From assembly GCA_943736015.1 (NCBI GenBank), contig OX031069.1:18357235-18421234 (forward strand): a stretch of DNA of 64,000 bases, read 5' to 3'. Within the stretch, counting starts at the first letter, position 1. Each line of letters begins with the position of its first letter. The notes under the pieces are model-generated. The model was not told the DNA's origin, ran no database searches, and saw nothing but the letters and a program-made list of their open reading frames with translations. The stretch comes from Tridacna crocea (taxonomy: Eukaryota > Mollusca > Bivalvia > Cardiida > Cardiidae). The translations under genes and the position numbers were made by a program. This document shows, piece after piece, positions 1 through 64,000 of the stretch.

Positions 1-160
1 GAAAGTTTGTGGGAATGTACGTCTGTGTAATTTATACATGTCAAGTTGGCTAATGAGACAAATTATAGAAAAAGCTTGTGTGCACTCTAGAGGCCATATT
101 GATGAGTGTTTGTCAGAGTGTTTGTCTTATTATAACACACCTCCCCCCTCCACTACGTTG
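1..160. repeat. Fragment of family II (GGTCA-type) monomers
   Basis: Phrases such as AAAGCTTGTGTGCACTCTAG, AGGCCATAT and GTCAGAGTGTTTGTC are those of the ~145-bp family II monomers seen at 18713-20734. The fragment is cut by the window edge and diverged. No reading frame of interest. Confidence 0.6.
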
Positions 161-640
161 TTGATGTATATTGGAATCGCTATGGTAGTCTGTCCGTAGA
201 CACAAATTTGTCTCAGCAATACTCCTACAGTTTTTCAAGCACTGAACTAAATTTTACACACAGCCATATATATGAAGTTTGGCATGTGTAATTTTCATGA
301 CCCTGCTGCGATTTGTTACGGAATTATCTCGGCTAGTGGAGAGGAATATACTAGAATCGCCATGGCTATCTGTCCGTCTCTCCGTTGGTCCCGGTGAAAA
401 TCTCCAATACCATTGGACGGAATTTCGTGAACTTTGTACATGTGTACAATAACCCATTCTGCCTAGACACTTTTTTGGTTTTTGATTCGATGCAAAATGG
501 CCCAATGAGAGCGATTTTATGTTACATTTAAATTACACTTAAGTACGCTTTTGATGTTTTGAGTCTTGTCTTGAAAACTATACAGAGTTTTTAGATTGAA
601 CTTGTCACGTCTATCAACCACCATTAGGAAATGCAGGAAA
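161..640. repeat. Degenerate element with a twice-repeated GAATCGCYATGG head
   Basis: Two related stretches, about 167-205 and 347-385, share GAATCGC(T/C)ATGG followed by CTGTCCGT, the head-plus-TCCGT arrangement of the other families here. The rest is AT-rich and shows no exon. Likely an old element of the same general type. Confidence 0.4.
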
Positions 641-1430
641 TAAGTTTCACCCAGATTGACCGTGCAACACCTCAGTTATATACCCTTGTTTTTATATGGA
701 AAAAGGGGGCTTAATGTTATATTTCATTCCATTTCTTGTGAAGGCAACTCCTCCCACATTTCTTGACGGAATTGAATAGAATTTTCATAGAATGTTTCAC
801 GTCATGTGACCTATTGCATATTGTCTAGGTTTTGGGATTTGAAGCTGGATCATGGAAAAAGGGGGCTTCGTGTTTTATTTCATTCTATTTCTTATGAACG
901 CAAGGCCTCCCACATTTCTTGGCAGATTTGGATGGAATTTTCACATTATCATGTGACCTACGGCATATTGTCAAGGTTTTGGGATTTGAGGCTGCATCAT
1001 GGAATAAAGGGGGGGGCTTCATGTTATATTTTACTCTTCACCAATATCTCTTTAATTACTGGACATATCTCAACAGATATGAAGTTTTGAGATTTTCAAC
1101 GCCTTCCACATTTCATGGCAGATTTGGGTGGAATTTTCACATAATCATGCGGCCTGCCGCATATTGTCAAGGTTTTGGAATTTGTAGCTGCATCATGGAA
1201 TAAGGGGCTTCATGTTATATTTCATTTTTCACCTATATCTCTTTAATTACTGGACATATCTCAACAGATTTGGATGAGATTTTCACAGATCATGCCACCT
1301 AGCGTATGTAGTCAGGGTTTTGCAATTTATCACTGTATCATGGAAAAAGGGGGCTTCATGTCAAATTTAATTTTTTTATCAATGTATCTCCAACTTATGG
1401 ACATAGTTTCACGAAACTTTATATTTTTAT
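641..1430. repeat. Degenerate tandem array, ~150-bp monomers
   Basis: The block AAAAAGGGGGCTTCATGTTA, followed by CATTTCTTGGCAGATTTGG and GCATATTGTCAAGGTTTTG, recurs about every 142-196 bp (near 701, 856, 1007, 1203 and 1345). Open frames of ~94 codons here are overlapping products of the repeat, not genes. Confidence 0.75.
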
Positions 1431-1767
1431 TGGTTAATCAAAGCCAGTGACAAATGAGTCCATTGTGCATCCGTCTCTCCATCCATCAGTCTGCTCGTAA
1501 ACGTTTTAGATCACAAGTAACACCATATATCCATTCAGCTACCCAGGCAGTTGCTAGAAATTTCAACACTTTAGTCTCTAGCTAGCTGCTTGAAATGGCA
1601 GCAATGAGACGGCGTTTATTGTGCTTGCTGCAATCAAGTGTCTCTTACCAGTAGGCTCCAGTTATTACTTGTTTTGAAGTATGTGCAGTTTGCAATAGTA
1701 TCTGATTGGTGAATTCTGAATATAACTGAGTCAGAATTTAAGCCCCATTGAGAGCAGACCCGTTTTT
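1431..1767. other. No gene seen
   Basis: AT-rich sequence with a short stretch of CATCCGTCTCTCCATCC that may be another worn element head. No splice-bounded frame, tRNA or clear repeat. Confidence 0.5.
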
Positions 1768-4700
1768 ATCTTACCAGAGCATGAATTGCTCAAAGTGACC
1801 CTTTGTGATCCTGCTGTGTCCAGCATCCATCATGTGTCATGCGGTCATCAACATGTACCTAGCGTGTGCTTTCTAGAGCTCCATATTAGTCAGATATTCG
1901 TAAAATGTGGCCAGAATGCTTATCGTTTTAAAATATTGGAGAGGTTCGAAATTAGGTCACGCTTGGTCAAATTTTTAAAACAGGTCATTGGATAAATTCT
2001 TAGAAACACCTCTTGTGCACGGTAGAGGCCATTGTTTTAGCCTGATTACTCTTATGACTTGGTCAGAATGTTTGTCTTGATTATATCACGGACATGTTTG
2101 AAATAGTCAGGTTGGTTCGAAAGGTTGGTCTCTGGGCACAATCTTAGAAAATTTTCTGTGTAGTCTAGATACCACTTTTTAAGACTGATACTCCTGAAAC
2201 TAGGTCAGAGTGTTTGTGTTGATCATCTCAGACAGTTTCGAAATTGGGTCATGTTGGATCAAAAGGCAGGTCACTGTCCCTGGGCTAAATCATGAAAAAA
2301 CCTTGGGTGCACCTACATACCAGATTTTCACCCTGATACTCGTGAAACCAGCTTAGAGTATTTGTCATGATAATATCTCAGACAACTTCAAAATTTGGTT
2401 ATGTTGGATCAAAAAGTAGGTCACTTGGCCAAATCTTAGAAAGGCCTTGTGATCACTTTAGAGACCACATTTTCAGCCTTGTACTCTTGAAACTTCATCA
2501 AAAAATAGTTCTCTTGATATCATCTCGGACACATTCCAAAACGAGTCAAATCATGTCATAAAGTTGGTCAATGGTCGAAGTCTTAGAAAAACCTCGATTT
2601 GCAACATTTTCTATCTCATACTGATGAAACTCAGAATGTTTGTTGCGATGATGTCTAAGACATTTTTATCAAAGTTTTCACAAAACCGTGTGTACACTCT
2701 TTATGAACATTTTCAGTCTGATACTCATTAAATTTGGTTGTTGTGTTTGTCTTGATGAAATCTCGGACATGTTTGACTTCAGATTAGTATGTAGGTTACT
2801 TGGCTGAAAAACCTTCTGAAGGCCACATTTCCAGCCTGATACTAATAAAACATTGTTAAGAGTTCAAATATGTTTATATCAAAAAGTGCCAGATTCCTTT
2901 GTTCCTGCTGAAGTGCAGGTTAGAACACCCCTGAAATAGCTTGGTATTTTTACAAATTCAAAAGGGAAGTAACTAGTAACTAGGTCACTTGGTCAGATCT
3001 TCGGAAAAAAATAACCTTTGAACACCCTACACACCTCATTTTTAGCTCACCTGAGCACAACGTGCTCAAGGGGAGCTTTTAGGGTCACTGGGTGTCCGTC
3101 GTGCGTCGTGCGTCGTGTGTCGTCAACAATTCTTTAAACATCAACTCCTCCTAAACCGCTGGGCCAATTTGGACCAAACTTGGCAGGGATGTTCCTTGGG
3201 AGGTCCTCTTTAAAGATTTTTCACAGAATTTGATTCCGTCAAAAACTCTGGTTGCCATGGCAACCAAATGGAATTTTTTAGCAAATTCTTTAAAAATCTT
3301 CTCCTCTGTAACCGCTGGTCGGATTTTGAAATTATTTCACAGATATGTTCCTTAGGTGACCCTTTTCAAAAATTGTTCGTGAAATTTTGATCCGTCAAAA
3401 ATTGTGGCTCTGGTGAATGGGGGCTACTTGCACTATACAGAAATGAAGGAATTCTTTAAAAATCTTCTCCTCTGAAACCGCTGGTTGGATTTTGAAATAA
3501 TTTCACCAATATGTTCCTTGGGTGACCCTTTTCAAGAATTGTTCGTGAAATTTTGATCTGTCAAAAAATGTGGCTCTGGTGAATGGGGCCTACTTGCACT
3601 ATACAGAAATGAAGGAATTCTTAAAAAATCTTCTTCTCTGAAATCACTGGTCAGATTTTGAAATAATTTCACAGAGTTGTTCCTTGGGTGACCCTTTTCA
3701 AACAGTGTTCGCGAAATTTTGATTGGTCAAGAAACATAGCTCTGGTGAATGGGGGCTACTTGCAATGTAGGGAAATGAGGAAATTCTTAAAAATGTTTTT
3801 TCTCTGAAACCGCTTGTTCAGATTTTGAAATAATTTCTCAGAGATGTTCCTTGGGTGACCATTTTCAAAAAGTGTTTGCGAAATTTTGATTGGTCTAGAA
3901 ACATGGCTCTGGTGAATGGGGGCTACTTGCACTATATAGGGAAATGAAGAAATTTTTAAAAATTCTTCTTCTCTGAAACGTCTTGACAGATTTTGAAATG
4001 ATTTCACAGAGATGATCCTTGGGTGACCCTTTTCAAAAATTGTTCACAAAATTTTGATCCGTCAAGAAACATGGCTCTGGTGAATGGGGGCTACTTGCGC
4101 TATATGGAAATGAAGAAATTCTTGAAAATTCTTCTTCTCTGAAACCCCTAGTCAGATTTTAAAATAATTTGACAGAGATGTTCCTTGGGTGATCCTTGCT
4201 CTTGTGAATGGGGGCTACTTGCACTATATGGACATGATGAAATTCTTGAAAATTCTCTTTCTCTGAAACCCCTGGTCAGAATTTAAAAGAAATTTTCCGA
4301 AATGTTCCTTGGGTGACCCTTTTGAAAACTTGTTCGTAAATTTTGATCCATCAAGAAACATGGCTCTCGTGGATGGGGGATACTTGCTCTTATACAGAAA
4401 TGAAGAATTCTTAAAAAATTCTTCTTTTTGCAACTGATGGTCAGATTTCGAAATTAATCTTACAGACGATCCTTTGAAAATTGCTTAGCCAAATTATAAA
4501 TTTGGTTCCAATGTTTCAATACCTCAAAAAAAAAAAAAGGGCTATGGTCGTCTCAAAAATTCAGGTTAGCCATCTTGGCCCTCTTGTTAGTCAAATACTC
4601 ACAAAGTTTGTGAGAATGTTTGTCTGGATAATTTCTACATTTTAAGTAGACCCCTTAGACAAATTCCAGAAAAAGCTTGTGTGCAATCTGGAATATTTAC

Positions 4701-4957
4701 ACCCTACACACCTCATTTTTAGTCAAATACTCTCAAAATTTGTGAGAATGTTTGTCTGGATAATTTCCACATGTCAAGTAGACCCCTTAGACAAATTCCA
4801 GAAAATGCTTGTGTGCACTCTGGTATATTTGTAAGTCCAATACTAATGAGTATTTGTCAGAAGGTTTGTCCCCATATCTCTGAAGAGATTGGAAATGAGC
4901 CATGTTTGATCGAAAGACTGAGATGAGCGACTTAAGGACCATCATGGCTCTCTTGTT
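1768..4957 (+). mobile_element. Family II element, degenerate, interrupted by a family I element
   Basis: Worn head (ATCTTACCAGAGCATGAATT then CCTTTGTGATCCTGCTGTGTCC), then diverged ~145-bp monomers with GGTCACTTGGCCAAATCTTAG and TCAGAATGTTTGTC. The tail is GAGCGACTTAAGGACCATCATGG ending in CTCTTG. Monomers run to 3043, are split by a family I element (3044-4588) and resume at 4589 with AGTCAAATACTC. Non-autonomous; no transposase frame. Confidence 0.7.
3044..4588 (+). mobile_element. Family I pearl/HINE-like element (upstream)
   Basis: Starts AGCTCACCTGAGC in a 5' hairpin (GAGCAC-AAC-GTGCTC), then a GTGCGTCGTGCGTCGTG microsatellite, a leader with AACTCCTCCTAAACCGCTGG, several ~166-bp monomers, and ends TTGGCCCTCTTGTT. 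The 3' sub-terminal part is shortened here (TCAGGTTAGCCATC instead of TCAGGTGAGCGATC). The left duplication edge (3937) lies in its array, so only its 3' part recurs at 33254-33913. A sibling empty site is at 4720/4721. Confidence 0.85.
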
Positions 4958-5213
4958 TTTTTATCATGCTCCTGCATAGTTGTATTTACATGTATATGGC
5001 TCTTACCAGTAAAAGTTGCGTATGGTTTGCTAAGCTAATATTTGATATGTATATCAGATAAACTGATAAAATAAAAGTTATATAATGTGTATTTTTTTGG
5101 ACATGTATTGCATAGAAATGGCAATAACCTATATTTTTCATTTAACTTGCAAATAAATGAGCCTTGCTGTGTGAAAAGCAGGTTCAGTGCAATTGCAAAA
5201 AGTTCTGATGCTG

Positions 5214-5241
5214 GTCAGCCTGCACGGTCATGCAGGCTGAC
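5214..5241. repeat. Perfect 11-bp stem-loop, fold-back (MITE-like) relic
   Basis: GTCAGCCTGCA, six-base loop CGGTCA, then TGCAGGCTGAC. Flanking text (GAGCCTTGCTGTGTGAAAAG before it) recalls short fold-back elements common in bivalve genomes; that family assignment is from memory. Repeated at 34534-34561. Confidence 0.55.
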
Positions 5242-5284
5242 TTGGATCAAAACTATTTGTTTTTTGAAAATTTTCTTGTTGTCC

Positions 5285-5430
5285 AGTAACAATTTTACCT
5301 CATAATTTGACCAGCCGGTTATCGGATAAGATTTATTTGTGGATCCACAATTTTGTGATGACTTGTTTAGTATGATGCATCACTAAGATGCATTAAATGG
5401 CCTATTCAGAGAGCATGGTATTTATTATAA
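5285..5430 (+). repeat. Segment homologous to 8944-9080
   Basis: Shares with 8944-9080 the ordered motifs TTNTACCTC, GATTTATTTG/GAATTTA, TGGATCCA, AATGACTTG/GATGACTTG, ATGATGCATCA/ATAATGCATCA, TGCATTAAA and AGAGCATGG/AGAACATGG, about three quarters identical by eye. One lies just before exon a and the other just after exon b. Either a worn dispersed repeat or a trace of an older duplication of the exon pair. Confidence 0.6.
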
Positions 5431-5645
5431 TAAAAGTTCTTCTACATAAAATCAGCCATACGATATATCATTTATAATTGCAAAAAAGAGGTTTAATCAC
5501 ATACATAAAATGTTAAAAACTGTTCATTTAATCCTATATTGTAGTAGTCTTGAATGTGAAAAAATTATTCATTTTCAGTCCATCTGTTTTAATTGGGTAA
5601 CATATGCTCTGGATATAAATTTGCTTTCTTTTGCTCATTTTGTAG

Positions 5646-5814
5646 CATATTTTGAAGTTGTAATATGTGTGACAAGTGAAGTGTACAGTTTAGACATTGA
5701 AAGAGCTAGACCATATGTATCGAGCCTGGATATTGTGAAGAGGATACAGGATGCTCTGAAGAATGAACTGTGTCACATTCCTGAGGTGAAAAATGTGATT
5801 GTAAAAGACTTTAG
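5646..5814 (+). CDS. Exon a, N-terminal half of an SEA-like domain (copy A)
   Basis: Internal exon of a gene larger than the window. A pyrimidine-rich tract ends in TTTTGTAG before the exon and the donor is AG|GTAAAC. It is 169 nt: entry in phase 1 (two bases complete a codon), exit in phase 2. The 55 whole codons start YFEVVICVTSEV and end IPEVKNVIVKDF. The pattern of a short strand, an amphipathic helix (VSSLDIVKRIQDALKNEL) and a second strand leading to FR is that of the first half of SEA domains (extracellular, often self-cleaving domains of mucins, agrin, enterokinase and some adhesion receptors). It joins exon b to restore Arg (AG+G). It could instead be a diverged ferredoxin-like extracellular fold of another family. 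Confidence 0.75.
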
Positions 5815-6560
5815 GTAAACTTGTTATTATTAAGGTCATACGTAAAACGGAGAAAAAAGAGTGCAAAGAATAAAATCTGATCTTTGCTCTGTGTTGTTTG
5901 GTACATGGTGAGATACTGGCAGCAAAAGAGCCTTAAAATGGCAATGTCGTGGTGTTTATTTCTGTTTGAATATTAATATCAATGATTTTAGCCGTAGATC
6001 TAAAAGAATTATTTGATTTGACATGAGCAAAATTATTGTGACTATTACATTCTTGTCAAGATGGCAATTTGTCAAACACCCACCTTCACAACTAAGCTAC
6101 AGTGATATCCATATGCAAGCAATTGCTCCTTTTCCCATATGGTTTTTATAGCATTTATAACACGTTTCTCCAACGTATGTCTGAAAATAATGGCGTAGTA
6201 GAAAAAACAATGTAAACCCTGGCAAATGTACCAAAGATAGAATAACGTTTTCTGAGACCTTGGTTGCAGCAAAAGATATGACCTTGTAGGTATTGTTCAT
6301 TTTTATAATGGGTAAAATATGCAGATAAATTGGTGATTAACGCTTTTGACTTTTTCATGTTATTAACTCCCACCTGTAATCTGATCAGTTCACCATTCAC
6401 AGTATTTGCTTGTTTAATTTTTGTCTGGCGTATAAAAAATCTGAGATCAAAATATACTGTCAGTACTACCAATGAAATAAACTTATATAGTAAGCTAATT
6501 TCGAAGCCACTGTTAACTCCCATCCAACTAAATGATGAAGATTTAGTTTTCTCCATTTTT
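5815..6560. other. Intron a-b, first part, no gene seen
   Basis: AT-rich intronic sequence between exon a and the family I element. It holds a 143-codon frame on the minus strand (6155-6586) whose start lies in the repeat head and which has no recognisable domain or codon signal. From 6047 to about 6676 it is base-identical to copy B. Confidence 0.6.
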
Positions 6561-8279
6561 AGCTCACCTGAGCACAACGTGCTCAAGGGGAGCTTTTAGG
6601 ATCACCCGGTTCCGTCGTGCGTCGTGCGCCGTCCGTCGTGCGTCGTCAACAATTCTTTAAACATCAACTCCTCCTAAGCCGCTGGGCCAATTTGGACCAA
6701 ACTTGGCAGGAATGTTCCTTGGGAGGTCCTCTTTAAAAGCTGTTCACAGAATTTGATTCCATCAAAAACTCTGGTTGCCATGGCAACGAAATGGAATTTT
6801 TTAGCAAATTCTTTAAAAATTTTCTCCTCTGAAACCGCGGGTCGGATTTTGAAATTATTTCACAGAGATGTTCCATGGGTGATCCTCTTCAAAAACTGTT
6901 CGTGAAGTTTTGATCCGTCAAAAAATGTGGCTCTGGTGAATGGGGGCTACTTGCACTATACAGAAATGAAGGAATTCTTTAAAAATCTTCTCCTCTAAAA
7001 CCACTGGTCGGATTTTGAAATAATTTCACAGATATGTTCCTTGGGTGACCCTTTTCAAAAATTGTTCGTGAAATTTTGATCCGTCAAAAAATGTGGCTGT
7101 GGTGAATGGGGGCTACTTGCACTATACAGAAATGAAGGAATTCTTAAAAAATCTTCTTCTCTGAAACCGCTGGTCAGATTTTGAAATAATTTCACAGAGA
7201 TGTTCCTTGGATGACCCTTTTCAAAAACTGTTCGTGAAATTTTGATAGGTCAAAAAACATGGCTCTGGTCAATGGGGGCTACTTGCGCTATAGGGAAATG
7301 AAGAAATTCTTAAAAATTCTTCTTCCCTGAAACCGCTGGTCAGATTCTGAAATAATTTCACAGAGATGTTCCTTTGCTAACCCTTTTCAAAAATTGTTCG
7401 CGAAATTTTGATTGGTCAAGAAACATGGCTCTGGTGAATGGGGGCTACTTGCACTATAGGGAAATGAAGAAATTCTTAAAAATTCTTCTTCTCTGAAACC
7501 ACTGGTCAGATTTTGAAATAATTTCTCAGGGATGTTCCTTGGGTGACCCTTTTCAAAAATTGTTCGCGAAATTTTGATTGGTCAAGAAACATGGCTCTGG
7601 TGAATGGGGGCTACTTGCACTATAGGGAAATGAAGAAATTCTTGAAAATTCTTCTTCTCTGAAACGGCTGGACAGATTTTGAAATGATTTCACAGAGATG
7701 ATCCTTGGGTGACCCTTTTCAAAAATTGTTCACAAAGTTTTGATCCGTCAAGAAATATGGCTCTGGTGAATAGCGGCTACTTGCATTATATGGATATGAA
7801 GAAATTCTTGAAAATCCTTCTTCTCTGAAACCCCTAGTCAGATTTTAAAATAATTTGACAGAGATGTTCCTTGGGTGATCCTTGCTCTTGTGAATGGGGG
7901 CTACTTGCTCTGTATGGACATGATGAAATTCTTGGAAATTCTCTTTCTCTGAAACCCCTGGTCAGATTTTAAAAGAAATTTTCCGAAATGTTCCTTGGGT
8001 GACCCTTTTCAAAACTTGTTCGTAAATTTTGATCCATCAAGAAACATGGCTCTCGTGGATGGGGGATACTTGCTCTTATACAGAAATGAAGAATTCTTAA
8101 AAACTCTTCCTTTTGAAACTGATGGTCATATCTCGAAATGACTTTTACAGGTGACCTTTTGAAAATTGCTTAGCAAAATTATAAATTTGGTTCCAATGTT
8201 TCAATACCTCAAAAAAAATAGGCTATTGTCATCTCAAAAATTCAGGTGAGCGATCCAGGGCCATCTTGGCCCTCTTGTT
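6561..8279 (+). mobile_element. Family I element in intron a-b (copy A)
   Basis: Complete example. AGCTCACCTGAGC head hairpin; CGTCGTGCGTCGTGCG microsatellite; leader GGCCAATTTGGACCAAAC; about eight ~166-bp monomers (spacing of GGTGAATGGGGGCTACTTGC: 166, 166, 167 near 6931, 7097, 7263, 7430). The sub-terminal inverted repeat TCAGGTGAGC mirrors the head GCTCACCTGA; a 3' hairpin AGGGCCATCTTGGCCCT (8257-8273) precedes CTCTTGTT. Flanks are ...CCATTTTT and AAAGCAATG. No coding capacity. Confidence 0.9.
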
Positions 8280-8651
8280 AAAGCAATGTCAGACAACAAT
8301 ATACGACTCGTATGATAAGGTCGATTTTTGAAAGGATAAAATTTCTTTTCCTTCTTTTCACACAATAATTTCCAAGGCCTTTTTTGATAGAGTTGTTAAA
8401 ACTGGGAATTGTTTCGTAAAAGAAACTTTCTGTTGTCTGTAGGGAGCTTGTAAATATGGCAGCAGAAGTTGTCAGTTCTTCATAAAACTTTAAGACAAAT
8501 GCATCATTTGAGCCACTTGTAATATGTTGTTACTAAGTAAGAACTTGTCTAAGATTTTGTGGTTAAATATAGGTTGGTTTGCTGTCTCCAGGCGTTTTAA
8601 GTAATTTATCGGAATTTGTCATTATATGATGGAATATGTTGTTACTTGCAG

Positions 8652-8803
8652 GAGTGGATCCCTGATAGTTGTGTTGCGCATAGAAACAGACGGACTGGAC
8701 TCAACCGAACGGCTGGAACTTGCATTGTCGGAAATTCTGAAAAAAGGGAAATTTGGTGAATTTACTGTTGACCCAAGTCATTTTGAATTTTACAATTGTT
8801 CAG
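8652..8803 (+). CDS. Exon b, C-terminal half of an SEA-like domain with GS cleavage motif (copy A)
   Basis: It follows TTGCAG and ends before GTACATG. It is 152 nt, entered in phase 2 and left in phase 1. Joined to exon a it reads KDFRSGSLIVVLRIETD, the position and form of the SEA motif (FRPGSVVV in MUC1), where the chain is cut between Gly and Ser by folding strain. The rest (helix DSTERLELALSEILKKGK, strand FTVDPSHFEF) matches the usual second half of the domain. NCS at the end is an N-glycosylation sequon. The exon is identical at all 152 bases to its copy B counterpart. The intron from exon a is 2.8 kb and holds one family I element; the next intron is 22.6 kb. Confidence 0.8.
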
Positions 8804-8943
8804 GTACATGTAGTTTTATCATTGTGTTTGAGCTATGCTATGTGAAAAGGGGCTTTAATTTATTTGAAGATGTATCAACACAGGTCAGCATGTGTGGTCA
8901 ATTAAGGCGGAGTTATTTAATTTTCTGCTAATTCAATTACCAT

Positions 8944-9080
8944 TCTACCTCTGAATTCAGCTTGGTGTTAGACAATAGAATTTATGGATCCATAATTATG
9001 TAATGACTTGCTTGATATAATGCATCATGGATATGCATTAAACCACCTTTTCAGAACATGGCTTATAATTTTTTTCACCT
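8944..9080 (+). repeat. Segment homologous to 5285-5430
   Basis: Partner of 5285-5430, lying 140 bp after exon b. TGGATCCATAATTATGTAATG and TAATGCATCATGG are the clearest anchors. No exon a-like sequence was found at the distance (~300 bp further) that a simple module duplication would predict. Confidence 0.6.
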
Positions 9081-9762
9081 ATTTAAAGTTATACTGGCTG
9101 AAGGAAGTACTAGCAGAGCTTATGTCTTGACTTCAATGTGTTTGTCCATTTATCCTTTAAGTTTTTCTGTTCAATAGGAAAAAATCAACATCTATCCTCT
9201 ACATTGCTTTAAAATTACACATTTTCAGATTCAAAGGTAAGGTGAATATTTTCATGTTCAATTAGTGGTATCTCTGTAGTTTTTGCAAGCAGAAAACTGC
9301 GTAAATGACCAGTGTATCTTATATTGACACATATAGAAAACCTTGAAGAATTACCTTCTCTATAACCTGATCAGTATCAATAGCAAAAGTACTACAAATA
9401 TATTTAAATGATAATGTGTTGACCTGTTTTCGAATTGGTAAAATTTTGGCTGTTATATTCTTTTGTGTAGTATTGTTATGTGTGTCTTCAAGGTGGCAGC
9501 GAAAGTTTAAAATGAAAACTTCTAAGTTCCATCTTACAAATGGAGAGAAAGTTTTTGAATGATCTTACATGAATGTTCCACAGTTAATACTGTTATAAAT
9601 CTCTCACTGCTGAAAAAATAATTGACATAACTGAAAATCAATAAACTATTTCTTTAACATGAAATAACTTTTTTTGCAATGACTAAGAATACATTTCATA
9701 ATTAGTGTGATATTATAAGGTGAACTATAATGTCTATCAGTTTCTCTTGTTCATGTTCTTTT
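9081..9762. other. Intron b-c, unique AT-rich stretch, no gene seen
   Basis: Low-complexity AT-rich intron with no repeat phrase, no splice-bounded frame and no RNA motif recognised. Near-identical in copy B. Confidence 0.55.
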
Positions 9763-10906
9763 AGCTCACCGGAAGACAAAGTACTGAAGGCGAGCTTTTG
9801 TGATTGTGCTGTTTCAGTTGTATGTCATCCATTGTCCGGGGTTAAACAATTACCTTATGTGTACTTTTCATACCACATTTTCAATCCAATTCTCATGAAA
9901 CTTTAGAATGTATGTCATGATTAAATCTTACAAAACTTCGAAATTGAGTCGCATGGGTCAAAACGTAGGTCACTGGGCCAAATCTCACGAAAACCAAGTG
10001 TAGAAGCCACATTTTATGCCTGATACTCAAGAAACATGGTCAAAAGGTTTGGCTTGATAATAACGTAAACAATTGGGTCATGTCAGGTACAAAAAGTAGG
10101 GCACTTGGCCAAGTCTGAGAAAAATCTTGTGTGCACTCTGTAGGCCACATTTTCAGCTCAGTACTCGTGAAAGTGTGTCATAATGTTTGTTTCAATTAAA
10201 TTTTGGACAAGTTTAACGTTGGGTCACATCAGATAAAAAATTAGGTCAGTGGGCCAAATCTTTGAACAAAAAAGTGTGTGCACCTTAAAAGCCATTTTTG
10301 GGCCCAATTCTTGTGAAATATTGTTTGTCTTGATTATTCCTTGGACATGTTTAAAAATAAGGTCTCATCAAGTCAAGAACTAGGTCCCTGGCCAGATTTT
10401 AGCAAAGTCTTGTGTCCATTCCGGAGGCCATATTCCAGTCTTCTTAAAAAACTTGGTCAGAGTATTTGTCATGATGATATCTCTGACAAGTCTGAAGTTG
10501 AGTCATGTCCGGTCAAAAGTAGGTCACTTGGCCAAATCTTAGTAAAACCTTGCTTGTACCATTAGAGGTTACATTTTCATTCGGATAGACATGCGACTTG
10601 GTTGGAATGTTAGTCTTGATGATGTCTCTGACAAGCTTGAAATTTGGTAACGTTGAGTAACAGGTAGGCCAGTTGGCAAAATCTTAGTACAGCCTTGTTT
10701 CCATTCTAGAGGACATATTTTCAGCATGATTCACATGAAACTCAGTCAGAATGTTTGTTTTGATGATATCCCTGACAAGTTTAAAAATAAATAAAGTTCG
10801 TGTAAAAGTAAAACCAACATACATGACTGTGTTTTGAGATCATTACAGCCAGGATCTCTTCAGCTTTACTCAGGAGAACACTTGTGAGCCAATGGCCCTC
10901 TTGTTT
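9763..10906 (+). mobile_element. Family II variant element, head-to-tail with the next (copy A)
   Basis: Head AGCTCACCGGAAGACAAAG, then GCGAGCTTTTGTGATTGTGC, diverged ~145-bp monomers with GGTCACTTGGCCAAATCTTAG, and a worn tail (GAGCCAATGGCCCTCTTGTT). The next element head begins immediately: CTCTTGTTTAGCTCACTTG. Confidence 0.75.
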
Positions 10907-11704
10907 AGCTCACTTGAGCACAAAAGCTTCAGTATTTTTTGTGCTGTGTGCAATGTCAGTAACGTATTGCCCATTGTCAGTGCTGTCATCAACAGTTACT
11001 TTGTAAGCACTGTAGAGGCCACATTTTCAATAAGATACTATCAGAACTTGGTTCAATGTTTGTTTTGATAAAATCTCGTACAATTTCAAAATTGGGTTAC
11101 GCCGGGTCAGAAAGAGGTCACTAGGCCCAATCAGAGAAAAAAACGTCTGGTCAGAAAGAAGGTCAAAAGGCCAAATCAGAGAAAAAAACTTGAGTGCACT
11201 CTAGAGGCAACATCTTCATCCCATACTCATGAAACTCAACCATAAACTTTATGTTGATAGTATGGACAAGATTGATATTGGGTCACCTTTTTGGAAAAAA
11301 AAAAAGAATTACCTTGTGTGCAGTCTAGAGGCCAAATTTATTGTTCATTGATTTGAAAATTGATTAAAATATTTGCCTTGATGAACAGGATGAATTCAAA
11401 ATTGGGTCGTCTAGAGGCCATAAACTATGTCCCTAGGTTGAATTAAAGCAATACTCTTAGGGCATTATAGAGATAGCATTTCTTGCTCAATTGACTTGAA
11501 CTTTGGTCAGAATGTTTGGCTTGATGAAATGCTGGGTGATTTTGGGTTACGTTGGCTCAAAAAGGTCACTAGGCCAAATCGGAGAAAATCGTTGTGTGCA
11601 CTCTAGATGCAACATCTTTAGCCCATACTCATGAAACTCAATCAGAAAGTTTATCTTGATGATACTATGGAAAAGATTGAAGTTACATGTAGGTCACCTC
11701 TTTT
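10907..11704 (+). mobile_element. Family II variant, 5' part (interrupted) (copy A)
   Basis: Begins AGCTCACTTGAGCAC right after the preceding element. Its monomers (GGTCACTAGGCCAAATC, GTGCACTCTAGAGGC, CATACTCATGAAACTC) run to 11704, are split by a family VIII element, and continue at 13292-13766 and briefly at 14304-14330. Confidence 0.7.
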
Positions 11705-12686
11705 CATGCCCCCTTCAATGAAGTGGGGATATATTCCTTTGCTAATGTCGGTTGGTCGGTTGGTCCTTCGGTAGACCTTACCTTGTACAGATGATAACTA
11801 GACACAGAACTGACCTTGGTTCGGCAAATTTGGCACAGACATTTGTATCGCAGTGTGGATGATTCCTATTCATTTTGAGGTCAATCAGTCAAAAGTCAAG
11901 GTCACAGTGACATTCAACATATTGATATATAGTGGAAAAATTGTCCAGATGATAATTAGACACAGAATTGACCTAGGTACATGTACCTCATATTTGCCAC
12001 AGACATGCATCTTGGTAGATATTGATTTTGAGGGCAATCGGTTAATTGTCAAGGTCACAGTGACTGTCCATATGTTTATTTTTTGACCGAAACTTGTCTG
12101 GATTATAACTAAAGCAAAAATGACCTAGGTCTCCAAATTTGGCACAGACATGTTTCTCGGAGTGTAGATGATCCCTTTTAATTCTGAGATCAATCGGTCA
12201 AAGGTCAAGGGAACAGTGACATTCAACATCTTAATACACGTATATAGACCAAATCATGTCCATATGATAACTAGACACAGAAATGACCTAAGTTCCTCGA
12301 ATTTGGCACAGACATTTGTCTGGGAGTGTAGATGATCCCTATTGATTTTGAGGTCCATTGGCCAAAGTTCAAGGTCACAATAACCGTCAACATGTTGTGT
12401 TGAAGACCAATCCTTGTCTGGATGATACTTGACAGAGAAATGACCTAGGTTCCTGAAATTTGGCACATACATTTGTCTTAGAAAGTAGATGATTCTATTG
12501 GTTTATGAGGTCAATCGGTCAAATGTCAAGGTCACAGTGGCCTTCAACATCTATATATGTAGATCAGACCTTATCTAGATGATAACTAGACACAGGAACG
12601 GCAAAGTTCTTCAGACTTTGCATAGATATGTGTCTTGGAGTGTAGATGATCCCTAATGATTTTGAGATTAATCTGTCAAAGGTCAA

Positions 12687-12699
12687 GGTCACAGTGACC
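12687..12699. promoter_or_regulatory. Perfect oestrogen response element core (copy A)
   Basis: GGTCACAGTGACC, a full palindrome with the CAG spacer of the Xenopus vitellogenin A2 element, preceded by TCAA so that it also reads TCAAGGTCA (ERR/NR5A-type half-site). It lies in a repeat monomer inside an intron; function is not shown. Confidence 0.5.
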
Positions 12700-13003
12700 G
12701 TAAACATGTTGATAAATAGACCAAACCTTGTCCGCATGATAACTAGACACAGAATTGACCTAGGTTCGTCAAATTTGAACACAGATATTTGCCTCGGTGT
12801 GCAGATGATCCCTGTTGATTTTGAGGTCAGTTGGTCAAATGTCAAGGTCACAGTGACTGGTAGCATGTTGATAAATAGACCAAACCTTGTCCGGATGATA
12901 ACTAGACACATAATTGACTTAGCTTCCTCAAATTTGGCACAGATATTTTCCTTGAAGTGTAAATGATCCCTACCGATTTCAAGGTTAATCTTTGAAAGGT
13001 CAA

Positions 13004-13016
13004 GGTCACAGTGACC
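13004..13016. promoter_or_regulatory. Perfect oestrogen response element core (copy A, second)
   Basis: Second GGTCACAGTGACC in the same array, in its last monomer. Other monomers have one-base departures at the last positions (TGACA, TGACT, TGGCC). Confidence 0.5.
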
Positions 13017-13291
13017 ACCAGGTTTATCGGAGCCCACGCTGCTCTTCGCTACTTGAGCCATTTGCTAAAAAAAGAATTAAAGTGTCTCAAAAATCATCAT
13101 CATTATGTAGCCCAACTTGTGGCTCCAACATTTTACTCGTGTATTATCGGGGACGTAGTAAGCATCAAAGTCATTTTGGAAAAAGTAAAAGTCGACTGCG
13201 CGGTTTGATATCAGTTAATGAACTGTGCCACTTCCTGTATCAATGTGGCAGTAGGGGGGGGGGTTACTGTTTTTCAAACAGACATCTTGTT

Positions 13292-13766
13292 TATTTAAAA
13301 CAGAAAAGATCAATGGGCCAAAATTTGATAAGATCTTGTATTCACTCTAGAGGGCACGTGACGACTTCAACCCTTAACTCATGAAAATCGATATAAATGT
13401 TTCTTTGTAATGATATCCTGGTCAGGGTCCAAAATACGTCACTTTGGTTCAAAAGTGGGTCACTGGACTTAATCTTAGACAAACAGTGTGTGTACTCTAG
13501 AGGCCACATTTTAAACCAAATACTCATGAAACTTTGTCAAAATATTTGTTTCGTTCATATCTCACAAAAGTTCTAAAGCAGATCACGTGGGGTAAAATGG
13601 TAGGTCAGTTGAGCAAATCCTAGCAAAAACTTAAATCATGAAACTTGGTCAAAGGTGTCTTTATTATATAACAGGTAAGTTCCAAATAAGGAAATGTCCA
13701 GTCAAAAGGAGGTCATTCGGACAAGTCTTTGAAAAACATTGTTTGCCCTCCAGAGGCCACATTTTT
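13292..13766 (+). mobile_element. Family II variant, resumed monomers (copy A)
   Basis: Continuation after the family VIII insertion: GATCAATGGGCCAAAATTTG, ACTCTAGAGGCCACATTTTA and AAATACTCATGAAACTTTGTC. Stops at CCACATTTTT, where another element starts. Confidence 0.65.
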
Positions 13767-14303
13767 GCACACCTAAGCACAAAATACCCAATGTGAGCTA
13801 TTGTGATAAGGCTGTGTCCATCATGCTGTGTCCGTCTTGCGTTGTCCCCCATCAACTTGTACCTTGTGTGTGCTCTAGAGGCCACATTTTTAGTCAGATA
13901 CTCATGAAACTTGGTCAGGATATTTGTCTTCATGATATCTGGGACTATTTTGAAAGTGGTCAGCTGGAGGAAAAAAACTTAGTCACCTAGTTTAATCTCG
14001 GGAAAACCTTGTGTTCACTCTATAAACCATAATTTCTTTCAAATACGTGAAAAAGGTTGTCAAGATGTTGGTTAGGATAATTTCTACAAGTTTGAAAAAA
14101 GGTTATGTTGAGAGCTTAAAAGTAGGCCACATAGACAAATTCTAGAAAAAACGAGTGTACACTGTAGAGTCTATAATCCAAGTCCAATGCTAATGAAAGG
14201 TTTTCAGAATGTTTGTCATTATATCTCGGAAAAGATTAGGTATGAGTTTATGTTTGGTCAAAAGGCTCAAGTTAGCGACTTAAGGGCAATCGTGGCCCTA
14301 GTT
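13767..14303 (+). mobile_element. Short family II-type element nested in family II monomers (copy A)
   Basis: Worn head GCACACCTAAGCACAAAAT, then GAGCTATTGTGATAAGGCTG, about three monomers, tail GCGACTTAAGGGCAATCGTGG ending CCCTAGTT. Left flank CCACATTTTT and right flank AGCCTTATGCTCATGAAAC together rebuild a normal monomer (CCACATTTTCAGCCTGATAC...), so this is a clean insertion. Confidence 0.65.
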
Positions 14304-14647
14304 AGCCTTATGCTCATGAAACTTAGGCCCGTTCTTATAAAACATGTTTAGAATGATATCATACTCAAGACGAAATGTACTCCATGGCGTGAGTTTTACT
14401 CACGGTTGATTAGAATTTGAACCCAGACGTTGCTTATAATCGTCATCTGAGAGCGCTTTCAGCTGAGCATGGTACGCACTAAAATAACCGTAAAAGTAAG
14501 AGACCCAACATCTAAAAATAGCCTATATCAGGATAGTCTGCCCCAAGAGGATTTGTTCGAAGTTTCTGCCCAACAAATCAGAGAATTCGGTGACTTATTG
14601 AGAAAATTCAAGTCTTTATATTGAGAGGATTCAACTCTAATGTTTTT
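14304..14647. other. End of monomer then unique intron, no gene seen
   Basis: About 27 bp of family II monomer, then unique AT-rich sequence. A tract at 14510-14640 (GAGACCCAACATC to GAGAGGATTCAACTC) is not repetitive here but has no open splice-bounded frame. Confidence 0.5.
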
Positions 14648-15283
14648 AGCCCAGCTGAGCACCAAGTGGTAAGGTAAGGTATTGTGATTGGTCGTTGTCC
14701 GACGTCCATCTGGCTGTCTGTCTACAATTCCTTTAAATATCTTCTCCTAAACCGCTGGGCCAATCTTGATGAAACATGGCTGGGATGTTTCTTTGGTGAA
14801 GCTCTACTAAAGTTGTTCAAGAGATTAAGTTCCACCTAAAACACTTGTTGCCATGGAAACAGAAAGAAAAATAATAGCAAAATCTTTGAAAATCTTCTCT
14901 GAAACTAGAAAGCGTAGGGCTTTGATATTTAGTATGTAGCATCTCCCGATTGAGCTCTACCAAGTTTCTTCATACGATGCACCTGGAGTCAAAACAGGCC
15001 CCGCCCCAGGAGTCACAAATCCTAACATAGGAACAAAGAAGGAAAACTTTAAAATGCTTCTTCTTTAAAACTGGAAGTTGAAGAGCTTTGATATTTGGAA
15101 TATAGCATCTCCTACTCGATCTCTACGAAGTTTGTTCAAATGATGCTGCTAGGGTCAAAACGGGCCCCATCCCGGAGGTCACAAGTTCGAACAAAGAAGG
15201 AAAACTGTAGAATTCTTCTTTTCTAAAACTGGAAGGCATACAGCTTTGTTGTTTGGTATGTAGTGAACCTGTTCTAAGTTTTT
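14648..15283 (+). mobile_element. Degenerate family V-type element, 5' part (copy A)
   Basis: Head AGCCCAGCTGAGCACCAAG, GTCCGACGTCCATCTGGCTG microsatellite-like part, leader CTAAACCGCTGGGCCAATC, then monomers with GGTCAAAACGGGCCCC and AAACTGGAAG. No proper 3' end; family III starts at 15284. Confidence 0.65.
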
Positions 15284-17974
15284 AAGATCACCTGAGCACA
15301 ACGTGTTCAGTAAGTTCGAAATTGGGTCACCTTGGGTCATATACTAGGTCAATAGGTCAAATTAAAGAAATACCTTGTGGACACTCTAAGGGCCACATTT
15401 AATGCTCAAAGTGCCTGATGTTTTTTTCAGAATGTTTGTCTTGATAAAATATGGTATGGGTGTAGATTTGGGTCACCTAGGATCATAAACTGGGTCAGTA
15501 GGTCAGATTAAAGAAACACCTTAGAGGCCACAAATATTTGGCACAATTGACTTAAGATTTGGTCAGAATGTTTGTCTTGATAAAATCTCACCGAATTTGG
15601 GTCAACTTGGACCATACACTAGGTCACTAGGTAAAATCAAAGAAATACCTTATGGACAGTCTCGACGCCACTTTTTTTGCTGGTTTGACTTGAAAATTGG
15701 TCAGAATACTTGATTCATCAAATAACGAATGAATCTGAATCATGTGGGGCCCACCCGGGTGGGTCAGTGATGAGGGTGTCGGAGTTCGATACCCGGTTCA
15801 GGCAAACTTTCTTTCCGGTATATTTTCGCCTCTCACCTCTGCTGAAGCATGTGAGAAAAGTAGTCGGTGGCTTTAAAGATAATTGTGTTAGTACTGGTGT
15901 GAGAAGCCAGGAAACGCATGTGCGTCACCGACCGCCATGGTATGACCTTTGCTCATAAAGTGGCGTTCATTCCCAATACAACCAACCAACTGAATGATGT
16001 GGGGGTCTTAAATTAGGTTGAAGTTCAAATTAAATACCCTATGGACACTCTTGAGACCACTTTTATTGTTCAATTGATTTGAAAATAAGTAAAAATAATT
16101 GTCAAAATAAAATTTAGGATGATCTAAAATTGAGTCATCTATATAATCTAGGTCACTAGTTTAAATGAAAGCAATACCGAAAGAAGCTAAATATCCTGCT
16201 CAATTGACTTAAAAAATAGTCGGAATGTTTTTCTTGATGAAATATGGGATGAGTTTGAAATTAGGTCACCTAGGATCATAAACTAGGTCACTAGGTCAAA
16301 TTAAAGAAACACCTTGTGGGCATTCCAGAGGCCACATTTATGGCTCAGTTTACTTTGAAGTAAATCGATCAGAATGTTTGTGTTGGTAAAATCTCACATG
16401 AATCTCACATGAATCGGAATTTGGTTCATGTGGGTCTTAAATCATGTCACTAGGTTAAATTAAAGAAATACCGTGTAGGCACTTTAGAGGCCAAATTTTT
16501 TTCAAATTGATTAAGAAATTAATTAAGATGTTTGTCTTGATAAAACCTAGGATTGGTTCAAAATTTGGGCACCTGGGGTCATAAATTAGGTCACTTCATC
16601 AAATTAACGAAGAACCTTGTGGGCACTCTAGAGGCTACATTTATTGCTCAACTGACTTGAAAATTGGTCAGAATGTTTGTGTTGATGAAATCTCACATGA
16701 ATATGGATTTGTTTCATGTTTAGGTCACTAGGTTAAATTAAAGCAGTTCCTTGAGGGCACTCTAGAGGCCACATTTATTGTTCAATTGATTTGAAAATTG
16801 CTTAAGATGTTTATCTTGATAAAATTTAGAATTGGTTCGAAGTTGGGTCACCTGGGGTCACTAGTTCGAATTTAAGGAATACCTTAAGGGCATTCTAGAA
16901 GACACATTTCTTGTTCAATTGACTTTAAAATTTTTCTCAGAATGTTTGCCGTGATCACATTTCAGATAATTCTGAAGTTGGGACACCTGGAGTCATAAAC
17001 CAGGTCACTTGATCAAATTAAAGAAATACCTTATGGGCACTCTAGTAGCCATATTTAATCCACAATTACCTGATATTTGGTCAGAATGTTTGTCTAGATA
17101 AGTTTTAAATTGGATTATGTGGGTTCATAAACTAGCTCACTAGGTTAAATTAAAGAAGTACACCTAGGGCAATCTAGAGGTCACATTTTTTGCTCAAATG
17201 ACTTTAAGACTGGTCAGAATGTTTTTCACGATGAAGCCTCACATGACTGAATTCTGGTCAACGGCGATGATTAACTGGGTCACTAGTTCAAATTAAAGAA
17301 ATACCATATTTATTGCTCAAATCACTCCAAAACTGATCAGAAAGTTTATTTTGATGAATTTTTGACAAGTTCAAAATTAGGTCATGTGGACTCATAAACT
17401 AGGTCTCAAGGTCAAATGAAAGAAATACCTTTTGGGGACTCTAGAGGCCAAATTTATTGTTCATTGATTTTAAAATTGATTAAAATGTGTGTCATGATGA
17501 AATCTAATGATGAGTTCAAAATTGGGTCATCTGGGAGTGAAAATCGAGGTCACCAGGTCAAATTAAAGAAATACCCTTAAGGAACTATAGAGGTAATATT
17601 TCTTGCTCAATTGACTTGAACATTGGTCAGAATGTGTCTTGGTAAAATACTAGGTGAGAATGAAATTGGGATACATGGGGTCATAAACAAGGTCACTTAG
17701 TCAAAAAGAAATAATTTGTGGACACTCTAGAGGCCAAATTTATTGCTCAATTAACGTGAAAATTGTTCATAACTTTGGTCTTGATCAATTTTCTGATGAG
17801 TTATAAATTTGCTCACGTGGGATGATAAATTACGTCACCAGGTCAACTTACAGAAATTCCTTGTAGATGCTCAATATTGACATGACAAGTGGTTAGAAAT
17901 TTAATTATGCACGTGGAGTGAATTTCGTCTATTGACTCAGGTGAGCGATCTAGGGCCATTATGGTCCTTTTGCT
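15284..17974 (+). mobile_element. Family III element, long array of ~130-150-bp monomers (copy A)
   Basis: Begins AAGATCACCTGAGCACAACG and ends with the mirrored TCAGGTGAGCGATC, hairpin AGGGCCATTATGGTCCT and TTTTG. Between lie roughly 17-19 diverged monomers of the form AAATTAAAGAAATACCTTG, GGCACTCTAGAGGCCACATT, TCAATTGACTTGAAAATTGG and GGTCACCTGGGGTCATAAAC. A SINE sits inside the third or fourth monomer. Confidence 0.82.
15750..15990 (+). mobile_element. tRNA-derived SINE with (AACC)-type tail and target-site duplication (copy A)
   Basis: 241 bp bounded by TGAATCATGTGGGG (15736-15749) and TGAATGATGTGGGG (15991-16004), a 14-bp duplication with one change, as left by LINE-type retroposition. 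It has an A-box-like TGGGTCAGTGA (15760-15770), B box AGTTCGATACC (15783-15793), a body and an ACAACCAACCAAC end. The anticodon arm region is shortened. The 82-codon frame across it (15710-15958) is not a gene. Confidence 0.82.
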
Positions 17975-18712
17975 TTTATTATTAGTAGCTACCTTGCCCT
18001 ATTATGATAAGCATAGGTTCTCAAAATTTGTGGTAGGTTTGGCAAAAGGGCATGTTTGGTGTAAATTATCTATAAAGTAAACGAATTGGAGGTTTCCATG
18101 GAACAAAAAGTTAAATAACCATAAAAAGTTCAGTATGTGCTTGGTTATCTTTTTCAGATAGTTCTAAAACTTCCTACCCCAATCCCCTACTTTTTAAGTA
18201 GTTTTGACATTTATGCGGTTATCATTGATTGCATTTCTCCGGTGGTTTTTGAGACATGCATTAGCGATAAAGCCAGGTGAAGGTGTGATAGGAATAATTG
18301 TGCAGTATCTCTATTTTCTCAAGTTTAAATCCTCAACTAGGTTTACACGTATAACCGAAAGTCATTGTTATTTACCAAAAGCGGTCACCTGGTTGCAGTC
18401 ATAGTTTATTTAAATATTTGTCTTGGCATTGAGAAGACGTCTTGGAAGACTTTGACTGAACTGTTTTTCAGTAGGTCACAAGAAAGATTGAAAAACGCCT
18501 AATGATCGGAAAACGCAGTCTGGAAAACGCCGAAAACAGGAAAACGCCCAAAATTGTATTTGTGATCTAAATCCAAGAATTTATGTATCAGTACAGTTAT
18601 TGCTTGTGAGAAAAAAAGATTTCATGCCTATAGAATTGCATCAAATAAGGCAAGCAGTATCATTTTACGTGTCCGGGCAGTAAAATCTGTTCACAATTAT
18701 GTAATCATTTTT
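17975..18712. other. Unique intron with a cluster of GAAAACGC motifs (copy A)
   Basis: No exon recognised. Near 18490-18550 the motif GAAAACGC or GAAAAACGCC occurs four times (AAAAACGCC, GGAAAACGC, GGAAAACGCC, GGAAAACGCC). A 66-codon frame at 18204-18404 lacks splice support or a domain. Confidence 0.5.
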
Positions 18713-20734
18713 AGCTCACCTGAGCAGAAAGTGCTCATGATGAACTATTGTGATCGTGCTGTGTCCGGCGTCCGGCGTCCGGCGTCAACTTTTTACCTTG
18801 TGTACGCTCTAGAGGCCACAGTTTCGGTCGGATACTCATGAAAGTTGGTCAGGATGTTTGTCTCGATGAAATCTCGGACGAGTTAGAAAATTGGTCATGT
18901 GGGGTCAAAAACTAGGTCACTAGGTCAAATCTTAGAAAAACCTTTTGTACGCTCTAGAGGCCACATTTTAGGTCGGATACTCATGGAAAATGGTCAGAAT
19001 GTTTGTCTCTATGATATCTCGGACGAGTTCGAAAATGGGTCATGTGGGGTCAAAAACTAGGTCACCAGGTCAAATCTTAGAAAAATCTTGTGTACGCTCT
19101 AGAGGCCACATTTTCAGTCGGATACTCATGAAAGTTGGTCATGATGTTTGTCTGGATGATATCTCGAACCAGTTCGAAAATGAGTCACGTGGGGTCAAAA
19201 ACTAGGTCACTAGGTCAAATCTTAGAAAAACCTTGTGTACACTCTAGAGGCCACATTGTCAGTCGGATACTAATGAAAGTTGGTCAGGATGTTTGTCTGG
19301 ATGATATCTCGAATGCGTTCGAAAATGGGTCAGATGGGGTCAAAAACTAGGTCACCAGGTCAAATCTTAGAAAAACCTTGTGTACGCTCTAGAGGCCACA
19401 TTTTCAGTCGGATACTCATGAAAGTTGGTCATGATGTTTGTCTGGATGATATCTCGAACCAGTTCGAAAATGGATCACGTGGGGTCAAAAACTAGGTCAC
19501 CAAGTCAAATCTTAGAAAAACCTTGTGTACACTCTAGAGGCCACATTTTCAGTCGGATACTCATGAAAGTTGGTCAGGATGTTTGTCTGGATGATATCTC
19601 GAATGAGTTCGAAAATGGGTCAGATGGGGTCAAAAACTAGGTCACCAGGTCAAATCTTAGAAAAACCTTGTGTACGCTCTAGAGGCCACATTTTCAGTCG
19701 GATACTCATGAAAGTTGGTCAGGATGTTTTTATTGATGATATCTCGGACGAGTTCGAAAATGGGTCATGTGGGGTCAAAAACTAGGTCACCAGGTCAAAT
19801 CTTTGAAAAACCTTGTGTATGCTCTAGAGGCCACATTTTCAGTCGCATACTCATGAAAGTTGGTCAGGATGTTTGTCTGGATGATATCTCCGACGAGTTT
19901 GAAAATGGGTCATGTGGGGTCAAAAACTAGGTCACTAGGTCAAATCTTAGAAAAACCTTTTGTACGCTCTCGAGGCCACATTTTCAGTCCGAAACTCTTG
20001 TAAGTTGGTCAGAATGTTTGTCTTGATGATATTTCAGACAGGTTTGAAAATAGGTCATTTGGGGTTAAAAACTAGGTCACCAGGTCAAATCTTAGAAAAA
20101 CCTTGTATATGCTCTGGATGTCACATTTTCAGTCCAACACTCTTGAAAATTACTCAGAATGTTTGCCTTTATAATATCTTGGATGAGTTCGAAAATGGGT
20201 CATGTTGGGTCAAAAACTGGGTCAAAAGGTCAAATGTTATAAACACCTTTTGTATGCTCTGGAGGACACATTTTCAGTCTGATACTCCTAAAACTTGTTC
20301 ATAATATTTGTCCTGGTGATACCTTGAATGAGTTTGAAAATGGGTCATGTGGAGTCAAAAACTAGGTCAATGGGTCAAATATTAGAAAAACCTTGTGTAC
20401 ACTCTAGAGGCTACATTATCTGCCTGATACTCTTCAGACTTGGTCAGAATGTTTGTTTTTGTGATGTCTCAAAATAGTTTGATAATGGGTAATTGTCGGG
20501 TCCAAAACTAGGTCACTTGATGAAATCTTAGAAAAACCTTTTGTACACTGTAGAGGCCACATTTTCAGTCCAATACTCATGAAACTTGGCCAGAATGTTT
20601 GTCTTATTGATATCTCAAAAGTGTTTGATGATGGGTAATGTCTGATAAAAAGCTAGGTCACTGGGAAACTAGATGGTGCATGTTTGGTCAATAAACTCAG
20701 GTGAGCGATTTCAGGGCCATCATGGCCCTCTTGT
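18713..20734 (+). mobile_element. Family II element with 145-bp tandem array (copy A)
   Basis: Head AGCTCACCTGAGCAGAAAG (hairpin GAGCAC-AAA-GTGCTC in copy B), GTCCGGCGTCCGGCG microsatellite, then about 12-13 monomers at an exact 145-bp pitch, e.g. starts near 18990, 19135, 19280, 19425, 19570 and 19715. Monomers around 19135-19640 alternate between two types (CACGTGGGG and CAGATGGGG), a 290-bp dimer. The tail is TCAGGTGAGCGATT, hairpin AGGGCCATCATGGCCCT (20713-20729), CTCTTGT. The row of 71-codon frames is the repeat read in rotating frames. Confidence 0.92.
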
Positions 20735-21202
20735 GTCTTTTATAACAAAGTTCTATCTAATAGTACGAGGTGTACAAATACATGTATACAATTGTTGTAT
20801 TGCAAATTCTTATTGAAAATATTATCAAACTTCCTAAAACGTTTGGCGAATCTTAAACTCAAACCAATATACCACTCTTTGCCCTTTCCAGTCTTTTCCG
20901 ACACATTTCTAAAGTATTTTTCGGCAGTTCAGTGTTACAAGTTTAGGTAACATTTATAATCATCAGTACTTTATCCCAACCTAGAATTTTCGCTGTTTGC
21001 AGCCGACAATCCTGCGTTTAGGTGTTTTTCGGAGATATAATCACTAGAACTAGAAGTATCGTCATTGCCTGGTGTGTTATGGCATATAAAAGGTGTTTTC
21101 TGCAAAACGATTACCAGTGCAGATGAGGTATCATCGGCGGTGTTTTCCGGCCTACTTAGGTTTTGTAAGGCTAGGGAATGTTATCCTCCTACCGCTAGAC
21201 CA
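20735..21202. other. Unique intron with GGTGTTTTC motifs (copy A)
   Basis: No exon recognised. GGTGTTTTTCGG, GGTGTTTTCTGC and GGTGTTTTCCGG occur between 21015 and 21160, resembling the reverse complement of the GGAAAACGCC motif found on the other side of the 145-bp array. Confidence 0.45.
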
Positions 21203-21481
21203 GTCCCCATTTAGCTCATTTGACAGAGCGTAGGACTCTTGAACGTGATGTTGCGGGTCACTTGAGGCTATGGGTTCGATTCCCATGCCTGGCCATTTAA
21301 ACTTACCAATAGTATGTCGGATGAGACGTTAAAGTGAGTTGCCTTGCGACGGTGCTATACAATAAGCACATTAAAGAACCAGGCATAACTTCAGATGGAT
21401 TTCGTCCTGTATCCTACACTATTCCCCCCGTAACAACACTAGCAGCCCTCAGGGAGGCAACAGACAGCAACGATAAATAAA
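21203..21481 (+). mobile_element. tRNA-derived SINE, Lys-like head (copy A)
   Basis: Box A TTAGCTCATTTG (21211-21222) and perfect box B GGTTCGATTCC (21273-21283), with GGACTCTTGAAC where a tRNA-Lys anticodon loop would be, but the arm is lengthened so no working tRNA forms. The body has GGATGAGACGTTAAAG and CACATTAAAGAACCAGG, phrases typical of conserved SINE central domains in molluscs. The 3' end near GATAAATAAATG is approximate; no target duplication was found. Confidence 0.75.
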
Positions 21482-21572
21482 TGCAAATTCTTCTTTTCCT
21501 CTCACTTCTTATTCCTATTGACTAGATAATCGTAACCAAATGACGCCCCTCCTCCCAATTTGGTATGCTTTT

Positions 21573-21899
21573 AGTCCCCTACTGGTAAAACCGGAGGGGA
21601 CTTTAGATTTACCCTGTCTGTCTGACCATTCGTCTGTCCGTCAATCCGTTTCGTACTTTTTTTTTCAAACGCTGGCAGATATTGAGCTGATTTTTGTTTT
21701 GTAAGTCAACCACCATGACTTACAGATCAAGCTAAAGTTACATTCCGGTCCACTGATTGTTGACGAAAGTACAGGCCCTTGGAAAGTTTCACGTAAAAAT
21801 TGTTTTCCGGACTTTTTACCTCGCCTGATTTTTGTAGTGCAAGTCTGCCACTTTGAGTTACATATCAAGTTTGAGTTTTGTTCTGGTCCACTGATTTTT
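21573..21899 (+). mobile_element. Family VI element, 5' part (copy A)
   Basis: Head AGTCCCCTACTGGTAAAACC pairs with GGAGGGGAC as a strong hairpin, followed by CTGTCTGTCTGACC and CGTCTGTCCGTC. About two monomers with GTAAGTCAACCACC and TTCCGGTCCACTGATT follow. Cut by a family V element inserted at CCACTGATTTTT. No 3' end recovered. Confidence 0.65.
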
Positions 21900-22473
21900 A
21901 GCTCGACTGGCCAAAGGCCAGCGGGCTTATGTCATGGCCTGTTGTCCCGCCGTGCGTCCGTCCGTACGTTCGTGAACTTTTATTTCAAACATCATGTTCT
22001 CTGAAACTACCCATCCAATTTTAATGAAACTTCACAGAAATGGTTCTGCCATGGTCCTCTTCAGAATGTTTCGAAAGAATTTGATTCCTTTAAAAACTCT
22101 GGTTGCCATGGCATCAAAACTGAAAAATATCTTTGAAAATCTTCTTGTCTGAAACTATAAGGCCTACGGCTACCAATTTCAGCATGAAGCTTTATCTAGT
22201 GGACCTCTACCAAGTTCCTTCAAAAAATAGCCTTGGGGTCAAAATTGGCCCTACCCCTGGGGTCACGTTTATATGGGCTTATATAGGGAAGATTTAAAAT
22301 CCTTTTTGTACCTAACCATAGGGCCTTGTGCAACCAAGTATTGCATATATCTTTATCAAGTGGGCGTCTACCAAGAGTGCCCAAACTATAGTCTTTGGAT
22401 CAAATTTGCCCCGGCCCTGGAGGTCAAAATTTTTTATATGTGCTTATATACGGAAAAATCTAAAATCCTTTTT
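21900..22473 (+). mobile_element. Family V element, 5' part (copy A)
   Basis: Head AGCTCGACTGGCCAAAGGCC folds into CTGGCC-AAA-GGCCAG with an outer GC stem. A GTGCGTCCGTCCGTACG microsatellite and monomers with CCTAACCATAGGGCC, TCAAGTGGGCGTCTACC and GGCCCTGGAGGTC follow. Split by a family IV element at CCTTTTT|GTACC; resumes at 28518. Confidence 0.75.
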
Positions 22474-22830
22474 ATACGCCCGAAGGGTCGTATTATGTTA
22501 TACCCTCGGTCTTCCGTCCGTCCGTTAGCAATTTCTTGTGTGTGCAACTCCTCCTACAGTTTCCATCCAAATTATTTGAAACTTGCCACAATGAATCTCC
22601 ATCTCCATGATGTCTAGTTGTGCACCTGAGTCTTAGAATTTGGATCGCTGTTTGCGTTCTAAAATTATCTGCCCCTGATTTCTGAAATAACCAACTTTTC
22701 ACTTGGAATTTTTGTTTAGGCTATAACTTCCATACTATGAAAGGTATCAACTTGAAACTACATAAACTGATAGAACACATTATTGAGAAGTGCAGTGCAC
22801 ATGAACAATAACTCTGCCGCCGTTATTTTT

Positions 22831-24214
22831 AGCTCACCTGAGCACAACGTGCTCAAGGGGAGCTTTTAGGGTCACTGGGTGTCCGTCGTCCGTCGTCCGT
22901 CGTGCGTCGTGCGTCGTCAACAATTCTTTAAACATCAACTCCTCCTAAACCGCTGGGCTAATTTGGACCAAACTTGGCAGGAATGTTCCTTGGGAAGTCC
23001 TCTTTAAAAAGCGTTCACAGAATTTGATTCCGTCAAAAACTCTGGTTGCCATGGCAACGAAATGGAATTTTTAAGGAAATTCTTTAAAAATCTTCTCCTC
23101 TGAAATCGCTGGTCGGATTTTGAAATGATTTCACAGATATGTTCCTTGGGTGACCCTTTTCAAAAGTTGTTCGTGAAATTTTGATCCGTCAAAAATTGTG
23201 GCTCTGGTGAATGGGGGCTACTTGCACTATACAGAAATGAAGGAATTCTTTAAAAATCTTCTCCTCTGAAACCGTTGGTCGGATTTTGAAATAATTTCAC
23301 AGATATGTTCCTTGGGTGACCCTTTTCAAAAATTGTTCGTGAAATTTTGATCCGTCAAAAAATGTGGCTCTGGTGAATGAGGGCTACTCGCACTATACAG
23401 AAATGAAGGAATTCTTAAAAAATCTTCTTCTCTGACACCGCTGGTCAGATTTTGAAATAATTTCACAGAGTTGTTCCTTGGGTGACCCTTTTCAGAAATT
23501 GTTCGCGAAATTTTGATTGGTCAAGAAACATGGCTCTGGTGAATGGGGCTACTTGCACTATAGGGAAATGAGGAAATTCTTAAAAATTCTTCTTCTCTGA
23601 AACGGCTGGACAGATTTTGCAATGATTTCACAGGGATGATCCTTGGGTGACCCTTTTCAAAAATTGTTCCCAAAATTTTGATCCGTCAAGAAACATGGCT
23701 CTGGTGAATGGGGGCTACTTGCATTATATGGAAATGAAGAAATTCTTGAAAATTCTTCTTCTCTAAAACCCCTAGTCAGATTTTAAAATAATTTGACAGA
23801 GATGTTCCTTGGGTGATCCTTGCTCTTGTGAATGGGAGCTACTTGCACTATATGGACATGATGAAATTCTTGAAAATTCTCTTTCTCTGAAAACCCTGGT
23901 CAGATTAAAAAAAAAAATCCGAAATGTTCCTTGGGTGACCCTTTTCAAAACTTGTTCGTAAATTTTGATCCATCAAGAAACATGGCTCTCGTGGATGAGG
24001 GATACTTGCTCTTATATAGAAATGAAGAATTCTTAAAAATTCTTCTTTTTGAAACTGATGGTCAGATTTCGAAATGACTTTTACAGGTGACCTTTTGAAA
24101 ATTGCTTGGCAAAATTATAAATTTGGTTCCAATGTTTCAATACCTCAAAAAAATAGGCTATGGTCATCTCAAAAATTCAGGTGAGCGATCCAGGGCCATC
24201 TTGGCCCTCTTGTT
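22831..24214 (+). mobile_element. Family I element nested in family IV, first (copy A)
   Basis: Head AGCTCACCTGAGC to CTCTTGTT, about seven monomers, hairpin and inverted sub-terminal repeats intact. Left flank GCCGCCGTTATTTTT and right flank TGGGTAACTGCCC rebuild the family IV phrase GTTATTTTTTGAGTTACTG. Confidence 0.88.
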
Positions 24215-24522
24215 TGGGTAACTGCCCTTTGTTAATCTTCAGTTTGAATTTTTGTCCAGGCCATAACTTCTAAACTATAAAAGCTATTAAGTTGGAACTT
24301 CATACACTGATAGAACCCATTATGGAGAAGCATTGTACATAAACTATAACTCTGCCACTTTTATTTTTTGAGTTATTGCCCTTTGTTAATTTTCACTTTA
24401 AATTTTTGTCCAGGCCATAACTTCCGAATTATAAAAGGTATCAACTTGAAACTATATACACTGATGGAAAACATTAGGGAGAAGTGCAGTGCACATGCAC
24501 CATAACTCTGCCACCATTTTTT

Positions 24523-26113
24523 AGCTCACCTGAGCACAACGTGCTCAAGGGGAGCTTTTAGGATCACCCGGTGTCCGTCGTGCGTCGTCAACAATTCTTT
24601 AAACATCAACTCCTCCTAAACCGCTGGGCCAATTTGGACCAAACTTGGCAGGAATGTTCCTTGGGAGGTCCTATTCAAAAATTGTTCACAGAATTCGATT
24701 CAATCAAAAACTCTGGTTGCCATGGCAACCAAATGAAATTTTTTAGCAAATTCTTTAAAAAATCTTCTCCTCTGAAACCCCTGGTCAGATTTTGAAATAA
24801 TTTCACAGATATGTCCTTTGGGTGACCCTTTTCAAAAATTGTTCGTGAAATTTTGATTTGTCAAAAAATGTGGCTCTGGTGAAAGGGGACTACTTGCACT
24901 ATACAGAAATGAAGGAATTCTTTAAAAATCTTCTCCTCTGAAACCGTTGGTCGGATTTTGAAATAATTTCACAGATATGTTCCTTAGGTGATCCTTTTTA
25001 AAAATTGTTCGTGAAATTTTGATTCGTCAAAAAATGTGGCTCTGGTGAATGGGGGCTACTTGCACTATACAGAAATGAAGGAATTCTTAAAAAATCTTCT
25101 TCTCTGACACCGCTGGTCAGATTTTGAAATAATTTCACAGAGTTGCTCCTTGGGTGACCCTTTTAGTAAACTGTTCGCGAAATTTTGATTGGTCAAGAAA
25201 CATGGCTCTGGTGAATCTGGGCTTCCTGCACTTTACAGAAATGAAGAAATTCTTAAAAATTCTTCTTCTCTGAAACAGCTGGTTAGATTTTGAAATAATT
25301 TCACAGAGATGTTCGTTGGGTTACCCTTTTCAAAAGTTGTTCGCGAAATTTTGATTGGTCAAGAAACATGGCTCTGGTGAATGGGGGCTAATTGCACTAT
25401 ACAGAAATGAAGGAATTCTTAAAAATTCTTCTTGTCTGAAACGGCTGGTTAGATTTTGAAATAATTTCACAGACTTGTTCCTTGGGAGACCCTTTTCAAA
25501 AATTGTTCGCGAAATTTTGATTGGTCAAGAAAAATGGCTCTGGTAAATGGGGGCTATTTGCACTATACAGAAATGAAGAAATTCTGGAAAATTCTTTTTC
25601 TCTGAAATGGCTGGACAGATTTTGAAATAATTTCACAGAGATGTTCCTAGGGTGATCCTTTTCTAAAATTGTTCGCGAAATTTTGATTGGCCAAGAAACA
25701 TGGCTCTGGTGAATGAGGGCTACTTGCACTATATGGAAATGAAAAAATTATTGAAAATTCTTCTTCTCTGAAACCCGTTGTCAGATTTTAAAATAATCTG
25801 ACAGAGATGTTCCTTGGGTGACCCTTTTCAAAAGCTGTACATATAATTTTGATCCATCAAGAAACATGGCTCTTATGAATGGGGGATACTTGCTCTTATA
25901 CAGAAATTAAGAATTCTTAAAAATTCTTCTTTTTGAAACTGATAGTTATATTTCGAAATGACTTTTACAGGTGACGTTTTGAAAATTGCTTGGCAAAATT
26001 ATAAATTTGGTTCCAATGTTTCAATACCTCAAAAGAAAAAAAAAAAGAAAATAGACTATGGTCATCTCAAAAATTCAGGTGAGCGATCCAGGGCCATTTT
26101 GGCCCTCTTGTTT
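24523..26113 (+). mobile_element. Family I element nested in family IV, second (copy A)
   Basis: Inserted after TGCCACCATTTTTT. About nine monomers. Its 3' end CTCTTGTTT runs straight into the head of a third element. Coding potential absent. Confidence 0.88.
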
Positions 26114-27766
26114 AGCTCACCTGAGCACAACGTGCTCAAGGGGAGCTTTTAGGATCACCCGGTGTCCGTCGTGCGTCGTCAACAATTCTTTAAACATCAA
26201 CTCCTCCTAAACCGCTGGGAGGATTTGGACTAAACTTGGTTGGAATGTTCCTTGGGCGGTCCTCTTTCAAAAGTGTTCACAGAATTTGATTCAATCAAAA
26301 ATTCTGGTTGCCATGGCAACCAAATGGAATTTTCTAGGGAATTCTTTAAAAATCTTCTCCTCTGAAACCGATGGTCAGATTTTGAAATAGTTTCACAGAT
26401 ATGTTCCTTGGGTGACCCTTTACAAAAACTTCGTAAAATTTTGATCTGTCAAAAAATATGGCTCTGGTGAATGGGGACTTCTTGCATCATATAGAAATGA
26501 AGGAATTCTTAAAAATTCCTCTTCTCTGAAACCGCTGGTCAGATTTTGAAATAACTTTACAGGATTGTTCCTGGGGTGACCCTTTTCAAAATTTATTCGT
26601 AAGATTTTGAACTGTCAAGAAACATGGCTCTGGTGAATGGGGGCTACTTGCACTATACGGAAATTAAGAAATTCTTAAAAATTCTTCTTCTCTGAAACGG
26701 CTGGTCAAAATTTGAAATAATTTCACAGGGATGTTCCTTGAATGACCCTTTCCAAAAATTGTTCGTAAAATTTTGATACGTCAAAAAATGTGGCTCTGGT
26801 GAATGGGGGCTACTTGCATTATAGGGAAATAAAGGAATTCTTAAGAATTCTTCTTCTCTGAAACCGCTTGTCAAATTTTGAAATAATTCCACAGGACTGT
26901 TCCTTGGGTGACCCTTTTCAAAACTTGTTCGTAAAATTTTGATCCGTCAAAAAATGTGGCTCTAGTGAATGGGGGCTACTTGCACTATACGGAAATTAAT
27001 AATTTCTTTAAAATTCTTCTTCTCTGAAACAGCTGGTCAGAATTTGAAATGATGTCACAGGATTGTTCCTTGGGTGACCCTTTCCAAAAAGTGTTCGCGA
27101 AATTTTGATCCGTGAAGAAACACAGCTCTGGTGAATGGGGGCTACTTGCATTATAGGGAAATGAAGAAATTCTTAAAATTCTTCCTCTCTGAAACCGCTG
27201 GTCGGATTTTGAAATAATTTCACAGAAATGTTCCTTGGATGACCCTTTTTAAAATTTGTTTGTGAAATTTTGATCCATCTAGAAACATGGCTCTGGTAAA
27301 TGGGGGCTTCTTGCACTATATGGCCATGAAGAAATTCTTTAAAATTCTTCTTCTCTGAAACAGCTGATCAGATTTTGAAATAATCTTACAGAAATGTTCC
27401 TTTGGTAACCCTTTTCAAAAACTGTTCGCAAAATGCTGATTTGTCTAGAAACATGGCTCTGGTGAATGGGGGCTACTTGCACTATTTGGCCATGAAAAAA
27501 TTCTTTTTCTCTGAAACAGCTAATCAGATTTTGAAATAATTTCTCAGAAATTTTTCTTAGCTAACCCTTTTCGAAAATTGCTCTAGAAATTTTGATCCAT
27601 CAAGAAACATGGCTCTGATGACTGTGGGCTATTTACACTATACAGACATGAAGAAATTCTTAAAAATTATTCTTCTCTGAAAGGGCTGATTAAATTTTGA
27701 AAGAAATGGCTATTGTTCTCTCGCAAATTCAGGTAAGCGATCCAGGGCCATCTTGGCCCTCTTGTT
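26114..27766 (+). mobile_element. Family I element nested in family IV, third, head-to-tail with second (copy A)
   Basis: Head AGCTCACCTGAGC directly abuts the preceding tail; ends AGGGCCATCTTGGCCCTC then TTGTT, followed by TGAGTTACTGCCC of family IV. Holds one 166-bp monomer (about 26653-26818) that copy B lacks. Confidence 0.88.
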
Positions 27767-28517
27767 TGAGTTACTGCCCTGTGTTAATTTTCACTTTCAA
27801 TTTTTGTCCAGGCCATAACTTCTAAACCATAAAAGCTGTTAACTTGGAACTTCATACACTGATAGAACCCATCATGGAAAAGTGCATTGCACATGAACCA
27901 TAACTCTGCCACTTTTATTTTATGAGTTATTGCCCTTTTTTAACTTTCACTTTGAATTTTCATCCAGGCCTTAACTTCCAAACTGTAAAATCTATTAACT
28001 TGGAACTTCATACACTGATAGAACCCATTATGGAGAAGTGCATTGCACTTGCACCATAACTCTGCCACCCTTATTATTTGAGTTTTTGCCATTTGTTAAT
28101 TTTCAGTTTGAATTTTTGTGAAGACCATAACTTCCAAACTTCAAAATCCATCATCTTGAAACTTCAAAGACTTATAGAACACATTATGAACAAGTGCATT
28201 GCGCAAGAACCGTAACTCTGCCACCCTTCCTTCTCTGTCATTGCCCTTTTCACTTTGAATTTTCGTCTGGGCCATAATTTCTAAAATATAAAAGATTTGA
28301 TCTGGGACCTTCAAAGACTGATAGAACACCTTATGGATAAGAGCAACTCACAAAATTTGTAACTTTGCTACTCTTATGTTTTTAGCTATTGCCCTTTAAT
28401 ATTTTTCACATATCATGGAGAATAACTATTCTTCATTCATGGCCCATCGATCAATGCAACTCATTTCACTGACAAGCCCCTTCGGGCGTATATGCGCCGC
28501 TCTGCGAAGCTCTTGTT

Positions 28518-28830
28518 GTACCTAGCCATAGGGCTTTGCGCTACCAAATATTGCATACATCTTTATCAAGTGGGCATCTACTAAAAGTGCCCAAAATATA
28601 GCCCTTAGATCAAATTTTGTCCGGCCCCGGGGTCAACAGTTTTTATCGGCTTATATAGGGAAAAAAACTTTAAAAATTTTCTCTTACCTAGCCATAAGGC
28701 TTAGGGCTACCTTATTTGGCATCTAACATTATCAAGTGTTTGTCTACCATGGGTGTCCTAATCATAGCCTTGGGTTGAATTTGGGGGTCACAAGCTTTAC
28801 ATGGGCTTATATTGGGAAAAAAGTAGTAAT
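28518..28830 (+). mobile_element. Family V element, resumed monomers (copy A)
   Basis: GTACCTAGCCATAGGGCTTT, TCAAGTGGGCATCTAC, CCCGGGGTCAACAG and a second worn monomer (TACCTAGCCATAAGGC). The end is not defined. Confidence 0.65.
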
Positions 28831-29016
28831 ACCGTCTCTTTGATTGCAAACAAACATTCCAGGTTGTTACAGAAACATGCATGTTAAAACTTGTTTTACC
28901 GTGAGGACTAACCTCCTGTAATGTAAGGGTTACTTTGGCGCCACGTACCTTCAAGTGTTTTTCGATAGCACCACTCATCTTTAAGAGCTTTTCAAATATT
29001 GGTGATTGGTAATAAA
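28831..29016. other. Unique intron between repeats, no gene seen
   Basis: Includes GTGAGGACTAACCTCC and GGCGCCACGTACC. The 138-codon minus-strand frame here (28712-29128) runs into the TCCGTCTGTCTG microsatellite and is not a gene. Confidence 0.45.
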
Positions 29017-29957
29017 TTATCCCCAGCCGAAGGCGAAGGATTATAGTTTTAGTGTTGTCAGTCCGTACGTCCGTCTGTCTGTCTGTCTGTTCGTCCGTCC
29101 GCCCGTTAGCAGTTTCTTGTGTGCGCAACTCCTCCTACAGTTTCTATCGGAATTATTTGAAACTTGCCACAATGAATCTCCATGATGTCTAGTTGTGCAC
29201 CTGGGTCTTAGAATTTGGATCGCTGTTTACGTTTTAAGATTATCTGCCCCTGATTTCTGAAATAACCAACTTTTCACTTCGAATTTTTGTTCAGAATATA
29301 ACTTCCATACTATAAAAGGTATCTACTTGAAACTACATACACTGATAGAATCCATCATGGAAAAGTGCAGTGCACTTGTACCATAACTCTGCCACCGTTA
29401 TTTTTTGAGTTACTGCCCTTTGTTAATTTTCAGTTTGAATTTTTTTCCAGGCCATGACTTCCAAACTATAAAAGCTATTAACTTGGAACTTCATACACTG
29501 ATAGAACCCATTATGGAGAAGTGCAGTGCACATGAACCATAACTCTGCCCCCCTTTTTTTTGAGTTATTGCCCTTTGTTAATTTTTCAATTTGAATTTTT
29601 GTCCAGACCATAACTTAGAACCCATTATGGAGAAGTGCATTGCGCATGAATCATAACTCTGCTATCCTTCTTTATGAGTTATTGCCCTTTTCACTTTGAA
29701 TTTTTGTCTGGGCCATAGATTTTAAATATAAAAAAATATGATCTTGAACCTTCAAAGACTGATAGAACACCTTGTGGATAAGAGCAATTCACAAAATTTC
29801 TAACTTTGCCACCCTTATTTTTTTACTTATTGCCCTTGATATTTTTCACATATGATGGAGAATAACTACTCTTTATTCATGGCCCATCCGTCAATGCAAC
29901 TCATTTCACTGACAAGCCCCTTCGGGCGTATATGCGCGGCTCTACGAAGCTCTTGTT
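29017..29957 (+). mobile_element. Second family IV-type element with a variant head (copy A)
   Basis: Head ATTATCCCCAGCCGAAGGCG (GCC-GAA-GGC hairpin), microsatellite CGTCTGTCTGTCTGTCTG and CGTCCGTCCGCCCG, the same leader and ~145-bp monomers as 22474-28517, and tail CCCCTTCGGGCGTATATGCG to GCTCTTGTT. Serves as an uninterrupted reference for the nested insertions. Confidence 0.8.
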
Positions 29958-30310
29958 TTATATTATCTTGGATGGGTATGAAAATGGGTCATTGTGGGGT
30001 CTAAAACAAGGGCACTAGATCAAAGTTTAGGAAAAGTTCATGTTCACTCAAGACGCCTCATTTTGAGTCCAGTACTTACGAAAATTGGTCAGAATGTTTG
30101 TGTCATTGACATCTTTGAAGAGTTAGAAGTTGGGTCATGTCTGGTCACTACATCGGATCTTTGAAAAACCATTTGTACCTCTTAAAGTGGTTAGAATCTC
30201 TGTATTGATGATATCTTTGAAGAGTTTGAAAATTGGTCATGTTGGGTCATAAACTAGGCCATTATGTCAAATCTTAGAAAAAAACCTTGTGTACAAGAAA
30301 AGGCCAACCC
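29958..30310 (+). repeat. Family II monomers, remnant (copy A)
   Basis: GGTCATTGTGGGGTCTAAAAC, AATTGGTCAGAATGTTTGTG, GGTCATGTTGGGTCATAAAC and AAATCTTAGAAAAAAACC mark two to three diverged 145-bp units without head. Confidence 0.7.
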
Positions 30311-30569
30311 TTTTCCACAGCCCTGACGTCATCTGAATACATTGTATGTTTTAATACTTATAATGGGGTAACATCATGCAAATTATTTACTTATAAACTG
30401 TCAAAGACAGCTCATGACAAGGGCCAAAAGTGCATGTAATCCTTAAAATGTTTTTAAAACAGTTATACCCCTTTATTAGTTTAAGTATTACTCTTGCCTG
30501 GAATCATACTAGCAGTATATAGTTTAAAAAAACTGCTTCAAGGACTGGCACACTCACATAGTGACCTTG
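30311..30569. other. Unique intron, contains a perfect CRE palindrome (copy A)
   Basis: No exon. TGACGTCA at 30324-30331 is a full cAMP response element palindrome, conserved in copy B (59196-59203); isolated and possibly chance. Confidence 0.4.
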
Positions 30570-31247
30570 AAGCTCAACTGGGCGCAAAGTGCTCAAGGTT
30601 AGCCTTAAAATGTTTTATCTTGTAATTATCTCTCAAGAGTTTTACAAGTGGACCTCCTCTCCTCAAACATGGGAAAAAAGACTTTCTTTTGTAGTCTGTA
30701 AGCCTTGTTTGTAGACCTTTCTCAAGAAACTTTGGACAGGATTCTTTGTTTTGATAGTATATTTGACACAAGTGTAAACTAGTTTCTAGTGGTGAACATT
30801 TAGATCACTAATTAAAATCTTATAAAGATTATATGTGCTCTCTAAGGCCATATTTTCAGCCCAGAAGTTATTCAGCAGTGTGGAATTTCAGAAAACCTGT
30901 AAGTTTTTGTAGAGTCAAGTAATTATGCAACTAGGGGAAATGCTTGTCTTGACAGTATCTTGAAAAAGATTGTAAATGGGTTACTTGTATCAAAAGTAGT
31001 TACTTGGTAAGATCTTAATAAAGATGGTCTGTGCAATGCATCAATCACATTTTGAGTACAATGATCTTGAAACTTGGTCAGAATGTTGGTTTTTATATTC
31101 CAGCCAGTTTTCAAATGGGTCACCTGGAATAAAAGGGTAGGTCACATTGTTGAAGATTGGATTTTGTACGCAAATGGACTAATTTTTTATTCTTCAAATG
31201 TGTAATGACTTAGATGAGTCATCCTGGGCCATCTTGACCCTCTTGCT
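30570..31247 (+). mobile_element. Degenerate family II element before exon c (copy A)
   Basis: Head AGCTCAACTGGGCGCAAAGTG and GCTCAAGGTTAGCC, worn monomers (AACTTGGTCAGAATGTTGG, GGGTCACCTGG), tail GATGAGTCATCCTGGGCCATC ending CCTCTTG. It ends 154 bp before exon c. Confidence 0.65.
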
Positions 31248-31401
31248 TTTTATTCAAACTACATGTATGTGAAATATTCAATAATGTGGTTTATTGCTAC
31301 AGGCTTAAAATATCCATTTGAATAAAGAGCCATATAAGGTAAAGCAGATGCCATATTGATATTATATTCCTTAGATTTTTTGTTTTTTCAATCTGCAATA
31401 G

Positions 31402-31614
31402 AGGGACAACAGCAAAGAGATGAGACTGATCCCCCTGACATTGAAGAGAATACCAATAGGAATATAGGGCCTCCAAGTGTTGCCTGGAATGAAACTACAG
31501 AGAAAGTACAAGATGTTGATGATGGCAGAGTGATAGATGTGTCATTGGAGTGGCTAAAGTCTAAACTGGAGAAGGAACCTTTCTCTAGTGGAAAGTCGGG
31601 GGAAGTCTTCAAAT
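31402..31614 (+). CDS. Exon c, acidic linker after the SEA-like domain (copy A)
   Basis: The acceptor is CTGCAATAG after a T-rich tract and the donor is AAAT|GTATGT. It is 213 nt, phase 1 in and phase 1 out, so exon b's last G plus AG makes Glu and reading continues GQQQRDETDPPDIEEN. The 70 whole codons are polar and acidic, with an NET sequon (module residue 137) and a possible short helix (VSLEWLKSKLEKEP). No domain is recognised; it looks like an extracellular stalk or linker. Because the a-b-c set starts and ends in phase 1, exon c can splice to exon a of copy B (T+CA, Ser). The upstream 22.6-kb intron is almost all mobile elements, so a missed exon in between is possible but none was seen. 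Confidence 0.65.
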
Positions 31615-31760
31615 GTATGTCTTTTCACAATAAGTCTGTTTACATTTTGTTGAGGAATTAGGAATAAAGTGTGTCTCTTTTAAAAGGTGCCTTCGATATT
31701 CATTTGAAACTTTTTGATATTGCATCTTCTGTACGTAGTTGCTGACTTTACTGCTGTTTT

Positions 31761-32490
31761 AGCTCACCTGAGCAAACATGCTCAAGGGGAGCTTTTATGA
31801 TCACCTGGTGTGCATCGTCGTGCGTCGTCAACAATTCTTTAAATATCAACTCCTCCTAAACCGCAGGGTGAATTTTGACCAAACTTGGCTGGAATGTTCC
31901 TTGATAGGTCCTCTTTAACAGTTTTTCACAGAATTTGATTCTGTCAAAAACTCTAGTTGCCTTGGCAACCAAATGGAATTTTCTAGGAATTTCTTTAGAA
32001 ATCTTCTCCTTTGAAACCGCTGGTCAGATGTTGAAGTAATTTCAAAGAAATGTTCTTTGGCTGACCCACTGATACTTGCACTATACTGAAATGAAGAAAT
32101 TCTTAAAAATTCTTCTTCTCTGAAACGGCTGGTCAGATTTTGAAATAATTTCACAGAAATGTTCCTGTGGTGGTCCTTTTTAAAAATTGTTTGCGAAATT
32201 TTTATCGGTAACTCGGGGCTACTTGCACTATATGGCCATGAAAAAATTCTTAAAAATTATTTTTCTCTGAAACAGCAGATGAGATTTTGAATTAATTTCA
32301 CAGAAATGTCTATTGGCTGACTTGGTCAGAACGTCTTGATTACTTTCAAATAAGTTTGAAATGGATCAATTCGAGTTAAAATCTAGTTTACTAGGTCAAA
32401 TGTTAAACATTTTGCAAAGTCATGGAGTCCACATTTTGGTTTTGTATCTCAAAAAAGTTTGAAAATTTTCTGAAACTTTTTTACACCTCT
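31761..32490 (+). mobile_element. Truncated family I element joined to a family II fragment (copy A)
   Basis: Head AGCTCACCTGAGCAAACATG, leader and about three worn monomers up to ~32320. It then passes without a tail into a family II monomer (GACTTGGTCAGAACGTCTTG, CTAGGTCAAATGTTAAAC). No 3' hairpin. Confidence 0.65.
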
Positions 32491-32498
32491 TTTTTTTC

Positions 32499-32830
32499 TA
32501 CTGGCTGAAGGCCAGTGAGCTTCTGGCATGGGCCTGTGCCCGTCGTGCACCAGTCTGACTGCCCGGGTGTAATTTTTTTTTCAAGCATCATCTTCTCTGA
32601 AACCACTCATCCAATTTTGACCAAACTTCACAGAAATGATCTTACGATGGTCATCTTCAGAACTTCTTAAAATAATTTCTTTCAAACTCTTGTTACTATG
32701 GAAACAAAATTGAAAACCTTCTTTTTTGAAGCCACAAGGCCTTTTGAGCTACAAATTTTTGCATCGTAGCTTCATGAAATAAACCTTTACCAAGTTTCTT
32801 CAAACTATGGCCCTTGGGTGAAATACGCCA
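32499..32830 (+). mobile_element. Family V element fragment (copy A)
   Basis: Head TACTGGCTGAAGGCCAG (CTGGCT-GAA-GGCCAG hairpin with a G:T pair), GTGCCCGTCGTGCACC, leader GAAACCACTCATCCAATTTTG and one monomer with GGCCCTTGGG. No 3' end. Confidence 0.65.
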
Positions 32831-32942
32831 TTGCAGTTATTTTGTACCACAATATAGTTTACAGTAAAAGTAAATTGATACATTGAGTGTTGATGATTAA
32901 TCTTTACATAAGGTTTTTTTATTTACCTATTTATATACTTTT

Positions 32943-32974
32943 AGCACAAAGTGCTCAATGTAAGCTTTTGTGAT
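32943..32974 (+). mobile_element. Family II head cut by the duplication edge (copy A)
   Basis: AGCACAAAGTGCTCAATG and AAGCTTTTGTGAT are the head of the element that continues intact at 61816 in copy B; similarity between copies stops here. Confidence 0.75.
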
Positions 32975-33253
32975 ATGTGTAATATGACTTTGTAAAAGAG
33001 TAAAATGGTGCGTAACTTCATTCATTCTTGAATCATTTGCTACACTGAAAAGAAACGTACCTGTCTGATCGCGGCGGAGTCATCGCGTCGTTTTAATTGC
33101 GTAACCAGACCGCCGCGGTCCGCCAGGGATCGCCGCGTTTAAACAGCACTCCGGGTTAGTCCGCGTTCACCTGCGTTGTAAAATCGCCGCGTTGGGTCCG
33201 CGCTAGATACATCGCGGACAGCGAAAATAGCAAAATCCGTGAGGAGTGTACTG
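32975..33253. other. Unique junction segment between the two copies, CpG-rich
   Basis: These 279 bp lie exactly between the end of copy A and the start of copy B and match nothing else in the window. The first ~75 bp are AT-rich; about 33069-33230 is strikingly rich in CGCG, CCGC and GCGG in otherwise AT-rich DNA. There are short imperfect inverted motifs (GATCGCGGCGGA against ACCGCCGCGGTC). The edges CTACACTGAAAAG and GTGTACTGTAG are weakly inverted, which would fit a small inserted element, but this is not convincing. No splice-bounded reading frame was seen. Confidence 0.8.
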
Positions 33254-33913
33254 TAGGGAAATGAAGAAATTTTTAAAAATTCTTCTTCTCTGAAATGTCT
33301 TGACAGATTTTGAAATGATTTCACAGAGATGATCCTTGGGTGACCCTTTTCAAAAACTGTTCACAAAATTTTGATCCGTCAAGAAACATGGCTCTGGTGA
33401 ATGGGGGCTACTTGCGCTATATGGAAATGAAGAAATTCTTAAAAATTCTTCTTCTCTGAAACCCCTAGTCAGATTTTAGAATAATTTGACAGAGATGTTC
33501 CTTGGGTGATCCTTGCTCTTGTGAATGGGGGCTACTTGTACTATATGGACATGATGAAATTCTTGAAAATTCTCTTTCTCTGAAACCCCTGGTCAGATTT
33601 TAAAAGAAATTTTCCGAAATGTTCCTTGGGTGACCCTTTTTCAAAACTTGTTCGTAAATTTTGATCCATCAAGAAACATGGCTCTCGTGGATGGGGGATA
33701 CTTGCTCTTATACAGAAATGAAGAATTCTTAAAAAATTCTTCTTTTTGAAACTGATGGTCATATTTCGAAATTAATCTTACAGGTGACCTTTTGAAAATT
33801 GCTTAGCAAAATTATAAATTTGGTTCCAATGTTTCAATACCTCAAAAAAAAAAAGGCGATGGTCATCTCAAAAGTTCAGGTGAGCGATCCAGGGCCATCT
33901 TGGCCCTCTTGTT
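33254..33913 (+). mobile_element. Family I element, 3' part only (start of copy B)
   Basis: Begins in mid-monomer directly after the CpG-rich junction segment and ends AGGGCCATCTTGGCCCTC then TTGTT. Unlike its partner at 3044-4588, it keeps the full TCAGGTGAGCGATCC end, so the shortened end in copy A arose there or was repaired here. Confidence 0.85.
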
Positions 33914-34282
33914 AGTCAAATACTCACAAAGTTTGTGAGAATGTTTGTCTGGATAATTTCTACATTTCAAGTAGACCCCTTAGACAAATTCCAGAAAAAG
34001 CTTGTGTGCAATCTGGAATATTTACACCCTACACACCTCATTTTTAGTCAAATACTCTCAAAGTTTGTGAGAATGTTTGTCTGGATAATTTCCACATGTC
34101 AAGTAGACCCCTTAGACAAATTCCAGAAAATGCTTGTGTGCACTCTGGTATATTTGTAAGTCCAATACTAATGAGTATTTGTCAGAAAGTTTGTCCCCAT
34201 ATCTCTGAAGAGATTGGAAATGAGCCATGTTTGATCGAAAGACTGAGATGAGCGACTTAAGGACCATCATGGCTCTCTTGTT
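33914..34282 (+). mobile_element. Family II monomers and tail (copy B)
   Basis: Counterpart of 4589-4957: two AGTCAAATACTC...GTAGACCCCTTAGAC units, then GAGATGAGCGACTTAAGGACC and CTCTTG. Confidence 0.7.
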
Positions 34283-34533
34283 TTTTTTATCATGCTCCTG
34301 CATAGTTGTATTTATATGGCTCTTACCAGTAAAAGTTGCGTATGGTTTGCTAAGCTAATATCTGATATGTATATCAGATAAACTGATAAAATAAAAGTTA
34401 CATATTGTGTATTTTTTTGGACATGTATTGCATAGAAATGGCAATAACCTATATTTTTCATTTAACTAGCAAATAAATGAGCCTTGCTGTGTGAAAAGCA
34501 GGTTCAGTGCAACTGCAAAACGTTCTGATGCTG

Positions 34534-34561
34534 GTCAGCCTGCACGGTCATGCAGGCTGAC
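34534..34561. repeat. Perfect 11-bp stem-loop (copy B)
   Basis: Same arms and loop as 5214-5241; flanks differ by a few bases. Confidence 0.55.
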
Positions 34562-34965
34562 TTGGATCAAAACTATTTGTTTTTTGAAAATTTTCTTGTT
34601 GTCCAGTGACAATTTTACCTCATAATTTGACCAGCCGGTTATCGGATAAGATTTATTTGTGGATCCACAATTTTGTGATGACTTGTTTAGTATGATGCAT
34701 CACTAAGATGCATTAAATGGCCTATTCAGAGAGCATGGTATTTATTGTAATAAAAGTTCTTCTACATAAAATCAGCCATACGATATATTATTTATAATTG
34801 TAAAAAAGAGGTTTAATCACATACATAAAATGTTAAAAAATGTTCATTTAATCCTATATTGTAGTAGTCTTGAATGTGAAAAAATTATTCAGTTTCAGCC
34901 CATCTGTTTTAATTGGGTAACATATGCTCTGGATATAAATTTGCTTTCTTTTGCTCATTTTGTAG

Positions 34966-35134
34966 CATATTTTGAAGTTGTAATATGTGTGACAAGTGAA
35001 GTGTACAGTTTAGACATTGAAAGAGCTAGACCATATGTATCGAGCCTGGATATTGCAAAGAGGATACAGGATGCTCTGAAGAATGAACTGTGTCACATTC
35101 CTGAGGTGAAAGATGTGATTGTAAAAGACTTTAG
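34966..35134 (+). CDS. Exon a, N-terminal half of an SEA-like domain (copy B)
   Basis: Same splice sites, length and phases as the exon at 5646-5814. Three bases differ, giving Val to Ala in the first helix (module residue 31, GTG to GCA) and Asn to Asp just before the second strand (residue 50). The frame is open and the donor GTAAAC is kept. If the duplication is real, this exon is the natural splice partner of exon c at 31402-31614 across a 3.35-kb intron that contains the duplication junction. Confidence 0.72.
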
Positions 35135-35880
35135 GTAAACTTGTTGTTATTAAGGTCATACGTAAAACGGGGAAAAAAGAGTGCAAAGAATAAAATCTGA
35201 TCTTTGCTCTGTGTTGTTTGGTACATGGTGAGATACTGGCAGCAAAAGAGCCTTAAAATGGCAATGTCGTGGTGTTTATTTCTGTTTGAATATTAATATC
35301 AATGATTTTAGCCGTAGATCTAAAAGAATTATTTGATTTGACATGAGCAAAATTATTGTGACTGTTACATTCTTGTCAAGATGGCAATTTGTCAAACACC
35401 CACCTTCACAACTAAGCTACAGTGATATCCATATGCAAGCAATTGCTCCTTTTCCCATATGGTTTTTATAGCATTTATAACACGTTTCTCCAACGTATGT
35501 CTGAAAATAATGGCGTAGTAGAAAAAACAATGTAAACCCTGGCAAATGTACCAAAGATAGAATAACGTTTTCTGAGACCTTGGTTGCAGCAAAAGATATG
35601 ACCTTGTAGGTATTGTTCATTTTTATAATGGGTAAAATATGCAGATAAATTGGTGATTAACGCTTTTGACTTTTTCATGTTATTAACTCCCACCTGTAAT
35701 CTGATCAGTTCACCATTCACAGTATTTGCTTGTTTAATTTTTGTCTGGCGTATAAAAAATCTGAGATCAAAATATACTGTCAGTACTACCAATGAAATAA
35801 ACTTATATAGTAAGCTAATTTCGAAGCCACTGTTAACTCCCATCCAACTAAATGATGAAGATTTAGTTTTCTCCATTTTT

Positions 35881-37600
35881 AGCTCACCTGAGCACAACGT
35901 GCTCAAGGGGAGCTTTTAGGATCACCCGGTTCCGTCGTGCGTCGTGCGCCGTCCGTCGTGCGTCGTCAACAATTCTTTAAACATCAACTCCTCCTAAACC
36001 GCTGGGCCTATTTGGACCAAACTTGGCAGGAATGTTCCTTGGGAGATCCTCTTTAAAAGCTGTTCACAGAATTTGATTCCATCAAAAACTCTGAATGCCA
36101 TGGCAACCAAATGGAATTTTTTAGCAAATTCTTCAAAAATTTTCTCCTCTGAAACCGCGGGTCGGATTTTGAAATTATTTCACAGAGATGTTCCATGGGT
36201 GATCCTCTTCAAAAACTGTTCGTGAAGTTTTGATCCGTCAAAAAATGTGGCTCTGGTGAATGGGGGCTACTTGCACTATACAGAAATGAAGGAATTCTTT
36301 AAAAATTTTCTCCTCTAAAACCACTGGTCGGATTTTGAAATAATTTCACAGATATGTTCCTTGGGTGACCCTTTTCAAAAATTGTTCGTGAAATTTTGAT
36401 CCGTCAAAAAATGTGGCTGTGGTGAATGGGGGCTACTTGCACTATACAGAAATGAAGGAATTCTTAAAAAATCTTCTTCTCTGAAACCGCTGGTCAGATT
36501 TTGAAATAATTTCACAGAGATGTTCCTTGGATGACCCTTTTCAAAAATTGTTCGTGAAATTTTGATAGGTCAAAAAACATGGCTCTGGTCAATGGGGGCT
36601 ACTTGCGCTATAGGGAAATGAAGAAATTCTTAAAAATTCTTCTTCCCTGAAACCGCTGGTCAGATTCTGAAATAATTTCACAGAGATGTTCCTTTGCTAA
36701 CCCTTTTCAAAAATTGTTCGCGAAATTTTGATTGGTCAAGAAACATGGCTCTGGTGAATGGGGGCTACTTGCACTATAGGGAAATGAAGAAATTCTTAAA
36801 AATTCTTCTTCTCTGAAACCACTGGTCAGATTTTGAAATAATTTCTCAGGAATGTTCCTTGGGTGACCCTTTTCAAAAATTGTTCGCGAAATTTTGATTG
36901 GTCAAGAAACATGGCTCTGGTGAATGGGGGCTACTTGCACTATAGGGAAATGAAGAAATTCTTGAAAATTCTTCTTCTCTGAAACGGCTGGACAGATTTT
37001 GAAATGATTTCACAGAGATGATCCTTGGGTGACCCTTTTCAAAAATTGTTCACAAAGTTTTGATCCGTCAAGAAACATGGCTCTGGTGAATAGGGGCTAC
37101 TTGCATTATATGGATATGAAGAAATTCTTGAAAATCCTTCTTCTCTGAAACCCCTAGTCAGATTTTAAAATAATTTGACAGAGATGTTCCTTGGGTGATC
37201 CTTGCTCTTGTGAATGGGGGCTACTTGCTCTGTATGGACATGATGAAATTCTTGGAAATTCTCTTTCTCTGAAACCCCTGGTCAGATTTTAAAAGAAATT
37301 TTCCGAAATGTTCCTTGGGTGACCCTTTTCAAAACTTGTTCGTAAATTTTGATCCATCAAGAAACATGGCTCTCGTGGATGGGGGATACTTGCTCTTATA
37401 CAGAAATGAAGAATTCTTAAAAACTCTTCCTTTTGAAACTGATGGTCATATCTCGAAATGACTTTTACAGGTGACCTTTTGAAAATTGCTTAGCAAAATT
37501 ATAAATTTGGTTCCAATGTTTCAATACCTAAAAAAAAAATAGGCTATTGTCATCTCAAAAATTCAGGTGAGCGATCCAGGGCCATCTTGGCCCTCTTGTT
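35881..37600 (+). mobile_element. Family I element in intron a-b (copy B)
   Basis: Counterpart of 6561-8279, same monomer number and ends; only scattered substitutions. Confidence 0.9.
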
Positions 37601-37972
37601 AAAGCAATGTCAGACAACAATGTACGACTCGTATGATAAGGTCGGTTTTTGAAAGGATAAAATTTCTTTTCCTTCTTTTCACACAATAATTTCCAAGGCC
37701 TTTTTTGATAGAGTTGTTAAAACTGGGAATTGTTTCGTAAAAGAAACTTTCTGTTGTCTGTAGGGAGCTTGTAAATATGGCAGCAGAAGTTGTCAGTTCT
37801 TCATAAAACTTTAAGACAAATGCATCATTTGAGCCACTTGTAATATGTTGTTACTAAGTAAGAACTTGTCTAAGATTTTGTGGTTAAATATAGGTTGGTT
37901 TGCTGTCTCCAGGCGTTTTAAGTAATTTATCGGAATTTGTCATTATATGATGGAATATGTTGTTACTTGCAG

Positions 37973-38124
37973 GAGTGGATCCCTGATAGTTGTGTTGCGC
38001 ATAGAAACAGACGGACTGGACTCAACCGAACGGCTGGAACTTGCATTGTCGGAAATTCTGAAAAAAGGGAAATTTGGTGAATTTACTGTTGACCCAAGTC
38101 ATTTTGAATTTTACAATTGTTCAG
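37973..38124 (+). CDS. Exon b, C-terminal half of an SEA-like domain with GS motif (copy B)
   Basis: Identical in sequence to the exon at 8652-8803, including TTGCAG acceptor and GTACATG donor; differences only start again in the downstream intron. With exon a of this copy it restores FRSGSLIVV. Complete identity across the predicted cleavage hairpin contrasts with replacements in exons a and c. That is compatible with constraint on the fold, but 152 bases at ~1% divergence would often show no change by chance. Confidence 0.75.
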
Positions 38125-39082
38125 GTACATGTAGTTTTATTATTATGTTTGAGCTATGCTATGTGAAAAGGGGCTTTAATTTATTTGAAGCTGTATCAAC
38201 ACAGGTCAGCATGTGTGGTCAATTAAGGCGGAGTTATTTAATTTTCTGCTAATTCAATTACCATTCTACCTCTGAATTCAGCTTGGTGTTAGACAAAAGA
38301 ATTTATGGATCCATAATTATGTAATGACTTGCTTGATATAATGCATCATGGATATGCATTAAACCACCTTTTCAGAACATGGCTTATAATTTTTTTCACC
38401 TATTTATAGTTATACTGGCTGAAGAAAGTACTAGCAGAGCTTATGTCTTGACTTCAATGTGTTTGTCCATTTATCCTTTAAGTTTTTCTGTTCAATAGGA
38501 AAAAATCAACATCTATCCTCTACATTGCTTTAAAATTACACATTTTCAGATTCAAAGGTAAGGTGAATATTTTCATGTTCAATTAGTGGTATCTCTGTAG
38601 TTTTTGCAAGCAGAAAACTGCGTAAATGACCAGTGTATCTTATATTGACACATATAGAAAACCTTGAAGAATTACTTTCTCTATAACCTGATCAGTATCA
38701 ATAGCAAAAGTACTACAAATATATTTAAATGATAATGTGTTGACCTGTTTTCGAATTGGTAAAATTTTGGCTGTTATATTCTTTTGTGTAGTATTGTTAT
38801 GTGTGTCTTCAAGGTGGCAGCGAAAGTTTAAAATGAAAACTTCTAAGTTCCATCTTACAAATGGAGAGAAAGTTTTTGAATGATCTTACATGAATGTTCC
38901 ACAGTTAATACTGTTATAAATCTCTCACTGCTGAAAAAATAATTGACATAATGAAAATCAATAAACTATTTCTATAACATGAAATAACTTTTTTTGCAAT
39001 GACTAAGAATACATTTCATAATTAGTGTGATATTATAAGGTGAACTATAATGTCTATCAGTTTCTCTTGTTCATGTTCTTTT
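38125..39082. other. Intron b-c, unique part (copy B), no gene seen
   Basis: Counterpart of 8804-9762, including the TGGATCCATAATTATG segment homologous to the region before exon a. Confidence 0.55.
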
Positions 39083-40226
39083 AGCTCACCGGAAGACAAA
39101 GTACTGAAGGCGAGCTTTTGTGATTGTGCTGTTTCAGTTGTATGTCATCCATTGTCCGGGGTTAAACAATTACCTTATGTGTACTTTTCATACCACATTT
39201 TCAATCCAATTCTCATGAAACTTTAGAATGTATGTCATGATTAAATCTTACAAAACTTCGAAATTGAGTCGCATGGGTCAAAACGTAGGTCACTGGGCCA
39301 AATCTCACGAAAACCAAGTGTAGAAGCCACATTTTATGCCTGATACTCAAGAAACATGGTCAAAAGGTTTGGCTTGATAATAACATAAACAATTGGGTCA
39401 TGTCAGGTACAAAAAGTAGGGCACTTGGCCAAGTCTGAGAAAAATCTTGTGTGCACTCTGTAGGCCACATTTTCAGCTCAGTACTCGTGAAAGTGTGTCA
39501 TAATGTTTGTTTCAATTAAATTTTGGACAAGTTTAACATTGGGTCACATCAGATAAAAAATTAGGTCAGTGGGCCAAATCTTTGAACAAAAAAGTGTGTG
39601 CACCTTAAAAGCCATTTTTGGGCCCAATTCTTGTGAAATATTGTTTGTCTTGATTATTCCTTGGACATGTTTAAAAATAAGGTCTCATCAAGTCAAGAAC
39701 TAGGTCCCTGGCCAGATTTTAGCAAAGTCTTGTGTCCATTCCGGAGGCCATATTCCAGTCTTCTTAAAAAACTTGGTCAGAGTATTTGTCATGATGATAT
39801 CTCTGACAAGTCTGAAGTTGAGTCATGTCCGGTCAAAAGTAGGTCACTTGGCCAAATCTTAGTAAAACCTTGCTTGTACCATTAGAGGTTACATTTTCAT
39901 TCGGATAGACATGCGACTTGGTTGGAATGTTAGTCTTGATGATGTCTCTGACAAGCTTGAAATTTGGTAACGTTGAGTAACAGGTAGGCCAGTTGGCAAA
40001 ATCTTAGTACAGCCTTGTTTCCATTCTAGAGGACATATTTTCAGCATGATTCACATGAAACTCAGTCAGAATGTTTGTTTTGATGATATCCCTGACAAGT
40101 TTAAAAATAAATAAAGTTCGTGTAAAAGTAAAACCAACATACATGACTGTGTTTTGAGATCATTACAGCCAGGATCTCTTCAGCTTTACTCAGGAGAACA
40201 CTTGTGAGCCAATGGCCCTCTTGTTT
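39083..40226 (+). mobile_element. Family II variant element, head-to-tail with the next (copy B)
   Basis: Counterpart of 9763-10906, with the same CTCTTGTTTAGCTCACTTG junction at its right end. Confidence 0.75.
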
Positions 40227-41025
40227 AGCTCACTTGAGCACAAAAGCTTCAGTATTTTTTGTGCTGGGTGCAATGTCAGTAACGTATTGCCCATTGTCAG
40301 TGCTGTCATCAACAGTTACTTTGTAAGCACTGTAGAGGCCACATTTTCAATAAGATACTATCAGAACTTGGTTCCAATGTTTGTTTTGATAAAATCTCGT
40401 ACAATTTCAAAATTGGGTTACGCCGGGTCAGAAAGAGGTCACTAGGCCCAATCAGAGAAAAAAACGTCTGGTCAGAAAGAAGGTCAAAAGGCCAAATCAG
40501 AGAAAAAAACTTGTGTGCACTCTAGAGGCAACATCTTCATCCCATACTCATGAAACTCAACCATAAACTTTATGTTGATAGTATGGACAAGATTGATATT
40601 GGGTCACCTTTTTGGAAAAAAAAAAAGAATTACCTTGTGTGCAGTCTAGAGGCCAAATTTATTGTTCATTGATTTGAAAATTGATTAAAATATTTGCCTT
40701 GATGAACAGGATGAATTCAAAATTGGGTCATCTAGAGGCCATAAACTATGTCCCTAGGTTGAATTAAAGCAATACTCTTAGGGCATTATAGAGGTAGCAT
40801 TTCTTGCTCAATTGACTTGAACTTTGGTCAGAATGTTTGGCTTGATGAAATGCTGGGTGATTTTGGGTTACGTTGGCTCAAAAAGGTCACTAGGCCAAAT
40901 CGGAGAAAATCGTTGTGTGCACTCTAGATGCAACATCTTTAGCCCATACTCATGAAACTCAATCAGAAAGTTTATCTTGATGATACTATGGAAAAGATTG
41001 AAGTTACATGTAGGTCACCTCTTTT
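40227..41025 (+). mobile_element. Family II variant, 5' part (copy B)
   Basis: Counterpart of 10907-11704, again interrupted by family VIII; resumes at 42611-43085. Confidence 0.7.
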
Positions 41026-42007
41026 CATGCCCCCTTCAATGAAGTGGGGAGAAATTCCTTTGCTAATGTCGGTTGGTCGGTTGGTCCTTCGGTAGACCTT
41101 ACCTTGTACAGATGATAACTAGACACAGAACTGACCTTGGTTCGGCAAATTTGGCACAGACATTTGTATCGCAGTGTGGATGATTCCTATTCATTTTGAG
41201 GTCAATCAGTCAAAAGTCAAGGTCACAGTGACATTCAACATATTGATATATAGTGGAAAAATTGTCCAGATGATAATTAGACACAGAATTGACCTAGGTA
41301 CATGTACCTCATATTTGCCACAGACATGCATCTTGGTAGATATTGATTTTGAGGGCAATCGGTTAATTGTCAAGGTCACAGTGACTGTCCATATGTTTAT
41401 TTTTTGACCGAAACTTGTCTGGATTATAACTAAAGCAAAAATGACCTAGGTCTCCAAATTTGGCACAGACATGTTTCTCGGAGTGTAGATGATCCCTTTT
41501 AATACTGAGATCAATCGGTCAAAGGTCAAGGGGACAGTGACATTCAACATCTTAATACACGTATATAGACCAAATCATGTCCATATGATAACTAGACACA
41601 GAAATGACCTAAGTTCTTCGAATTTGGCACAGACATTTGTCTGGGAGTGTAGATGATCCCTATTGATTTTGAGATCCATTGGCCAAAGTTCAAGGTCACA
41701 ATAACCGTCAACATGTTGTGTTGAAGACCAATCCTTGTCTGGATGATACTTGACAGAGAAATGACCTAGGTTCCTGAAATTTGGCACATACATTTGTCTT
41801 GGAAAGTAGATGATTCTATTGGTTTATGAGGTCAATCGGTCAAATGTCAAGGTCACAGTGGCCTTCAACATCTATATATGTAGATCAGACCTTATCTAGA
41901 TGATAACTAGACACAGGAACGGCAAAGTTCTTCAGACTTTGCATAGATATGTGTCTTGGAGTGTAGATGATCCCTTATGATTTTGAGGTTAATCTGTCAA
42001 AGGTCAA

Positions 42008-42020
42008 GGTCACAGTGACC
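42008..42020. promoter_or_regulatory. Perfect oestrogen response element core (copy B)
   Basis: GGTCACAGTGACC, unchanged from 12687-12699. Confidence 0.5.
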
Positions 42021-42324
42021 GTAAACATGTTGATAAATAGACCAAACCTTGTCCGCATGATAACTAGACACAGAATTGACCTAGGTTCGTCAAATTTGAA
42101 CACAGATATTTGCCTCGGTGTGCAGATGATCCCTGTTGATTTTGAGGTCAGTTGGTCAAATGTCAAGGTCACAGTGACTGGTAGCATGTTGATAAATAGA
42201 CCAAACCTTGTCCGGATGATAACTAGACACATAATTGACTTAGCTTCCTCAAATTTGGCACAGATATTTTCCTTGAAGTGTAAATGATCCCTACCGATTT
42301 CAAGGTTAATCTTTGAAAGGTCAA

Positions 42325-42337
42325 GGTCACAGTGACC
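42325..42337. promoter_or_regulatory. Perfect oestrogen response element core (copy B, second)
   Basis: GGTCACAGTGACC, unchanged from 13004-13016. Confidence 0.5.
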
Positions 42338-42610
42338 ACCAGGTTTATCGGAGCCCACGCTGCTCTTCGCTACTTGAGCCATTTGCTAAAAAAAGAATTA
42401 AAGTGTCTCAAAAATCATCATCATTATGTAGCCCAACTTGTGGCTCCAACATTTTACTCGTGTATTATCGGGGACGTAGTAAGCATCAAAGTCATTTTGG
42501 AAAAAGTAAAAGTCGACTGCGCGGTTTGATATCAGTTAATGAACTGTGCCACTTCCTGTATCAATGTGGCAGTAGGGGGGGGTTACTGTTTTTCAAACAG
42601 ACATCTTGTT

Positions 42611-43085
42611 TATTTAAAACAGAAAAGATCAATGGGCCAAAATTTGATAAGATCTTGTATTCACTCTAGAGGGCACGTGACGACTTCAACCCTTAACTCA
42701 TGAAAATCGATATAAATGTTTCTTTGTAATGATATCCTGGTCAGGGTCCAAAATACGTCACTTTGGTTCAAAAGTGGGTCACTGGACTTAATCTTAGACA
42801 AACAGTGTGTGTACTCTAGAGGCCACATTTTAAACCAAATACTCATGAAACTTTGTCAAAATATTTGTTTCGTTCATATCTCACAAAAGTTCTAAAGCAG
42901 ATCACGTGGGGTAAAATGGTAGGTCAGTTGAGCAAATCCTAGCAAAAACTTAAATCATGAAACTTGGTCAAAGGTGTCTTTATTATATAACAGGTAAGTT
43001 CCAAATAAGGAAATGTCCAGTCAAAAGGAGGTCATTCGGACAAGTCTTTGAAAAACATTGTTTGCCCTCCAGAGGCCACATTTTT
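42611..43085 (+). mobile_element. Family II variant, resumed monomers (copy B)
   Basis: Counterpart of 13292-13766. Confidence 0.65.
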
Positions 43086-43622
43086 GCACACCTAAGCACA
43101 AAATACCCAATGTGAGCTATTGTGATTAGGCTGTGTCCATCATGCTGTGTCCGTCTTGCGTTGTCCCCCATCAACTTGTACCTTGTGTGTGCTCTAGAGG
43201 CCACATTTTTAGTCAGATACTCATGAAACTTGGTCAGGATATTTGTCTTCATGATATCTGGGACTATTTTGAAAGTGGTCAGCTGGAGGAAAAAAACTTA
43301 GTCACCTAGTTTAATCTCGGGAAAACCTTGTGTTCACTCTATAAACCATAATTTCTTTCAAATACGTGAAAAAGGTTGTCAAGATGTTGGTTAGGATAAT
43401 TTCTACAAGTTTGAAAAAAGGTTATGTTGAGAGCTTAAAAGTAGGCCACATAGACAAATTCTAGAAAAAACGAGTGTACACTGTAGAGTCTATAATCCAA
43501 GTCCAATGCTAATGAAAGGTTTTCAGAATGTTTGTCATTATATCTCGGAAAAGATTAGGTATGAGTTTATGTTTGGTCAAAAGGCTCAAGTTAGCGACTT
43601 AAGGGCAATCGTGGCCCTAGTT
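43086..43622 (+). mobile_element. Short nested family II-type element (copy B)
   Basis: Counterpart of 13767-14303, same flanks. Confidence 0.65.
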
Positions 43623-43966
43623 AGCCTTATGCTCATGAAACTTAGGCCCGTTCTTATAAAACATGTTTAGAATGATATCATACTCAAGACGAAATGTACT
43701 CCATGGCGTGAGTTTTACTCACGGTTGATTAGAATTTGAACCCAGACGTTGCTTATAATCGTCATCTGAGAGCGCTTTCAGCTGAGCATGGTACGCACTA
43801 AAATAACCGTAAAAGTAAGAGACCCAACATCTAAAAATAGCCTATATCAGGATAGTCTGCCCCAAGAGGATTTGTTCGAAGTTTCTGCCCAACAAATCAG
43901 AGAATTCGGTGACTTATTGAGAAAATTCAAGTCTTTATATTGAGAGGATTCAACTCTAATGTTTTT
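43623..43966. other. Unique intron, no gene seen (copy B)
   Basis: Counterpart of 14304-14647. Confidence 0.5.
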
Positions 43967-44602
43967 AGCCCAGCTGAGCACCAAGTGGTAAGGTAAGGTA
44001 TTGTGATTGGTCGTTGTCCGACGTCCATCTGGCTGTCTGTCTACAATTCCTTTAAATATCTTCTCCTAAACCGCTGGGCCAATCTTGATGAAACATGGCT
44101 GGGATGTTTCTTTGGTGAAGCTCTACTAAAGTTGTTCAAGAGATTAAGTTCCACCTAAAACACTTGTTGCCATGGAAACAGAAAGAAAAATAATAGCAAA
44201 ATCTTTGAAAATCTTCTCTGAAACTAGAAAGCGTAGGGCTTTGATATTTAGTATGTAGCATCTCCCGATTGAGCTCTACCAAGTTTCTTCATACGATGCA
44301 CCTGGAGTCAAAACAGGCCCCGCCCCAGGAGTCACAAATCCTAACATAGGAACAAAGAAGGAAAACTTTAAAATGCTTCTTCTTTAAAACTGGAAGTTGA
44401 AGAGCTTTGATATTTGGAATATAGCATCTCCTACTCGATCTCTACGAAGTTTGTTCAAATGATGCTGCTAGGGTCAAAACGGGCCCCATCCCGGAGGTCA
44501 CAAGTTCGAACAAAGAAGGAAAACTGTAGAATTCTTCTTTTCTAAAACTGGAAGGCATACAGCTTTGTTGTTTGGTATGTAGTGAACCTGTTCTAAGATT
44601 TT
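43967..44602 (+). mobile_element. Degenerate family V-type element, 5' part (copy B)
   Basis: Counterpart of 14648-15283. Confidence 0.65.
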
Positions 44603-47293
44603 AAGATCACCTGAGCACAACGTGTTCAGTAAGTTCGAAATTGGGTCACCTTGGGTCATATACTAGGTCAATAGGTCAAATTAAAGAAATACCTTGTGGA
44701 CACTCTAAGGGCCACATTTAATGCTCAAAGTGCCTGATGTTTTTTTCAGAATGTTTGTCTTGATAAAATATGGTATGGGTGTAGATTTGGGTCACCTAGG
44801 ATCATAAACTGGGTCAGTAGGTCAGATTAAAGAAACACCTTAGAGGCCACAAATATTTGGCACAATTGACTTAAGATTTGGTCAGAATGTTTGTCTTGAT
44901 AAAATCTCACCGAATTTGGGTCAACTTGGACCATACACTAGGTCACTAGGTAAAATCAAAGAAATACCTTATGGACAGTCTCGACGCCACTTTTTTTGCT
45001 GGTTTGACTTGAAAATTGGTCAGAATACTTGATTCATCAAATAACGAATGAATCTGAATCATGTGGGGCCCACCCGGGTGGGTCAGTGATGAGGGTGTCG
45101 GAGTTCGATACCCGGTTCAGGCAAACTTTCTTTCCGGTATATTTTCGCCTCTCACCTCTGCTGAAGCATGTGAGAAAAGTAGTCGGTGGCTTTAAAGATA
45201 ATTGTGTTAGTATTGGTGTGAGAAGCCAGGAAACGCATGTGCGTCACCGACCGCCATGGTATGACCTTTGCTCATAAAGTGGCGTTCATTCCCAATACAA
45301 CCAACCAACTGAATGATGTGGGGGTCTTAAATTAGGTTGAAGTTCAAATTAAATACCCTATGGACACTCTTGAGACCACTTTTATTGTTCAATTGATTTG
45401 AAAATAAGTAAAAATAATTGTCAAAATAAAATTTAGGATGATCTAAAATTGAGTCATCTATATAATCTAGGTCACTAGTTTAAATGAAAGCAATACCGAA
45501 AGAAGCTAAATATCCTGCTCAATTGACTTAAAAAATAGTCGGAATGTTTTTCTTGATGAAATATGGGATGAGTTTGAAATTAGGTCACCTAGGATCATAA
45601 ACTAGGTCACTAGGTCAAATTAAAGAAACACCTTGTGGGCATTCCAGAGGCCACATTTATGGCTCAGTTTACTTTGAAGTAAATCGATCAGAATGTTTGT
45701 GTTGGTAAAATCTCACATGAATCTCACATGAATCTGAATTTGGTTCATGTGGGTCTTAAATCATGTCACTAGGTTAAATTAAAGAAATACCGTGTAGGCA
45801 CTTTAGAGGCCAAATTTTTTTCAAATTGATTAAGAAATTAATTAAGATGTTTGTCTTGATAAAACCTAGGATTGGTTCAAAATTTGGGCACCTGGGGTCA
45901 TAAATTAGGTCACTTCATCAAATTAACGAAGAACCTTGTGGGCACTCTAGAGGCTACATTTATTGCTCAACTGACTTGAAAATTGGTCAGAATGTTTGTG
46001 TTGATGAAATCTCACATGAATATGGATTTGTTTCACGTTTAGGTCACTAGGTTAAATTAAAGCAGTTCCTTGAGGGCACTCTAGAGGCCACATTTATTGT
46101 TCAATTGATTTGAAAATTGCTTAAGATGTTTATCTTGATAAAATTTAGAATTGGTTCGAAGTTGGGTCACCTGGGGTCACTAGTTCGAATTTAAGGAATA
46201 CCTTAAGGGCATTCTAGAAGACACATTTCTTGTTCAATTGACTTTAAAATTTTTCTCAGAATGTTTGCCGTGATCACATTTCAGATAATTCTGAAGTTGG
46301 GACACCTGGAGTCATAAACCAGGTCACTTGATCAAATTAAAGAAATACCTTATGGGCACTCTAGTAGCAATATTTAATCCACAATTACCTGATATTTGGT
46401 CAGAATGTTTGTCTAGATAAGTTTTAAATTGGATTATGTGGGTTCATAAACTAGCTCACTAGGTTAAATTAAAGAAGTACACCTAGGGCAATCTAGAGGT
46501 CACATTTTTTGCTCAAATGACTTTAAGACTGGTCAGAATGTTTTTCACGATGAAGCCTCACATGACTGAATTCTGGTCAACGGCGATGATTAACTGGGTC
46601 ACTAGTTCAAATTAAAGAAATACCATATTTATTGCTCAAATCACTCCAAAACTGATCAGAAAGTTTATTTTGATGAATTTTTGACAAGTTCAAAATTAGG
46701 TCATGTGGAGTCATAAACTAGGTCTCAAGGTCAAATGAAAGAAATACCTTTTTGGGACTCTAGAGGCCAAATTTATTGTTCATTGATTTTAAAATTGATT
46801 AAAATGTGTGTCATGATGAAATCTAATGATGAGTTCAAAATTGGGTCATCTGGGAGTGAAAATCGAGGTCACCAGGTCAAATTAAAGAAATACCCTTAAG
46901 GCACTATAGAGGTAATATTTCTTGCTCAATTGACTTGAACATTGGTCAGAATGTGTCTTGGTAAAATACTAGGTGAGAATGAAATTGGGATACATGGGGT
47001 CATAAACAAGGTCACTTAGTCAAATAGAAATAATTTGTGGACACTCTAGAGGCCAAATTTATTGCTCAATTAACGTGAAAATTGTTCATAACTTTGGTCT
47101 TGATCAATTTTCTGATGAGTTATAAATTTGCTCACGTGGGATGATAAATTACGTCACTAGGTCAACTTACAGAAATTCCTTGTAGATGCTCAATATTGAC
47201 ATGACAAGTGGTTAGAAATTTAATTATGCACGTGGAGTGAATTTCGTCTATTGACTCGGGTGAGCGATCTAGGGCCATTATGGTCCTTTCGCT
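44603..47293 (+). mobile_element. Family III element (copy B)
   Basis: Counterpart of 15284-17974 with the same length. The tail reads TCGGGTGAGCGATC, one base off the mirrored repeat. Confidence 0.82.
45069..45309 (+). mobile_element. tRNA-derived SINE with target-site duplication (copy B)
   Basis: Counterpart of 15750-15990, 241 bp, flanked by TGAATCATGTGGGG (45055-45068) and TGAATGATGTGGGG (45310-45323). The insertion therefore predates the duplication. Confidence 0.82.
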
Positions 47294-48031
47294 TTTATCA
47301 TTAGTAGCTACCTTGCCCTATTATGATAAGCATAGGTTCTCAAAATTTGTGGTAGGTTTGGCAAAAGGGCACGTTTGGTGTAAATTATCTATAAAGTAAA
47401 CGAATTGGAGGTTTCCATGGAACAAAAAGTTAAATAACCATAAAAAGTTCAGTATGTGCTTGGTTATCTTTTTCAGATAGTTCTAAAACTTCCTACCCCA
47501 ATCCCCTACTTTTTAAGTAGTTTTGACATTTATGCGGTTATCATTGATTGAATTTCTCCGGTGGTTTTTGAGACATGCATTAGCGATAAAGCCAGGTGAA
47601 GGTGTGATAGGAATAATTGTGCAGTATCTCTATTTTCTCAAGTTTAAATCCTCAACTAGGTTTACACGTATAACCGAAAGTCATTGTTATTTACCAAAAG
47701 CGGTCACCTGGTTTCAGTCATAGTTTATTTAAATATTTGTCTTGGCATTGAGAAGACGTCTTGGAAGACTTTGACTGAACTGTTTTCCAGTAGGTCACAA
47801 GAAAGATTGAAAAACGCCTAATGATCGGAAAACGCAGTCTAGAAAACGCCGAAAACAGGAAAACGCCCAAAATTGTATTTGTGATCTAAATCCAAGAATT
47901 TATGTATCAGTACAGTTATTGCTTGTGAGAAAAAAAGATTTCATGCCTATAGAATTGCATCAAATAAGGCAAGCAGTATCATTTTACGTGTCCGGGCAGT
48001 AAAATCTGTTCACAATTATGAAATCATTTTT
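47294..48031. other. Unique intron with GAAAACGC cluster (copy B)
   Basis: Counterpart of 17975-18712; no exon seen. Confidence 0.5.
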
Positions 48032-49873
48032 AGCTCACCTGAGCACAAAGTGCTCATGGTGAACTATTGTGATCGTGCTGTGTCCGGCGTCCGGCGTCCG
48101 TCGTCCGTCGTCCGTCGTCAACTTTTTACCTTGTGTACGCTCTAGAGGCCACAGTTTCGGTCGGATACTCATGAAAGTTGGTCAGGCTGTTTGTCTCGAT
48201 GAAATCTCGGACGAGTTAGAAAATTGGTCATGTGGGGTCAAAAACTAGGTCACTAGGTCAAATCTTAGAAAAACCTTGTGTACGCTCTAGAGGCCACATT
48301 TTGGGTCGGATACTCAGCTATTGTGATCGTGCTGTGTCCGGCGTCCGTCGTCCGTCGTCAACTTTTTACCTTATGTACGCTCTAGAGGCCACATTTTCAG
48401 TCGGATACTCATGAAAATTGGTCAGGATGTTTGTCTGGATGATATCTCGAATGAGTTCGAAAATGGATCATGTGGGGTCAAAACCTAGGTCACTAGGTCA
48501 AATCTTAGAAAAACCTTGTGTATGCTCTAGAGGCCACATTTTGGGTCGGATACTCATGGAAAATGGTCAGGATGTTTGTCTCTATAATATCTCGGACGAG
48601 TTCGAAAATGGGTCATGTGGGGGTCAAAAACTAGGTCACCAGGTCAAATCTTAGAAAAACCTTGTGTACGCTCTAGAGGCCACATTTTCAGTCGGATACT
48701 CATGAAAGTTGTACAGGATGTTTGTCTGGATGATATCTCGAATGAGTTCGAAAATGGGTCAGATGGGGTCAAAAACTAGGTCACCAGGTCAAATCTTAGA
48801 AAAACCTTGTGTACGCTCTAGAGGCCACATTTTCAGTCGGATACTCATGAAAGTTGGTCAGGATGTTTTTATTGATGATATCTCGGACGAGTTCGAAAAT
48901 GGGTCATGTGGGGTCAAAAACTAGGTCACCAGGTCAAATCTTTGAAAAACCTTGTGTATGCTCTAGAGGCCACATTTTCAGTCGCATACTCATGAAAGTT
49001 GGTCAGGATGTTTGTCTGGATGATATCTCGGACGAGTTTGAAAATGGGTCATGTGGGGTCAAAAACTAGGTCACTAGGTCAAATCTTAGAAAAACCTTTT
49101 GTACGCTCTCGAGGCCACATTTTCAGTCCGAAACTCTTGTAAGTTGGTCAGAATGTTTGTCTTGATGATATTTCAGACAGGTTTGAAAATAGGTCATTGG
49201 GGGTTAAAAACTAGGTCACCAGGTCAAATCTTAGAAAAACCTTGTATATGCTCTGGATGTCACATTTTCAGTCCAACACTCTTGAAAATTACTCAGAATG
49301 TTTGCCTTTATAATATCTTGGATGAGTTCGAAAATGGGTCATGTTGGGTCAAAAACTGGGTCAAAAGGTCAAATGTTATAAACACCTTTTGTATGCTCTG
49401 GAGGACACATTTTCAGTCTGATACTCCTAAAACTTGTTCATAATATTTGTCCTGGTGATACCTTGAATGAGTTTGAAAATGGGTCATGTGGAGTCAAAAA
49501 CTAGGTCAATGGGTCAAATATTAGAAAAACCTTGTGTACACTCTAGAGGCTACATTATCTGCCTGATACTCTTCAGACTTGGTCAGAATGTTTGTTTTTG
49601 TGATGTCTCAAAATAGTTTGATAATGGGTAATTGTCGGGTCCAAAACTAGGTCACTTGATGAAATCTTAGAAAAACCTTTTGTACACTGTAGAGGCCACA
49701 TTTTCAGTCCAATACTCATGAAACTTGGCCAGAATGTTTGTCTTATTGATATCTCAAAAGTGTTTGATGATGGGTAATGTCTGATAAAAAGCTAGGTCAC
49801 TGGGAAACTAGATGGTGCATGTTTGGTCAATAAACTCAGGTGAGCGATTTCAGGGCCATCATGGCCCTCTTGT
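48032..49873 (+). mobile_element. Family II element with 145-bp array, rearranged (copy B)
   Basis: Same ends as 18713-20734 but about 180 bp shorter. The alternating dimer monomers of copy A are missing. At about 48317-48370 a piece of the element's own head (CTATTGTGATCGTGCTGTG, the GTCCGTCGTCCG microsatellite and AACTTTTTACC) is repeated inside the array, interrupting a monomer after GGATACTCA. Confidence 0.9.
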
Positions 49874-50341
49874 GTCTTTTATAACAAAGTTCTATCTAAT
49901 AGTACGAGGTGTACAAATACATGTATACAATTGTTGTATTGCAAATTCTTATTGAAAATATTATCAAACTTCCTAAAACGTTTGGCGAATCTTAAACTCA
50001 AACCAATATACCACTCTTTGCCCTTTCCAGTCTTTTCCGACACATTTCTAAAGTATTTTTCGGCAGTTCAGTGTTACAAGTTTAGGTAACATTTATAATC
50101 ATCAGTACTTTATCCCAACCTAGAATTTTCGCTGTTTGCAGCCGACAATCCTGCGTTTAGGTGTTTTTCGGAGATATAATCACTAGAACTAGAAGTATCG
50201 TCATTGCCTGGTGTGTTATGGCATATAAAAGGTGTTTTCTGCAAAACGATTACCAGTGCAGATGAGGTATCATCGGCGGTGTTTTCCGGCCTACTTAGGT
50301 TTTGTAAGGCTAGGGAATGTTATCCTCCTACCGCTAGACCA
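49874..50341. other. Unique intron, no gene seen (copy B)
   Basis: Counterpart of 20735-21202. Confidence 0.45.
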
Positions 50342-50620
50342 GTCCCCATTTAGCTCATTTGACAGAGCGTAGGACTCTTGAACGTGATGTTGCGGGTCAC
50401 TTGAGGCTATGGGTTCGATTCCCATGCCTGGCCATTTAAACTTACCAATAGTATGTCGGATGAGACGTTAAAGTGAGTTGCCTTGCGACGGTGCTATACA
50501 ATAAGCACATTAAAGAACCAGGCATAACTTCAGATGGATTTCGTCCTGTATCCTACACTATTCCCCCCGTAACAACACTAGCAGCCCTCAGGGAGGCAAC
50601 AGACAGCAACGATAAATAAA
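50342..50620 (+). mobile_element. tRNA-derived SINE, Lys-like head (copy B)
   Basis: Counterpart of 21203-21481; boxes A and B unchanged. Confidence 0.75.
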
Positions 50621-50711
50621 TGCAAATTCTTCTTTTCCTCTCACTTCTTATTCCTATTGACTAGATAATCGTAACCAAACGACGCCCCTCCTCCCAATTT
50701 GGTATGCTTTT

Positions 50712-51038
50712 AGTCCCCTACTGGTAAAACCGGAGGGGACTTTAGATTTACCCTGTCTGTCTGACCATTCGTCTGTCCGTCAATCCGTTTCGTCCTTTTT
50801 TTTTCAAACGCTGGCAGATATTGAGCTGATTTTTGTTTTGTAAGTCAACCACCATGACTTACAGATCAAGCTAAAGTTACATTCCGGTCCACTGATTGTT
50901 GACGAAAGTACAGGCCCTTGGAAAGTTTCACGTAAAAATTGTTTTCCGGACTTTTTACCTCGCCTGATTTTTGTAGTGCAAGTCTGCCACTTTGAGTTAC
51001 ATATCAAGTTTGAGTTTTGTTCTGGTCCACTGATTTTT
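50712..51038 (+). mobile_element. Family VI element, 5' part (copy B)
   Basis: Counterpart of 21573-21899. Confidence 0.65.
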
Positions 51039-51612
51039 AGCTCGACTGGCCGAAGGCCAGCGGGCTTATGTCATGGCCTGTTGTCCCGCCGTGCGTCCGT
51101 CCGTACGTTCGTGAACTTTTATTTCAAACATCATGTTCTCTGAAACTACCCATCCAATTTTAATGAAACTTCACAGAAATGGTTCTGCCATGATCCTCTT
51201 CAGAATGTTTCGAAAGAATTTGATTCCTTTAAAAACTCTGGTTGCCATGGCATCAAAACTGAAAAATATCTTTGAAAATCTTCTTGTCTGAAACTATAAG
51301 GCCTACGGCTACCAATTTCAGCATGAAGCTTTATCTAGTGGACCTCTACCAAGTTCCTTCAAAAAATAGCCTTGGGGTCAAAATTGGCCCTACCCCTGGG
51401 GTCACGTTTATATGGGCTTATATAGGGAAGATTTAAAATCCTTTTTGTACCTAACCATAGGGCCTTGTGCAACCAAGCATTGCATATATCTTTATCAAGT
51501 GGGCGTCTACCAAGAGTGCCCAAACTATAGTCTTTGGATCAAATTTGGCCCGGCCCTGGAGGTCAAAATTTTTTATATGTGCTTATATACGGAAAAATCT
51601 AAAATCCTTTTT
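51039..51612 (+). mobile_element. Family V element, 5' part (copy B)
   Basis: Counterpart of 21900-22473; the head hairpin loop is GAA instead of AAA, leaving the stem intact. Resumes at 57391 to about 57703. Confidence 0.75.
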
Positions 51613-51969
51613 ATACGCCCGAAGGGTCGTATTATGTTATACCCTCGGTCGTCCGTCCGTCCGTTAGCAATTTCTTGTGTGCGCAACTCCTCCTACAGTT
51701 TCCATCCGAATTATTTGAAACTTGCCACAATGAATCTCCATCTCCATGATGTCTAGTTGTGCACCTGAGTCTTAGAATTTGGATCGCTGTTTGCGTTCTA
51801 AAATTATCTGCCCCTGATTTCTGAAATAACCAACTTTTCACTTGGAATTTTTGTTTAGGCTATAACTTCCATACTATGAAAGGTATCAACTTGAAACTAC
51901 ATAAACTGATAGAACACATTATTGAGAAGTGCAGTGCACATGAACAATAACTCTGCCGCCGTTATTTTT

Positions 51970-53239
51970 AGCTCACCTGAGCACAACGTGCTCAAGGGGA
52001 GCTTTTAGGGTTACTGGGTGTCCGTCGTGCGTCGTCCGTCGTGCGTCGTGCGTCGTCAACAATTCTTTAAACATCGACTCCTCCTAAACCGCTGGGCTAA
52101 TTTGGACCAAACTTGGCAGGAATGTTCCTTGGGAGGTCCTCTTTAAAAAGCGTTCACAGAATTTGATTCCGTCAAAAAGTCTGGTTGCCATGGCAACGAA
52201 ATGGAATTTTTAAGGAAATTCTTTAAAAATCTTCTCCTCTGAAATCGCTGGTCGGATTTTGAAATTATTTCACAGATATGTTCCTTGGGTGACCCTTTTC
52301 AAAAATTGTTCGTGAAATTTTGATCCGTCAAAAATTGTGGCTCTGGTGAATGGGGGCTATTTGCACTATACAGAAATGAAGGAATTCTTTAAATATCTTC
52401 TCCTCTGAAACCGTTGGTCGGATTTTGAAATAATTTCACAGATATGTTCCTTGGGTGACCCTTTTCAAAAATTGTTCGTGAAATTTTGATCCGTCAAAAA
52501 ATGTGGCTCTGGTGAATGGGGGCTTCTCGCACTATACAGAAATGAAGGAATTCTTAAAAAATCTTCTTCTCTGAAACCGCTTGTCAGATTTTGAAATAAT
52601 TTCACAGAGTTGTTCCTTGGGTGACCCTTTTCAGAAATTGTTCGCGAAATTTTGATTGGTCAAGAAACATGGCTCTGGTGAATGGGGCTACTTGCACTAT
52701 AGGGAAATGAGGAAATTCTTAAAAATTCTTCTTCTCTGAAACGGCTGGACAGATTTTGCAATGATTTCACAGACTTGTTCCTTGGGAGACCCTTTTTGAA
52801 AAATTGTTTAAATAATTTGACAGAGATGTTCCTTGGGTGATCCTTGCTCTTGTGAATGGGAGCTACTTGCACTATATGGACATGATGAAATTCTTGAAAA
52901 TTCTCTTTCTCTGAAACCCCTGGTCAGATTAAAAAAAAAAAAAAATCCGAAATGTTCCTTGGGTGACCCTTTTCAAAACTTCGTAAATTTTGATCCATCA
53001 AGAAACATGGCTCTCGTGGATGAGAGATACTTGCTCTTATATAGAAATGAAGAATTCTTAAAAATTCTTCTTTTTGAAACTGATGGTCAGATTTCGAAAT
53101 GACTTTTACAGGTGACGTTTTGAAAATTGCTTGGCAAAATTATAAATTTGGTTCCAATGTTTCAATACCTTAAAAAAATAGGCTATGGTCATCTAAAAAA
53201 TTCAGGTGAGCGATCCAGGGCCATCTTGGCCCTCTTGTT
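51970..53239 (+). mobile_element. Family I nested in family IV, first (copy B), recombined
   Basis: About 114 bp shorter than its partner at 22831-24214. Around 52766-52810 it carries ACAGACTTGTTCCTTGGGAG and CCCTTTTTGAAAAATTGTT, a tract belonging to the second nested element (about 54517-54555), then rejoins its own sequence. Confidence 0.85.
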
Positions 53240-53547
53240 TGGGTAACTGCCCTTTGTTAATCTTCAGTTTGAATTTTTGTCCAGGCCATAACTTCTAAAC
53301 TATAAAAGCTATTAAGTTGGAACTTCATACACTGATAGAACCCATTATGGAGAAGCATTGTACATGAACTATAACTCTGCCACTTTTATTTTTTGAGTTA
53401 TTGCCCTTTGTTAATTTTCACTTTGAATTTTTGTCCAGGCCATAACTTCCGAATTATAAAAGGTATCAACTTGAAACTACATACACTGATGGAAAACATT
53501 AGGGAGAAGTGCAGTGCACATGCACCATAACTCTGCCACCATTTTTT

Positions 53548-55159
53548 AGCTCACCTGAGCACAACGTGCTCAAGGGGAGCTTTTAGGATCACCCGGTGTC
53601 CGTCGTGCGTCGTGCGTCGTCCGTCGTGCGTCGTCAACAATTCTTTAAACATCAACTCCTCCTAAACCGCTGGGCCAATTTGGACCAAACTTGGCAGGAA
53701 CGTTCCTTGGGAGGTCCTATTCAAAAATTGTTCACAGAATTCGATTCAATCAAAAACTCTGGTTGCCATGGCAACCAAATGAAATTTTTTAGCAAATTCT
53801 TTAAAAATCTTCTCCTCTGAAACCCCTGGTCAGATTTTGAAATAATTTCACAGATATGTTCTTTGGGTGACCCTTTTCAAAAATTGTTCGTGAAATTTTG
53901 ATTTGTCAAAAAATGTGGCTCTGGTGAATGGGGACTACTTGCATTATACAGAAATGAAGGAATTCTTTAAAAATCTTCTCCTCTGAAACCGTTGGTCGGA
54001 TTTTGAAATAATTTCACAGATATGTTCCTTAGGTGATCCTTTTCAAAAATTGTTCGTGAAATTTTGATTCGTCAAAAAATGTGGCTCTGGTGAATGGGGG
54101 GCTACTTGCACTATACAGAAATGAAGGAATTCTTAAAAAATCTTCTTCTCTGACACCGCTGGTCAGATTTTGAAATAATTTCACAGAGTTGCTCCTTGGG
54201 TGACCCTTTTAGTAAACTGTTCGCGAAATTTTGATTGGTCAAGAAACATGGCTCTGGTGAATCGGGGCTTCTTGCACTATACAGAAATGAAGAAATTCTT
54301 AAAAATTCTTCTTCTCTGAAACAGCTGGTTAGATTTTGAAATAATTTCACAGAGATGTTCGTTGGGTTACCCTTTTCAAAAGTTGTTCGCGAAATTTTGA
54401 TTGGTCAAGAAACATGGCTCTGGTGAATGGGGGCTAATTGCACTATACAGAAATGAAGGAATTCTTAAAAATTCTTCTTGTCTGAAACGGCTGGTTAGAT
54501 TTTGAAATAATTTCACAGACTTGTTCCTTGGGAGACCCTTTTTGAAAAATTGTTCGCGAAATTTTGATTGGTCAAGAAAAATGGCTCTGGTGAATGGGGG
54601 CTATTTGCACTATACAGAAATGAAGAAATTCTGGAAAATTCTTTTTCTCTGAAATGGCTGGACAGATTTTGAAATAATTTCACAGAGATGTTGCTAGGGT
54701 GATCCTTTTCTAAAATTGTTCGCGAAATTTTCATTGGCCAAGAAACATGGCTCTGGTGAATGAGGGCTACTTGCACTATATGGAAATGAAGAAATTATTG
54801 AAAATTCTTCTTCTCTGAAACCCGTTGTCAGATTTTAAAATAATCTGACAGAGATGTTCCTTGGGTGACCCTTTTCAAAAGCTGTACATATAATTTTGAT
54901 CCATCAAGAAACATGGCTCTTATGAATGGGGGATACTTGCTCTTATACAGAAATGAAGAATTCTTAAAAATTCTTCTTTTTGAAACTGATAGTTATATTT
55001 CGAAATGACTTTTACAGGTGACGTTTTGAAAATTGCTTGGCAAAATTATGAATTTGGTTCCAATGTTTCAATACCTCAAAAGAAAAAAAAAAGAAAATAG
55101 ACTATGGTCATCTCAAAAATTCAGGTGAGCGATCCAGGGCCATTTTGGCCCTCTTGTTT
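53548..55159 (+). mobile_element. Family I nested in family IV, second (copy B)
   Basis: Counterpart of 24523-26113; longer GTCGTGCGTCGTCCG microsatellite in the head. Confidence 0.88.
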
Positions 55160-56639
55160 AGCTCACCTGAGCACAACGTGCTCAAGGGGAGCTTTTAGGA
55201 TCACCCGGTGTCCGTCGTCAACAATTCTTTAAACATCAACTCCTCCTAAACCGCTGGGAGGATTTGGACTAAACTTGGTTGGAATGTTCCTTGGGAGGTC
55301 CTCTTTCAAAAGTGTTCACAGAATTTGATTCAATCAAAAATTCTGGTTGCCATGGCAACCAAATGAAATTTTTTAGCAAATTCTTTAAAAATCTTCTCCT
55401 CTGAAACCGATGGTCAGATTTTGAAATAGTTTCACAGATATGTTCCTTGGGTGACCCTTTAGAAAAACTTCGTAAAATTTTAATCTGTCAAAAAATATGG
55501 CCCTGGTGAATGGGGACTTCTTGCATCATATAGAAATGAAGGAATTCTTAAAAATTCCTCTTCTCTGAAACCGCTGGTCAGATTTTGAAAAAATTTTACA
55601 GGATTGTTCCTGGGGTGACCCTTTTCAAAATTTATTCGTAAGATTTTGAACTGTCAAGAAACATGGCTCTGGTGAATGGGGGCTACTTGCATTATAGGGA
55701 AATAAAGGAATTCTTAAGAATTCTTCTTCTCTGAAACCGCTTGTCAAATTTTGAAATAATTCCACAGGACTGTTCCTTGGGTGACCCTTTTCAAAACTTG
55801 TTCGTAAAATTTTGATCCGTCAAAAAATGTGGCTCTAGTGAATGGGGGCTACTTGCACTATACGGAAATTAATAATTTCTTTAAAATTCTTCTTCTCTGA
55901 AACGGCTGGTCAGAATTTGAAATGATGTCACAGGATTGTTCCTTGGGTGACCCTTTCCAAAAAGTGTTCGCGAAATTTTGATCCGTGAAGAAACACAGCT
56001 CTGGTGAATGGGGGCTACTTGCATTATAGGGAAATGAAGAAATTCTTAAAATTCTTCCTCTCTGAAACCGCTGGTCGGATTTTGAAATAATTTCACAGAA
56101 ATGTTCCTTGGATGACCCTTTTTAAAATTTGTTTGTGAAATTTTGATCCATCTAGAAACATGGCTCTGGTAAATGGGGGCTTCTTGCACTATATGGCCAT
56201 GAAGAAATTCTTTAAAATTCTTCTTCTCTGAAACGGCTGATCAGATTTTGAAATAATCTTACAGAAATGTTCCTTTGGTAACCCTTTTCAAAAACTGTTC
56301 GCAAAATGCTGATTTGTCTAGAAACATGGCTCTGGTGAATGGGGGCTACTTGCACTATTTGGCCATGAAAAAATTCTTTTTCTCTGAAACAGCTGATCAG
56401 ATTTTGAAATAATTTCTCAGAAATTTTTCTTAGCTAACCCTTTTCGAAAATTGCTCTAGAAATTTTGATCCATCAAGAAACATGGCTCTGATGACTGTGG
56501 GCTATTTACACTATACAGACATGAAGAAATTCTTAAAAATTATTCTTCTCTGAAAGGGCTGATTAAATTTTGAAAGAAATGGCTATTGTTCTCTCGCAAA
56601 TTCAGGTAAGCGATCCAGGGCCATCTTGGCCCTCTTGTT
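55160..56639 (+). mobile_element. Family I nested in family IV, third (copy B)
   Basis: Counterpart of 26114-27766, lacking one 166-bp monomer (joined at about 55690) and with a shorter head microsatellite. Confidence 0.88.
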
Positions 56640-57390
56640 TGAGTTACTGCCCTGTGTTAATTTTCACTTTCAATTTTTGTCCAGGCCATAACTTCTAAAC
56701 CATAAAAGCTGTTAACTTGGAACTTCATACACTGATAGAACCCATCATGGAGAAGTGCATTGCACATGAACCATAACTCTGCCACTTTTATTTTATGAGT
56801 TATTGCCCTTATTTAATTTTCACTTTGAATTTTTATCCAGGCCTTAACTTCCAAACTGTAAAAGCTATTAACTTGGTACTTCATACACTGATAGAACCCA
56901 TTATGGAGAAGTGCATTGCACTTGCACCATAACTCTGCCACCTTTATTATTTGAGTTTTTGCCATTTGTTAATTTTCAGTTTGAATTTTTGTGAAGACCA
57001 TAACTTCCAAACTTCAAAATCCATCATCTTGAAACTTCAAAGACTAATAGAACACATTATGAACAAGTGCATTGCGCAAGAACCGTAACTCTGCCATCCT
57101 TCCTTCTCTGTCATTGCCCTTTTCAATTTGAATTTTCGTCTGGGCCATAATTTCTAAAATATAAAAGATTTGATCTGGGACCTTCAAAGACTGATAGAAC
57201 ACCTTATGGATAAGAGCAACTCACAAAATTTGTAACTTTGCCACTCTTATGTTTTTAGTTATTGCCCTTTAATATTTTTTACATATCATGGAGAATAACT
57301 ATTCTTCATTCATGGCCCATCGATCAATGCAACTCATTTCACTGACAAGCCCCTTCGGGCGTATATGCGCCGCTCTGCGAAGCTCTTGTT

Positions 57391-57888
57391 GTACCTAGCC
57401 ATAGGGCTTTGCGCTACCAAATATTGCATACATCTTTATCAAGTGGGCATCTACTAAAAGTGCCCAAATTATAGCCCTTAGATCAAATTTTGTCCGGCCC
57501 CGGGGTCAACAGTTTTTATCGGCTTATATAGGGAAAAAAACTTTAAAAATTTTCTCTTACCTAGCCATAAGGCTTAGGGCTACCTTATTTGGCATCTAAC
57601 ATTATCAAGTGTTTGTCTACCATGGGTGCCCTAATCATAGCCTTGGGTTGAATTTGGGGGTCACAAGCTTTACATGGGCTTATATTGGGAAAAAAGGAGT
57701 AATACCGTCTCTTTGATTGCAAACAAACATTCCAGGTTGTTACAGAAACATGCATGTTAAAACTTGTTTTACCGTGAGGACTAACCTCCTGTAATGTAAG
57801 GGTTACTTTGGCGCCACGTACCTTCAAGTGTTTTTCGATAGCACCACTCATCTTTAAGAGCTTTTCAAATATTGGTGATTGGTAATAA
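57391..57888 (+). mobile_element. Family V resumed monomers and following unique stretch (copy B)
   Basis: Counterpart of 28518-29016; the monomer part ends near 57703. Confidence 0.6.
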
Positions 57889-58829
57889 ATTATCCCCAGC
57901 CGAAGGCGAAGGATTATAGTTTTAGTGTTGTCCGTCCGTACGTCCGTCTGTCTGTCTGTCTGTTCGTCCGTCCGCCCGTTAGCAGTTTCTTGTGTGCGCA
58001 ACTCCTCCTACAGTTTCTATCGGAATTATTTGAAACTTGCCACAATGAATCTCCATGATGTCTAGTTGTGCACCTGGGTCTTAGAATTTGGATCGCTGTT
58101 TACGTTCTAAGATTATCTGCCCCTGATTTCTGAAATAACCAACTTTTCACTTCGAATTTTTGTTCAGAATATAACTTCCATACTATGAAAGGTATCTACT
58201 TGAAACTACATACACTGATAGAATCCATCATGGAAAAGTGCAGTGCACTTGTACCATAACTCTGCCACCGTTATTTTTTGAGTTACTGCCCTTTGTTAAT
58301 TTTCAGTTTGAATTTTTTTCCAGGCCATGACTTCCAAACTATAAAAGCTATTAACTTGGAACTTCATACACTGATAGAACCCATTATAGAGAAGTGCAGT
58401 GCACATGAACCATAACTCTGCCCCCTTTTTTTTGAGTTATTGCCCTTTGTTAATTTTTCAATTTGAATTTTTGTCCAGATCATAACTTAGAACCCATTAT
58501 GGAGAAGTGCATTGCACATGAATCATAACTCTGCTATCCTTCTTTATAAGTTATTGCCCTTTTCACTTTGAATTTTTGTCTGGGCCATAGATTTTAAATA
58601 TAAAAAAATATGATCTTGAACCTTCAAAGACTGATAGAACACCTTGTGGATAAGAGCAATTCACAAAATTTCTAACTTTGCCACCCTTATTTTTTTACTT
58701 ATTGCCCTTGATATTTTTCACATATGATGGAGAATAACTACTCTTTATTCATGGCCCATCCGTCAATGCAACTCATTTCATTGACAAGCCCCTTCGGGCG
58801 TATATGCGCGGCTCTACGAAGCTCTTGTT
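57889..58829 (+). mobile_element. Second family IV-type element (copy B)
   Basis: Counterpart of 29017-29957. Confidence 0.8.
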
Positions 58830-59182
58830 TTATATTATCTTGGATGGGTATGAAAATGGGTCATTGTGGGGTCTAAAACAAGGGCACTAGATCAAAGTTT
58901 AGGAAAAGTTCATGTTCACTCAAGACGCCTCATTTTGAGTCCAGTACTTACGAAAATTGGTCAGAATGTTTGTGTCATTGACATCTTTGAAGAGTTAGAA
59001 GTTGGGTCATGTCTGGTCACTACATCGGATCTTTGAAAAACCATTTGTACCTCTTAAAGTGGTTGGAATCTCTGTATTGATGATATCTTTGAAGAGTTTG
59101 AAAATTGGTCATGTTGGGTCATAAACTAGGCCATTATGTCAAATCTTAGAAAAAAACCTTGTGTACAAGAAAAGGCCAACCC
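58830..59182 (+). repeat. Family II monomers, remnant (copy B)
   Basis: Counterpart of 29958-30310; followed to 59441 by unique intron with the TGACGTCA palindrome at 59196-59203. Confidence 0.7.
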
Positions 59183-59441
59183 TTTTCCACAGCCCTGACG
59201 TCATCTGAATACATTGTATGTTTTAATACTTATAATGGGGTAACATCATGCAAATTATTTACTTATAAACTGTCAAAGACAGCTCATGACAAGGGCCAAA
59301 AGTGCATGTAATCCTTAAAATGTTTTTAAAACAGTTATACCCCTTTATTAGTTTAAGTATTACTCTTGCCTGGAATCATACTAGCAGTATATAGTTTAAA
59401 AAAACTGCTTCAAGGACTGGCACACTCACATAGTGACCTTG

Positions 59442-60119
59442 AAGCTCAACTGGGCGCAAAGTGCTCAAGGTTAGCCTTAAAATGTTTTATCTTGTAATTA
59501 TCTCTCAAGAGTTTTACAAGTGGACCTCCTCTCCTCAAACATGGGAAAAAAGACTTTCTTTTGTAGTCTGTAAGCCTTGTTTGTAGACCTTTCTCAAGAA
59601 ACTTTGGACAGGATTCTTTGTTTTGATAGTATATTTGACACAAGTGTAAACTAGTTTCTAGTGGTGAACATTTAGATCACTAATTAAAATCTTATAAAGA
59701 TTATATGTGCTCTCTAAGGCCATATTTTCAGCCCAGAAGTTATTCAGCAGTGTGGAATTTCAGAAAACCTGTAAGTTTTTGTAGAGTCAAGTAATTATGC
59801 AACTAGGGGAAATGCTTGTCTTGACAGTATCTTGAAAAAGATTGTAAATGGGTTACTTGTATCAAAAGTAGTTACTTGGTAAGATCTTAATAAAGATGGT
59901 CTGTGCAATGCATCAATCACATTTTGAGTACAATGATCTTGAAACTTGGTCAGAATGTTGGTTTTTATATTCCAGCCAGTTTTCAAATGGGTCACCTGGA
60001 ATAAAAGGGTAGGTCACATTGTTGAAGATTGGATTTTGTACGCAAATGGACTAATTTTTTATTCTTCAAATGTGTAATGACTTAGATGAGTCATCCTGGG
60101 CCATCTTGACCCTCTTGCT
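59442..60119 (+). mobile_element. Degenerate family II element before exon c (copy B)
   Basis: Counterpart of 30570-31247. Confidence 0.65.
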
Positions 60120-60273
60120 TTTTATTCAAACTACATGTATGTGAAATATTCAATAATGTGGTTTATTGCTACAGGCTTAAAATGTCCATTTGAATAAAGA
60201 GCCATATAAGGTAAAGCAGATGCCATATTGATATTATATTCCTTAGATTTTTTGTTTTTTCAATCTGCAATAG

Positions 60274-60486
60274 AGGGACAACAGCAAAGAGGTGAGACTG
60301 ATCCCCCTGACATTGAAGAGAATACCAATAGGAATATAGGGCCTCCAAGTGTTGCCTGGAATGAAACTACAGAGAAAGTACAAGATGTTGATGATGGCAG
60401 AGTGATAGATGTGTCATTGGAGTGGCTAAAGTCTAAACTGGAGAAGAAACCTCTCTCTAGTGGAAAGTCGGGGGAAGTCTTCAAAT
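60274..60486 (+). CDS. Exon c, acidic linker after the SEA-like domain (copy B)
   Basis: Same acceptor, donor, length and phase as 31402-31614. Three bases differ and all change the protein: Asp to Gly (module residue 114), Glu to Lys (166) and Phe to Leu (168). The NET sequon is kept. No further exon of the gene was recognised between this exon and the right end of the window, so the transcript must continue beyond 64000 or use an exon too short or diverged to see. Confidence 0.62.
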
Positions 60487-60633
60487 GTATGTCTTTTCAC
60501 AATAAGTCTGTTTACATTTTGTTGAGGAATTAGGAATAAAGTGTGTCTCTTTTAAAAGGTGCCTTCGATATTTCATTTGAAACTTTTCGATATTGCATCT
60601 TCTGTACGTAGTTGCTGACTTTACTGCTGTTTT

Positions 60634-61363
60634 AGCTCACCTGAGCAAACATGCTCAAGGGGAGCTTTTATGATCACCTGGTGTGCATCGTCGTGCGTCG
60701 TCAACAATTCTTTAAATATCAACTTCTCCTAAACCGCAGGGCGAATTTTGACCAAACTTGGCTGGAATGTTCCTTGATAGGTCCTCTTTAACAGTTTTTC
60801 ACAGATTTTGATTCTGTCAAAAACTCTAGTTGCCTTGGCAACCAAATGGAATTTTCTAGGAATTTCTTTAGAAATCTTCTCCTTCGAAACCGCTGGTCAG
60901 ATGTTGAAGTAATTTCAAAGAAATGTTCTTTGGCTGACCCACTGATACTTGCACTATACTGAAATGAAGAAATTCTTAAAAATTCTTCTTCTCTGAAACG
61001 GCTGGTCAGATTTTGAAATAATTTCACAGAAATGTTCCTGTGGTGGTCCTTTTTAAAAATTGTTTGCGAATTTTTTATCGGTAACTCGGGGCTACTTGCA
61101 CTATATGGCCATGAAAAAATTCTTAAAAATTATTTTTCTCTGAAACAGCAGATGAGATTTTGAATTAATTTCACAGAAATGTCTATTGGCTGACTTGGTC
61201 AGAACGTCTTGATTACTTTCAAATAAGTTTGAAATGGATCAATTCGAGTTAAAATCTAGTTTACTAGGTCAAATCTTAAACATTTTGCAAAGTCATGGAA
61301 TCCACATTTTGGTTTTGTATCTCAAAAAAGTTTGAAAATTTTCTGAAACTTTTTTACACCTCT
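60634..61363 (+). mobile_element. Truncated family I element joined to a family II fragment (copy B)
   Basis: Counterpart of 31761-32490. Confidence 0.65.
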
Positions 61364-61371
61364 TTTTTTTC

Positions 61372-61703
61372 TACTGGCTGAAGGCCAGTGAGCTTCTGGC
61401 ATGGGCCTGTGCCCGTCGTGCACCAGTCTGACTGCCCGGGTGTAATTTTTTTTTCAAGCATCATCTTCTCTGAAACCACTCATCCAATTTTGACCAAACT
61501 TCACAGAAATGATCTTACGATGGTCATCTTCAGAACTTCTTAAAATAATTTCTTTCAAACTCTTGTTACTATGGAAACAAAATTGAAAACCTTCTTTTTT
61601 GAAGCCACAAGGCCTTTTGAGCTACAAATTTTTGCATCGTAGCTTCATGAAATAAACCTTTACCAAGTTTCTTCAAACTATGGCCCTTGGGTGAAATACG
61701 CCA
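61372..61703 (+). mobile_element. Family V element fragment (copy B)
   Basis: Counterpart of 32499-32830. Confidence 0.65.
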
Positions 61704-61815
61704 TTGCAGTTATTTTGTACCACAATATAGTTTACAGTAAAAGTAAATTGATACATTGGGTGTTGATGATTAATCTTTACATAAGGTTTTTTTATTTACC
61801 TATTTATATACTTTA

Positions 61816-62440
61816 AGCACAAAGTGCTCAATGTAAGCTTTTGTGATTGTACTGTCATGCTTCATCCATGGTCAACTTTTACTTTGTGTACGCTCTAGAG
61901 TTCACATTTTTAGTCCAGTACTCATGAATGATTGCCTTTCTATCGCATATAAGATTTGAAAATGAGTCATTGCGGGTAAAAAACTAGATCACTCAGTAAA
62001 ATTTTAGAGAAACCATGCATATACTCTACACTTGGAAGATGATCAGTACATTTGTCTTGGGGGATATCTCAGGCAAGTTAAAATGGGGTATTATCAAGTC
62101 AAAATCTGGGTCACAGGATCTAATCTTAGGAAAAAGCCTTCTGTATGCTGTAGATGCCATATTTTTAGTTCAATGCTCTTGAAACTTTGTCAAAATATTG
62201 AGTTTACAGGTTGATCATATTGAGTCTAAAATCTAGGTCACTTTGTCAAATTTTAGAAAACTTGTGTTCACTTTAAAAGGCCACATTTTCAATACATTTC
62301 TCATGAAAGTTTGTCAGAATAGTTGTTATGATGATGTCTTGGAACAGTTTTAAAATTGGTCATGTTAAAATAAAAGCAAAAAACCCTTATGTCACAGTAT
62401 AGGAAAAGTTGCCATTCAAAGTTTAACATTTCCATTTCTT
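61816..62440 (+). mobile_element. Family II element, degenerate, crossing the right edge of copy B
   Basis: Head AGCACAAAGTGCTCAATG, GTGATTGTACTGTCATGC, then about four worn monomers (TACGCTCTAGAGTTCAC, AATCTAGGTCACTTTGTC) and a vague tail CATTTCTTGTTTAAG. It is uninterrupted at 61847, showing that the right flank of copy B is the ancestral continuation. Confidence 0.7.
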
Positions 62441-64000
62441 GTTTAAGCAATGTAGGCAACCATGTTGATCCACTTCTTTTGAAACTGTCAAAAGATTAAC
62501 TGATTCATCAAGGAATTGAACTCTGTTACAAGTGAAGAAAATTGTGGTATACCGTTCAGGAAGAGCATCCATTAATTTTGTTGCCTTAGTAACATTTACT
62601 CAACAACGTCCGCTTTTCTTTGAAATTTGTTTGGATTTTTTAACACAAGACATTTTGAAACCCTATCAAATTTGGCTTTATTCTAATTATTTTGAGAAAT
62701 TGCACTTCAACATTTTTCAATGTTTGTTCAGTTCACCAGGCCTACTTAAGATAGTGGACCCATAATAGAAAACATCTATTTCCTCTATAATATTAACCTA
62801 TAAAATTTGCTATGATTAAAAATAGGTATTACTGTACTATTTTAGCTGAGCCACTCTTTCCTTTTTGTCCTTCTTAGAATTATCATTTATAAATCTAAAA
62901 CCACTATATTCTCGTTACAAGGAAAAATAATAATTACATCCCTTTTCTGGAAACTAACGAAAGTATCAACAAGTAATTTCAAGATCGACATCAAAAGGAA
63001 TTTCTGGTTGGTCAAAAATGTGCAAAAGTATTATATCTATATAAATCCGTATTTATCAAACAACAAGAAATTTTATGCCGTGCTGCACTACAAGTATTGC
63101 GGGTCTACTACTTTAAGCTGTCTTAGTGGGTTCAAGCCCAGTTGCAAGAACACATTATTGTGCTTTTTTTTCAGTTTTCTTCGTTTTGCATTATGAATTC
63201 ATAATGTATTATAGCAAAAAAGCAAAATCACTGCTAGTAGAGTGATTTTAGGCCATTAATGGCTTCTAGTTTTTAAGTGCTATGACGGTGAAATGGATAC
63301 CCTTGTAAATGTAGCAATCTACCTCTGGCTTCGTATTTAATACCAAAAAGGAATATTGTACTACTGTACGCTTTACCACATAGACCCTGAAAAAGGCCCT
63401 TAGAAAACGTTTTTGGAAAAGGAGAAAAAACAGCATTTTCTCTTTGTTTTCTTGGTTTTCAAAGCAAATACCATAATTTAAGCCATATCTAATTTTCATT
63501 CATAATTGCTTTGGATTTAGACAAGTTCAAATTTTGTTGTTTGGCAAAGAGTTAAGTGGACGTATCCTAGTTGTACTTGCAGTAAGGTCACTGTCCTATG
63601 CGTTGGATCAAAGTGAGAAAAATTATGTACTTTTTAGAGATGGGCTTTACTGTTTATTCAACAAAATGTTTAGTTCTTTTGTTATTGTTTTACTGTTTAT
63701 TTGACAAAATGTTTTGTTTTTGTTATTTTGATTAAGTATGCACTTTAATAAAAAAGAACATCCCCTATTGTGTTCTTTACATTAGAGAAGTCACTGTATA
63801 ACAAGAATGTATTTGACTAAACTCATTAATTTTTCTCACAAGCTATATATGATATTGACATAGCTGTAGCTATGCATACAAGCGTATAATAGACTACAAG
63901 TTTGAAATTGGATTATTTCGGGTATTAAAGGTGGCCCTTCAGATTTTGGGACGAAAATTTTACAAAAATACAAAAGAATCATCCGTATACTCTCAAAGCC
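62441..64000. other. AT-rich non-repetitive DNA, no gene supported
   Basis: No splice-bounded frame with a recognisable domain. Small frames at 62532-62765 and 63008-63196 lack support. GGGTTCAAGCCC near 63128 resembles a pol III B box but has no A box at the right distance. Presumably more intron or the 3' flank of the gene. Confidence 0.5.

Follow-up and report, generated by a model that had tools for sequence, protein, structure and literature searches.

A recent head-to-tail duplication of about 29 kb carrying a putative SEA-like class 1-1 exon pair in Tridacna crocea

SEA modules and the duplicated exon pair

The tandem gain of class 1-1 domains is textbook knowledge, and the cleavage-loop motif of SEA domains is not present in every one of them. 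According to PMC3927616, SEA domains are class 1-1 modules, and agrin gained its SEA domain through an inserted class 1-1 SEA cassette. The cleavage-loop motif (GSVVV or GSIVA) is placed between strands 2 and 3 in PMC6954182.

In the window, by which we mean the whole 64,000-nt stretch of Tridacna crocea DNA analysed here, a block present in two copies (A and B) carries exons a and b, which together encode 107 residues, and a proposed exon c. In size and in the predicted order of strands and helices, which was judged by eye only, a+b is similar to the SEA domains of MUC1, MUC16 and GPR126/ADGRG6, and it shares its class 1-1 phases with the SEA domains that occur in membrane mucins and in adhesion receptors (PMC3927616). 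Where the MUC1 SEA domain reads FRPG|SVVV, a+b has a G-S-hydrophobic stretch, but its motif is SGSLIVV, not GSVVV, and the window protein has no significant sequence match to MUC1 or Pfam SEA. The agrin SEA domain, as described in PMC3927616, is likewise a symmetric 1-1 mobile unit; however, the agrin cassette was inserted into another gene, whereas the window unit was duplicated next to itself within its home locus, and the window showed neither a laminin-type domain nor any other partner.

A further relative lies in the Tridacna crocea genome itself, in a gene at C17:25374550-25384100 (the C17 gene). It matches exon a with E 2.8e-5 and exon b with E 9.5e-7 (23 kb searched), and over the pair 34 of 101 residues (34%) are identical without a gap (E 4e-18), with the internal intron at the same position and in the same phases. 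The C17 gene is single copy in the searches made, in which the four matches were two to C17 itself and two to exon b of the window. It keeps the motif PGSVMV, and its SEA-like exons are followed by an LDL-receptor class A (LDLa) exon (E 3.4e-13), whereas no LDLa exon is recognisable with the window copies.

The tandem duplication and its exons

The 29-kb tandem duplication claimed in the earlier note is borne out by self-BLAST, which revealed two collinear head-to-tail copies with an offset running from 29,317 to 28,875 nt (Table 1). At aligned positions outside arrays they differ at 87 of 16,875 (0.52%), and the differences are unevenly spread along the block (variance/mean 2.5 in 27 half-kb bins).

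Table 1. Coordinates of the duplicated block, its exons and the repeat at the joint (positions within the window)
Feature	Position	Strand	Description
Duplication unit, copy A	3938-32974	+	29,037 nt; left edge within 166-bp tandem array, right edge outside arrays
Exon a, copy A	5646-5814	+	169 nt, phase 1 in/2 out; first half of the putative SEA-like domain; relatives on C3 and C17
Exon b, copy A	8652-8803	+	152 nt, phase 2 in/1 out; second half of the putative SEA-like domain, starts R|SGSLIVV; relatives on C3 and C17
Proposed exon c, copy A	31402-31614	+	213 nt, phase 1 in/1 out; 71-residue acidic linker-like frame; weakly supported
283-nt interspersed repeat filling the A/B joint	32973-33255		overlaps copy edges by 1-2 nt
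Duplication unit, copy B	33255-61847	+	28,593 nt
Exon a, copy B	34966-35134	+	169 nt; 3 nt differ from copy A
Exon b, copy B	37973-38124	+	152 nt; identical to copy A (0 nt differ)
Proposed exon c, copy B	60274-60486	+	213 nt; 3 nt differ from copy A

The splice sites described earlier are present in both copies (AG before and GT after six of six exons), the phases match as claimed (1-2, 2-1, 1-1), and the joined a+b+c is a stop-free frame of 178 codons in A and in B. The join from c to exon a of copy B was likewise correctly given as frame-neutral (T+CA = Ser). Over the three exons the copies differ at 6 of 534 positions, five changes being non-synonymous and one synonymous (NG86), and at 5 of 178 residues (V31A, N50D, D114G, E166K, F168L); this is slightly more than the rest of the block (81 of 16,341; p = 0.058).

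Both a+b and c are symmetric 1-1 alone. The three exons are thus two separate symmetric units, with the domain ending with exon b, and since a+b is symmetric by itself, exon b can also join exon a of copy B in frame, at 107 residues per copy. As read from the splice sites, phase 1 introns lie at both ends of a+b in copy A, copy B, the C3 paralog and the C17 gene.

The reading we prefer, with a probability of about 0.5, is that the head-to-tail duplication of about 29 kb carries a two-exon SEA-like cassette whose phase 1 ends would let the copy A exons splice onto exon a of copy B with the frame kept. The cassette would encode a putative extracellular domain of beta-alpha-beta/beta-alpha-beta order, its internal intron lying two residues before a GS-L-I-V stretch that resembles the SEA self-cleavage site. 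Splicing would run either directly from b (+107 residues) or by way of the doubtful c (+178 residues). We regard the event as an unremarkable, recent duplication of a class 1-1 domain, set in a region that has further recent duplications, and it leaves the general picture unchanged. If the copies are spliced together, this would be a very young case (about 0.5% divergence) of phase 1-1 domain multiplication in an extracellular protein, in which the joint, the flanking arrays and the single-copy C17 relative can still be read, and the fate of a newly gained second domain (use, skipping or loss) could be followed in it.

Coding evidence and the host protein

Exons a and b are a real coding pair, because the C3 paralog retains both exons with their splice sites and phases, dN/dS against C3 is 0.43-0.47 in four of four comparisons, and the C17 gene matches with the same intron. 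Against C3, 59 of 245 non-synonymous and 30 of 70 synonymous sites are changed (Fisher p = 0.004). Between recent copies no significant constraint on a+b was detected (13 of 315 positions differ, compared with 30 of 488 in intron; p = 0.26).

Neither a first or last exon nor any other domain of a host gene was recognised in the window or just upstream, and no signal peptide or membrane span was identified. Of the plus-strand frames of at least 45 aa at 1-33300 and 61700-64000, those mostly inside arrays being set aside, none of 86 matched Pfam at 0.01. The 30 kb upstream hold 94 frames of at least 50 aa, of which 0 of the 91 scanned matched at the same threshold; three long frames, scanned apart, correspond to reverse transcriptase and RNase H. 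Two conserved upstream stretches, 273-500 and 726-815, look non-coding.

The failure to recognise such exons, together with the fact that A compared with B shows no sign of constraint, would suit a cluster of duplicates in which the two copies belong to different genes, or are gene fragments that are partly dead, and never share a transcript. Further a/b pairs, located at 17.95 and 18.29 Mb and differing from one another at 3 of 494 nt, stand alone on the opposite (minus) strand. Nevertheless, neither copy has lost a splice site or a reading frame, and with phases of 1-1 in-frame joining is the default if both copies lie inside one transcribed unit. Of the alternatives, this one is the least unlikely.

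Domain identity, exon c and the joint

That a+b is a SEA domain is probable, not proven. A significant Pfam SEA match (PF01390, curated cut-off 26.4 bits; the MUC1 control scores 52.7), whose absence the earlier note had named as speaking against its reading, was not obtained for the joined 178-residue module, the best match being HMA_2 (E 0.19). Neither this module nor the 107-aa part, the p18.28 protein or the C3 proteins matched Pfam SEA. The C17 relative, through which the window pair (E 4e-18) can be linked to the model, reaches 19.9 bits (E 8e-4), below the cut-off. In shuffle tests the alignment to the MUC1 SEA domain is not significant for the window (p = 0.09) or for C3 (p = 0.066 and 0.068), and exon b of C17 gave p = 0.002 against the C-terminal half of MUC1. 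No SEA chain was found in PDB sequence searches among the matches listed, which in one case were 60 of 91. A Pfam SEA search at genome level gave no match here or in any control genome, and is uninformative because the controls gave nothing either. At the aligned place of the cleavage loop, the window has SGSLIVV, C3 has KGSLIVV and C17 has PGSVMV, which are akin but not identical to GSVVV/GSIVA.

Alternatively, a+b might encode another ferredoxin-like (beta-alpha-beta-beta-alpha-beta) domain: HMA_2 is the best single-sequence Pfam match of the 107-aa window protein (E 0.061), and TRADD-like_N (7.8e-4) stands level with, or just ahead of, SEA for the C17 relative. The HMA_2 score is far below its own cut-off, however, and the SEA match of C17 spans 92 of 106 profile positions (3-94) against 37 of 69 for TRADD-like_N. 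In addition, the C17 exon after the intron starts PGSVMV, like FRPGSVVV of MUC1, and an LDLa exon follows the C17 exons. This alternative is considered unlikely.

The earlier description of a three-exon SEA module is not supported: a+b is SEA-like, with the reservation given above, but the proposed exon c is a separate symmetric unit, weakly constrained, which elsewhere is not co-oriented with an a/b pair. As an exon c is doubtful, because its divergence equals or exceeds that of flanking intron and no same-strand a/b pair was found near either of its two other copies. It differs from the 17.99-Mb copy at 21 of 201 positions (flanking intron 38 of 675; p = 0.024) and from the 17.62-Mb copy at 25 of 210 (67 of 584; p = 0.90), with dN/dS of 0.65-1.07 in five comparisons. 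These two copies, at 17.62 and 17.996 Mb, are on the plus strand, and the nearest a/b pairs found (17.95 and 18.29 Mb) are on the minus strand.

That a, b and c nonetheless form one module, each copy of which added 178 residues to the protein, is also unlikely. It would accord with the fitting 1-1 phases of c, with its co-oriented place in the window after b and before the second exon a, and with AG/GT and an open frame in four of four copies, whose lengths (201, 210, 210 and 219 nt) are each divisible by three. Yet simulations put the chance of the frame staying open at about 17%, the homology of the a/b paralogs to the window stops at 9752, before c, and below the C3 pair (10 kb) c had no match below E 9.

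Since a 0.8-Mb part of one chromosome contains no fewer than four a/b pairs and four copies of c, their frames open and splice sites kept, one may also picture a SEA-like family that is expanding now, the window protein gaining a second unit and c, as a fast-changing linker, perhaps being under diversifying selection; we regard this as a rather improbable extension.

A false tandem duplication, in which the assembler set two haplotypes in series, is the least probable account: the A/B divergence would lie within the allelic range and is uneven, but the window contains no N, the copies meet in a hard sequence join that has its left side in the 166-bp array and carries the 283-nt repeat, and older independent duplicates of pieces of the block lie nearby. 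For the genuine duplication preferred here, unequal crossing-over between a 166-bp array at either end was rejected as a full account, because an array is present only at the left edge (3938), the right edge (32974/61847) being outside any array. The last 8 letters of the joint repeat recur at 61848-61855, which would suit a later insertion as well as a role in the joint. The repeat occurs in at least 39 other listed places (40 scored out of 397 first-look candidates) at 92-98% identity, usually covering query positions 33-315, and 6 of the matches reach further right.

Exon units within the duplicated block

The window (C14:18357235-18421234, in a genome of 1.05 Gb and 31 contigs) contains zero N, and most of it is taken up by two head-to-tail copies, A and B, which differ at 87 of 16,875 aligned positions (0.52%, tandem arrays excluded). 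The differences are unevenly spread, from 0 to 10 per 500-nt bin (27 bins). The A/B length difference mostly reflects copy-number differences in 166-bp tandem arrays, e.g., around 23.5-27 kb. The left block edge lies inside one of the several such arrays, and the right edge is not in a tandem array. For the 283-nt repeat at the joint, 40 places were scored among 397 first-look candidates; its final 8 letters recur at 61848-61855, on the right edge of that copy B.

Coordinates of the duplicated block, its repeats and related loci
Feature	Position	Remarks
Copy A	window 3938-32974	29,037 nt; head-to-tail with copy B
Copy B	window 33255-61847	28,593 nt; head-to-tail with copy A
Interspersed repeat	window 32973-33255	283 nt; at A/B joint; 39 other places listed, 92-98% alike
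166-bp tandem repeat, separate arrays	window 3283-4197, 6806-7883, 23073-23821, 24749-25939, 26340-27702	also their copies in B
Two a/b pairs	C14:17950356-17951735 and C14:18286999-18288378	L010-L012, L006; same orientation; 336,643 nt apart
Reverse transcriptase and RNase H frames	C14:18351929-18354208	L035:4695-6974; stops between; about 3 kb upstream of window
SEA-like gene on contig C17	C17:25374550-25386390	L042, L015, L043; diverged SEA-like domain in two exons, unrecognised long exon, LDL-receptor class A exon

The exon coordinates, splice sites and phases reported for exons a, b and c in the earlier note, which described a three-exon phase 1-1 SEA module duplicated in frame, were all correct on re-reading; this observation stands, and its interpretation is partly supported. 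The exons form two symmetric units, a+b and c. Since each has phase 1 at both ends, splicing of either b or c to a', exon a of copy B, keeps the frame. Between A and B, 6 of 534 exon positions differ, altering five residues. The exons are slightly more divergent than the rest of the block (81/16,341, p 0.058) and therefore give no sign of constraint since duplication, these changes being too few for any conclusion on constraint.

Coding status of a+b and of c

The joined protein had 15 matches in the whole genome. Besides both window copies, these were further a/b pairs on the minus strand (17.95 and 18.29 Mb), further c copies on the plus strand (17.62 Mb and 17.996 Mb), a more distant a/b pair on contig C3 and, on C17, a single exon. 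The pair on C3 retains splice sites and phases at 50-59% identity per exon, and dN/dS of a+b against it was 0.43-0.47 in all four comparisons (N against S, p 0.004); a+b is thus coding. The C17 match was initially weak (E 0.69), and its exon a, at first missing, was located 9 kb upstream of the matched exon. The spliced domain aligns gaplessly with that of the window (101 residues, 34%), with an internal intron identical in position and phase, which marks the C17 match as real.

In its four copies, the proposed exon c retains splice sites and an open frame, with lengths of 201, 210, 210 and 219 nt, all divisible by three. Its dN/dS of 0.65-1.07 counts against exon status. Its divergence exceeded that of the flanking intron in one comparison (21/201 vs 38/675, p 0.024) and equalled it in the other (25/210 vs 67/584); in simulations, chance alone left the frame open about 17% of the time, in-frame length changes uncounted. 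Near the two other c copies no a/b pair was found on the same strand, homology of the a/b paralogs to the window ends at 9752, and a separate paralog of the c side, 95% identical over 27700-32321, occurs at 17.992-17.997 Mb; c and a/b therefore travel separately.

Relationship of a+b to SEA domains

A Pfam SEA match was the earlier note's own criterion for its module, and the window protein gave none, as did the C3 protein and p18.28, the protein of an a/b paralog on C14; the positive control, MUC1, scored 52.7 bits. Alignment of the window protein with MUC1 was not significant (p 0.09). In favour of SEA, the C17 relative covered 92 of 106 SEA profile positions (E 8e-4, under the cut-off), with TRADD-like_N scoring level with SEA. 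It carries PGSVMV where MUC1 has PGSVVV. Its SEA-like exons are followed, 2 kb on, by an LDL-receptor class A exon (E 3.4e-13). SEA domains belong to class 1-1 (PMC3927616), and the loop that connects their strands 2 and 3 is cleaved, at GSVVV or GSIVA (PMC6954182); a+b has GSLIVV at this place. We put the probability that a+b is a SEA or close SEA-like domain at about three in four.

Proposed lengthening and neighbouring duplications

Most likely, a SEA-like cassette of phase 1-1 was copied, introns included, by a local duplication of an ordinary type. Should a single transcribed gene contain the whole block, the copies could be spliced together with the frame unchanged, and the protein would be longer by one domain, 107 residues or, with c, 178; all steps that follow the duplication of the DNA are inferred. 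As main rivals, A and B may be separate neighbouring genes or fragments or, with lower probability, the product of an assembly error. The 17.95-Mb and 18.29-Mb a/b pairs, with 3 differences in 494 flanking positions, are another very recent duplication. With other recent duplications nearby, the event is thus typical for its surroundings, and the window duplication is a new and young case of an event whose kind is known. The retroelement upstream of the window is broken.
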